In this document: positions 1 through 64,000 of the stretch, piece after piece
Numbering within the stretch: position 1 is the first letter of the stretch
Layout: each line of letters starts with the position of its first letter
Origin: Saccoglossus kowalevskii
Taxonomy: Eukaryota; Hemichordata; Enteropneusta; Harrimaniidae
Reading direction: 5' to 3'
Length of the DNA stretch: 64,000 bases
Assembly: GCF_000003605.2 (NCBI RefSeq)
Contig: NW_003155245.1
Coordinates: 162,472-226,471, forward strand
Translations under genes and position numbers: made by a program
The notes under the pieces: model-generated
Told to the model about the DNA's origin: nothing
Databases searched by the model: none
What the model saw: the letters and a program-made list of their open reading frames with translations, nothing else

Positions 1-1547
1 TTTTTTAGCTACTGCACTCGCTTTTTGACATGAGTATTTTAGCGTATATAGCAGTGGCACCATTTTGCGTCAACACGCGGTCTGTAATCATTTTGGTACT
101 AGTCAATAGTAGGATTTTTTTTTTTTTGGTTGAGACAAATAACATGTATAAAATGACACTTTAGCAGTGTTTCCGTTTGCAAACGCGTTTCTTAAATTTT
201 GTAATCCTTTTTGTGGGTATCCAGAGAATAGGTTCCCTTGAGTAATATCATTTGCATAGAAAACGGTGATAAAACAAAACATCCCACTATCACCCCATAT
301 TTTACATAAATTTTCTTCCCCGTGAATGTAATGTCGGACATATTTCAAGTGAATTATATTATATTTACTTTTGAGTAGAGTTGTACATTATTACTGCTAG
401 ATTTTGAAATTCGATAGATAATTTCTTTCAATTACATTCAATTTACGGTCGCTTGCTGTACAAACCGATACCCGGATGTGATAATTGTGTGTTTCACATC
501 TCAGTTGTGGGTGTCCTTTCGATAAACTTCTATGTTTCAGTTGTTGAATATAGATCGCCTGGTCGATCACATGGAAAATGGTGGAAACACAAAAATACAC
601 GAGCTAAATTCAACGATTCGGAGTCGGTCGTTGAATGTGCAATACCGCCCTCAACGGAGTCTAATTGTAAAAACGTGCCTCGTATTCAAACGAACTCGTG
701 TAACTCTCAGCGTGATATGTCTGTCAACAGGTAAAAGGTCAGTTCGTTGGGTTGCATTTAAAAAGTGTTGCCCGTTGGCCACACTGTTCGAGTATTGTGA
801 TTGTTCAAAATCAGTAACTGTAGATATGCCTAAATGATGTTGTCAAGCTAGGCACATACGTGTTTTGGATCGCGCAGACTTGAGTTAGGGACATTAATTC
901 CCAATATTCCGACGGAAGAACAGGTATGCTATAGCTCCAGGCCCCTCTATTGTAGGCACGCTTGCCGTTTTCTTCCGAGGTAAATCATTCGGACACCCCT
1001 GAGGTGAGTTTTATTTCCTGTGCACGTATCACACGCTATGTCATTCAGAGGTCGTTTTTTCTACTTTTCTACGAGCTTCAAATCACTCCCCCCCCCCTCC
1101 ACGCACACGCACACTTACACACACGCGCGCTGGCCATCGTGAGCGTGAATGGGGTGCATGAATCCACAGTCCCTGAATATATGGTCGATCTGACGAAAGT
1201 CGTCGTTCAAAGCAAGGGTCATTATGTATATAGTGTAAATTCCTAGAATTCGACTAACATTGGCGTTGTTTATGAAAAAAATGCAGGCGCCTCTTAACCT
1301 GTGTAATTTGTCACGCCACGGCTAAGTTTGTATCACCACAATCTTTTATCTAAGGGGTGTTTTGGAGAAGCGCCATTAAGTAGCAACAATTCAACCCCAT
1401 TGGTGTTTATCGCATCTTTACGGGCCCCGATATTTGCACGAGTAAACCGAAAGATGGTTGTATCTGTTTACATATATTTCGACATGGTTAATAAATCACT
1501 ATTTCTTCCGGTCGTCATTGAGGGGACAATTTGCCAGCACCGCCTCT

Positions 1548-1572
1548 TTTTTTTTTTTTTTTTTTTTTTTTT
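1548..1572. repeat. Poly-T tract
   Basis: About 25 T residues in a row. It may be a poly-A tail of a minus-strand retroposition, but no source sequence is visible. Confidence 0.8.
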
Positions 1573-4500
1573 GAGGACGACGAATTTATTTCCAAACGAC
1601 ATGGCCTAGATGCCCTCTAAATAGTTGCAATTGTTTTAACTTCCTCTTTTCCCTGGGGCAGGGCAATCCGTAACCCCCGCGAAGTGATTGGTTGAACGAG
1701 TTCCATCGTTGACAGGTCTCGTATAAGTTGATAGTATCTCTATCATTTGGACATACGTTTTTCGAGTTCGTACATGCAATATGCATGTCAAAAAGTCAAT
1801 TGGCTATAGCCCAAAACCAACATTGCAAATCCCAGGGTATTTTGCGACAGCTTCACGTACAGGTGAGTTCCACTGACGCCTTTCTCTCCATTTGAAAGTT
1901 GTTTTTCTTCTGAAACCTATAGATAGTCGCTAGCCCCATTGACGCAGTTCGTAATGTTGACTTTATATTTAATATTATACTGTATAGGTCCTGTGAAATG
2001 TCATTCGACAGATGTACAAGTCACCATGGCGATGAGACAAAATTAGAGGATCGTCGTAATTCATATAGTCTCGTATAAAACTTAAAACAACAGTCGCCAC
2101 TGGCCGAGCATTCCTAGACGTGGTGAACTTTTCCATAGATACACCTGCTTAACCATTTTATTTATGATTTCCACTGTGGTATGTTGATATACCTTGGTTC
2201 ATAGATCACTTGTATGACTTGTTTTTAGTGCCAAACAGGTGTGGATTGCAAAGTTTAAGTTATTTACTTTTCATATCTTTAATCGTCGAATTTTTCTACT
2301 ATGCTTTGCGTTCTGTAATTATGTTGTTATGACAGCACATTCCGATCTGAAAACTGGACAAATATTATAAGTCTGTTGATAATTAGTTTTCAATTTTATT
2401 TGAATGAATTAATATTCTCATGTGTGCATGGTTGCCATTCATATCGTGATGCGTGTGCCAGAGTGAACTGTAAGATGTGTCAGAATTGCCCTTTACATAC
2501 CTTGATTTCAAAAAAAGGTATGCATGAATGAAAGAAAAACAAGGACGGTATGTTTGCTTTAGACAATAGTCTGATTGTTCAAAGTCTGTTCTGAATGTTC
2601 TCTTTCATTGTAGATGCTGTTTTTTTTGCGCCAGTTTGCGGTAAAGGTCACCGATCACCCTGGCAACGTAATGGCGAGGCAGGGAAGGACGTGAAAAGAT
2701 AAACTTGGCAAATCAGTGTCTGAATGTATTATGTAAATTTGTATGCAAATACGGATCAGCAAATTACAGCCAGTTCTCCGGCACTGGGTGGAACCATGGA
2801 AGTCATGGGCGGTACAAAACGCCGAAAGTCCGGTGTGCAGTGAAGGGCGTGAATAGAAGTTCCGACTTTTCAACTTTAGTCGCCGTAGAACATACGAGGT
2901 GCCTCAACTCTGGTCGTTCAAGCAGCGAGGGATATGTATTGAAACATGACTCAGTAATGAAACAAGACGCGTTCTGAATGAAATTACTCACAAGACGACC
3001 GCTGTCCGGCCAGCCTTCAAAATGCTGTCACGATTGATGCACCATACTGGTTAGAACCATCTCCATATAACTGAAAAAAACAGACCGGGACAATGGCCTA
3101 GCTGAAAGAGTGCAACAGGGCGGATCGGATATTTTAATCAATGAGCGCCGACTGTTGGAACTACTCTAGTGTCTTATTCCGCGCGATGAAACCAGCTAAC
3201 CAAGTAGAAGTTTGGAATCTCATTCGTTCAGCTGCCTTCAGTCTAATCGTCGCTTATCAGCACACTTTAGATGAACGACTGTGGAGTGTCGAGTGATGTG
3301 AAATATGTCTACCAACCATCACGCCCAACCCCTCTGGAATCAAGTTCTGCTGACCACGCTCTCTTCGAGAATTTTGCTCTCTTCAGTTCTCCCGTCCCCA
3401 TACTTAATTCACTTTTGTATTTTCCAGCACAGTGTATGCATGTAACACATTTCTATCTTTATTGTATATTTGCATGTTGTTTGTTTGCGAAGACTTTTGG
3501 TAGACGCTTGTTACTATAGAATGGTATTTAATTTTCCTCCATTATTATTCAAACAACTTGGCTATTTTTACAATGCACTCGACTCCATGGCGGGCCGCGA
3601 GATTAAGTTGTTCATTTGGTCTAGGAATTTTTAACACCGTCCGGGGTTGGCTGGGTTCAATAGTCCATCAAGATAATGTCGCTGTGTGACTAGCACGAAA
3701 GGACCCTTTAAAGTGGACATATCTCCATCACCTAGCATTAACAGGTATGCAGAACTACACATCGTACAAACACAGCCCATAAAACAGCGCCGGATGACGA
3801 ACGAGTACCACTTCTATGTGTATGCTAACGTCTATGTCGAGAAGCTAAGCCCGTGAACCGAGAACCGAAACTTCCGCATCGCCACATTTGTTATTGCAGC
3901 ATGGTTTTAATCGTTTTATTTTTAGCAGGACAAAAATGGTTTGGTGTAGTTAAATCGCAGGGAACCTTAACCAGGTAGTATATGATCTAACAATATCGAT
4001 AGTTGCCCAGTCTGTGAATGCATGTGATCATAGTACGTAGTTTGGGAAGGTCTATTATACCGATCGCTGGTGTTGATTCTATAGACGTTGCTTTACGAAT
4101 TGGGGCATGGCGGCTGTGTTTTTGTTGTGTGGAATTTGTCTGTATCATGCGTGCGTTTACAACAAGCTTACTCAATGTATGATCGTTTATTGAGCTGGAA
4201 GGGCGATTTTATAAATTTCGATGGGGAAGTTATTTTTTTGTTTAGGACGTAATTCATGTGCTTTGTTCCGTTTCTGTTGGCATTATCTTGCGAGAGATCT
4301 AGCCTCGGTCTGGTTTCTTGTCCATTCAGGGTGTGAAACCCTGCAATATCCGCTTGCACTTCATTAAGTATAGTCTCCTTAGGTTGGTCATTTTTGGTCA
4401 CTGTGTCATGCCACGTTGTCGTGGGGTTGGTTCACGTAGATATCTTCAAAACAGGAGAGGGACGGATAGAAGATGACGTTTTCCTCAACTCCTTATCATT

Positions 4501-6762
4501 CCCGCGTCCAGCCCGACATGGGAAGCTGGACGGAGAACTGATAAGGGCTTGTGGTTTACACTAATCAGCCCAGCACAAACTGAGAGGGTGCTTTACAAGT
4601 AGGAGTCTTCGATTCAAATGACGAAAGCACATGGCGTAATGACCTCGACAGTGTATGTATGCATCATTGTAGAAATTGTGCAGAATAATATGTTAGTATA
4701 CACGCGTTTTTATTAATTTATCCATTGACATATGAACACGTGGTAATTCTTGTCTAAATGTATTCTTAAACGTTTTTTGATCCCAAATTCGCCAAGCACG
4801 TGTCACTGGTTCAATCACATATTTCCTATTTTGCATTTGTTTTATATTGCCTTTTCGTTGGTTTACTGGTACCCAGAATCAAATATAGCTTCGTATGTGT
4901 ACATGCATATTTCATGGATTGGTGCCTTCTCAGTATGTTGCGATGTGCGTAGAAGGAATGTTAGTATGGGCGGGACTATATGAACGCAAATTTGCGATGG
5001 CGTCGCCATTTTAGTGAGGCAGTATGGGAATGGTTGAATTAGCCTTTGCCTGATGTGTCATCTATTCCGATGAGATGCGTATTTTGGCTAACTATTTAAA
5101 TGTATTATTCTTTGCCGCGTTATGATATTTTGGTTTGAAAAGTGTGTACGGGAAAATGGTGGGGATAGTTCTTTACACACTAAGACATTTAATTTATACA
5201 TTGAGCCTAATGATTTATACGTTTAGTTTTTCACGTGAACTGTACCTGTACCCCTGTGTTGATAATAAAGGAACACCCCCTCCATTTCCATACATCGTGA
5301 TCTAACTTTAAATTCTAGGTCGTAAAGCGCCGCCAGAACGGTGGATGGACCTGGATCGAACACTGGTGTCTGCCTGGGGGACATTTTATTTAAGTTCGAA
5401 TCGAATGAAAAGTCTTTCAAGTCGTCAGCACAATGGGAGCGGAAATGTACACACGGATACTTTCAAAGGATAGCAGACAACAAAGCTGCTGACGATAGCG
5501 GAGTCAATTGAACGAGGCTGGCGTGTCAATGAGTTTGAAGTTTGTTTGGCGGTTTTCCATCCAATTCAACATTTGGACAACTTCTATTACGCGAACGCCT
5601 TTTGTTTCGCTTGAATTCCCAAAGGGGCTTGCTTTTTGTAACATATATCTAAAATCTTGCAAGATTTTTCGTGAAAAGTTCTGATTCTGCCGCTTTGTGC
5701 ATTTTGTACAAATAGGTGAACATCAGTCAATGAACGTCATTCATCCAATTCCCCGTTTCAACTTGAATTATAATGTACATGTACGACATTCTATTACTGA
5801 TGTCAGGTGACAAATTTCCCGCCATTGGAACATCCGGCGCTGGATGACGTCACAAACTGAGCTTCGGCTGCGTCCTTTGCATGTACACGACGTGGTAACC
5901 TGCATGAACCGTCCTTGTTTTCAATCTCGCCAATACTATCATTGTATATTTATATGTTGTAATTCGTTCCCAAAATAAAGTTATGGCGGCAAGTTAATTG
6001 TTTGGTCTGTTGATGTTTTATTTTTATGAATGTAGTGCTGTAAATATCGGTGGGAACGCATGAATTCCCATACAACTCTGTGATTAATAAATAAAAGCAA
6101 TTCCCGCGTGAGTTGATGTTTGACAAAGGGGACTCGTGTTAATTGTTTGGTGGGTTACAGTGCCACACGGTGAGATTGCAACTTCGATACGAGATCTCAA
6201 TGGGCGTGGTACCTCTGAATATTCCATTAAATGAAGGGATAGATGTGTACAGTCCCTCCAATTTTGGGATGCAATTACACGTGAGGGGGGCTCGCACAAA
6301 TATCAACTCCAGTTTTTTAGCAAATGACAAGCGGACAAAATGTTGAAACATGAAATTTTCAAGTGCCCAGTAAAAAGTTTCCGTAAACGTGCAATAAAAT
6401 TACATATTGAAGGCTTTCGCGAGGCGTCACGAGCAGAATTGTGGGGGCGTGGTTATTCAAATTCAAGGTGCTAAGTGATGGCGTACAAGTAAACACAGCC
6501 TGATGATAAGAAAGGGTAGCTTATTTACCGTCTCTGTTGCACAATACGAGTTTATTCACAATGGACTTGTACCTTTTCTTTTCTCTGCCTTCGAATCTAA
6601 CTGGGGTTTCAAGGAAATCGCTAATGCTATAGTAAATTTAGCGTACAACCAGTACTATATTAATAGTTGTAAATTGTCAAAAAAGGAAAGAGTTTTCGGT
6701 CGTCTGGGTCTCGTCGGTGTTGCTTGTAGGCCGATTAGAGTATCATACTCGCATTTATTCAG

Positions 6763-6802
6763 GTTCGTTATACCATGGAACTATAATGTTCCATGGTTAT
6801 AC
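6763..6802. repeat. Palindromic hairpin around CCATGGAAC
   Basis: CCATGGAAC, six bases, GTTCCATGG: perfect 9-bp arms, extended by TATA on both sides with one mismatch. The CCATGG core also appears in the recurring TTACCTCCATGG motif at 16632 and 20628. Confidence 0.75.
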
Positions 6803-7653
6803 AGACAGATGTCCAATCGTGCCACTAATTTACTTGAGACCCTTTGTTTTGTACAATTGGTATGCAAATCAGATGCATTTCCTTAGTCCGTCATTCAGGT
6901 TTGCCATGTACGGTGAAATTTCACCTGCAACTGGCTTTCTGAATATATAAACTGACATTGTGCACCAAGTGCACCGGGCTTAGAAATTTTGGATAAACTA
7001 TTAATACAAAAATGCAGTATGCTGCACTAGTTTTTTGGGGGGGAGAAAACATTTTTTTGCTTTGCTTTTCCATTTAACAGGAAACAAAATGAGCTACGCT
7101 ATTGTTCATTATTGCTGTTATAGGACAATGCCCTTTAGAAGGGTCTTGCTTATTGGAATGTAATTAACATATTTTCAAAACAACTTGTTGTAATGCAATT
7201 GGTGCCCATCACGGTCTGTATTTCAATTTAAAAAAATGCCAACGTTACTTATTGACATACATTTGAACAAATTGTTGAACGTTTTGTATCCTTACGTTAT
7301 CGCATATACAATCTTGTAATGGAGTGTGGGGGCCTGAACACCGTGTTCAACACGAACTTGTTTTTGTAATGTACGGCAAAGCATTTCTTCAAATACGTGT
7401 AAAGACAACTGCTTTATCTACATTGACGTATTGCCACAAATAGCGAACCACACCTCGCTCCATAACTATAATTATTAAAATTGACAATACTGATGAAGCA
7501 ACAGAAACTATCAAGCCGTTGGAAACCAGCGACTCACTACGAAAGCAGCAAGGGACACACAATAGAGCATCTGTAGTGGCCATGCCAACTCCTACTGCTC
7601 CCAATAATTCAAGTACTGTTAATGACTAGGAATTTGGCCATGGCCTTAATAGC

Positions 7654-8487
7654 ATGGGCAGTGACGCTGAACTAAAGTTTTTAGTATGGAATGTAAATGG
7701 CTTAATAGAAAAGTTGGCTGATCATGATTTTGTAGATTATTTAAAATCATTTGACTGTGTTTATTTGGTAGAAACTTGGGTGAGTACCATATTTGATTTT
7801 AAGATTGAAGGGTATGAGCAACTACATGTTAGTGGTCTAAAAAAGAAAGAAATATGGAAGAGCCTCTGGTGGAATTTCGGTGTTTTCTCGTAAAAAGAAC
7901 ACGGGTCAATTTAAAATTAAGCATATTTCTAAAGATCCATACTGTGTTTGGTCTAGGATTATAAGCAATGATCAAACAATACTTGTATTTGCAACAGTGT
8001 ACAGGCCTCCCGAGGGTTCAATATTTGCATATGAAAAATAAATAAATTTGGTTGTAATGTCATAATTGTAGGAGACTTAAATAGTAGAACTGGTAACTAT
8101 GGTGATAGTGTTGATCTAAATACAATGTATTTGCCAATAGATGATTTAGAGCAAAATAATAATATACCTCTAGGGGAGTCGATGGATAATGAGATCAATA
8201 AATATGGATGAGATCAATAGTTTATAAAAACACTGGTAGTGGAAATTTTACTTTTATTTCAGAGTTTGGGACAAGTGTTGACTGTTTTGTCATTTCCAAA
8301 TGAGTTTCCATTGTTCAATGTATTTACAGTTGGAGCTCGGATTGATTCTGATCATATGCCACTTGAATTTGCTATATCTCTTGCTTATGTTACCAATTCT
8401 GCGAATGTCAATGACTTCCAGCATAGTGTCAATTATTCTACTACTAAACTAAGGTGGGGACACCAAGGGAAAACCAAAGTATTATAA
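7654..8487 (+). pseudogene. LINE APE-type endonuclease domain, broken
   Basis: It begins with FLVWNVNGLIEKL, typical of the N-terminal strand of LINE endonucleases, then CVYLVETW. After a frameshift near 7860 it continues with VFATVYRPPEG, then IIVGDLNSRTG (about 8062-8096; the GD-N motif), and after further damage SDHMPLEF (about 8349-8372; the SDH motif). All expected motifs are recognisable but lie in at least three frames. Confidence 0.85.
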
Positions 8488-8989
8488 TAATATCAATTTA
8501 CAACACGTTGAGGGGATGCGCCATGATTGCCATGATAATATTATGCAGGGAAATGCAAGTACGGCTGCAAATAATTTAGTTGATATTATATATGCTTGTA
8601 ATACACATATGATGCACAAACCTAATTATGTTGGCAGGTCATATTTTAACTCCTGGTTTGACAAGGAATGTTGTATTCAACATTCAAGCATTGAATCGTT
8701 TCAGAAATTGTAGAAGTCGGGCTACCTTAGACTATTATTTGCAATCTAAATACTCATACAGGCAACTAGGTCGTGATAAGAAAACTAATTTTCACAGAAA
8801 AAAACGTGATGATTTTTTTTAAAAGTGGCGATACAACCTAATTCAAAACAATTTTGGAAGAGTTTGAAATCTAATAGGCCCAATGTGCCAGACAGTATAT
8901 CAGAGGTTGAATGATTTAACTATTTTAATAATTTATTTAACCCACTAACCTTGATGGAGGACGAAAATCAAAGAGTTTTTCGCATCAAT

Positions 8990-9675
8990 CAAAAACTAAA
9001 TGGATGATTTAGAAGATAACAATTTAATGTTTCTGAATTTGATAGACCTATTTCTTTGGATGAAATTAGGGAAAATTTAAGTAAATCAAAGACAAATAAA
9101 GCCCCAGGACCAGATGGTATACCCACAGAATTTTGGAAAAATGCTCCCATAAAAATCCATGAAATGTTATTTGTTTTATACAACAAGGTATTTGACCAGG
9201 GAATCTTTCCTGATGAATGGGATAGGAGATTAATATCGCCTGTATACAAGAAGGGAAACAAGGATGACCCCGGTAATTATAGGAGTATTATGTTATTAAA
9301 CCTCATAAGTAAAATTTATACAAGTATGTTAAGTAATAGGTTAAATGCCTGGTTAAAACATAATGAAATTGTGGAAGAACAAAGAGGTTTCCAGAAACAT
9401 AGAAGCACATTAGATAATGTTTTTATTTTACGTACTCTTGTGGAAAAATATGTCTTTCAGTTAAAATTGTTTCAAAATATAATTATTTGGGGGTTATACT
9501 TTCTAGTTCTGGAAAGTGGTACCAGGCACAAAAATATGTTTCTCAACAGGCTAGTAAAGCACTTTTTTGTTTGGAACAAAAGTTACAGAATCTGGGTGGT
9601 GTGCCACCTGATGTTGCGTTTCGTATATTTGATTGTAAAATCCTCTCAATTCTCCTCTACGGTAGTGCTATTTGA
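8990..9675 (+). pseudogene. LINE reverse transcriptase, internally deleted
   Basis: The N-terminal RT part is clean: SKTNKAPGPDGIPTEFWKN, LISPVYKKGNKDDPGNYRSI, EEQRGFQKHRST. The frame then jumps near 9455-9485 straight into the post-catalytic segment (WGVILSSSGKWYQAQKYVSQ, ILSILLYGSAI). The palm motif with the catalytic Asp pair (Y/F-ADD) is missing; on family length roughly 100 or more residues have been lost. It cannot be an active RT. Confidence 0.9.
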
Positions 9676-9696
9676 TGCACACATTCTGATATTAAT

Positions 9697-10478
9697 GTGG
9701 AGAGAGTACACAATAAATTTTGCAAATATTTACTAAGTGTTAGTTTTGTTGCCACTAATTCCGCTGCTAGGGGGGAATTGGGTCGGCATTATCTTAGAGT
9801 GTATGTAAATGTTGAAATTATTCGTTTTTGGTTAAAATTAATAAGTGATGTTTCTCCACATATTTTAAAAGAATCGTATAAATTTCAACTTAATATGACT
9901 GGAGCAGGTACTATCTGCTGGGCTTTGACAGTTAAAAATCTTCTCTATAAATATGGTTTTGGACATATTTGGATTGACCAATATGTAAGTAATTCTATTG
10001 CATTCCTGGAACTGTTTAAACAGAGGTGCTTTGATATTTCCAGACAAGATTGGAGCTCTGAAATTAATAGAAGTCCCAAACTTATTGTAAGGTGAAACAT
10101 GAATTAACATGTGAGAAATATCTCGCAAATATTGGTCAGTCTTCTGCAATATACAGAAATGCTTTATGTAGATTAAGAATCTCGTCCCATGTACTACAAA
10201 TTGAAAAGGGTAGGGCCAGTGGTACTCAACGTAACCAGAGGCTGTGTCCTTTTAGCTGTAGTGTAATTGAGGACGAATACCTCTTTACATTAGTTTGTCA
10301 CAAATATAACTCCCTAAGGTTGAAGTTTATTGCACAGTATTACTACTCCCCACCTAGTACAGAGATAAAGTTTATTTCATTATTTCAGAATCAAACCCCA
10401 TATATACAGTTAAACCTTGGTAAATTTATATTTTATAGTTTTCAAGTACGACAACTTGTGCTTGGAGAGAACACTTAA
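9697..10478 (+). pseudogene. LINE C-terminal region with Cys/His motif
   Basis: Frames give VERVHNKFCKYLLSVSF, RGELGRHYLRVYVNVEIIRF, and after a stop near 10093, CRLRISSHVLQIEKGRASGT, RLCPFSC, IEDEYLFTLVCHKY and LGKFIFYSFQVRQL. The C-x2-C...H-x-C-like pattern is the usual LINE C-terminal finger, here decayed. Confidence 0.82.
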
Positions 10479-13400
10479 TTATGCAAATGTTATGTATTAA
10501 GATTTTATATTTGTTTTTCTTTACTTGTTTCTGCGACCATTCCAATCTAATTTATTATGTATTTATTTGTATCTGTACATAAGGCCAATGGCCACAGTAC
10601 GAAACAAAGATATATATAATATATTCCATAACTATAATGGAATGGCACTTACTCAATTGATGCCAGTACATACGGGGTCAGGAGAGTGGTATTTTTATTC
10701 CTCAGCTCCTGAGAGCGAGGTTATTTGGTTTTGTTCACAGGCTGTGGAAATCTGGCACTTCCGGGTACGTGTGAAGATCTTCGCTATGTAACATAGGTCA
10801 AAGAAATGTCGCGCCTTCGAACAAAGCAGTTCAGATAAGACCCGACATATCGCGCTTACGAGGTGTCAAAGATGGAATCTGCCCTCGATCGTTGGTGCCA
10901 TGAACGCAAGCCCGCCCAAATTTACCAAATTTTACTAAAATAATGTTCATGTTATTCATTCTCATTTCAATTCCGGTTTGCATTTTTTGTAAATAAACCG
11001 ACCTATGTATTTTTCCGACGTAATTGATTTCCGTGTAGTATATATATACATTCAGCTTCGATGTAAATATTTTGATTTGCCGAGTTTGCATAACGTGAAG
11101 TTCAATGTAAGAAGTGGCGTGCTGATACCATGGATATCGCTTTGTGTTTTATAATTTTGTGAACGAACTCAATATTTGCATAACATGTATATAAATAAAG
11201 TTATATTTTTGAATTATTTGGCGAGCAGAAATAATTGACGCGTGTGTTAATGCCATAAATAACGACGAGCTATCTCTGTCGTTTCGGTCGATGGGAAACA
11301 TACAGGTGCCAGAGACAACTATTCTAAAATGGATCCCGATGAATCATCTTTCGTATGGATAAATAAAAAATGAATCTGAAATTTGTGGGTTACGTTCCGA
11401 GCTGTTTGTCTGGGCACTGCGATTACGTGTGCAGGTGTTAAGGTGAGAAATGCAAATCAATTAATGGCACAAACAAAAATGACAACGTGACCTCGGCCAC
11501 TATCTACTACATCAGATTGCCATAGGCCCACCTAGTATAGTGGGAAAAATGACTAGCTTGAGTTTTCTTGCCTCAAAATGGGGAAAATGAGTCGTTAGAG
11601 ATCAATTACTTTTCTGTTTGTGTGCATTGCGTGTTGGTTGTTTGTCAGTAATACTATTTCGTAACGAGTAATGAATTTTGTGGGATTGGATAACATTGAC
11701 ACATTACTAATATAATTTGACGGGTTTCTCGTCTATTTAGAAGCAACATTTGGACTATCGACACTGTACCCCCAAGTAAGTAGCTATCGTGTATAGTTTT
11801 CTGACGTTTTGGAATGGGTCCATGATCTTCCTTGTTAATGGGCATTTAGCACGGGCATGCGCAGTCACCGTCTATCCGATTTTTAGTTCTGGTGTTGATT
11901 CGGGCACTGTGACCTCAAAATTACTAGCGACGGCTAGTTTCGCAATAACTTTCATACGTAGCTAATAAATACAAAACCAGGGACCATGTATCAAGAACAC
12001 TTTATAGGTGGACGGATTGATTAAACAGACACGTGCTCTTCTGGCTACGGAGGTAAACAGTAGTTGGTCACCAGTGTCCAACAATTCTTATTTATTGCGA
12101 TAAATGGTTGCGATGATTGTCGACACAGAAGCCAATGACTTAATTCTGAAGTCAACATTTTTTTCTTTTTTTCTTCCACAATGAGAACATAGTTTCGATC
12201 AGTGTTGTATATTTGTGTTTCACTAAACCTAACCCAAAGTGAAAGATGTGCCTGTATCCCTCCTTGAACTAATTTATCCGGGTTATTTGATAACATAACT
12301 AAAGCAATATACTTTCTGTTTGCATGATAGTGATTGTCACGTGTCTTCTGATTTATATCATTTAGTGCCAAATATAATGTCTAATCGGTCGAGCGTTGAT
12401 GTAATTTCGAACAGGGACTGATTGGAGAATTGTTTGAAACCTTTGTTCATCATCATTGGCAAGACAGGGCACATATAGCATTGTTTCCACGATAACAAAA
12501 ACGTATTTCCATAGACTGAATGTTTAATTGAATATTTACCAATGTTCGAAAACGTTGCTCATCGACCTCGTTTTGAGGAACGGTGACGCCAAGGTGTGAA
12601 AGTTTTGAAAACAAATCCTGCAACGAGGTGGATGCATTTTTCTCTTAAATCGCCAACACTGATGACCGGAGATAGTATCTCGATTATACTTGTCAGATTG
12701 CCCTATTAAATGTTGAACTAGTGTTTCAGGATTACGGGCATTACTGTATTGAATGTCAATAGTTTTTTTAGATTCTTATGTTGGCAAGCTTGTTAGAAAA
12801 ATGGTACATTACAAAGTTGTTCGAGTTTTTTTCTTTTGCAATATACATACAATACAATGTAACACAACAACAACAACAACCTGGAGTCGTTCGCCGAAAA
12901 ATGCCAACAAATGTACGACTTAACTGATATTTTAAATGCTACTGTCGCGTCCAAATAATGTGTATTAGGCACTTTGCATGCGGCGCGACGACAATGTTCA
13001 CTCCAATCGTATATGTGATGTGATACTTTAATGATTGACCATTTAACACCGGGGGATACTTGGAGTGTCAAATGCACCTGTGTGGAAGCGACAGGTGGCT
13101 ACTTCTAACTAAGCCTATTTACCAATACACCTGTGGATCGGCTAGTACAAGCCAACACAATGACAGTTAGTTGCACTCGTTACCCAAACAATATGTGGAT
13201 GTTTCTATGGTAACAGATATACAACAGACGCGACAGTTGTGAATCGTACTAATCACTCCAAGATTTTTATATTTGTTGTTGAAAGTTTTGGAATTTGTTG
13301 CAATGCAACCTTAAATTGTTGTAGTTTATTTTTGTACCATTAATTGAAATTTACGACTTTAAGTATACTGGGAACTCATTACGTGTAACGTAGCGACAGT

Positions 13401-13776
13401 TTGTTTATTAATGATTGTTTGAAGATTAAACTCTGGAAACAAACCGTTCCTCTCCGTTTTTGCTGTTTGCACTACGGTAAAATTGTTTTTTTTAAAAAAA
13501 AAACGTCACAGGGACACCACTTGCACCTGACTTAGAATTGGTCTTTTCGACTGTTAACTTGAAAGTTATTTACATTTCAACACTAAGTTCTCGGTGACCT
13601 GGTTTAACGACTCGTATGTCTCTGACTTTATGTGCATCGTAATTTGTTGTTGGTAGGAGTAGTTAAATCTCTGATTGATTAATAACACTTCTGTCATCAA
13701 TAAAAATGTCTGGCGATTCGATGTCCGGGCGATCAGTAAGTGGAGGGGTCGAGGCGGCCCAGCTCAGACCATATAC

Positions 13777-13798
13777 CTTAGAAAACATGTTTTCTAAG
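13777..13798. repeat. Perfect 22-bp palindrome
   Basis: CTTAGAAAACATGTTTTCTAAG is fully self-complementary. No flanking element is apparent. Confidence 0.85.
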
Positions 13799-14126
13799 AT
13801 CTATGCTTGGACGAAATTTCGATTGTGGGACAAACATCATACTGGTTGGAGGACATTACAGCCAAAACAGTAAATAGATGCTCAGAACGATAAATACGAT
13901 ATAGCATCTAACATTGTGTAGTCGTTGTCGCCATGGAAATAAAAATATTTTCTATTTTTGCCTCCATGTTGTCACTAAATCACTATTTGGAATAGCTTGG
14001 GCGTAGCTATAGCTGTGGCGTTTCTGAGTTGGACGGTTCAGGCATACTGTACTGTCATATTTAAAAAAAAGGTCATTACCTAAAACGCCTAGCCTCTATG
14101 AATAGTTTTTGTGTGAACAACGATGG

Positions 14127-14330
14127 GATACTTTAATGTAAAACCATTTATTTTTACTGGCATTTAATTTCACTATTTCGATGTTTTGGGCAATTTCACC
14201 GGAATTTAGGTTCACGAAATTGGCAGCATTGTAATTTAACATGTTCACCTAGATTTAATTTTGCAGTTTTACTCATCAGTGAAAAAAGCGAAATTAAAAG
14301 CCAGTGATTGATTAATGTGTTTGCAGTATC
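14127..14330. mobile_element. MITE-like element, family 1 (CACTGG/TTTAATTTC ends), copy 1
   Basis: About 204 bp with imperfect terminal inverted repeats: GATACTTTAATGTAAAACCA ... ACTGGCATTTAATTTCAC against the complement of GCGAAATTAAAAGCCAGTGA ... GCAGTATC. Related copies lie at 22567 and 45736. Confidence 0.75.
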
Positions 14331-14912
14331 ACGTTGCAGCAGAGTTATCAGGAAAGACGAAGCCACCGAAGATTTACTTGATGTGCAACTTGAATATGTG
14401 ACGGGGATAACTATTTTGATAAAATATATTGTCATATCTATAGAATACAATTGAATTATTGACATTTCCCATGGAGTATACAAGATAAACAGTGGTGTAT
14501 TTTAAATCTTTGTTGACGGAAAAAAATTATATTATTAATATTCATACTCGTATCACGCGTCACAGAATCAGAGACCATCACTGACTTAGATGACACTTGT
14601 GAATACATGTCATCTGGCGATACTTTCCAAAGCCACTAGTATTTTGTAGTTTTGTCTCAATCGCATGTTAAACAAAAAGTATGCAAATACGCCACCAGCA
14701 TGTAAATGTACAATTTTGCATGAAGTACTACCGGGTAGCAATCACAAATAGACAAAAGAAGTTATTGTCCCACGCTTCGCACATAAATAAATTAGCTCCA
14801 TAGAGACAAAGAATGTATTTATGTAAACTGTTGCAGCTATTGATGGAGTACGTAAGCTAGAGACAAAAGGCTTCACCCTCGCTTTGCATACAATTCATTT
14901 CCTTTTAAGAAA

Positions 14913-15110
14913 GTGGTGTGAAACCGACACCTGTTTGAGGAAAGATACATGAAAACTATTTATTATGTGCATTGAAAGACACGCACCTCGATCTAAAACA
15001 AAGGGATGTGAAACCGACACCTGTTAGAGGAAAAAATACATGCAAACTATTTATATGCATTGAAAGATGCACACCTCGATCTAAAATAAAGGGATGTGAA
15101 ACCCAATCCA
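14913..15110. repeat. 88-90-bp tandem repeat, about 2.2 copies
   Basis: GTGAAACCGACACCTGTT recurs with period 90, then GATGTGAAACC again 88 bases on. Units also share CATTGAAAGA and CACCTCGATCTAAAA. Confidence 0.88.
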
Positions 15111-16270
15111 TGGAGCTGGGCAAATAGAAAAGTAAATGTCTGTCATCGAGATATACTAGTATTTTACGTCCATGCCTGGATTGATAGGTGATAAAATGTC
15201 ATGGGCTATTAATATTATCATTGATATATGCGAGGCACCAACTTGTGGTGAAAATGCTCAAAATACCCATCTTATAAACCACTCGACTTTTCAAAGTTTA
15301 AACATAGATTTTATCTCTGAAAACTTCAAAACGGGACCTTTGATCTTTAACAATTTCTAAAATGAACCCTTGCCTATTTTGAAGTTTACAGACCCCCTTG
15401 GGTGCCTCGCATACATGTTGGCAGGATTCTACTAGTGATCCCTGGGTAGTTAGCACATCATAGCACGTGACTCCGCCTAGTGGCGAAATATATCCGAATG
15501 GTGCAGACGCTTATTATTTCTACCGACAAAGTCGGTCGTTATACATTTTTTCTCATTTGAACCAAAAAAGAATGCGAAAAATAATGTATATAAAAAACGA
15601 ATGTTTTAACCTGTATTTCACTAATAAGGATGACGCGCTGATTGGGAAACAATGCCGTGCATAGTCAACGTGAATGTAGGGGGAAAAGAACACTAAGAAA
15701 ATTACAATCCGTACAACTATAGTAGAACAGAGGAACAATACCCACATCATTGAAACGGTGTACGGGAATCATTGTAACAAAGTCACAGAAAAATAAAAGG
15801 GTGGGGTATTTTTTTCACTACGGTGCGGAAAGTTGTTAAATCCAATATATCCACGTATTTAAGAAAATCACAACCTGAGACAGATGTGGACTTGAATTTA
15901 AATCCACAGCGTATTGCACCGTTTTCAAAATACATAGATATACGTAGATGTATACGTAGATCTACCGTAATTTCATAGTATTCACACATACAGCTTAGAA
16001 CCAAAGTTAATATTAATTTCTAGGTAATGCGACTCATGAATATTCATTTGTCCACGTGGATTTAAATAGTCAATATTAACGATTTACATACAAATGGAAC
16101 TGTTTTCTGGTTTTGGTAAAATATGAATATATCTAACAAATCTCATTATTGGCAAACTTATCCCATGTATTTCTACATATTATATACGCACGATTTAAAG
16201 TGGATTTAAATCGGATATTATTGGATTTAACACTTTCCACACCATTCTTAAGTCATTGAGTTAATAGGTG

Positions 16271-16623
16271 ATTTTCCGTACAATTGCGAGATCTCGCGAG
16301 ATGCATGAAAAACGCGCGCCGAACGTCTGTCGCAAAAATCGAACGATTTGATTTTGAACTCGAATTTCCTTATTTCGTAGCTCACACCGACCGGCCGATC
16401 TTCGACAGAGGAATATTGCTTCCGAATACCCTTACTTAATCGAAATTGCCTATCATCAAATGTGGACAGCACATTATTAAGCATGGAAATGTCCCCAAAA
16501 TACTTTCGCGTTTGTCGAATCCCACGCGATGTTTGACGCGACTACGACGCTATGACCTTTGTTTGTCCTGTTTTTACGTTCGATTTCACGCATAACGCGT
16601 GATTCTCGCAGTGTACGGAAAAT
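16271..16623. mobile_element. MITE-like element with ATTTTCCGTACA ends
   Basis: ATTTTCCGTACAATTGCGAG at the left matches the complement of the right end (CTCGCAGTGTACGGAAAAT) with two mismatches. About 353 bp, noncoding, interior richer in CpG than its surroundings. Confidence 0.78.
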
Positions 16624-17830
16624 GGTCTATTACCTCCATGGTTTGAATAACTGATAGACACACCTGCGAAGACTATGAAGATTAATCCCCAATGGAAACT
16701 TCGTCACATATATTAAATGGCGATTGAATTTCTAATTGGAAACTTGAGCAGCGTAACCGGGGCAATGCCTTATGTATGAAGTTTACCTGCAAAACATATT
16801 CTTTTCGTGTTATATACATGTACGTACCGTCTTTGCTATAACAAAACTCCGGTCTCTTGACTATATTGTCTTCGAGGGATATTAACCAGATATTACACCA
16901 CCACCTTGATCTAGCTCCATACAAATTCGTGGCGCTTGTTTAAAGATGTATTATGTGCGAAAACATACAATTTTTAATATTGTTGTTCGATTCTCAATAC
17001 TGCGAGGACTAATTGTATGATTTATCAAGACACCCAACAGTTTTCTTTCGATAAAAGAACAAAACCACCGTATTACGCATGTGCAGTGATTATTATTGTA
17101 CGTACCAAAATATCCAGTGCGCATGCTTATTAAAGATTTTCATTATGTAATCGAACGAATCCTCAGTTATGTGCTATAAAAACAGCATTTTCATTATAAT
17201 TATAAATCATAGTCCAACGTGTCTATCAATATACAATATCAAACAACACTATTAAAAATTACAGCCTCATCTCTACGAGAAGTTAACGGTACTCGAAGCA
17301 AAACTACGGATTGCGTTCGAACTAAAACACCTTTTACTTTGGTCTATTGTTCTACCTGGATTTCGATGCCAGTGATCCGATCCGACCTTGTCACGTTTAC
17401 ATTCTAGTAATAAATATTAACAGCTGATTGTGCAGTGTAACTCGTATACCTGCAATAATTTAATATGTAAAAGCCCTGCACACGTGTAAAAAATGATATC
17501 AACACATTCATTTGCATATGATCAGTCGGTACAAACTCCAATTATAGTGGTCGACAGGGGGCGGGTTATAATTTTGTTTTCACGGCACTTTGCCACGTAA
17601 AAAAAAGAAGAAAAACGAGAAAAAAAATATTTAAATTCCCAAATTTTAGGGCGTTCGTACGAACCCAGTGTATACGCCCCTGCTTGACGTGTTATCGGCC
17701 GGGTAATGTACTCGTGGTTTAGCAATAGCTCAGATATTGAAACTACACTCAAACCTGCGGCCCGAATATCGATCAATATCTGAACGACTACACTCAATGT
17801 ATACATAAGACTACAGCGATATACCAGACG

Positions 17831-18139
17831 GTGTCAGCTGCCGAAATAAGTTCAAGTTGTGTACATTATTTACATACTTCGACTTTTTGCATTGTGTCAA
17901 TGTTGTTCCATGCCCTAGTATTGTTTATGTTACTAAAAACCACGTTCACTGCGGAAGCCACCGAGGGTACATACCTATCAACTATATTCGGAGTGAATGG
18001 GCCGGAAGGAATGTTCAGAAAGGTTAAATTCTATAAGCGAGAAGTACGCACACGTTGCACGAGAGGGTTTCCCCATGGACGCACTGACGTGTTAATACGT
18101 CGTTGGTCTTCCCAAATGCACGGTCATGAGAACAAGTAA
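17831..18139 (+). CDS. Hypothetical small ORF with one hydrophobic segment and a downstream AATAAA
   Basis: 102 codons in the open frame. Residues about 18-36 (TFCIVSMLFHALVLFMLL) are hydrophobic; the tail is basic (FYKREVRTRCTRGFPHGRTD). An AATAAA lies 100 bases past the stop (18239-18244), so it could be a 3' terminal exon. No family recognised, and chance remains the simplest reading. Confidence 0.22.
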   Translation: MSAAEISSSCVHYLHTSTFCIVSMLFHALVLFMLLKTTFTAEATEGTYLSTIFGVNGPEGMFRKVKFYKREVRTRCTRGFPHGRTDVLIRRWSSQMHGHENK

Positions 18140-21100
18140 AGTTATAAAGTTATTTAAAAGTTATTAATGATTATTAAGGGAATTATTTCCTTGTTGCATC
18201 AGACTGTGTTTGGAGTATAGACCCGATTTGGGATGAAAAATAAAAGCTTTCTTTCATTTGTTCGTTGTTACAAGTAGATGTTTTTTGTTTTGTTTTGTTT
18301 TTTCTTTTTTTGAAATTTTTGTCAAGAAATCGGTTGTGTTATTTATGTGAAATGTTTTTAAGTTAAGTTTGTTTGGTTGGCTTTTATACTTCCCATATTT
18401 TATGTAACAATCATATACCAGGACACGTTTCCTGGACTTCTTTTATTTTTTATATGGGGGCAGGACAGTTGAATAGAATTACTTTGGAAAGAGTTGCGAT
18501 GGTAGGCCATGCGTTGAAATTAAGCAGAGTTTTCACGAATAATCCCGATATAACAAGTTACAATCACTCCATATATCGTGATTGACGAGGGTGACTCGTT
18601 CTATAGTATAGTATACATGATTGACTGGAACTCAGTACATTCAAGCAGGGTCAACTTTATCATAAGTGTCATATTTCATCAATCCAGGGTTTAATAATAC
18701 CCTAGATCGCAAGACAAGTTGCGCAGTTACGATAAGAATGAATCAGAACATAGTATGATAAATTATCGCACAAATAGTCCGGTTTTTACTAGTATTTCTG
18801 ACTGATAAAGGGGAGGCGACCATATATGGGTAATTAGCGTAATATCGGTTACCTAAGTGGGCGAGGCGGGTGATGGTGTTGTTGGGGTCAAAGGATTAAA
18901 TATTCAGTTAATTGATAAATCAGAACGACCTGTAACTTCGCTAAATGAAATGTATGTATATGACAGGTGTACATTCGACTCAGGACAAAGTTTCAATAGT
19001 TTCACTATTTTTACTCTACGGCCATCTTTTCTGTCGACGGCCTCACTCGGAATAGGGTGTGACGACAACAAAGTGGCGTATGTTGTATGACGGAGCTTAA
19101 AAAAGGAGCTCCATGCTCCATGATTACAACAACAACGCGAAGAATACCTTTGAAGTGTACTCGTAAATCAAAGGAGGCAAGACTTTTCCTGGAGGCAGAC
19201 AACATTCCTGTTTACCGCTCCAGTCTTTCGGTCGTTTTCAGAAACAAATAAGTGACCAGCACATATTCAAGTCATTCGCATTAGCAACATGAACTACCTG
19301 ACTCGTCAGAAATACGAGACACAATGTCATACCGGAGGGTCTTTTTGCACTTTGTCTGGGTGGCCCAATCTAAAAATGACTAGGCATTTGGTCAAAAAAA
19401 GTGCGTTGAAGCGGTTATGAATGCCAGATAAGCGACATGCTTCGGGCGATACCTAGTTAATGTTGCGTGGTACAAGAAGTTCTGTACGAATCGAAAGAGT
19501 GAGGCGTTCAACGGGTCGGTTCAGGACAAGACTATAGTACTCCCAATCTCGCCTGCACGTTACTATTTTCATCTAATAACTGTACAATTTCTCTATTATA
19601 GAAATAATCGGAATTTGCAGGGAGTACAAACTATTTAGAATGTGTAATACTAAACGGCATTTATCTGCGCTCCTCTCCATTTGTTTTTAATTTATTATTT
19701 TTAGTTCATGTAAATACTCAGTCTAAATACTCTGTGAAACCAACTGAGAAGAAATTTTAGTATGCTTATGCTGAAAAAACCAAAAAAAAAAATGATGTTT
19801 GGTAGATTCTTTTTCTAATAATTTGAATGCTATTATCATAAATATATATACAAATATTTGACATAATTTTACGTATTTGGTACTACAAATGTAATTTTGG
19901 TTCAGTAATACATATGGTGAAAACACAGCTCATGTGCCGCTAAAGTTCAAGTAAGGCGTTTAACCATTAGAAACCCCGTCTGGGGCGATGGCAGAAAAAC
20001 TATGCAAAATATGTTTTCCTTCACTCTGTTTTGTGCTAATATATTCAATGATGAATTCGCTGTTTTGTTTTTATTTCTTCAGAATTGTGTTTTAGTTATT
20101 GTGTGCTCCAATATTGTTTTCGTGATAATTTCCTGTGCATTATTTCAATTCCGCCATCGCCCAACGATTGTCCATCACTAAACACAACAAGTCATAGCAG
20201 ATGCGCTCGTTACATACCAATCTACCTACCATGTCATACTAACTGACCCAATAAGAAATAACACGATAAGCGATTGCCCAACATTATGCACATATATATT
20301 ATATTTAAATCTCAAGTTCATAAGTGAACGTTCAAGTCAATACTTCGTCACTGCATCTTACATACGGGAGCCATACTAAATTACCATGCGTGAACACCGT
20401 AGAGGGAGTTTACCACAAAGACAGAGGACTGTTCACACAAGAGAGCATTGGATGTCATGTGCATTTCAGTGTAAATGCCGTCATTCATTTTCACAGCATA
20501 AGCGTATAACCGATTCAATTGTTACATACAGGTATTATGGAAACTTAAAATCTCCATGCAACAAATTTCCTCGAACGTATACAATAAGAAACGAATTGTG
20601 CTTAGGTATTTTTTTCTTATTACCTCCATGGTTATATATATTCCTCCAATCCACTGTTGACAGTGTTGATCAGCGGCCATAAACTAATCGTGTACAGACG
20701 GAAAATTAACAATAAGTGATAAGCGGCAACGTATTGGCGCCATAGTCAAATTGAAGAGACCCATGTTTTTTTTTTAAATAAACTCATGTTTCTCATTTTT
20801 ATATGGCATACACAATTCATCAATCAGTTTAGGGCCGAAATGCACTGATAACACCCGTCGCGAATAGTCGCCGATGCCGAAGAGGGCTTTAACCCTGTCA
20901 TTTAATTCCCGTTAATTTAATCATAAACTACGAACGATCAGAGCGATTGTGATGTCATCATCCATCATTGGCTATATCTCACACGGCTATTGTATTCCAG
21001 CATTAGTTGTGTGAGGTTATACATGCCCTCCGCCAACCGCAGTCCACACATGTAAATACTCATAAACTATTCGTAAAATCGATGTACCTCTGGAATTCTA

Positions 21101-22566
21101 TTTTTACCTCCTTAGCGGTGACCGGATCAAAAAGTGTCGGTCCTCATAAACAGTACAACACAAGATACATATAACATTAATTTTATACACACCCACTGTA
21201 GCATTAGGCTTTCAAACAGATACACGATCGAGTCGATGGGGACCGGCACACAGAAAAAAGATTACATCATGTCAATCTTTTGTAAACGATGATTTATTGG
21301 CTAGATATGCAGCGTGTCCGCACGTGCGTGGACATGTTAATATTGTTTGATTGCAGGTTAAAATAATCACGTGGTTGATATCCTTATACAACCGCGGCCT
21401 CTTGGAAGTTGATGGCTTTTGGAATTAATTTTTGAAATTAATTTTGCAAAAACTTGACGTCATTAACACGGGCAATTTATCGGTGGGATCACTTTTAGAG
21501 GTGCGGTGCGTATACCAGAATGCCACCCGATAGTCGATTTGAATGCACACATTTATATCCTGTGGCTCCAGGTAAGTTGGGATGCCACTGATTCATTGGC
21601 GCGGCAACCGAAGAAAAAAACAAAACAAAGCACCACAGAGAAGTATACACCTTCAAGTTCCGACGACACCTCCCCTTTCATGTTTCCTATTCATTCATGC
21701 ACCTGCTTCGCAACGTGTCGCTCTGGAAAAGAAGCGACAATACGTCGCTGATATAAATGGCATCGCAATGCAACGGCTTACATTATATTATACATAACTT
21801 TGTCTACCCCTTCAAAACTACCTATTACTTGGAGTCGGACAGTTTCTCTGCGCCAACAATACAATTGTAACTTTATTCTCTTCTAGGTAGAAAAAAAAAC
21901 TAATTTCCCAAGAGAGGTATAGTTCGATAACGCTTGATCCAGTCTTTTCAGAGCAATTGCGACTGATATTTCTCAAGCTCGTAGGTGATTTCATAACCTT
22001 CTCAAACATAGCTCATAAAAATCCCCAAGTGTCGACAAATGAAACGAGACGAAGTTAATAGTATGCTTTCAGCTGGCGACATAAAATACCACTTCAGCGT
22101 GGTGATCTTATGCTTATATACCTCGGACTGTTATACCGTTGATGAATCGACCGTTAACTTGAGTCGAGTGGGTAATAAACCTCCCTCCAGCAAATAATAA
22201 CGACAAATTATAGCAAATTTGTCTCTGTGGAACAGAATGTGTTCCACCCTCGTTGCCAAATACCATTTTTACCTCGTAAAATTGCATTCAAGGGCGACGG
22301 ATTTGGCCTGAATCGTGATTTTTAAGTTCGTGCATATTCTTAGAAGATCGTACTGGCAGTTCGGACATTCTTTCAAGCCCGTGCCTTGTCTTATACTTTA
22401 CATTATTTCAGAAATATGTCACGTAATTTGTTTGACATTGTCATCAGCAATAAACTTTAACAAGTATGTCGACCAAACTTTATTTGCTATAATGTCAAAG
22501 GAAGAATAACAAGTCTCGTGGTTCTCTACGTCTCAACGAGATCTCGGCGGCCACTCTTGGGTTTAT

Positions 22567-22740
22567 GATACACTGTAAAACCATTTATTTTCATTGACCT
22601 TTAATTTCACCATTTTGTCATTTATTCACGAATTTGTCAAGGGAACGACGGGTTTTATTGTTATTTGACATGTTCACGTAGATTTAATTTAGCGGATTTT
22701 ACTTATCAACGAAAATAGCGAAATTAAACAATGATTTACC
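22567..22740. mobile_element. MITE-like element, family 1, copy 2
   Basis: It shares GTAAAACCATTTATTTTCA, CTTTAATTTCACCATTTTG, GACATGTTCACGTAGATTTA and GCGAAATTAAA with the copy at 14127-14330, in the same orientation. Confidence 0.75.
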
Positions 22741-24326
22741 GACCACTCTGAACGTTTGTGGGATAAAACAAGTGTAACTTGATAAGCGTTGTTGACACTC
22801 CGTTGTCATCCAAGCGACGGCAATCCTCAATTGCGGGACACTCATGGACAATTTTCAAGGGCGGGTTAAAAGTCGATTGCGCCACTGATAACTTCATTGA
22901 TTCCCGAGTTGTTCCCCCCAAAAAATAAGTAGGGTTGTCGGGGGATACGTTGTGACGATCTTTGCACTCTACCAACTGTACTGGAATCAATTGCAAGTAA
23001 ATCTCGCACCGAGTCAGTTCTCACGCAAGAGTAGACCGAGTGAAAGCCACAATGGCGCTGTAATTGAATCTGAGGCGAATTGATTGACTACTCGTCGGGA
23101 TCCTTGCCAATTTTTCAGTTAACTCCAATGAATCAGGGATTTTGAAATTGAAAATGAACAACAAAGAATTGTGTCCCTACATAGTAGCGTTAGGGTCACA
23201 CAAAGGAAATAGCTGTTTACAGAGAAAGACAAGAGAAAGAGACGCCTTCCCACTCGCAATCCACAATATATTCAGCCACCGTCCCTCAATACCGTTGAGG
23301 GACTGTGATTCAGCATATGTGAAAAATTATCAAAATGTTGACCAAAGTCTTGCAGACTTTTAGGCGCTATGCACATTTCGTCGTTGTTGGTGTTAATTTC
23401 CTACATGAACATTACTTTTGCAATGAGCCTGGCTCGCAAATAAGAAATACAATGCGATATTGTTGCCATGACTCCTACTACTATCGATACATCAACTAAC
23501 AGCAATAGGAGCACAGTTTCCTCGATTTTGTTTTACCGGTTTTCATCTCTTCCATTGCTGTTTAACATAACGAACAAGCTGGACGATTAAATTAAATAGG
23601 AGGACTAATCGAAAACGGCTCTCCAATTTTCGAGTTCGTTTGCGTCGATTTTCTACTGCGATATCACGTCATTCACTCAGTGAACATTGCTAAGGCACAG
23701 CACCGTAACGCCACTTTGTAAACGAACAACTCCATACGAATTCCATCTTGGAGTCGATCGACCGACCATTCGAGGTCGATTCTCTATACACCTGTCGGAC
23801 TTTCAAGTCGCTACCCTGATTTTTCCCGACTAATTCCTCGCTCCAATTCACATAGTATCAAAGGAACGACCACTCATCCATCATTCGCATACTCTGGTTA
23901 TTTATTCGCCAAGAACTGTCACGCTTTTTAGAGAGCTTTCTTAGAGCTGCTGTATGGAGCTGTTCAGTGTATTTACCAACGACTCGAACATGTGATTGTA
24001 ATTTTAAGCCTCGGGGCATTTACGCTTCGGGGAAAATGGGGCCGAGGCATCATGATTGAATATATATGTAGAACGTGGTGTAAATGTCAACACTCGACAC
24101 TGCGAAGGTCGATTCAAATTATAGTTATCCGGCGAATGCTTTACTGAAGAGAGTCGTCTATCTTACCATTGTAAATGGCACCTGCAACGCATTGGGTGAA
24201 GAACTCTTGCGTCGTTACTCACACCGTCATCGATATGACACGTTTTCACAGCCAATTAAATACAAGTATATACTGGCAGATTACATTGGATTCTACGGAA
24301 CCATTGCCGCATGTACTGGGTGCAGG

Positions 24327-24448
24327 TTAAAAGGCGGTGGTCGTCGCGCAGCGCGTGTTCGGGTTTCATGTAAACAAACAATGTATTTTACACGCGTTGT
24401 CTACGTCGCTATCGAACAGGATTCGGCGCGACGACCGCCGTCCTTTAA
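24327..24448. mobile_element. MITE with TTAA ends (piggyBac-like termini), copy 1
   Basis: TTAAAAGGCGGTGGTCGTCG at the left pairs with CGACGACCGCCGTCCTTTAA at the right. TTAA at both borders suggests a TTAA target duplication, the habit of piggyBac-type elements. It lies inside a chance 141-codon frame. Confidence 0.72.
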
Positions 24449-24563
24449 TCGTACTTGTCTCCATTCACCCATCTTTAATAACCCTTTGAACGCCATAATG
24501 TCGCCATAATCTTTTTTAAAAGGTGATATGCATTTTACATGACCCATTCCCTCGAAAAGTCAC

Positions 24564-24707
24564 ACATCCTGGTACTTTCTGGGGGTACAATTTCACAGAC
24601 AATTTTGTTTCAATTATTTTCGCCCCAAAAAAACATGGCGCAGTTGAGGGTTAACATTTGAAATAATTACCGTTGTCGGTCAACACCCTCAAAAAGTACC
24701 AGGATGT
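24564..24707. mobile_element. Short MITE with 23-bp inverted ends
   Basis: ACATCCTGGTACTTTCTGGG at the left and CTCAAAAAGTACCAGGATGT at the right are inverted repeats with two mismatches; 144 bp in all. Confidence 0.78.
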
Positions 24708-26630
24708 CATGTATAATGCATATACTTTTTTTCTAAAAGTCACATGTTGGATGTAACTTAGAATGCATAGATAATGACGTTTGTATATAATTTTAATTAT
24801 TTTAGTTAAATTTGCCCCGATGTATTTAAATAGTAATTTTTCGAAACATTCCACTTAATACATGAAATAACAGACTGAGCTGACTCTTCCACTCACCTTA
24901 TTTATATAAAATGTGTCCCTTATCTTTTTTTATGGAGGCGGAATGTTGCTGGCAAATACTGTTGCGAACCATTAACTGTCCCGTAAAATGATATGGGGGT
25001 AAAAAAAACTATACGCAACGACATTTTCTATAAGAATGTCACTGTACATTGGGCGCTATATACACAATCGTCATTTTGTATGTTTGACCCTTTTCATTAA
25101 TTAACATAATATAATCACATCGACGTCCCAGGGATCCATATATCTGTTTGAACAAAGACGTGTGCCCGACCTTTAAACTCCTCACTGATAATCAAGTTTC
25201 AGCCATTAAGCACGTTTGTAGACAATATTATAGTTTTATTGAGATTCAGATTGGTGCATCGTGAGGCCTGGGAGTGTTATCATAAGTACGATTTCTGGTG
25301 ATAGCAGGAATTTGAAAATATGGCGAATGCCCAGGATGTAAGTAAGTGGTATACTCAATCACAAAATGTATATTTATATTCTGAAAGCTCATTAAAATGG
25401 ATACGAATATTATAGACGTTTGGGAATAAGAAAAAGTATTTTCTATCGGAAAAACAAACATATAGCTAAATAAAATAGAACACCGACGAATTGTCGACAG
25501 TCACGTGTTGAGTTTGCGATTGGCTGCTAACCAACGAGCCAATCAAAAATCATCTTTCTTATTTGACGCAACCTATCGACTCAAACTTTTCATACAACAA
25601 TCAACACTACAAACTTTTATTGTTTTTTTCTCGATGTCACAACTTGAGTCCGATGTCTGACTCGGACTGGCCTCGATTAGTTGTTTTGGGCCACGCCTTC
25701 ACAATATTTCTCAGTCCCGCGGTGTTACCTATACTTATACCACGAGCAACTCATAGAAAAACGACATTTTGGCTACAAACAGTGTTGGATTACAAGATAT
25801 ATATGATTTACAATTCATAGATGTTTACAAAAAATTTGAGACTAATACAATACTGGTTTTCAAGTTAAGAAATTTACAATTGCGGTTCACAATCTACATA
25901 TGAATACAACTGCGGTATATACAATTAGCATATATGCAAATAGTCTTGGTTTACGAATAGAATGCATTTCGTACTTACTGGAATACTAGTAAACTTGAAT
26001 GTACGACCAGAACAATGATCACATGACCAAGAGTGGCACAAGGCACAGTATTCACACACAGTTGTTGAGATAATTTCTGGATCGAAAAACAAACGAATGG
26101 TAAACGTATGGTGTAATATTTATTTTGTCTCTGAAATATAAAGAGGTCACACGCTCAGTATGTTGATGTTGAACTGCATCCGTATATACATGTATTATTA
26201 AAGGCCATTGGAAAATTGAAAAAAATAAAATAAAAAATAATTTCACCACGAGATCGCGTAATAATAACTCGAAATCTCGTGTATATATATATTCATGACA
26301 AACTATTACATATCTTTTATCTGAACACGTGTGAAGTCTCGCGATTGTAAAGCGATTGTACTTAAGATATTTCAGTGTTTTACTGATGAACCCATCCGAG
26401 GTTGTTATTTCTGTATGACACAGCAATTAATTTACTTAAGATAATGCAGGTTTAGCGACTTAGTTTCATCAAACATCTGCTGTGTCAACTTTATTTACTG
26501 ATAAACTATGTGTGAGAATCAATACAACTTTTCCTCGCCCGATCGGGGATTAAAATATGCGTATCTATCGGCACTCTGTGACGTCATATATGACGAATAA
26601 ACGTTAACAAGTGTTCTGGCATTCCAGAAA

Positions 26631-26963
26631 CTAACCACACACGTTGTAATTATATACAGCTATTTTTGTGCGACAAAGCGGGCCTTTCTTGGTGAACAAT
26701 ACTATTGTTTTTAAACCCTGACAGTCTTGGAATGTAAATATGTGTTCTTTTCTGTTCATGACATACTGCAATTTGGAATTGCGCGTACTTAGATCAGCGT
26801 TGACTGACTTGAAACGCCTGGTAATTATCTCATTACATTTTTCATGACTAGTTTCGACACCGTCGTTTCTGAAGTGATATATTAATTCATTGAGTTGATT
26901 CCTAAGTTGTTGAACGCACATTACTTTCTGTGTCCAACCAATTTCACCGCATACACTCGACAT
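26631..26963 (-). CDS. Hypothetical ORF, possible first exon
   Basis: 110 codons from ATG. The first about 65 residues look protein-like: VMCVQQLRNQLNELIYHF, CNEIITRRFKSVNADL, amphipathic and helix-forming. A possible donor (CA|GTATGT) follows LSTRNSKLQ, which would make the rest intronic. I do not recognise the family and found no downstream exon. Low certainty. Confidence 0.25.
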   Translation of the reverse strand: MSSVCGEIGWTQKVMCVQQLRNQLNELIYHFRNDGVETSHEKCNEIITRRFKSVNADLSTRNSKLQYVMNRKEHIFTFQDCQGLKTIVLFTKKGPLCRTKIAVYNYNVCG

Positions 26964-27423
26964 AGTTTCAGTGAGTGGCCATTTTATTTTAAGACCGACC
27001 TCTCAATTATTGATGCTATGACAATCAATCGTTTCGTCGCTCGTATTTTCATGCCAGGCTTATTCATCGACGTCATTTTGTTTGGATTCTTGGTTGTCAG
27101 GCAACTGCACCGTACATTGCAACTTGGTTCATCAGCGTCCATACGGAGGGTGCAACGTTTCCTTGGTAACCAGTGAATGGTGTAACTGAGTGCATGACGT
27201 TCTAAGTTTACCAACTAACATTTAGCTCTTAACCGAGTTTTCATTTTCATTTATTGAGTCCCATGAAGTGTGAAATTTGGTTGATATACGTTTCCCAACA
27301 TTTGTAAATGTGCTGGAATATGTCGATGCGTCTTTGCTGTAGACATGACGTTAACCAATAATGATCTGATATGTCGTTTTCTATAATGAAAAAAGTTATT
27401 TATTTCTTGAGTAGATTGTGTGC

Positions 27424-27443
27424 TATATATATATATATATATG
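27424..27443. repeat. Microsatellite (TA)n
   Basis: About ten TA units, uninterrupted. Confidence 0.85.
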
Positions 27444-30400
27444 ACGCTAAATCACGATTGAGATGGAAATAATATATAATATACATCTTCAGCGGAACGG
27501 GATATACTATTAATAAGCCAACGCACTTTTATCCCGCAGCTGACACTCGGATCACAGATGTGGATGAGGTAACGCGTTTCCAGGGAAATGACGCACGAAC
27601 ACTAGACGCCGCGCATCTCCGAGGAGTGTGCGTGGCTTTGAATGCTGCTCTAACAGGTGCTTAGGCGTGAATGGCAAGGTACTTGCACCAGTCAATCAAA
27701 TTCTCCGTCAATAATCGTGCATTCAGTTCAACAAATAGACGACCTCAACTCTGTAATAAAGTCAGCGAATTCCCGTCTTGCTAATAAACAATGGCCGCAC
27801 GATTACGACTGTGCGTGGGTCAATTATTTTGCATTTATTTATATATGGCAAGTCACGTCACCAGTATATAATATCTACCCAATGCCAAATTACACGTTGC
27901 ATGAATGTCACATTTAGCCAATTTGTGCGTGGCCCCACTTGTTTCTACCAGTCTTTTACATAATTATGCCATCTAAAACGTCACATTCGGAAATACTGAC
28001 AAGCATGTCGATTACATTGTCTATCATTCGTCCTGTGTTATTTTTAAGAAGGGCGCATTTCATGAAGGGCGATGACAGTTACACGCGTGTGGCCAGTCCC
28101 GATGATGAGATTATGCCACCGGCCAATGGAAATACGATCAAACAAATAAACTAAGACTTGTTTGCGTATTGTCTTTCTTCCACAGAAAATGCTCCACGTG
28201 GAACGTATTGTAAGAATTCAAAGTCAGTGTCCGAGAGGTTCGGAACGCCACGGCCTCCCATTATGTCTTGTCACGAAACTCATCTTACTGCCGGTGTGGC
28301 ATTTCACGGCACTACTTGTGTCCAATAAACACAGGGTCAGTTTGTATACGACCTCGATGTTCTGTTCTCATTGTCACTCACACATTTCCATAAATACACT
28401 GAAATGCGATACAACTTTTGTTTATTTTTTGTCTTTGAGCAGCGGACTATAATAATTGAATGCGATTTCTGGCCTTTATTGTAGCGTTTTTGTTGGCACT
28501 CGTTCTGTGGAATCTTTCACAACGGTGGCCCGTAGGTTTCCTGCCACGAATGTGCTTTATTTAACATAACGTATAGGGTCTGGGGATTCGGCACGGCGAG
28601 GGGATAGTGCCGATTGATCTGTGCAATTTTCACAAAGAATGTTCTTTTCCCAATTCTGGCCCTCTTAACCCGAGTCTAACCCCTGAGGTATTTGTACAAA
28701 TGAGTGCGGAAACACAGACAAAAGCGCCAGACCAACCTGGTGTGAAATTCCTTCGCAAACATGTGATTTTAAAAATGATGATACGTATTCGAAAGTTTTC
28801 TCACACACAGGTGAATTGCTTAGAGGCATTTACCTAGATTCGAAAAAAAAAATGTCGCCCATTCACCGAAGCGATCTTTCCGGACTCTTGCACAGGAGTG
28901 CACGCGCAGACATTTAGGATATAGTCCCCCAACAAATTTGATTCCAATGCAAGTAATCCCAAGTCGCAATGTACATGTCTTAAGTAAGTCCTCTAAATGG
29001 GGTAAAATAATCTTGAATTTCACGGTTGGTGCTTTTTTCCAAATGAAAACCAAACACACTAACCAAGTGTTCAGTGCCATTAATTGAACTGAAATGAACA
29101 ATACGCGTACCTCAAGTACGACTAGTCTTCTTGCTCGGCCGCGCATGACTGTAGGACCGGTCTCGGTACAGCACACTGGGTGAATAGTCCCCATCGAAGT
29201 TTCCATGCACAATAAGCTATGACGAGAATGCATGAGGCTATGTGGGTTCCAAACACATGTCAGCCGGGCTCATTGTCGGTGTTTGTCGTACATACATACC
29301 GATTGTCTGCGTTCAAATGCGCGATGTAACCAGACACGACACTTTCTGTGATCCGCACCTGAATTTTCAAATGATTATATCCAGTGTTCGCTTGTTGTGC
29401 ATACAGTTTGTTAAACAGCAAAAGTCTACACCACGCCTTTCAGAAGAAGATTTAGACAAAATGGGGGTTGAGGGGGGGGGATAAATATGTGTTGTTAAAT
29501 TGGGTTAAACGTGTCTTTTTAATAAAACTCTGTGTTATGAGCTTACAGGTTACACTGCTGTTGCTATAGTTACATATATTTGACAGAATATCATTCTGTT
29601 GATGTTTATTCTCCCAGCAGTGGTACATAAACCAGACCCGATGCCGCAGGCGTGATACATTTCAAACTTAATTTGGTAAAAAAGAAGAAATAACCACACT
29701 AACGCTACACAGCAATCGGTGCCCGTCATCCATAAAACTCTCATTGATACTATTGTTTTCTTTCATTTGCAAAGACGACGCCAGAGATAGTAAAAAGGAA
29801 CAGACACAGCCTCACTATAAAGTGATCCATTTCATCTAGCATATGCGACCATCCATGCAAAATGTGTACAAATTACAGCGTTCTAATGACTTTTGATTCT
29901 CTAGTTCCGTGTTTTCTCACGACATTGTGACCTGGGAAAAAAAAGTGACTGCAATAAAAAATGGATTAATACCGTCCCGGAGACAGTAGATGACAATTCG
30001 GACCGTCTTCGAAGGTGAACACTTTTAAAGTAGCAGACCCCGCCTGGTATTGTTATCAACGGACACCACGAGGATGACTGGTTAAGGCTATTTCAGGAAA
30101 ATGATATTGTTCTGCTCCAAGGTCGTTAAAACCAGGGACACCAAAAAGAAAATCATTATACTAATTTATGGGCATTCATTTAAGAAAAAGTATAAACCCT
30201 TGTCCCCACAAAATTCTCACTAAGTTCAGAATACATTCTCAAAGTTTAGATGACCTCTTGACTTCTTTACAAAATGTCACATTAAGTACTATAACACTGT
30301 AAATTGAGGGATCCAACTTAAATAAAAAAACAACAACACAGCGATCACAAAATAAGTAGTATGTACTTGTTCTCAAACGCAAGAACATGATACACCTAAG

Positions 30401-30688
30401 CAATTCTTGTACATAGATTTATTTACTGACAATACTGTGATTGAAAGTTATTTGAAATTGTATTCAGATGCATATTTGATGACAGACTCAATTTTGTTCA
30501 TACTTTGATGAAACATGGATGGAGTTTCACTTGTTCATCATCCTGTTTAACAATCACAAGTGGATTCGTAAGACTATTTACGTCAAATATATTGCAGGCT
30601 GTATTTTCTCATGCCCTTTATACCTTTGTAAAATCAATAATTGAACCTAATTATGCCTGAGAGTAGACAGCGGACTCGGTAAAGAGGG

Positions 30689-31004
30689 ATGATTGTTGTC
30701 TCGTTATCCTATTACCATGGTGATAGCACAATGATAATGTCCCATGGCTACATGATGATCGCCGTGTCAAAAGCCAACACAAATGCTCTGCCACAAATCG
30801 TCACACTCTTCAAAAAACATAACACCTATCATTCCCGCAACAAATATGGCATGCAGTGTGACAACTGTGACGTAATGGGTATGACGACTGTGTGTGGCGC
30901 GCTGAATGACAACTGTGACGTAATAGGTATGACGTCTGTGTGTTGCACGTTGCGTGACGACAGTGGCGAGATGGGTATGACGACGTTTTAAGGCGCGCTA
31001 CGTG
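30689..31004 (+). repeat. 48-bp minisatellite, three copies, within an open frame
   Basis: Units start at 30861, 30909 and 30957 (period exactly 48), each with AACTGTGACGTAAT or its variant followed by GGTATGACG. Because 48 is divisible by 3, the frame from 30689 stays open to 30991 and would encode a 16-residue repeat (CDVMGMTTVC). I regard the frame as a by-product of the repeat; each unit carries a TGACGTAA (CRE-like) octamer or a decayed form. Confidence 0.8.
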
Positions 31005-33018
31005 AAAGCTATGTAAAATAATTGTTTTCAGTGTGAGGTTTCATTTTTGCAGACGTAGGTACGAATATTGGTCATATTCTTATCCGTTTAACGTTGAAAT
31101 ATAAGCTAATCGCGAAGCATTCCTCTTTCAATATACTGTATCGCCGATCTCCACTTTATCGGCCAAGATAACATATTGTACATACATTGTAAAAACAAAC
31201 TAACTAAGCCTCCTTCTCATAATAGTTTCTAACATTTGGCCCACCAGCCTCGTCCGGAACACCTGTTGATGCCTGATTACGTAAATACCGTATGCGAACG
31301 AGGTTGAAGTCGTTCGCTGGCTTTAAGCACAAATTGAGATGTAATAATCATTCAGGCAGTGGCGATCCAGCAAACATTCCACCTATTTTTGTGTTAAATG
31401 CCCGAAATAATCTGAATGCCAGCGCTCCACCCAACCAGCGTACTTAATGCTTTTTTGGGTACACGAGGAAGGTTGTGAGTGCCTAAGTGAATCAGCAACG
31501 AAGAATTTTAAGTGGGAGGGTCTGAGATGATACCTTCCTACTATCTTTGATTCTTAGAGCGACTCCGGTTGTGTATGCTCAAAACTGTGTGATGTGAGTC
31601 ATTATGTGTATGTGAACACTATATTCTTGAATAATTGTGCTGGGTCTGCTGGATGAAACATTTTGCGTGGTGTTATTCTCCCCATCGCAAATCTTACCAC
31701 GCATGAACACGTCCGTCGTGTTTTGTCACAAGCGCGGTCACATTGGTCAAGGTGAAATCTGATTGCGTACCATTCAGAACGGTCGGAGTAGTTGCTGAAT
31801 GTTATCACGTACGCGACGTTTCCAGAAGCCAATAATATTTGGCCAATCAATTACAAAATACAACTTCGTGTTGAAATGAGTTGTCGTGAGAAGGGCGAGG
31901 CATAGTGATTCACACTGATATACACCATGCGCTGAAAATGCACAAAAAAGGCAATACAGAATCAACTAGGTTTATAACTAGGATCATCAACCACGAAATG
32001 AATTTATCTTTAAAGTTTGAACAATAATGGTTTATTGAGGTATTAAGCACACACTGTCGCGATATTATAAGTGTGTCCAGTTTTAATCGAAAATCCCACA
32101 TGGTTCGCTAATGTATGTATATATTATGTATCTGAATTTCAAAATAATTTTCAAGAGAAAGTAGAGAATGAACTAGCAGTTGAATTGTTGCGAGAAAGCA
32201 TCTAATCTCATCGTCATAATTAATAATTCGAAGACAAGAAGCGGTCTCACTGCCATTGTCTAGTTCTGTCAAACACTCCGATTTAAAGTAAGTTATCACA
32301 CAACAGAACGCATACAATAGAATTAACGACTATATTCAATGTCTGTTGTATATTACATACATATAGTCACACAACCGTTTGTATTTGAGCGATAATTGGA
32401 TTTTTTGTGTCTGCTTTACTGACATTTGGAACGGTGTCAACAACATTGTCACCTAAGAAACTTGACTTTGAGTGCTATTTCAGGAGTTCTCCGTTTAGAT
32501 TAAATACCCCAATGACACCAACGCAAATAGTTTTGTGTATGTTTACATGGGAACACAAAGTGACGGCATTCATTACAGAGAAACAATAACCGCATTTTCT
32601 TCTGGTCTGAGGCGAACAGTTTTCAGTAACAATACTCATCTGATCAGCATACCACGTTATGAGAGCGCCGCGTGGACCCAAAGAAGAACTTAGCAGTTGT
32701 GAAGCACCTCGATCGCTGGCGGCGTAATTTAAAATCGCTTGTAAAACGTCCACCTTATCGAAATTTGAACTCTGTTAACATTAGGTGTTTTTTTGTGTGC
32801 TTTTCTCGCATTTGAAAATAATTGAATGTAGGAAATATAGCCACAAGAAAACAAGTCACAGAAGAAAAAATCGTGATAAAATTACAAATTGTCCCAGCTA
32901 GTAGAGAATAAAAAAAAAAAAACTTCGCCCCATCATCCAAATAATGTGAACCTTGGAAATAATATAAACATATACGTGGTTATTTAGAATACTGTACTGA
33001 TAAACAATGTGTCATACT

Positions 33019-33097
33019 CCAAACCACGTGCAGAAACTTAACTCAAACCACGTGCAGAAACTTAATCCAAACCACGTGCAGAAACTTAACCCAAACC
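33019..33097. repeat. 24-bp minisatellite, about 3.3 copies
   Basis: AAACCACGTGCAGAAACTTA starts at 33021, 33045 and 33069, then a partial copy. Each unit contains a CACGTG E-box. It is about 0.9 kb past the gene A stop. Confidence 0.9.
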
Positions 33098-33979
33098 TCC
33101 GCAATGTATAGGACACCTTACCACCCAAACCCCAACCTGTGTTTCTCCTCCAAAACTGAAGTTCGTATGCAATTAAAAATGGTGTTCTTATGACGAGACA
33201 CCCCAAGCAATTGAAATTTCTAAACATTCTAAATATGACTGACAAATAAACCTATTAACTGTCAATCTCTTTTTTCATTCGACACTTTAACTTAGCTTAC
33301 AAACATTTACCACATCTACTATTAAGTTTTGGTGATTATTTTCTGTGACTTTTTACCGTCCGTCCAGTATTCATGGATCGGTCGGCAATATAACAAGTCA
33401 TCATGTCTGTTCCTATATTTAACCAATACTAAGGCAATAGGGAATGTTTTTGAGAAAAAAATATGGCGTTAAAGGGTTCACTAATGGTATCCCATGATTC
33501 CGTGGTGCAATCCTGAACACTCCTTCGTTACTAAGTAACTAATTGGCCTTGTCAGCTTCGGATTGTTGGTAAGTGTGATTGTTTCTAAGTATCGATTCCA
33601 TAGCGCATGTAAGCCTTTGAACTCTTTCTAGAATGCCTAGCGCCCTCATTACAATATACACGCCTTAATGTTAAGGAAGCTACCGATAGAGGGCGTACGT
33701 AGTACTCAACTCAATGTTTTATATACCACTAATTCATGTGGTTGTTGTTAGCCAATGGGCTTTTTTTACCGCGTTTTATCTGAAATGTGATGTGTGATGG
33801 CGTACTTTCATTACGTCAGACTGTTACATCCATTTTATAGAAGTTTGAGCTGGCCAACATGTGTTTTACTGGCCAGATTTCTGTTACGTACATGTGGTTT
33901 CAATAAACACATGCTAACACTGTCGACTATATGAAATCTAAATAGTTGTCTGGGTCCCGAAGCTTTCTTACATACGTGC

Positions 33980-34119
33980 TCAGAGCATGTCATGTCTGCT
34001 GTATTCTGGAATTCCCGGAAGCTCAGAAATAAAATGAGTGATCTTGCCGTTCACTGTTCTTTCATTCTTCACAAAGGTGGACCAGTTAGAGAATTTCGCA
34101 CATAAAAAAATCTTGGATC
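33980..34119 (-). CDS. Gene A exon 5 (C-terminus, stop TGA)
   Basis: 140 bp, same as gene B. It encodes SKIFLCAKFSNWSTFVKNER, a hydrophilic stretch and ELPGIPEYSRHDML, then TGA. The family usually has Gly-rich G-G-S/N before the Ser; here the segment reads LCAKFSNWS, so gene A has Lys where B has Gly. No clear polyadenylation signal was seen close downstream. Confidence 0.82.
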
Positions 34120-37100
34120 CTCAAAAACGAAAATAAAAAAAAAAAAATAATAATTGATCATGGTTAAAACATTCAAAGCAAATAAAATAGAAATTGGACT
34201 GACGCGATTGTAACTAGTAACTTATGCGGATTATAAGTTGCAATTGGTTGCTCCGCGGTTACATGAGGTTATGAAGTTACCTCGACCAAAATTATTTAAA
34301 AAAAATACAACAAACAAAATATTATATTAACTGTTGCTAACACTGTTGACATCGGTACAAGCTGATAGACATGGGCTCTTTTTGATGACGCATCTCATCC
34401 CACAGCCTCGCCCTAAGGGAACCGGATCTTAAGGTGTTGCAACCCTTGCAACCATTCAGCTGTTGTGCTGTCCAATAACCTCTGGTAAATCGAAAATTCG
34501 GTAAGAGTGACCCACAGTACATCGACAGACATAAAACCGCGACTCAAATAAGGTTGGTTGATATGGGAATCGTGAATTAACCTGTTAATACTCATTGCAA
34601 ATTATCTATCAATTGGTCAAATTTTAACTACTTGCACAAGTCTAATCATGTTGTCATGGAAACGTGTGTTTCAATACTTACTGTAACACATCTCCTGTTC
34701 CAGCAATGAGACGGAGTAGGCATCACGGAGTATGCGTTCGTTTGTATCATCTCGCGGGAAGTCGCTCGACACGAAAATCCGATCACGTGGTAAGTGCTTT
34801 TCTAGGTGGTCGAGTATCTCCTAATACAAAAAATAAACACAGACAACTGTTCATTATTCATGTCACGTGGCTGTGTATATCACATGATTCATACATTTTT
34901 CATCATAACTATATAGCGCTTGAAAATTAACATCGTGGGATCCTGTCTCGGGTGGAGGGGGTGTCCTGGCGAACGACCAAAATATAATTAGAGAATTGAT
35001 AACTTATAAATAAATAAAAAATTGTATTGCGTGACGTGGGTTTCAATTTTTCATTTGCCTTTGAAGGCTCAAATTCCTGTTCTGACGTTATTTGCACATG
35101 TTTGCGCAAAAGACAAGATCAATTATTTTGTAATTTATCTGACGTATTCTAGACGCCATGTAAATCGTCATTGGTCAACAAGGAAGACCTGTTCTACATG
35201 ATCTCATCAGTGTAGTGATAATTTGTTGATTTCTGCCATGTTTGTTAGATTATCAGTGTCCACTGATTAAATGGACTATCGCATGCGGTAAAGAATCACA
35301 TAATATAAATTTTAACGGTGCATGCACTCAAATCGAGATATTATGACAGCAAAACGCATTATCGGACCAACAGGTAATGAATGTGCTGTTTTCTAGTCGC
35401 TCGATCTAGCAATTCCCCCGATGGCCTTAGTTGCCAACGTATAAACACAAGCGCCACCACACATGAGGTACTTGCCGTTGGAATAACATTTTTTTTTTCT
35501 AATCCGCTCTAGTCTTTTTCATATTTACGTACTAACGAGTCTGAGCCATGCCTGTTTTATTTGCCCATTTTTCATCCGGGTTTCAAAATGGCGGTGCTCC
35601 TCTTCACATCGTAAGGTTATGAGATTTTTTTAAATTTTCATGTTAATTTTTATTATAATTATAAATTTCATCCTCGTTCACCACACATTCTTACCATAGA
35701 TAATTGAATAATATAAAATGTAGCTAATTTTGAAGTGCGTTATAGCTATGGACGATATATTATCTATAGAATAAGTGCATCTGTGCACTGATTTTGCTGA
35801 GATTAATGAGATACTTAGAGTTATGGCTGTCAGTGTGTGATGGTAAATTATCCGCATCCACACATCTGTGCACTGTGGTTTTACTGAAAGTTTATCTGAT
35901 GTACTCAGATAAAATGTGCATATTATATTCCAAAATCGACAACGATCGTTCATTTGCATTTGTTAAGATTTGTTGTCCATGATTCAATATGACGTCATAT
36001 TGCTAAAACTACCATCTCCTACAAGTAGCAACAAGGACTTTTTGAAAGAGATAATGCTAAATATATGGCATTAAAATATCATAGAAGTATACTGTATTAT
36101 TATTCATCTGCCATCGTAACGCCATAAGTTACAGCGTGTCATACTTTTGCGGTATTTTACGGGGTAGTTTCATCCTACCATGTTAGGAAATGCGAATTCC
36201 AAATATGGAATGTTTACGCGCGTAAGCGTCCTCTAATAATAAAAACAAACATGGCTGCCACCAGAGTTTTACCGGACTCCACATAAAGAAGTTCGCTGAT
36301 TCTGTTCTAAATCATTCTGATCTTAAACATTTTGGATTTCGGCATTCCCATGGTGTATTCTTAGAAGGAAAAGATGTATAATAATAAGATTATAACCTCG
36401 ACCGACGCGCACTCCAGCTGTATTGTCTTCGTGCATACTTTGAGGTATCCTCGTAATAACCTCGTATTATTAAATTGTCTCAGGCTGTTTGAATGAATTA
36501 TTTCTGTGCATTGGGTTTACATGAAGTACATAAGCATGCAATGAGAATAGCAGTAAATTGTTGTTGAATGAGGTATTTTCTGTGCACTGTTTTACCTGTT
36601 GTAAGTTTGTTTGATATATCGTATTGGGATAAATCAAACAAATGGGGAATAAGTGAATATAACAATAATTAAAATATGGAAAATCAAATATATACTTACA
36701 TCGGATTTTAATCAGATTGTTTATAAGGAAGCATACTTATTTGCAAACTTAATTAAACATATCTCAAAATCAGCTTAGCATGACATAAAGTTAGAAATAA
36801 AATCAATTTAGAAATTGTTCATGCCAAATTTGCCATATGCCACAGTTGTATTGCAATGAATAACAAATTCATACAAGATTTTTTGCTACAGAATGAGTAG
36901 TGAGTTACTACAAAATGCACAACCGTTATTACAATATGTGTTGTTATTACATTATGCGTCATTATTACAGTTTGCATGCATCACATTTTCAATTTCATCT
37001 CAAACAATCCTTCCTATCGTTCAACCCGACACGTTGACTTACCAGCGACCACTGAGGGCAAGCTACGAACAAACATGTTAGATTATTTTGCTTCATGATT

Positions 37101-40100
37101 TCGGCCACGGCCACACTCACGCTCTCGGCAAGAGAGGTCATTTCTTTTCTGAACTTCTTACAGCGGATAGGACCTTTTCCAAAATAGCATCTGCAATAAA
37201 TAAAAGCGTCCACCTTAAACCAACGTGGTGACAGTGTGACACTAATCATAATGAGAACCTCACGAATTATCATAGGGAACACCACGTGACAGTAACATTT
37301 TTCTAAGGGTGTGATTGTTGTCACTTACGGCGTCTCACTTGTCTTGTTCCTCCAATGCATGGCCAAGTATGGCGCGTCGTCGCACATTTTCTTCTCAAAA
37401 TCGCCAGCAAGATCCCGTATCGCGCGTGGCCTGGTGACGTGTTTCCGTATCCGATTAGCAACTTCCTCTTCCCCTTCAACCAATAAGCCAAGTGCGCGCG
37501 GTTGATACAGTGCAAGGCATTGTGTGTGCGATACAGTTTCTTCCACTTGCCGTATGGTGGCGGGCTGCAACTGGACTAGCTCCTGGGGACTTGGAAGATC
37601 AATTCCTAATATGTCTTTGAATGTGTGTACACTTGTACTCTGATAATACGCGGGACCCCAAGAAATCACCTTTGTGTTATTCCCGTTACAAGCCGCCTTG
37701 AATCGGTCGATTGTCACCAGGGGCAATATATTTCCAAGGATTTGAACGTCAAATGTATCGTTTAGCGCCCTCAGATGGTTCTCAGCATATCCGCGTGTTA
37801 CACCCCCGTGTAGAAAAAATGGCGTCATCACTAACGTACGATTGGCCAATAAAGCAAACATGATTGCTTTCATGAAAGTGAGAAATTGACTATTCTGTCC
37901 TCCATTTCCCCGTCTCTGTAAAGCCAATAAATACTTAATACGTGGCGGCTCCAATGTGCTTTCATGTTCAGCCAAGGCTGGAACGCTTGGCAGATCGTTT
38001 TCATGCTGATTCTGACCCAGTTGTTCAATCGACTTAAAGAAATAACAAAACTATTATCAGCATTATAGGACAGTAAAATTATAGTATGCAAAAGGTGTTG
38101 ATGGAAGTTTAGAGTATTTCACTACCAAATCAAAGGATGTCCCTCCGTTACTAATATATCCAAGTACACAATTGACTCTGAAAACGGCGTGTTGGATACA
38201 TTATGTTCACTATGATAATATATCTAATATGTGCTAGTTCTTTCTCAGTGAGTTGAGTTTTATTTTTGGGAAATTCACTTTCCTTTTAAGTCCTTAATAA
38301 TAATGAACCTTCCACCTTAACACCTTACAATAAAGCATCCTGTAAGTAGCGCCACCTAGTGTCGATGAGCTTCTATTACGTAAAGGAGTGACACGAACGC
38401 TGTTCAAAGGGTCAATGTCATTTTAACCTGTCTATCAACGAATATCATGTTCTTGAAAGATTTTACTAAATTCTATATGACAAAGGACTACACAGCCAAA
38501 CACAGTTGTCAATTTGAACGACAGTGTTAAACGAAACAACAATTCCATGTTGCCCGTAACTCGAAGTTCGGTTAACTGGTAATTAAAGTTAAAGTTATTA
38601 AATGTGGACGTTCAACAACAAAAATTAGATAGCCCGTAACTCGAACTGTTAAATGAACATCGAGTTTACAATTTGGGCATGGATTTGCAAAAGTGGGCGT
38701 GGTTTCTAAAAAAAATATGGGCGTGGTCATTTTTGGAACTCGAACAATTCAGCATCTCAATAAATATTTACTATTCAATTTTAAAACTAAATAAATGCAC
38801 ACGAATGACCATATTACAATACAGTCGACATATTCCACAATTGTTCTCAGTACGATTTAATCATACTCATTAATTGAAAGGGCCCCCATCATGATGGGTT
38901 GTATACACGTATTTGAAGCTGTATTACTTTGGCCAGAAACTGAATTGTAGATAATGGTAAAACGACGTCAGCTTTTGCACGCTTTGCACATTCATAAAAT
39001 AAAATAAAATAAAATTGTATAGCGAAATTTAATCAAATATTAGCAGCTGGTGATTTTTACAGTCATATGTACATTAGACTCTTTTCATACATGCCGTGAA
39101 CTCAAATTATTCATAGGTTTTTAATTTCGCTATTCGATGATAAGTGAAACTCGCGAAATTAAATCCATACAAATATTTGAAATTATAACAACAACAAATT
39201 ATTTATTTCACAGCAAAATCCATAAATTTAAACCAAGTGAAAATGACCAGATTTCAAAACATTTAAGTGATTGTTCGAGTAACATTTAAATGAAAACAAT
39301 CAAGCGAGGTTAATATACAATTTAAATAAAAAAATTCAACTGCGTATTCAACACGTTCGTCGGTGTTCGAGTAATCTGGCGTGTAACAACATGGTTTCGA
39401 TGGTCTGTTTATTTTACTCCCTAGAACCAATGCAATTAGTCATGGAACGACGAGATGTTGCGTGTGGATCCCTTTTCAGTAAACATGGAACGGATGTCAC
39501 GGGGTGATATCGATGCCATTGGTATACAATGCAATGCTACGAGGATTAGGCTATATGTAAATTAAGAACCGTTATTTATTCGTTGCTTTAATCATATACA
39601 CGTACTCTTATCGCTTTAAGGTTCCCGAATTACGCATTAGGGGATCATCCCTATACAATTTAGAATCATTTACATGTTTTTCTTTTATTATCTCAATATG
39701 TATTTTAGTTTTCACAATAAATCCCGACTTATACTCAATATTGTTATCACGCATTTCTATTTGACAACTGCTCGCCAGTGAGATATTTATTTATTTTTAT
39801 TTTGAATTTCAGAAACCGTGGTCGCTTTATTAGCACAGACTTAATAGCATATGCAGATGTAATTGATAATAACCAATTAAAGATGTTTTGTGCTATATTA
39901 TTATTACACGAACCCATGTGGGTTATGTCATGAGCGGGTTTTCAGTTTCATGAAATATTGTAGTTAGAGTACGCCATCAGCGCCACCATTTTGGTGAGAC
40001 TCATTTGTGCAGTAATCAGTGAATATTGCCCCGTTACGACTGTATGTCAGGTTAATGGAACCCTGGGGAAATGCTGCATTTATTTGTCGACATTTTATGT

Positions 40101-40489
40101 ATCGTAAGAACCACAGTCCAACTGCAAACGGTGCCATCGTGACGTCATTCCGTGACAACCATTTTATGTTTACTGAAATGAAATTTACACGCAACAACTT
40201 GTTGTTTTATAACACTTTGGTGACGTGTCCTGACATAATTTCACGCGCACCAGGGTACCGTAAATATCACTGTAACATATCGCCTTAAAATAGTCATGCT
40301 AAAAACAAATAGAAGACAACTTACCTCTGCACCGACCCCTTTTGTTGGAACATTGGACAAACTAGAAGATGTATTTTTTATGAAATCTAATTCTGTTATA
40401 TCTTCTTTCTGAGCACTAAACCGTCTTTTAGTAACAATAAATGTACAGACTAAACAGGCGAGACACAATTGCATACGACGGCGCATCAT
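33980..40489 (-). CDS. Gene A: POFUT1-like O-fucosyltransferase family protein, type II membrane form (5 exons)
   Basis: The spliced product is 431 aa. Exons are 40325-40489, 37329-38032, 37043-37190, 34682-34820 and 33980-34119; all introns are GT-AG with phases 0, 2, 0, 1. Residues 1-5 are a basic cytoplasmic tail (MMRRR), and about 6-20 form a short hydrophobic anchor. The donor-loop motif GGQNSQF lies at about 99-105, followed by NRTLVMTPFFLHGG and, at 281-284, HWRN. The last exon carries SNWSTFVKNER, which matches the SSFTAFVKRER end of POFUT1. From family knowledge, these GT-B enzymes transfer fucose from GDP-fucose to Ser/Thr of secreted proteins, and the Arg of the H-x-R motif contacts the donor. 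The sequence shows no C-terminal ER-retrieval signal, unlike POFUT1. An in-frame TGA seven codons upstream supports the start. Paralogues B and C lie on the same strand upstream. Family assignment is fairly strong; substrate and activity are unknown. Confidence 0.82.
34682..34820 (-). CDS. Gene A exon 4
   Basis: 139 bp. Acceptor TTTGTATTAG|GAG, donor ACA|GTAAGT (phase 1). It encodes EILDHLEKHLPRDRIF at the start and DAYSVSLLEQEMCY at the end. Its length is identical to exon 4 of B and C, and the EQE(I/M)C ending is shared. No single open frame of notable length marks it, so it is found by homology and splice sites. Confidence 0.85.
36112..36470 (+). mobile_element. Dispersed repeat family 2, copy in gene A intron 3
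   Basis: About 360 bp that recurs inverted at 59189-59532. Shared landmarks: CGTAACGCCATAAGTTACAG, GGAAATGCGAATTC, ACGCGCGTAAGCGTCCTCTA, CATACTTTGAGGTATCCTCG. Noncoding. Confidence 0.85.
37043..37190 (-). CDS. Gene A exon 3
   Basis: 148 bp. Acceptor TTTATTGCAG|A, donor CTG|GTAAGT (phase 0). It encodes PCYFGKG, then MTSLAESVSVAVAEIM and NNLTCLFVACPQWSL. Its paralogues are at 53882-54029 and 61863-62013. The strand-helix-strand pattern with Cys fits the C-terminal Rossmann half of the transferase. Confidence 0.88.
37329..38032 (-). CDS. Gene A exon 2 (N-terminal GT-B half and HWRN)
   Basis: 704 bp. Acceptor TTTCTTTAAG|TCG, donor CC|GTAAGT (phase 2). The exon encodes a linker, GGQNSQF, NRTLVMTPFFLHGG, a DTFDVQIL segment, LPLVTIDRF, a Cys in QCLALYQPR, and AMHWRNKT near the end. 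It aligns throughout with the matching exons of genes B and C. The long open frame stops exactly at the intron. Confidence 0.9.
40325..40489 (-). CDS. Gene A exon 1 (start, signal anchor)
   Basis: 55 codons beginning MMRRRMQLCLACLVC, a basic tail then a short hydrophobic segment, followed by a Ser/Thr-rich stem. The donor reads GAG|GTAAGT, phase 0. The hydrophobic run is short (about 14 residues), so a cleaved signal peptide is an alternative to an anchor. Confidence 0.75.
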
Positions 40490-40507
40490 ATGAATTGTCC
40501 AATAGAG

Positions 40508-40750
40508 TCAGTCGATCTGTTTCCCGACATCGTACACATTTAAAGTGATGTTCATCATGCCAGGTCGAATGACGGCGATTCCTCGGCCTAGAACACTACC
40601 ATTCGTGGTATCGTGACAGTCTAAATGGATAGTTTGGTCACGAAGTATCTCAGAATAGACATTAACAAAAGCTGAATCTCTACCGATTGCAGTAGAATCA
40701 TTCAGCAGAACAATACGGGACGAGTGTGTATAACTAACAAAGTACACGTA
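40508..40750 (-). CDS. Candidate exon with ILEI/FAM3-like sequence, just upstream of gene A
   Basis: A minus-strand open block with coding character. After a possible acceptor (ACGACAG|TAC) it reads YVYFVSYTHSSRIVLLNDST, SAFVNVYSEILRDQTIHL and GRGIAVIRPGMMNITLNVYD, ending in TGA at 40508-40510. The G-R-G followed by hydrophobic strands and a V-Y-D-x-G resembles the ILEI domain of FAM3, POMGNT1 and CEMIP-type proteins. It is in frame with gene A exon 1 but separated by the TGA and six codons. It could be the last exon of another gene, a relic, or a chance frame. No other exon of it was found. Confidence 0.35.
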   Translation of the reverse strand, partial: YVYFVSYTHSSRIVLLNDSTAIGRDSAFVNVYSEILRDQTIHLDCHDTTNGSVLGRGIAVIRPGMMNITLNVYDVGKQID

Positions 40751-40799
40751 CTGTCGTATTTTCATCAGCATACCAGCCAACACATATGATGCGTACAAT

Positions 40800-43080
40800 G
40801 CAAATCATTTGAAAGAATGACGCCCTCCTCAAATGACGGCAGAGTTTGGTGTCATTATGCTTGCACCTGAGCATAGTAGACAAGTGAATTAAACAATACA
40901 TTTCAAGGTTGATCACTACATTTTATTTGTAATATTTCCAACAAAGAGGGAATTAAAATTATGCAAAAATGAAGACATGACACATTTAACCCCATTGTGA
41001 GCCCGAGGTTGTACAAACAGCGTGACTACTTATTCTAATAAATCTAAAACTACTGTGTCTCAAATCCACAACACTTGCAGGGGAACTGTCATATTATAAA
41101 TTTCGTAGACAATAAATATCATTAACATAATTCCACAACAATCTGAATATATATAGTATTTTAAGTCTTTGATCAGATAACTAAAATAATAGTTGTCATG
41201 ACAACAAATTCCTACATTAACTTGGAATGCTGAATCAATATGTATTTTTCACATTCATTGCTAATAAGAGAATCTATATAATCTATAGTCTAAGTAGTTT
41301 TCACTGCACGTTGAATTATGATTACTCGTAATTTTTAAACTTGAACGCTCTGTCTTTGTAATACGCAAGATAGTATGGTTCGTTCGATTGAAATTGGTGA
41401 ACAATGATACCATTGGCGGATTTAGATGGGCCGAGGGGGCCGTGCCCCCTATTTTTAACAACCAACAGTGCCATCGGCGCTCGCCTTCGGCCAGCTTATC
41501 GCCCCCTATTCCAGAATCCTAGATCCGCCCCTGAATGCCCCCGTTCTATACTCTTTATATACTTGTTGTGTTTTGCAATAAAAAATACAAGATAAACCAC
41601 AATATGTTATCAATATACCGAAAGAAATTACATGTTCTATCCATAATATATATCATCTTCTACAAAACTTATTATTTTTAGAAACCAATTAGTTAGCCAA
41701 CCGAGGAGACAATCAGCGACGGTCTTATATACTAGTAGTTTATCGATAAATTCGGCTCCAAACACCGCGAGAAAAGGGGTTTAGCTTTTAGGCATGGCAT
41801 TTTGGCGTAAAAGTGCCGAATGTGGTAGTCTAGAATTGTATTGGCGGATGGCTTAAACCTACACCGGCGGTTCTTTTGATTGGTAATGTTTGTTTGTTCT
41901 CTGTTTTGTAAGAATCTAGAAAAAATGAAAACATATTTCACAGCTTTAGGTTTTTTAGTTTCTGTTCGTGTGATTCAAGATGGCCGCAGCCATGTGCTAA
42001 ATATCGATAAATTAGTCCCATTTATTGCATTACTGCGTGTATGTCAGCTGGTGTGCTGTTAAAGCCATAATAAACGACGGGTCGATCATGATAGCGCGGG
42101 GTTACGAGCTTCAAAACTAAGTTAATAGCACTGTTATAGCATGCTTTAAGAGTTAATCTAACATGTTATTACTTTACTTTTCAAGCGTTACGAAAGCAAC
42201 AGTGAAAAAAACAGTGGTATCGTACATGATCGCTAAAAATTATCTTGAACAGAATTATCTGCATTGTGTCTGTCAGGTGGCGGATGTGCAAAGCTGTGTT
42301 TAAAACACATCGGCATACTAATGAGAGAACACATATAAATTAATGCACATTATTAAATTATGCGTATAGACAATGCGTACTTATCGTGTGCCACATCTAA
42401 TATAGGAATACATCGCTGGCTTTTTTCATCCACGCATCAATGCACAAAAATACAAAAAAAATATTATTAATAATAAATCGTTCGTATAGTCGTGATTCGA
42501 GGTTGAATGTTACACAACTATGACCTCACCGACGTAAATTGCAATCAGTTCATTGATTTCAATCATTACGTCACAGTTCAAATCAGACTAAATTCAGTAA
42601 TTAACCCTCGGGGGTACTTCCAGACACCGTCCCTCAACACCTTGAGTGTGTGTGGTACCTCCTTTCTATAGTGTTAATCTTTAAGTGTATTTAGCTGATC
42701 GCGCATGCTCAGAACATCCAAAACAATAATATCGGTGGTTGAAGAGAGACTGTTTGAAGGTGATCATTTGTAGCAAACAACCCTGCTCTAAAAGTGCGTG
42801 GGTATGGTGTCAGTTTGAGGCATACTCATACAGAGGCGGCTGCACACAACTTTGCATGGGGGGGGGGGAGATCTGCTCACCAACCTAGCGTAGAAGGCGA
42901 GGCCTTACGAAGGGGTTCGGGCATGCTCCCCTTAAACATTTTGAAATATAGACACTCTGAAACGCTATTTTCTCTTAATTTTGAGGGGCAAATTTTGCTG
43001 ACACAAAGGATTTATGTTTGAGTTTAGAGGAGCGACGCCTCCTAACGCTTTTTGGAGGGAACAACAGGGGTCGCCGCCAC
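40800..43080. other. Intergenic sequence
   Basis: No gene seen apart from the foldback element at 41411. A repeat-like stretch with GGGTTCGGGCATGCTCCCC lies at 42900-42930, resembling widespread invertebrate foldback repeats. Confidence 0.55.
41411..41535. mobile_element. Foldback element (GGCGGATTTAG ... CTAGATCCGCC)
   Basis: TTGGCGGATTTAGATGGGCC at the left, CCTAGATCCGCCCCTGAAT at the right, with an inner GGGGGCCGTGCCCCC hairpin. This GGCGGATCTAG foldback type is widespread in invertebrate genomes (general knowledge). Confidence 0.72.
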
Positions 43081-43515
43081 TTAGGCCAGACTATTATTAT
43101 CCCTTGTTTCGCGAACCCGCCGAATGAACAGGAGCCGAAAATGAAATAAAAATATAATTTTATTTCAGCGTAATTTCTCGCGCCCGCCGACTTGTAAGTG
43201 CAAAAAAATGCTAAAAAATATTAATTTTATCTTCATTTTTTTCCACTCACCGCATAATAAATCCAAGTTGCATTTTCATGGGACTATCATGATCAAACTA
43301 CTGAAGTCTCGCGCAGATGAGAAACAAGGTTATACATGGAATAAAATGTTATTTCATTTCTTCTCTCCGATCAATGATCTCACTTACAATTCTTTGAGAA
43401 TCACACAAATCTAATGAAAAAAAATAATTAATTTTACTTTTTTTTCCCGCCCTCCTCAAAAAAAATTGCGTTATAAAAACTCGCAAAACAAGGAATAAAA
43501 AATAGTCTGGCCTTA
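43081..43515. mobile_element. MITE with about 35-bp terminal inverted repeats
   Basis: TTAGGCCAGACTATTATTAT at the left matches the complement of ATAAAAAATAGTCTGGCCTTA at the right, continuing into CCCTTGTTTCGCG/CGCAAAACAAGG. About 435 bp, AT-rich with GCCCGCC patches near both ends. Confidence 0.82.
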
Positions 43516-43700
43516 TACGAACGAAGTCCGTTATTACCTCCATGTAAATTAGCAATAAAACATTAAACATTCCTACAATTCATGCTCGGGGACTCATTTA
43601 AATATGTAAAAGCGCTTTTTGTACGAGAAAAACCTGAACTATTGATAAAGGAATAAAAGAAACAAAACTAGATAGTGCTGTGCTTAGTAAAATTACAGGC

Positions 43701-43773
43701 TGCCCCGTGTGAGGATCGAACTCACGACCTTCAGATTATGAGACTGACGCGCTGCCTACTGCGCTAACGAGGC
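43701..43773 (-). tRNA. tRNA-Met (CAT), elongator, copy 1
   Basis: 73 bases read on the minus strand from GCCTCGTTAGC to CACGGGGCA. It has a complete cloverleaf with seven-base acceptor pairing (one T-G wobble), anticodon CAT at 43738-43740, the TTCGATCC T-loop and discriminator A. The A at position 1 of an initiator tRNA is absent, so it is the elongator. A minus-strand TTTT lies about 10 bases past the 3' end. The A and B boxes are intact. Confidence 0.96.
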
Positions 43774-44455
43774 GCTGGTCTACATCGCGAAACAATGGTA
43801 TTTGGTATCTCAGCTTTGACACGTAATAGTTTAAATTGTTTAAGTTTATCTTACCGAATTGGTCATATTTCTATGATTGTTAAAGACGTGTGGTCGCGCT
43901 GTATGTGCGGCCAGTATCATATCTGCCACTGTTAAATCAACATGATCACTGCATACAGCTATGGATCCTCTAGCTTACTAGCGTGACCTTTGTTCACGTA
44001 CCTGTTCTGATAACATCGCTATTACCGGTTGTATTAATCCAGTCCCACCCACATGATCCACTTATTAAACAAGAGTTTTGCACTGACATGTTGTTTTTTT
44101 TTTTTGATAGTTTAGTGACACGTGACATGTGGATGTGTACCAGCATGCATTGTAATTGCTAGATATGTTTTTAGTCTGTGAAGTGTAAATGACGCCAACC
44201 AGACGGCGGGTAACTTTTGATTTCGTGTTTGCGTTGCTTTGGTTTCAAGGGTAACTTATTTCATTATATCTAGAAATATTATTCGGACTGAAACGTCAGT
44301 TGTATGATGGTATTATCCTAACAGTTGTTGACTTCAAAAAAAGTTCTCAATTTAAATCAGTAGATCTGAATCGTCGCTTTCATTTACTCCATGGGAAGGA
44401 ATGAAAGTCGAACAAAACTAATTATTAGTTTGGTGAATACACTAAATTACAAGTC

Positions 44456-44528
44456 TGCCTCGTGTGAGGATCGAACTCACGACCTTCAGATTATGAGACT
44501 GACGCGCTGCCTACTGCGCTAACGAGGC
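44456..44528 (-). tRNA. tRNA-Met (CAT), elongator, copy 2
   Basis: Same tRNA, 755 bp from copy 1 and in the same orientation. It differs by one base in the 3' acceptor arm (CGAGGC against CGGGGC), which turns the T-G wobble into T-A. Anticodon CAT at 44493-44495. No T-run follows within about 20 bases of the 3' end, so termination may be less efficient than in copy 1. Confidence 0.96.
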
Positions 44529-44799
44529 TCTATTATTTAAAATATATCTATTACATTTGCAGCCACAGGTTTGACACGTGACGGCGCATACCAACCCCAA
44601 CTTATTCAGTTGGTCGTGTTCCGATGATTAGAAGGAAAATGATTGCACTGTGTGTGCAGTCCGTATCATGTATACCACTGCAAAATCAACATGATCGCTG
44701 CGGATTTTCTAGCAGCTCACCATCGTCCGAATCGCACGGTCCCGTGTCTTCGACCTATAGGTCTCTACACGATACCCTGCGGGATCGCATACGCTATTT

Positions 44800-44916
44800 T
44801 TTTTTAATTATTACTTCCTTATTAGTGTATTGGTGCTGTAATCTTTTACTATTTTCTGTAACCATTGCCACTCTCTCCGGGGAATGAGTAAGTGTTAATA
44901 AATAAATAAATAAAAT
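44800..44916 (+). repeat. Retroposon-like 3' tail with (AATA)n, copy 1
   Basis: TTTTACTATTTTCTGTAACC, then CTCCGGGG, GTGTTAATAAATAAATAAAT. It shares this order with 45415-45532, as expected of 3' ends of one retroposon family. Confidence 0.55.
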
Positions 44917-44938
44917 TGCGTATCTTAAGCAGTGAGAT

Positions 44939-44975
44939 CTGATTGGGCGCGCCTCGAAACAAGGCGCCCAATCAG
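44939..44975. repeat. Perfect 12-bp inverted repeat (GC-rich hairpin)
   Basis: CTGATTGGGCGC at 44939-44950 is the exact reverse complement of 44964-44975, with a 13-base spacer. It sits at the 3' border of the helicase fragment. Confidence 0.85.
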
Positions 44976-45154
44976 CTTGGACGTACCAAATTATAAAACA
45001 AAAAAATTCTACTTTCTGTTTTTGTCGCTATGAAGACATCCTTCCCACACAAAACTGCGTCGATTGCCTGTACCTGATGAGGCTTGAAGGCACCAACACC
45101 GAAAACTTTCGCAATTTTATCATCACAAAAATCACGATTCATGGGCGCCGCCAT
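44972..45154 (-). pseudogene. RecQ-like SF2 helicase N-terminal fragment, decayed Walker A
   Basis: From the ATG at 45154 the frame reads MAAPMNRDFCDDKIAKVFGV, then FKPHQVQAIDAVLCGKDVFI. This is the RecQ-type Q-motif region leading into motif I. Where TGSGKS is expected the sequence has TESRIF, each change explainable by a few substitutions, and the frame ends shortly after. The open frame also extends 23 codons upstream. RecQ-like helicases of this style occur both as host genes and inside DNA transposons; which applies here is not decidable. No further helicase exons were found nearby. Confidence 0.55.
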
Positions 45155-45414
45155 TTTGTTTAAAATGAAACGCCAAAGAGGGATTTGTAACACGCAAACT
45201 GATTGGACAATGATTAGCCGCAACTGACTACTGGGGCGCTTTTAGAATACGCTTGACAAGTTTAGTAATGAAAATAAATTCATATCATTACTAAGTAACG
45301 AAAAAATGTCAATTTCTTTAGCGCAATATTTAAAAAAAAAACTGTTTTAATACAAGACAGCAGCACCTACATAACTAAGCCAGTAACACATTCCTTATAT
45401 ACAAATTTATCTTT

Positions 45415-45532
45415 TTTTAATGCTTTTTTGTCCCCTTACTTTTTATGTAGTTATTTTTCTTTTACTAATATCTGTTTTGTAACCCTTTTCATCCCCTCCG
45501 GGGGATGTTGTGTGTTAATAAATAAATAAATA
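45415..45532 (+). repeat. Retroposon-like 3' tail with (AATA)n, copy 2
   Basis: TTTTACTAATATCTGTTTTG, CCCTCCGGGGGATG and TGTGTTAATAAATAAATAAA. It is homologous to 44800-44916. No coding part of a parent LINE is visible upstream. Confidence 0.55.
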
Positions 45533-45735
45533 CTTGTATTTGATGGTCGTTCTGCCAAGGTCTGTTTAGAGGCTTGGCCGAATATACTTAGACCTTGGCT
45601 AGCGAAGGTGGCAGTTCACGTGAACCCCGGTTTATTTATTGTTTCAAAGTTCTGTACGAGTACACACGCGACGAAGACACGTGACATGTGAAGCGCACTA
45701 ACATAGTATAGTAATTACAGAACGAGTTATATACA

Positions 45736-45944
45736 GTCTACTGGAAAATGACTATTTTCACTGGGTTTAAATTTCGCTGATTTACCATTTCAGGCATATT
45801 CAGTGGGTTTTAAATTCACGGTTTTATCATTTAGATAGATGCTAGTAAATGTTACATATTTACTGGGTTTTAATTTAGCGCATTTTCCAGTCAGCGAAAT
45901 AAGCAAAATTAAAACCCAGTGAATAATTAACCCCTTTACAGTAT
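45736..45944. mobile_element. MITE-like element, family 1, copy 3
   Basis: TTTTCACTGGGTTTAAATTT at one end and AAAATTAAAACCCAGTGAAT at the other form the inverted repeat. Internal partial repeats of the same motif (ACTGGGTTTTAATTTAGCG) occur. Confidence 0.75.
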
Positions 45945-48467
45945 ATATTGTAATTGACTCAAATAGTCTATTCTTTTAGTGGATCATTAACAATTTTTAA
46001 ATACACGTCTTTTACATTATTCAAAGATGGCCGGAATAACCATAATACTAACACGATACCAGTGGTAGAGTAAAACATGGGGGTACAAGTCTTTTACCTC
46101 CATGAGTAAACAAAGTAAAGTTTCTGGTGTCTGATTTTTGTTTGTTTTGTTTTTGTTTCAAATAAAAGGAAGAATTATTAAAATTCACTATAATAGAGAT
46201 ACATCGCGGTTACGATGATTAAGCTGTGTTGCACATTTTAACACTCCAAACTCGGCACGGTTTTGTGTCAAATGTGTAAAAACGAAGTCATTGACTGCTA
46301 GAGGGCGCAGTCCCAGATTCACGATAGTAAAATACATGTATGCTGAAAATGATGTAGTTATGTCGCCGTAATATACTGCCAATGGACATATTTGTACGTT
46401 CCGGGAGTCAGCGGGCGAAATAGGTGTTAGAAAATAGTATTGCTATGTTTTGGTCAGCTTGGTTTTCAGCCGTTCCGTTCTGGTGGAAATTGAGACGCCG
46501 GCTCATGGCCCAGTGCTTTTAAAATGAGGGTAATATTACGTAGTAGTTACGCCGGAACTAATACGCTCCATCAAAAGGACGAATAAATCATTTACTCAAT
46601 TTGTTCTTTACCCATAAGCCCTTGCTAGAGAATTACGATTGTGCACTACATAATACTGGTGAAATATTGAATATCTAGAGAATGAAAAGGGATATATTTA
46701 TAAAAAACAACTTTTAATTTTAGTAGAGCCCTTTCACATGTTGTTTTCTTAGACTTTTCCTTTAAACTCCACCATTTTTAAATGGATATAAACGAACGAT
46801 GTAAACACGGTAACGGCAACTCACAGAAACAGTATCAAGTTCATTTTCGACATATTCAAACCAAACCCTTGAACACTGGCAAATCATGCAAATATTAGTA
46901 CTTTTCTGTACAACAGTTGCCATTACAAGCGTTGTGTTTCTGTTTGGATAATTGCTAACAGTGTTGCCATCGAGCGGAGAAGAGTCTGTACTACATGTTC
47001 AATCTAGAGGCTTCGCCGGGAGTTGAAAAGACCCCCCCCCCCCACGCCAGAGCTGCTGGCGATCGCTCTATATCCAACAATCTAATGTAAGATAGTGTTT
47101 TGTTTTTTTATTTATTTTCCAATTTGTTCACGTATACATATTTCTTTGATGGTAAACAGCCTGAGATATTTTTTTTATCACGCACATTGCGTTATCGTTT
47201 AACCAAACTTGCTCGATTTTTTAATGATTACATAAAAGTGCGATTATAATATATATATAATGCCTCATTTATTACGTTAGTTATAATTCTATATTTAGAT
47301 ATGTATTCTTTAAACGTGAAAACATATACACGTGAGCGACTTCTCCAACATTATAACAAGTTATACGAAACGCTTCCTGATTTTCATAAACAATTGGAAA
47401 ACTTGCTAAAATTAGCACTTGAGAAATAAAGACAATAGACAGCAGTGATAATGTGTCATTGTCATATGGGTACTATGTGACGATAGATTGCAATACTAAT
47501 ACAGACACGTGACAAATCCGTATTGAATACTCGCAAACCATTTCTATATGCAGCGCCCTCTAGTGATGTCATTTTCGGTGTCGACATTATCTGTGGTGGT
47601 TCGCCTATAGAATGAGTGTCTTAAAAGATTTACCATATTCTAAATGACAAACACTGTCAAATATACTTATTTCTTTGAGCGGTATTGCTTCCATCTATCG
47701 TTTCCATGGAAACGCGTCAGAGCATACACCATTGTGTTGTTGAATACAGGTTTGTAGTGGGAATTCAACCAAGGTATACTTAATGGTGAATCGACGGCCG
47801 AATAAATGAATCTTGGCTGGCGAAGGTGATGATTTTTACTGTGCCGTCTAGGGTAACTAACACTTGTCGGTCTTTGAAGGTCGACACATCTAAATATTGT
47901 CACGTAATATTATATTCATCACATGGTAAAATTGAAACACGGTGAATTATAAACCCAATTCAAAGACTGAGTCAATGCTCTCCACCAGCACGTACATCAT
48001 CATGATGTACTATAATAAAATGTGAGTGCAGCTTTTCGAAAGAACAAACCAACAAATGGACTGCATTAGTGATACATTTAATACAATGATGCATAGTTAT
48101 ATTGTCATACCGGATGGACACCGCAAAAATGAGCATCAATGAGGAAACACAAAGAGGTCGTCAGATAGCATATTTTTATTTTATTTGCGACTATTATTTC
48201 CGTATGAAATTTATATCGCAAGCATTCGGCAACAGCAGGTTGTTAGTCCTTGAGAGAGATTAAGTATTGTAGTAAAACGCACGCACGAATGATCATGTGT
48301 ATTACTCTGGGATATATTTGGGACTAAATCTATATATAATATGGTGTACCGGGCGAAAACGTCCCCGTCTTTACGTGTGTGGTTTGATTATGGTATATAC
48401 GTATTAATATTGTGCTGCGGCCTTATGGTAGTTGTATGTGACATCCTGTTCGCGAAACCATAAAAAC
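45945..48467. other. Intergenic sequence
   Basis: No gene recognised. Two CTAGAGGGCGC/GCGCCCTCTAG words (46300 and 47552) and a run of C at about 47033-47043 are the only notable features. Confidence 0.55.
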
Positions 48468-49373
48468 ATGAGTTTCAAGGAAGGTATACGTACTTCCAAG
48501 ACACCAGATCTTGAATTTTGTGAAGAATGCGAGTTAAAATGCTTCACCGCCGCTCTTGAACACGTGAGCTCCCAAACGAACGCGTACGTCCCACGTACCG
48601 AATCAGGTACTGAATGGTCGATCGCGTTCGAATCAACGATGTCATCCCTCGAGTCACTCAGAATGGCGATCAGTAACACACCTGCAGCGGAGAATATGTT
48701 TGAAGACATCTATCTATCAATGAAATACATTCGCAATGTGCTGGAGGGAAACACGAAACGCACGGCAGAAATCAAACAGGAGAAGGAAATCCTTGCTAGT
48801 CAGCTGAAGACAACTAACACACAGTTAGCTGAAACGGAAAAGGAGCTCCAACAACTGGAACAGTTCACAAGGAGAAATCATTTGGAAATTCACGGCGTTC
48901 CACAACCGTATTTCACTGAAAATACTGACGATGTGGTTGTGGAACTAGTAAGTGCGGTCGGTATCAATATCTCGACTTGTGATATCGATATAAGTTATCG
49001 TTTATCCCCAGCAGGAACCCGGCAACCCCAACAACAACAACAACTCCCGCAACCAATCATTGTGAAATTCGTTACACAGTCTCTCCGCGATGAAATATAC
49101 AATTCTCGGAAGGAGATACAAACCAAGTCAGCAGAAAAATCAACAGCGCTTAACGGGGCAAGGGAGAGAGTTCACATCGAAGAAAACCTGACTGTCGCCA
49201 ACAAGAAGTTGTTTCACAAAGCAAACAAAATAAGAAAATTGTGCAACTGGAAGTTCATTTGGACTTTAAACGGGCGAATATTTGTCAGAAAAAATGTTGG
49301 AGAAAATGCTATCAGTATAGATTCTCTGACCGACATCGACCGCATTTGGCCGCCAAACTGTCACAGCTGCTAA
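48468..49373 (+). CDS. LINE ORF1-like protein (coiled coil, RRM-like and C-terminal domains), intact
   Basis: 301 aa from the ATG at 48468 to TAA; the open frame extends 36 bases upstream without another ATG. A coiled coil at about residues 100-135 (IKQEKEILASQLKTTNTQL, ETEKELQQLEQ) leads into FTRRNHLEIHGVPQ, the usual junction to the RRM-like fold of L1/CR1-type ORF1 proteins. Then come VELVSAVGI, ISYRLSP, a short poly-Q, IIVKFVTQSLRDE and the C-terminal NWKFIWTLNGRIFVRKNV. Such proteins bind LINE RNA and form trimers. No reverse transcriptase follows in the next 3 kb, so this is a truncated element, a nonautonomous derivative or possibly a host-kept gene. It has no frame damage, unlike the LINE at 7.4-10.6 kb. 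Confidence 0.82.
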   Translation: MSFKEGIRTSKTPDLEFCEECELKCFTAALEHVSSQTNAYVPRTESGTEWSIAFESTMSSLESLRMAISNTPAAENMFEDIYLSMKYIRNVLEGNTKRTAEIKQEKEILASQLKTTNTQLAETEKELQQLEQFTRRNHLEIHGVPQPYFTENTDDVVVELVSAVGINISTCDIDISYRLSPAGTRQPQQQQQLPQPIIVKFVTQSLRDEIYNSRKEIQTKSAEKSTALNGARERVHIEENLTVANKKLFHKANKIRKLCNWKFIWTLNGRIFVRKNVGENAISIDSLTDIDRIWPPNCHSC

Positions 49374-52300
49374 CACCGATGTAGCTTGTTTGTTTTCGAA
49401 ATCTGACACGAATTGACCTTTACCCTAGTATACTATAAATACGTGTATTTAGAAGAAGGAATAAATTGCTCTATCGAATTTGGTTCTGGCACTTTTGATT
49501 AATGATTAGCTTAAAATTGTGGATTTAAACGGATGTGTTCATGCATGTTTGATACGGTTTTACATTGCCGCGCAAGTGAAGTATTGAACATTATCATTTG
49601 AACTAATAAATACGAAATTGTATTTTTATGCCAAATAGTGTTTTCCCAGAGCTTTTCAGGTTCAATGTATGTTTTCTAGCGCACATATATATTAGTGCTT
49701 CACCCACAGATTAATTTCAGTGCAAGTGTGTTAACTTTTCCATGCTTTATTACGTTTGTCTTTACATTCTTAACACATAGATTTAACATTCCAATGTATT
49801 GTGCATGGCCACGTGCATAAACCATATTCACACTTCCAGGCACGACGCGTCATCACGAATTTCAAACACGTACCAGTGACGTGTGTCCTTCTTTTGCGCA
49901 TTCTCATAACATGAGCGTCATGGTGACCTCATAGTGCCATGTGGATGATATATAACTTGGACTCGGACACTAGAGTCTAATTGGCTTGTGTAGATTCTCA
50001 GGTGCAGACAATGGAGCTGTTAATCGGAAACAGCTGTTCCAAGGGATTTTTGTTGAGGGCAGGGTATTTTTTCTATTTTTTGTAGGGGGCGGGAAATATA
50101 AGTACTCCCCAGTGGGCAGGGCAGATTTCTAAAAAAAATGCAAGGACAGGAAAACTTTTTTAGTGGGTAGGCTACTTATAATAAAACAACGCATTGGAAG
50201 GAAAAACATCTGCTAAATGTGGGCAGCCGTGTGCTATCAATAACTGAAAATGCGAGTCATCCACTGATCTGCTGAGTGGTTAATGTATTCAAGAAGCCCA
50301 TAGAAGCCAATGATTCGATGAATTACGCCACCAATTGGGGAGGGGAGTAAAACGGTGTTTTTTTTTTAATGAGGGGAGGGGAAAGATAAATTTGGTCAGC
50401 AGGAGGACAAGAAAGGCAAGTTAGCGGAAAGGAAGTAGGCAAAAAAGTGTTTTTTTAATGAGGGCAGGGGAAAGATGATTTTGGTCAGCAGGAGGGAAAG
50501 ACAATTTTTTCAGGTGGAGGGTAGCTTATAAACAGCTTTTAATTTTCCCTCTTTTCTTTATATTAATTAGCATACTTCAAAAGGCCCATAAAATAAATTA
50601 TGTCTCATAGAATTGACTATTTCAATTTATTGCTCGTTGGCTGCACCTGGACACTTGGTCATGTACGTGTGGCTTGGCTCCCTGACCGACGTTTAGCGAA
50701 ACTGTGTGTTTTATGATATGTATAGGTCATCTCCGGAATAAAGTACAATTACTACCTATCTACCGTTAGTCTAGATTACTGTACTGTCCACACGACAACT
50801 TATTATAGAACTTTTGCACATTTGTGAGTGTAATACATGCGTAAAGCTCCTTAGCACGAGCTACGAGATACAGAGAACGTGCGCGATCTTTTAGCATGGG
50901 TATTTGAAGGTCATTTGAAAGATTGGATTGATTGATTGAAAGATTATTCTACTGACTATTATATTCATAACTATTCATTTTAGTATGTCATTTCCAACAT
51001 GACATCAATTCAAGCACATCCAGAGACATTATTTTCTGGGAAGAAAATTGGACCGACGATGAGACTCTGTAGTGCTGTTATTTTGCAATCTTTACTTTCT
51101 GAATTTGCATTGCAATGTTAGTTGTATAACCATAGAACTAACATGTACATTTTCTTGGTTACTGTAAGAAGAACTGATGTAAGAAGATTTGCATATTCTG
51201 GGTTCTAAAAAAATATTCTATGTTTGGTTGTTTCACCTCCTTGCGATTACAGCCAATATACAAGATTAGCCTAAATCCTAGTCCATAATTGGCGTTGTCT
51301 GGACACGACTGGCGTCTATAACATGTATTCGAGCCCACACCACAATGTTCGGAGATCGACGTGCTAATCAGGACTACTCACATAGTAGTTTGCAATATGA
51401 ATATTGAGTTATGATTTTCAGCACCACTGTATTCTCTGATAACTACGTTATGTGATCTGCCACTCTGTATTGTCATTTCGACTTTACAGTTTTCGTAAAA
51501 GGAAAATTACACGCGATTAAATTTGTTGTGGGAGGGTCAGCTTACAAACTCGCAATCTAAAGCACAGTCCATGAATCTACACCTTTGAAAAAAAGCGAAA
51601 AACAAACCTTTTCTCGGGAACAAAATGTTTTTTACTCATCTTCTTTATTTACTACACCCTCAAATGTTTGAAATCATCTTTGACCTCATGGATTAGTATG
51701 TTGCAGTCTGACCTTCATAATCCCATACGAACCATCTTTGGAAAGCCCCATAACAATGTTAATTTTCAAGGTCCAATACCCATTCAACCTCATTCAAAAC
51801 ATCTGTTTTTCTTTTTTTTTTTGCATAAAAATGTATTTTCGTTCAATATAAATTTATGAAGGAATGGAATGTCAAACGAAAGATTACCATTCCCACTGGT
51901 CAACAAGTACCATGTTTGCAGTTCTCAGCACTTGTCTGGTCATGTCTGGTCATGTGGGTGGAACAAATCAATTGTTTGATGACAGGGAGTATCCAGTGTG
52001 GTTTCATCTTGTGTATTTGTGTATAACTGAACACACGTGAATCTTTTTTTGTATTTCAATTTATTAGAGGATTCGACTGAAATTGAACGAATGACGCCTA
52101 ATCAAAAACTTCATACTTAAAAAGCTGACGGAAATCACATTTTAGAATATTTGTTTTATTTATATCGGTCAAATGTAGACGTTCTGGACGGCAAATTGTT
52201 TGGAATGTGATAATAGTACATTTCTAAATATGGCGAATAAAACTTTACTAGCGTATTATATTTGCATAATTCAATTTGAATAATTTATGCAAGACAACAT

Positions 52301-52757
52301 ACATTATTCATTACGTGCTGTTGCGCGTTTTTCTCACAAATATCTAATTGGGAATATCAAATTATGCAAGGTGAAGGTGAGTACAGGAATGTCTGCCACA
52401 CAAAAAGATAATTATACTCATCCCATCTTCATATTAGAATTTCTCTTTTCGAAGGTCTCTTACATCCAGGTTATAATATCAGTTTCTCTTCGTGTAAAGT
52501 TATTGAGAGCTGTCTCTTTCGCTCGTTTCCGACATCTAATTAAATGTATGTGATCGTTTATATAAGCTATTAAGTCAGCCGCTGGGTATGATGTCACATC
52601 ATTTCCAATGTCTTCCAATATGATCCATCCATGAAAAGTACATAGTTATTTAACTGTATAGTAAATCAAAATATCCAAAGAAAGTAGGAATATGTGCAGT
52701 GTATATATCTGTTCATACAGAAATTCCGTAACAAAAGTGCACATTAGCACGTCATAC
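49374..52757. other. Intergenic sequence between the ORF1-like gene and gene B
   Basis: No reverse transcriptase or other gene follows the ORF1-like frame. The G-rich array at 50030-50530 is the main feature. Gene B's 3' UTR runs left from 52757. Confidence 0.6.
50030..50530. repeat. G-rich/T-rich repeat array
   Basis: Alternating GGGCAGGG/GGGGAGGGG blocks and T-runs. A 92-bp unit (GTGTTTTTTTTTAATGAGGG ... TTTGGTCAGCAGGAGG) starts at 50355 and again at 50447; more diverged units lie at 50040-50180 (TGAGGGCAGGGTATTTTTT, GTGGGCAGGGCAG). Purine bias is strong on the + strand. No coding sense was found. Confidence 0.75.
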
Positions 52758-52897
52758 TCATAGAAGATTTAGTGTTCTGTAATTTGGAATTCCAGGTAGC
52801 TCTTTTATATTAAACGTAATTTTGCCTTCTAGATCTCTCTCCTTTGTCACAAAGTTTGACCAGTTGGAGAATCCCGCAGCTAGAAATACGCGAGAAC
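52758..52897 (-). CDS. Gene B exon 5 (C-terminus, stop TGA)
   Basis: 140 bp. Acceptor GATGTCTGTAG|GT. It encodes SRVFLAAGFSNWSNFVTKER, then ELPGIPNYRTLNLL and TGA. This segment is the strongest link to POFUT1-type enzymes. Confidence 0.88.
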
Positions 52898-55800
52898 CTA
52901 CAGACATCAAGAAAAATAAGTATATTACATTACATTACATTATGTTTTTTAAATTACTTATTCTTTTTGTATACACGTATATATTGCATAGTCATAAATG
53001 AGTATTCGAAAAAAAAAATAATTCTGGTTAATTTCACTGATTGGTGATTACCGATGCTGGAATTAATAAGTTTCGAGTTTCGAACAACTAAATATAGTCA
53101 ATAACTCGGGCTTACATAATTTTGAAACGTTGTACTATTGATTGGTAAGGACCGAGTCACTTTATCCTGAACTATTGCATTGTAAGTGTGGGTATGTGAG
53201 CTTCTGTCAGAAATGCAAGATTTGGTTTCGAATGTACAAACGGAGTAGTTATTAGAGACTGTATTACTGTATACAGTGTTGAGCTCGTAACTTACGGTAA
53301 CATATCTCCTGTTCTATCAATGACGCGGCGTAGTAGTCGTCCAACAATTTCCTATTATCAGCATTTACTGGGAGTCTTTTTAAATGGTATATTTGCTCTT
53401 TCGGTATAAATTTGGATAACTCGTCAAGAATACTCTACGAGAAAGGAAAGAGTGTAGTATTCAGCTAATGAAGTACAAATATTACATGTTTAGTGTGTAA
53501 TGTTTATGTTTCCAATTGTATATGTGAAATAGATATGGTTATTGCATAGTTAGACTCGACCATACCTTCCTTAAAATTACCTGTGTTATTTGTGTTGATA
53601 TCTGGCTTATGCATGTACTGTAAAATACTTTATGAAATTAATTGTCGCTGATATTTGATGAGTTGAATGTAATTTATAGGAAAAAAAGGTATGTTCACTG
53701 GATTATATTTTCACCGAAGAAAATTCCTTCATCGAAAATAGTGGAAATTAATTCAAAGTGAAAATAAAGTATTTTACAGTATGTGTGTGCAAGATTCTAC
53801 GAATAACGCGATATCCCGTCATGACGTCGTCCATGCAAGAATGAATGTATATAAAGTGAGCAATTGTTTCCTGCTGCTTACCGTAGACCACTCAGGACAA
53901 GCCACGTACAAACAGGATAGATTGTTCTTCTTCTGAAGATCAGCAACGGCTTTGGTGATGTTTCCAATCATTCTGGAAAGCTCGAATTTTGCCATTGTAC
54001 ACTGAAGACGATTGTAGTCGAATATACAACTTTACGAAAAACATTTAAATTGTTAGTTTTTTTAAAAATATTTTTCACTATAAATTTAATTTTTTTCTGC
54101 TTATAAAATTAAAGGCGATATTCAGCTTTCCAATAAACAGTGCCCTCTGGCGAGATATCATCACTATAACATAGAAAGCGACAATTTGTTTCCACAAATA
54201 TATTTGTTCGGGCGACTGTGAATGTCATAATTACATCTCTTCCTTTTTTATGCGCAAATTTAAAGTACAAGTAACGGGGTTAATGACAATTTAACAAAAG
54301 ACATTATTATATACCCTTTACTTCAAAAGGAAAGTCACAAGAGGGCGCATTTCATGAGAAAGGTGTGTTAAAAAACAAAGAATAGCAATTGACAAGGAAA
54401 ATACAGACACAGACACGATGCAATGACTAAATCAAATCAAATCAAATCAAATCGCTAGCATATGAGTAAATCAGGTTACAAAGAATTCAACGCAATACGT
54501 CGGATGATGCTCGATTGTATCCATGAGTAATGCAATACGTCTATTTACATACTTACGGATCTTCAGTAGATTTGTTCCTCCAGTGAACTGCAAGGTACGG
54601 CTTCCCGTCACAAAAGTTTGCTAACAACTGATCAGTAACGTCTCGCACAACTTTATTCCTCTTCAGGTACGACCGAACTTTATTGAGTATAAGATGTCTA
54701 TTGTTTATTTGGAGCTTCGATTTGCGTGGTTCGTACATAGCAAGACAAGGCGCATGGTTGACCAGTTCCTCCACTTGGCTCGTCGTATTTGCTTGCGATA
54801 GCAGCTTTACATTCTCATGATGGGGCAAGTCCACTCCTAACAAAGATTTAAAAGTCCGTTCATTGGTTTTATCGTAATCGGTTAGATCCCAAGTCACCAC
54901 TTTAATTGATTCTTTCTTGCAATTTCTCTTGAACTCATCAACGGTTCCCAATGGCAACAGCTCTCGAAGAATATCCACATCGAATGTGTTGTTGAAGTTA
55001 CGCATGTGTTCCTTGGTGTATCCGCGCACGTGGCCTCCGTGGAGAAAAAACGGTGTCATCACCAATGTCCGATTGGACAGTAACGCCAAGTTGATTACCT
55101 CCACAAAGTTATTGAATTGGCTGTTCTGACCTCCAAATCCATGCCTTTGAATTGACATGACGAATCTTGTGGCGTTGCGCGAGGAATGCGCCAAGTTACT
55201 ATTGGGCGTTCCCTTGGCAGTCGATGATACTTGTATCGAGGTTTGCTGATCCATATTCGACTTGACACTTGTTATCAAAGGTGAGTTGGTAATGTTTAAT
55301 TGTGTTTTGAATGGCCGCTTTACTGTTGAAACGTGTGTTGAGTTCTTTGACAGTATAATGTAGGGCACAGCTATCTGTAAGATACAAGAGGTTCATGCAT
55401 TTGTGAATAATCGTGATAACAGTATATTCTACTGGTTATGCGCGTACGTGCTTTAAAAGGCGGTAGTCGTCGTACCACGCATGCGCGAGATATATGGGTC
55501 TCATACAAACAATAAAGATGGCGACTTTGACTGTTGCGCAGATCAACAAGTACAAACTGAGACGTTTCCAAGCTTTAATTAGGTACTTTTAGGTGATTGG
55601 AAGGTATCGAAGGAGTCACCGGCTGTAATCAGTGCAAGTCGCGCCCATGTCAAACATTATACTTGTGATTTCCATTTGACGAGCGCATTGGATTGTGGGA
55701 AAATCAATGTTTATCAGCACAAATGTCGCACATGCGCAGCGCGACGACCACCTGGAGCGCCGGTTTCTTCTCTTAATCGGAAAACAAAATTGTGTATCCG

Positions 55801-56938
55801 ACAGGTGGATTTTACTAGTCAATACTGTCAAATATTAAAATAATCTTACACTAAATAGTAAGGTCATCTTCGGTTATACTACGTCAAGTGTTACGTCAGA
55901 CGGAGATCATTTAAATATATTTACAAATTTTTTCATTGCTTATGTATATTATTGGGATTTCTTCTAAGCAGGCTCAATTTGAACTATTCATTTGATTTTT
56001 ATCAGTTTCAAAGAAAATTAATTGCACAAATCAGAAACTACGCAAAGAGGTTGTTTATGTTTCTTAGTACAACAGCAATATAGTATCATGTATTGTAACC
56101 ATGGATACCGCATCACACAACAACATTAGATAATTTAATACGGTAGATAAGTATGCGGAGAATACATCATTGGTCAACAATTCTATTGAATGTGAATAAT
56201 ACCGTGACTGCTGTTTGTCTTGTTTAGCTATCTCACTTACGATACAATGACTTACGAATCAGGGAAAGACATTTAAATTTATATTTTCTTATGGATTTTA
56301 AATTTAACCTCTATGCAGTAAGTACATCTTAACTGATATCGTAATTTACCATGAATATTCAAATTACTTTAATTTCTGAGACTACTTCAGTCAATATTTT
56401 GAGATTGTCAACCAGGGCGTCAAGAAATCGGATTATTGGGATTGTTATTAGATAATATTGATATGTCGCGAATCGTATGAAACTGCAAATATACAAGAAC
56501 TTATACACCACGAGTTGCTGTTACACATGCGAATCAGTATTTACAAAATTAAATGGCAATTGGTCGAGTTTTTTTTCCGTATGGGTCATTTCACGTTTAC
56601 CTAGAGTCATTACAATATTTCTCAGGAGATTTTTGATGCCCCGTAACCTGGTACAAAATCGGAACACGTGCACAAGACATTCCAGTCATTACATCCCCGA
56701 CTGTACGATAGGTTAATGACCTTGCTGTGTTACGCAAAATCTGTGAAAGGTGAACACTTACCGTGGTTGACATTCGACTCAACGTTGCTGCAGTTGTTTT
56801 GCCTGATTCACCATTGTCAGTGTCGTTGTCGCGGGACCATACCGCTGCTACTTTGTTCTCGTGTACCACATAGAGAATACACACTGTCAATATCGACAAG
56901 AAACAAAGCGCAGAGAAATAGAACCGCATCTGTTTCAT
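52758..56938 (-). CDS. Gene B: POFUT1-like O-fucosyltransferase family protein, type II membrane form (5 exons)
   Basis: The spliced product is 473 aa. Exons are 56762-56938, 54557-55374, 53882-54029, 53296-53434 and 52758-52897, with the same phases as gene A (0, 2, 0, 1). Residues 1-5 are MKQMR, and about 6-25 form a clear transmembrane anchor. A Ser/Thr/Asn-rich stem of roughly 100 residues, longer than in A, leads to GGQNSQF (140-146), NRTLVMTPFFLHGG and HWRN (323-326). The C-terminus has AAGFSNWSNFVTKERDLEG, very like the end of POFUT1 (SSFTAFVKRERDLQG). The expected role is fucose transfer from GDP-fucose to secretory-pathway proteins, in Golgi or ER. This is the best-preserved member, with all splice sites canonical and no frame damage. 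It has no KDEL-type tail. Substrate is unknown; a non-enzymatic fucose-binding role is possible. Confidence 0.86.
53296..53434 (-). CDS. Gene B exon 4
   Basis: 139 bp. Acceptor TTTCTCGTAG|AGT, donor TACC|GTAAGT (phase 1). It encodes SILDELSKFIPKEQIYHLKR to DDYYAASLIEQEICY, aligning residue for residue with gene C exon 4. Confidence 0.86.
53616..53781. mobile_element. MITE with perfect 18-bp terminal inverted repeats, in gene B intron 3
   Basis: TACTGTAAAATACTTTAT at 53616-53633 is the exact reverse complement of 53764-53781. The 166-bp element ends in TA and lies within the 447-bp intron between exons 3 and 4 of gene B, so it makes up over a third of that intron. The interior (TTCACTGG, GAAAATAG) resembles family 1. 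Confidence 0.88.
53882..54029 (-). CDS. Gene B exon 3
   Basis: 148 bp. Acceptor CGTAAAG|T, donor ACG|GTAAGC (phase 0). It encodes PCIFDYNRLQC, then MIGNITKAVADLQKKNN and LSCLYVACPEWST. The three-Cys pattern matches gene A. Confidence 0.86.
54429..54453. repeat. Microsatellite (AAATC)5
   Basis: Five perfect AAATC units in intron 2 of gene B's 3' flank side, just before exon 2 on the + strand map. Confidence 0.9.
54557..55374 (-). CDS. Gene B exon 2 (stem, donor loop, HWRN)
   Basis: 818 bp. Acceptor GTATCTTACAG|ATA, donor CC|GTAAGT (phase 2). It is 114 bp longer than in A and C because of a longer Ser/Thr/Asn-rich stem. It carries RHGFGGQNSQF, NRTLVMTPFFLHGG, NNTFDVDIL, PCLAMYEPR, FCDGKPYLAVHWRNKS. 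Confidence 0.92.
55453..55776. mobile_element. MITE with TTAA ends, copy 2, in gene B intron 1
   Basis: The left end TTAAAAGGCGGTAGTCGTCG is nearly identical to the copy at 24327. The right arm GCGCGACGACCACCTGG lies at 55733-55755, and TTAATCG follows at 55773, as it does at 24445. The interior is longer. Confidence 0.62.
56762..56938 (-). CDS. Gene B exon 1 (start, transmembrane anchor)
   Basis: 59 codons beginning MKQMRFYFSALCFLSILTVC. A run of about 20 hydrophobic residues after a basic tail gives type II topology. A hydrophilic Asp/Ser/Thr-rich stem follows. Donor ACG|GTAAGT, phase 0. Confidence 0.85.
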
Positions 56939-58264
56939 CTTAAAGAATATCTATACACGTTATCTATGTTCAAACTACAGCATTTCACTACTGAAAATCC
57001 AAATGCTTAACAGCTTAATACACATGGCGAGTTGACTGGGCAGCAGCTATTGGCCACAGCAGTCGAACCTTATGATTGCGCCGTCTGTTAACAACCGATT
57101 ATTAATGGTATGACCGAATATCATATAATGATCAAGCGAAACTGATTATACATATAATACACCATAATACTTTGGCACGAACGCTCAGATTTATCTTTAA
57201 TACTTTACCCACATGCACATTTTTTTTTACTTTCTCCTAACATGCTTGAGCAATACTTATATTCTAAATGACACAGGCGAAAAAATCTAATCTAAAGTGA
57301 TCGGCTCGTCTTCGGACATACAGTGCGTTTTGCTGAGCCAATCTGTGTGAGAAAGTGTTTATTGTATTTATTGATTTTACCAGTTCTCTTAGCTCATTAC
57401 ATACATAAAATGCAGTAGGCGAAAAGATTAAGAACACATTTCAAAACAAGCTACGGTTGTTTATTTTTAATATTTCTGTAAATGAATTATGGTGTACTGT
57501 CTACAATACGTAACATAGTAAAATTTTAGCATGGCTACGCCGTGTACAATACTCAACAAGCATAATCTCCATTTTAAAGGGAATGACAGGTATAATACCG
57601 TATTATTTCAAAGTATTAAGTGTAACATATGGCGGGGTCGACATTCATTTGTTGTTTGTGAACCATGCAAACTATCCCTGTATTGAGCTTAATATAGTAT
57701 GTGTATAAATACGATAAGCGCACAGACATTCACTGAAATTAAAATTAGATGTAAATATGCACATACAATGCATATGTTGATATGCAAGGGAACATATGGC
57801 TGAACATACCATTCGCCGTCTGATCACTGCAATATTCCTCTAATTATGCATAACACGTGACACAGCTTTATCCGGAAAACATGATTAGCTATTAGTTGCA
57901 AATATAGGCATGCACTGTACGCGTCACTTGGCCAGCTTCGAACGAGGGTACTCATTGATGACGTAATCGAACAAATTATCGCGCGTCCCATCACATGTCT
58001 AAAGTTAAATGCAAATGGCCACAAAAATCTCATTGAGAGCGATAGTGCCACGAGACATTAAATGTTCCCCAACTATTGTTCTGTTTTCTCCCGTCACCAG
58101 GCTCACTGTTCTAAATAAAATGCTTGCATATAACATGGCAACACTGGATGCAAAGGTGGGACTGAATGTAACACGGTTTGAAGTATCGTGGCACGCCCAC
58201 TCTCCACAAGATCTCCACTCTTTTGCGTCTTTAGTTTAATGAAAAGCATCCTGTCGGCTGAGAT

Positions 58265-58796
58265 AGCTCCGCTGTGAGCAATGCACTTTTCAATTAAAGA
58301 ACTGAAGATATCAGTAGAAAATGAACAATATGTATAGTATCAAAGCAATCGGACTTTTTTCAATAAGAATTCAAAAATATAACCTTTCACCAAAAATGAC
58401 AAAAATATTCATCGAAATTAGATAATTAAAGATATCACCACGAAATGAACAAATCTGAGAGAGGTCCACATATAGTACCTATATGNNNNNNNNNNNNNNN
58501 NNNNNNNNNNNNNNNNNNNNNNNNNNNNNNNNNNNTTAACAAGAAGTCGAAAATATCAATTTTTACTAACAAAATATAAAAATATTCACCAAAATTAAAA
58601 AAATTAAAGATATCATCATGAAATAAACAAATCTAGGAGAGGTCTACCCAAGGTACATATACACCAAGTATCAAAGCATTCAGGCTTGTAGTTTTCAAAA
58701 AGTAGTTGAAAAAGTGAAACATTGACACGGACGACGGACGCCAACGGACAATCACTCATATGATAAGCTCCGCTCGACAAAGTCGATAGCGGAGCT
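58265..58796. mobile_element. Repeat element with AGCTCCGCT ends and an internal duplication, interrupted by the gap
   Basis: AGCTCCGCT at 58265 is inverted at 58788-58796; a strong hairpin (58766-58796, AGCTCCGCT CGAC AAA GTCG AT AGCGGAGCT) closes the right end. The interior holds a diverged tandem unit (ATTAAAGATATCA, GAACAAATCT, GAGAGGTC), seen at 58424-58465 and 58605-58645. The GGACGACGGACGCCAACGG motif before the hairpin is typical of a repeat class common in marine invertebrates. Confidence 0.65.
58486..58535. other. Assembly gap (50 N)
   Basis: Exactly 50 N, probably a placeholder. It lies within a tandemly repeated element, which explains the failed join; the true length is unknown. 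Confidence 0.98.
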
Positions 58797-59188
58797 AAAA
58801 AAGAGAGAGAAATACAGAATATATAGTCAGTTGTAATGAAAAGTGACAATAATTCTCAATTACCGATATGACACTATTTTGTAAAAAAAAAAAAAATAAG
58901 GACGCCATGTACTCAATCTGATAATGTACGACCAGGTTCACTAAAATGGGATACACAACAAACACACAGTTTCATTCATGCATTAGTCTCTACTGAATAC
59001 AATAACATCATAAGGTTGATCGATGCAATTTCAAAGGACATCATCAAACTAGTTTCGAGAAAAACACGTTTATTTTATGAGGAAAAATATCTATAATGGA
59101 ATAGGCTTAACATTAAATATACAGATGTGTCACGAACATGCATTTTCAAAATAAATAAAATGTTCAGAACTTTGTTTGCTACACGTAA

Positions 59189-59532
59189 AGAATATGAGGT
59201 TATTACGAGGATACCTTAAAGTATGCACGAGGACAGTATAGTGGGAGTATCGACCAATGCGGCGGTGCAGTGTCTGCGGGCATACTTTGAGGTATCCTCG
59301 TAATAACCTTATTATTATACATCTTTTTCAGGATACATCATGAGAATGCCGAAATCCAAAAAGTTAAAAACGGAATCAACGAACTTCTTTGTGTTTTTAT
59401 TATTAGAGGACGCTTACGCGCGTAACCATTCCATATTTAGAATTCGCATTTCCTTACATGCTAGGATGAAAATACCCCGTAAATTACCGCGAAATTACGG
59501 CACGCTGTAACTTATGGCGTTACGGTGACATA
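59189..59532 (-). mobile_element. Dispersed repeat family 2, inverted copy just 3' of gene C
   Basis: Reverse-complement relative of 36112-36470. One end folds back on itself: AGGTTATTACGAGGATACC (59197-59215) and its complement at 59291-59309, which marks an end of the element. Confidence 0.85.
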
Positions 59533-59621
59533 TATATAATTCCTATGTCAAATGATATGAAATGTACACACGAAAATGTATCGATCAACATTTAAATTAT
59601 AGAATATTTGTGTGTATGTGT

Positions 59622-59767
59622 CTACATAAGTTTTAGTACAGTTTTGTTTTGGTCCGATATGCCCATGATTTGGTGAGTATAGTATGATTCCTTGTCATTT
59701 GCCAATCTTTCTTCAGCTACAAACTGCGACCAAAGTGACAATCCGGCACCTAAAAACACTTCAGAAC
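59622..59767 (-). CDS. Gene C exon 5 (C-terminus, stop TAG)
   Basis: 146 bp. Acceptor ACATTGCAG|GT. It encodes SEVFLGAGLSLWSQFVAEER, then IMGISDQNKTVLKLM and TAG. A minus-strand AATAAA at 59396-59401, inside a repeat, is a possible polyadenylation signal. Confidence 0.86.
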
Positions 59768-62700
59768 CTGCAATGTACAATGTACCATAACAAATGTACG
59801 TGTTTCTTGATATGGAACAATTTGAAAACACAACCGTTAGTATGTATATCCTTTGATGTAACGGACATTAAAACATTTTTAATTGTTACTTTGAAAACAA
59901 TCTGTCAGAATTATTTTGTAAAATGATAGACCAACATTACTACAGACATTATTATTAAAAATACAATTCGCAAAATGTTGAAACAAAATTCACTTGACTA
60001 TTTCTCGAGACTGTTTTTTTCTGTTTTTTTTTATGAGATTAGTTTTGTTTTAGTTATTTTTTTTTTGGTTATGTTTCTTACACATCTTCAAAACTCGCAT
60101 TAAATCTATACTTTATCATATGTGAATTTTTAGAATATATAACAAAAGGAATGTCGAAATGCAGGAGTATTTATTGTAACACTGATTTGTTAGACGTAGA
60201 TTCCTAGTTCGGTTTATCCTGAAACAGGAAACAACTCGGGGCATAGTACTAGTACATGTACAGCCATCTCCACCTGAATAAGAACATTTTCGATTTGCCA
60301 AACTACTCTGTGCAGATATGGAATAATTAGATTCATTATAACTTACGTGAACATATTTCCTGCTCCAATAATGAAAACAGATAGAAATCGTCTTTGATCT
60401 GGGACGCCCTCACATTTGAAGTGATATTATCAGCAGTGTAGATTTTCTTTCGGTCAATATTTCGACCCAAATGATCTATTATTTCCTGGAAGCAAATACA
60501 ATGTCGGTAAATGATGTTTTTTGCATCAATATCAATTGATTTGGTAATACTTATTCAGTATTCATTTTAATATTTAGTAACACGATTTTACATTGCACAT
60601 TTAATTAGAGGGCGCCAGTAAAATAAACACTGTCACCTCAAGAGGGTGTCTTTCAACTAGACATACACGATACTGAAAGCCATTACACTTTATGTGAAGC
60701 ACAATGCGCAGAGGAATTAACGTAATATGAGTATGACAATCGTATAAATGTGTGGCAAGCCGTGATACACCAATTCCATTTATGATCTTTATATATTTTT
60801 TTATATTATTTGGTATCCAACTTGTCACTAGTGGAGTCATATGGTAATGTATTGTAGCTAATCGATCCAGTAGCTATGATTAGAGAATTGTATAGGTAGC
60901 ATTCGCTATTTAGTAAATAAGTTTATACACTATCGTTCATTTTATTTAGGAGCAATATAAAAACCAATAGCCACAAATGGGTGCCGAGATCTCGTTGTAA
61001 ACGAATGAAGTAGTTACTTTCTTCTCTACTGTCGATCTCGACAACTATTCAACTGATCCAACAATCGTGATATTTGGAATGTGAGAATTGAACACTTATG
61101 TCGGAGAAAAAAAGTAACGTGGCTCTCCCATTCTCGGCGAGATCTCATCGGCCATTTACGCCTAAGGCCTTTTGCTATTTCAAAAAAAAAAAATGACAAA
61201 TCATTGTTTCAACCATACACAGCCCCTCAACACCCAGTTAGGAAACGCTCTGAGTTCTATTGTCACAATGTGTGTTTCGCGTTCGTAAAATTTACCGGCC
61301 GGTAATCATGATCCCCACACTGTCAACATTAACATAAAATTACATATAGTATGACATCATTTTCACCCATAATTCCTCGCGATTTCGGCGTACACGCAGG
61401 CGTACACAACTTTAGTTTGATGTTTCACTGCTGTTAAGTTTCAACTTCTGGGTATTTTATTTTAACGAAATTCGGGGAAAACACGAATATTTCAGCGTCA
61501 GTGATATTGATTGGGATGACATAATGCAAAAAGGACCTCGGTATTTAGATGCAGGATATATGCACAAAGAGGATGTGAACAAACCACAGACTACATCGTC
61601 ACCACCACCGTCGTCGTGTATGGCTTCAAGTTGACACCTGGCCACAAACGAGACTGGATTTTGAGGGACTGTGGACCATGTTTATTTGAATTCGAGGCAA
61701 TATAAATCTACCAGGCAGTCACGGCATACACATTGCGTCATCGCTCGCATAACAAAGACTATTCTAGTCGTACTAGCGAACGATGAAAAGTATTCCCAAA
61801 AAAAAATATCACTATTATTAGTCTACTTATATGAATAGATTATTACTTAAAAGAAAACTTACCTTGGACCAAGATGGATACGCCACATACATACACTGTA
61901 TGTTTCTTTGATCCATGAAACGCCGAATTGCGACACTGGCGTCTTTTGCTAACTCTGACATCACTGCCTGTAATTGCTGACAATAACTTTCTTGTTTCGA
62001 GCCGAAGACACAGCTGTGGTAAAGCAGAATAATGACCATGCCTGTCGCGACTAATGTAAATCGGTAACCTCACAAACACTTACATGAAAATGTGTCGGGG
62101 TTGGGGTGGTCACAAACTTGAACATGTTTCACATCTGATTATTGCTTGCTGAATTAGATTTTTAAAATAAGATACCCAAACGTGACCAAATCGAAAAATT
62201 GTCTAGCGTCGAGCTCGGAAATACTCGAGTGACATGGATTATACAAACTTTAAACTTACGGTTTTTCTGCGGATCGGTTCCTCCAATGAAGTGCTAAATA
62301 CGGCTCACCGTCGCAAATGTACTCGCTCAATTCATCAGCCAAGGCTAAAACATTCGGCGTCCTCACAAGATGGAGGTCTACATCTCGCGACAACTTAGCC
62401 TCGTTTTCAAATTCTATGTTAATCACTCGAGGGTTATAAAACGCAGCACATGGTGATTGGTCGAAGACATTTACTTCCTCTGAAGTGGTGCGAGTTGGAT
62501 CCACCACTTCCGCCGCTGGTGGGAGATTTATCCCATAATATTCCCCGAATCTTGTTTTCCTTGTTTCCTCGTAATGTCCTGGCGGGCCAATATCCCAGGT
62601 CACAACTTTTGTTTCGCCATGATTGCATACTTCTTTAAACTTATCGAGCGTTGCCACGGGCAACAATTTATCCAATCGTTTTGCGTTGAATGTCTCGTTG

Positions 62701-62963
62701 AAGTCTCTCATATTGTCCAAGTTGTATTGCCCAGTAACATAGCCACCATGTAAGAAGAAAGGTGTCAAAACAACTGCCCTCTTTGTTTCATATGCTAATT
62801 TTATGGCGTTTTTGAATGCGTTGTATTGACAATTAGATCCACCCATGGATCTCTTGAATATCGGTAGCAGATAGCGAGCGGAAGATGAATCCGCTGTCGA
62901 TTTGAACTTTAGCGGTTTCAAGTCACCGTTTCCAAGTTTTCTCTGTAGTGACTGCAAGAACTC
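59622..62963 (-). CDS. Gene C: POFUT1-like O-fucosyltransferase family protein, 5' exon outside window (4 exons seen)
   Basis: Visible exons are 62260-62963, 61863-62013, 60347-60485 and 59622-59767, giving about 379 aa; acceptor phases (0, 2, 0, 1) show that one upstream coding exon is missing. In genes A and B that exon carries the anchor, and it lies 1.4-2.3 kb upstream, so here it should fall beyond position 64000. The donor loop reads MGGSNCQYN rather than GGQNSQF, and VVLTPFFLHGG and LALHWRNRS are kept. The end reads FLGAGLSLWSQFVAEER. C is the most diverged of the three paralogues, with a one-codon-longer exon 3 and a two-codon-longer exon 5. Role as for gene B by family; the altered donor loop might mean altered donor or acceptor use (inference). 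Confidence 0.82.
60347..60485 (-). CDS. Gene C exon 4
   Basis: 139 bp. Acceptor TTGCTTCCAG|GAA, donor TCAC|GTAAGT (phase 1). It encodes EIIDHLGRNIDRKKIYTADN to DDFYLFSLLEQEICS. Confidence 0.85.
61863..62013 (-). CDS. Gene C exon 3
   Basis: 151 bp. Acceptor TTTACCACAG|C, donor AAG|GTAAGT (phase 0). It encodes PCVFGSKQESYCQQLQAVM and RNIQCMYVAYPSWSK. The second Cys of ACP in A and B is Tyr here (AYP). Confidence 0.86.
62260..62963 (-). CDS. Gene C exon 2
   Basis: 704 bp, the same length as gene A exon 2. Acceptor AATACCACAG|GAG, donor CC|GTAAGT (phase 2). It carries KRSMGGSNCQYNAFKNAIKL, VVLTPFFLHGG, DFNETFNAKRL, PVATLDKFKEVC, SPCAAFYNPR and YICDGEPYLALHWRNRS. Confidence 0.9.
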
Positions 62964-64000
62964 CTGTGGTATTAGATATATATGATTTTATAAGATTACA
63001 TGTGCATTACAGTGAACGACAGAAAGTTGTACCTTAATTTATGTACGCATTTATACATACTTGTAAACACCATCGGTTAAGAAAATAATAAGTTACAATT
63101 GAGTATTGACTGAGGGATTCCTGTTTAGGTAAAACGCTACACAAAAGTAAAGATAATTTTCTCTAGCTTTGCAGATTTTATATATCATGTTGCAAGGATG
63201 AAGAAAATAAATAAAAAATGAAAACAGAGCTAAAAACGATTAATTATAGACTTATTTTGACAGGAACAATTGTCGCTGCTCATGCGCTCAAATATGCGTA
63301 CATATGTACAAACAAATCACATACCTTAAACCTAGCAACATAATTATTCGAGTGACACAGCGATTTTTGATAACCCAAAAATGCACATCTTGTGATGCGT
63401 ATTTAGATTAGCCCAACAGAAAAATCTACGTATATTTTGATGTTGGATTACCAATGTTTTAATAAAAACATTTTTTTTTCATGCAGAAAAAAATAAATAT
63501 ATTTTAAAATAAATATCTTCTGATAGATCTTTTCTCCCATTATAGTAACATAGCCCCCAATACCTAACAAATGTATTGGGTGAATTATCTAGTTCGGGGG
63601 AAAGCGCCGTACTGATAAATGTCATCCACAAAGCTGAAATATCATAAACACAATTCAAAGCAGGGCTCCTTAGCTCACCGTTGGAATGACTATTGTGTTT
63701 GTGACCTCACATAGATACGACAGTTGTCTGAATATTGATATACATTTTTTATAAGTCACATTAAAGCATATAATAACTAGATATTTACTACAAAATGAAA
63801 CTGAAATGAAATGAAGTATAAACTATATGTATTGATTTAATATATTATGACGTATGAACTTTGAACAATTGGGTAAATAAAAGAAGTAGCTGTGGAATAA
63901 ATGCCATTCGCCAATGCTCAGTTCTCAGTTCTTGTTGGTATGTTCAAATAAACTAATTAAACAAATTATAACGCAATTGTTATTACAATCTTTCATTGTC
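62964..64000. other. Intron 1 of gene C (start of exon 1 not reached)
   Basis: AT-rich noncoding sequence. No minus-strand frame with an initiating Met, a hydrophobic anchor and a phase-0 donor was found, so exon 1 should lie beyond the right edge. Confidence 0.6.

Follow-up and report, generated by a model that had tools for sequence, protein, structure and literature searches.

POFUT1 (GT65) and POFUT2 (GT68) are few-copy enzymes of Notch and thrombospondin-repeat biology. POFUT1 is soluble, resides in the ER, and ends in a KDEL-like signal, and in human POFUT2 the catalytic Glu, E54, lies in an N-terminal loop. Plants possess large families with the same Pfam domain, PF10250 (DUF246); these O-FUT/GT106 families carry a GG-x-N-type loop, and GT106 falls under PF10250. 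GT106 is reported to be made up of RG-I rhamnosyltransferases. For worm POFUT1, only Asn43, Arg240, and Trp245 are reported as critical for activity, and the R240A mutant does not bind GDP (PMC3180450). Other published accounts describe sea cucumber-specific fucosyltransferase copies of the FUT3/FUT4/FUT7 type (PMC10213396) and, in Saccoglossus, a pair of fut8 paralogues (PMC4204859). No description of a large animal PF10250 family was found by title or abstract in the literature searched; most subscription papers lay outside that scope, so absence in print is not established.

The window, a stretch of 64,000 nucleotides from Saccoglossus kowalevskii, contains three related genes, designated A, B, and C. 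All three are encoded on the minus strand, and their introns are spliced at GT/AG sites. Their exons within the window are as follows.

62260..62963, minus strand: gene A exon 2, from the GGSNCQ loop to HWRN (splicing; spliced A matches PF10250 at 9.5e-13)
61863..62013, minus strand: gene A exon 3 (GT/AG borders, phase 2 in, 0 out)
60347..60485, minus strand: gene A exon 4 (phase 0 in, 1 out)
59622..59767, minus strand: gene A exon 5 and stop, SLWSQFVAEER (splicing)
56762..56938, minus strand: gene B exon 1, with the start codon and a hydrophobic anchor at the N-terminus (splicing, hydropathy)
54557..55374, minus strand: gene B exon 2, stem, GGQNSQ loop, PFFLHGG, and HWRN (splicing, PF10250, structure model)
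53882..54029, minus strand: gene B exon 3 (splicing)
53296..53434, minus strand: gene B exon 4 (splicing)
52758..52897, minus strand: gene B exon 5 and stop, SNWSNFVTKERD (splicing)
40325..40489, minus strand: gene C exon 1, with the start codon and a weak anchor at the N-terminus (splicing, hydropathy)
37329..38032, minus strand: gene C exon 2, GGQNSQ loop, PFFLHGG, and HWRN (splicing, PF10250)
37043..37190, minus strand: gene C exon 3 (splicing)
34682..34820, minus strand: gene C exon 4 (splicing)
33980..34119, minus strand: gene C exon 5 and stop, SNWSTFVKNER (splicing)

Spliced B is a protein of 473 residues from five exons (56938 to 52758), and spliced C, also from five exons, has 431 (40489 to 33980). 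The part of A within the window, exons 2 to 5 (62963 to 59622), encodes 379 residues; its first exon and start codon lie just beyond the window, at the equivalent of 64494-64318, and add 59 more. Positions 33980 and 62963, between which the trio had been placed, both coincide with exon borders. The intron phases are the same in all three genes (0, 2, 0, 1, the first phase of A being read from outside the window), as had been proposed. The accompanying claim of near-identical exon lengths holds for exon 3 (151, 148, and 148 nt in A, B, and C), exon 4 (139 nt in each), exon 5 (146, 140, and 140 nt), and exon 2 of A and C (704 nt each), but exon 2 of B, at 818 nt, is longer, and B has a longer stem. 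The motifs GGxNxQ, PFFLHGG, HWRN, and S-x-WS-x-FV-x-x-ER are invariant in the three proteins, in agreement with the first reading.

The resemblance among A, B, and C is confirmed as real rather than a matter of chance. Pairwise BLASTP comparisons give E values of 4e-83 to 4e-123, with 46.7% identity between B and C over 345 positions and 37.3% between A and either of the others; the reversed window, used as a control, yielded a best match of only E 1.4. When a family HMM was run against the 1262 reading frames of the window, 13 scored at E<=1, and every one is an exon of A, B, or C. This recovers 13 of the 14 exons in the window, with B exon 1 missed.

Pfam searches with seven other frames of the window matched only RVT_1 and Baculo_FP_2nd. 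These matches and the remaining features are listed here.

48438-49370, plus strand: frame of 311 residues between B and C matching Baculo_FP_2nd (PF25298, 3.1e-12), probably a retroelement ORF
9020-9733, plus strand: reverse transcriptase fragment (RVT_1, 6.5e-7), flanked by frames that look like remnants of a non-LTR element
43701-43773 and 44456-44528, minus strand: a pair of tRNA-Met (CAT) genes separated by about 750 bases
about 36460 and 59200-59310, minus strand, with both orientations near 59200-59310: a shared stretch, GTTATTACGAGGATACCTCAAAGTATGC, resembling a short terminal piece of a mobile element
58486-58535: 50 consecutive N, located between A and B

A, B, and C belong to the PF10250 superfamily. 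Their whole-protein scores of 48.9, 60.5, and 57.5 bits, respectively, exceed the curated cut-off of 31.5, and 46 of 50 family members match the profile at E<=0.1. In searches of the PDB, a profile built from these 50 rows finds C. elegans POFUT1 (2.1e-7) and POFUT2 (1e-3), so the earlier description "POFUT1-like" is fair at the profile level, with the single-stretch scores inside these matches being weak. The same profile aligns with the genome's own POFUT1 over 305 columns. Less deep queries find less: PDB searches with a single sequence or three rows returned only insignificant POFUT2 matches and chance hits, and an HMM of exon 2 of the family matched no POFUT1 exon at E<=10. A structure model of gene B, covering the N-terminal domain only, has the O-FucT fold at moderate model confidence (mean pLDDT 69.4, below 50 at 52 of 209 residues). 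POFUT1 and POFUT2 tie as the nearest matches by fold, and FUT8 and NodZ score lower. Every one of the nearest solved structures, whether found by profile or by fold, is a GDP-fucose enzyme.

The earlier note had taken the trio as the unit, and this did not survive a search of the window's own assembly, a draft of 572 Mb in 4830 contigs. The PF10250 profile itself makes 37 matches in this assembly. Its mitochondrial contig, of 17,037 bp, carries a COX1 in which TGA encodes Trp and, by comparison with other COX1 sequences, ATA is best taken as Ile. The search with A gave at least 109 matching stretches, from which seven rows were dropped (five were downstream exons, and two were each a second piece of a locus), leaving at least 102 large-exon loci on 59 contigs. 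This is a lower bound on the number of similar places, since 108 of 150 candidates were scored, and the weakest rows are fragments. Among the at least 102 loci listed, 84 have E < 1e-11 and 65 have another family locus within 50 kb. The search with B gave 108 stretches, in which three loci on contigs C2856 and C2455 (53% identity, 265-270 bits) precede C (45%, 213 bits) and A (37%, 160 bits). A self-contained system of three genes is ruled out by this genome-wide count.

In the best tree of family loci, A, B, and C fall apart: B clusters with the C2856 and C2455 genes (support 97/82), this group is joined by C and a pair of genes on C3177 (98/90), and A stands apart. The AU test, however, rejects neither a clade of A, B, and C (p 0.123) nor one of B and C (p 0.206). 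For a bacterial or viral origin, scans of genomic and viral contigs with a three-row alignment produced 45 and 92 pattern hits, respectively, and none was confirmed; the test is a weak one, as each scan used two short patterns.

Fifty of the at least 102 loci, including A, B, and C, were read for conservation. One of them, L072, is partial and lacks the start of the large exon; in the remaining 49 the core is open from the start motif through HWR. The exon borders seen in A, B, and C recur clearly at L047, L048, and L050, and at L046 and L049 the border between exons 2 and 3 was not found in a donor search restricted to phase 2. L042 and L043 are intronless, full-length members. At L053 (G000:C4225:424000-433000), the family exon sits in a single frame of 635 residues, whose long N-terminal stretch with LPEVN-like repeats is possibly an unusual stem. 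In 11 of 15 close pairs, those with dS < 1.5, dN/dS is 0.11-0.46; the alignments had been trimmed of poorly matching stretches, a step that depresses dN. The remaining four pairs have saturated or undefined dS. By these ratios, close family pairs are evolving under constraint. The draft state of the assembly, its fragmentary weakest rows, and the missing exon start of L072 could be taken to mean that much of the family is decayed or consists of allelic or split copies, leaving a repertoire far below 102. This seems improbable given the 49 open loci, the constraint in close pairs, and a tree in which members have mostly diverged far beyond alleles, the closest pair being 92% identical.

Several active-site positions can be compared with those of POFUT1. 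The Arg of HWRN is present in 50 of 50 family exons, and its neighbors are nearly as constant (His 47/50, Trp 47/50, Asn 48/50). Two Cys are likewise found in 50 of 50, a Glu four residues after the HWRN Asn in 47 of 50, and the Asn of GxNxQ in 47 of 49. The H-x-R of the family motif aligns with the HLR of POFUT1, and by analogy with Arg240 of the worm enzyme, the invariant Arg would hold the nucleotide of a GDP-sugar. The conserved Glu, in contrast, occupies the place of worm Trp245, five residues after Arg240, and the GGxNxQ Asn falls one place off Asn43 in the alignment, although a gapped alignment could equate the two. With Trp245 replaced and the Asn displaced by one position, enzyme activity is not assured. 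A kept Arg together with changed Trp and Asn places is consistent with a GDP-sugar transferase whose active site has changed, as far as can be judged from these alignments.

These changes bear on the identity of the donor. Two of the three critical residues of worm POFUT1 are out of place, a Glu stands at the Trp position in 47 of 50 exons, and GT106, within the same PF10250, is described as consisting of RG-I rhamnosyltransferases. The family might thus have kept the O-FucT fold and use a nucleotide sugar other than GDP-fucose, like the plant GT106 enzymes. This is the less likely reading; against it, the nucleotide-binding Arg is invariant, and GDP-fucose is the likeliest donor because all of the nearest solved relatives use it.

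Elsewhere, the genome encodes an ordinary POFUT1 that contains GRFGNQ and HLRNGADW and ends in HDEL. Its intron after HLRNGADW is in phase 0, near but not at the phase 2 site of the family, and its intron before EVFHLD has no family counterpart. POFUT1 paralogues that share the POFUT1 exon plan are ruled out, as intron places and phase differ. In this POFUT1 gene (L039, G000:C3896:708000-717000), two versions of the GRFGNQ exon lie about 190 bases apart, at approximately 1755 and 1946 of the reverse complement; they read RFTNQVDQLLG... and RFGNQVDQFIG..., each follows an AG acceptor, and the twin exons are possibly mutually exclusive. POFUT1-like exons also occur at L040 (G000:C2358) and L041 (G000:C1), GRFGNQADHFLG... 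and GNCASSFSSFVKRERD, so POFUT1 itself seems to be present in more than one copy. Closest in fold and profile to POFUT1 and POFUT2, the family could be imagined as extra paralogues of these enzymes, located in the ER and adding O-fucose to EGF or TSR repeats. That is doubtful, with an ordinary POFUT1 already in place and a family that lacks the POFUT1 motifs and end signal, carries an N-terminal anchor, and follows another intron plan.

Over 19 residues, N-terminal hydropathy is 2.6 in A, 2.3 in B, 2.2 in L042 and L043, and 1.4 in C. A hydrophobic anchor, in line with the earlier assignment as membrane-anchored proteins, is clear in A, where it is visible only outside the window in exon 1, and in B; in C the anchor is weak. 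The C-terminal ends (KLM in A, NLL in B, DML in C) contain no KDEL-like signal. From the N-terminal anchor and the lack of such an end, as compared with the HDEL of the genome's own POFUT1, the family would be expected to reside in the Golgi and to use acceptors other than EGF repeats.

On balance, then, A, B, and C are O-FucT relatives from a greatly expanded family, which is probably a divergent branch of Golgi-type transferases that use a GDP-sugar (most likely GDP-fucose) and modify acceptors other than EGF repeats. Their predicted layout, a short N-terminal tail, hydrophobic anchor, stem, and catalytic domain with conserved cysteines, resembles that of a type II Golgi enzyme. In such an enzyme, the HWRN Arg would grip the nucleotide of the GDP-sugar, most likely GDP-fucose. 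As the proteins have neither an ER-retrieval end nor the POFUT1 signature, their most likely site of action would be the Golgi, and their acceptors would more likely be glycans, mucin-like proteins, or matrix proteins than folded EGF repeats; having so many copies could supply a varied repertoire of such activities. A bolder and distinctly more tentative idea is that about a hundred Golgi-anchored transferases of the O-FucT fold, with a rebuilt active site, jointly decorate glycoconjugates of mucus or other secretions with fucose (or another sugar), forming a combinatorial layer so far undescribed. Because the proteins are compact (431 to 473 residues for C and B) and L042 and L043 are intronless, donor and acceptor are directly testable. 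For one animal to possess an anchored branch of about a hundred loci in which two active-site positions have changed would imply that this kind of fucosylation has become a large, variable repertoire.

Judged by sequence, the superfamily is a known one, and the family scores as PF10250 without the features peculiar to POFUT1. Compared with GT65, it has GGxNxQ in place of GRFGNQ, a Glu in place of Trp245, an N-terminal anchor and no HDEL-type end in place of a signal peptide and such an end, a different intron plan, and about a hundred loci. POFUT2 (GT68) matches the full profile more weakly than POFUT1 (1e-3), and has HWRRRDF where the family has HWRN-x-x-x-E. The α-1,6-fucosyltransferases FUT8 and NodZ (GT23) score below POFUT1 and POFUT2 by fold, and the C-terminal SH3 domain of FUT8 is absent from A, B, and C, in which Pfam at E<=1 finds neither SH3 nor any other extra domain. 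The likeness to the plant PF10250 (DUF246)/GT106 enzymes, drawn from their general description, lies in big families, the same Pfam domain, and a GG-x-N-type loop.
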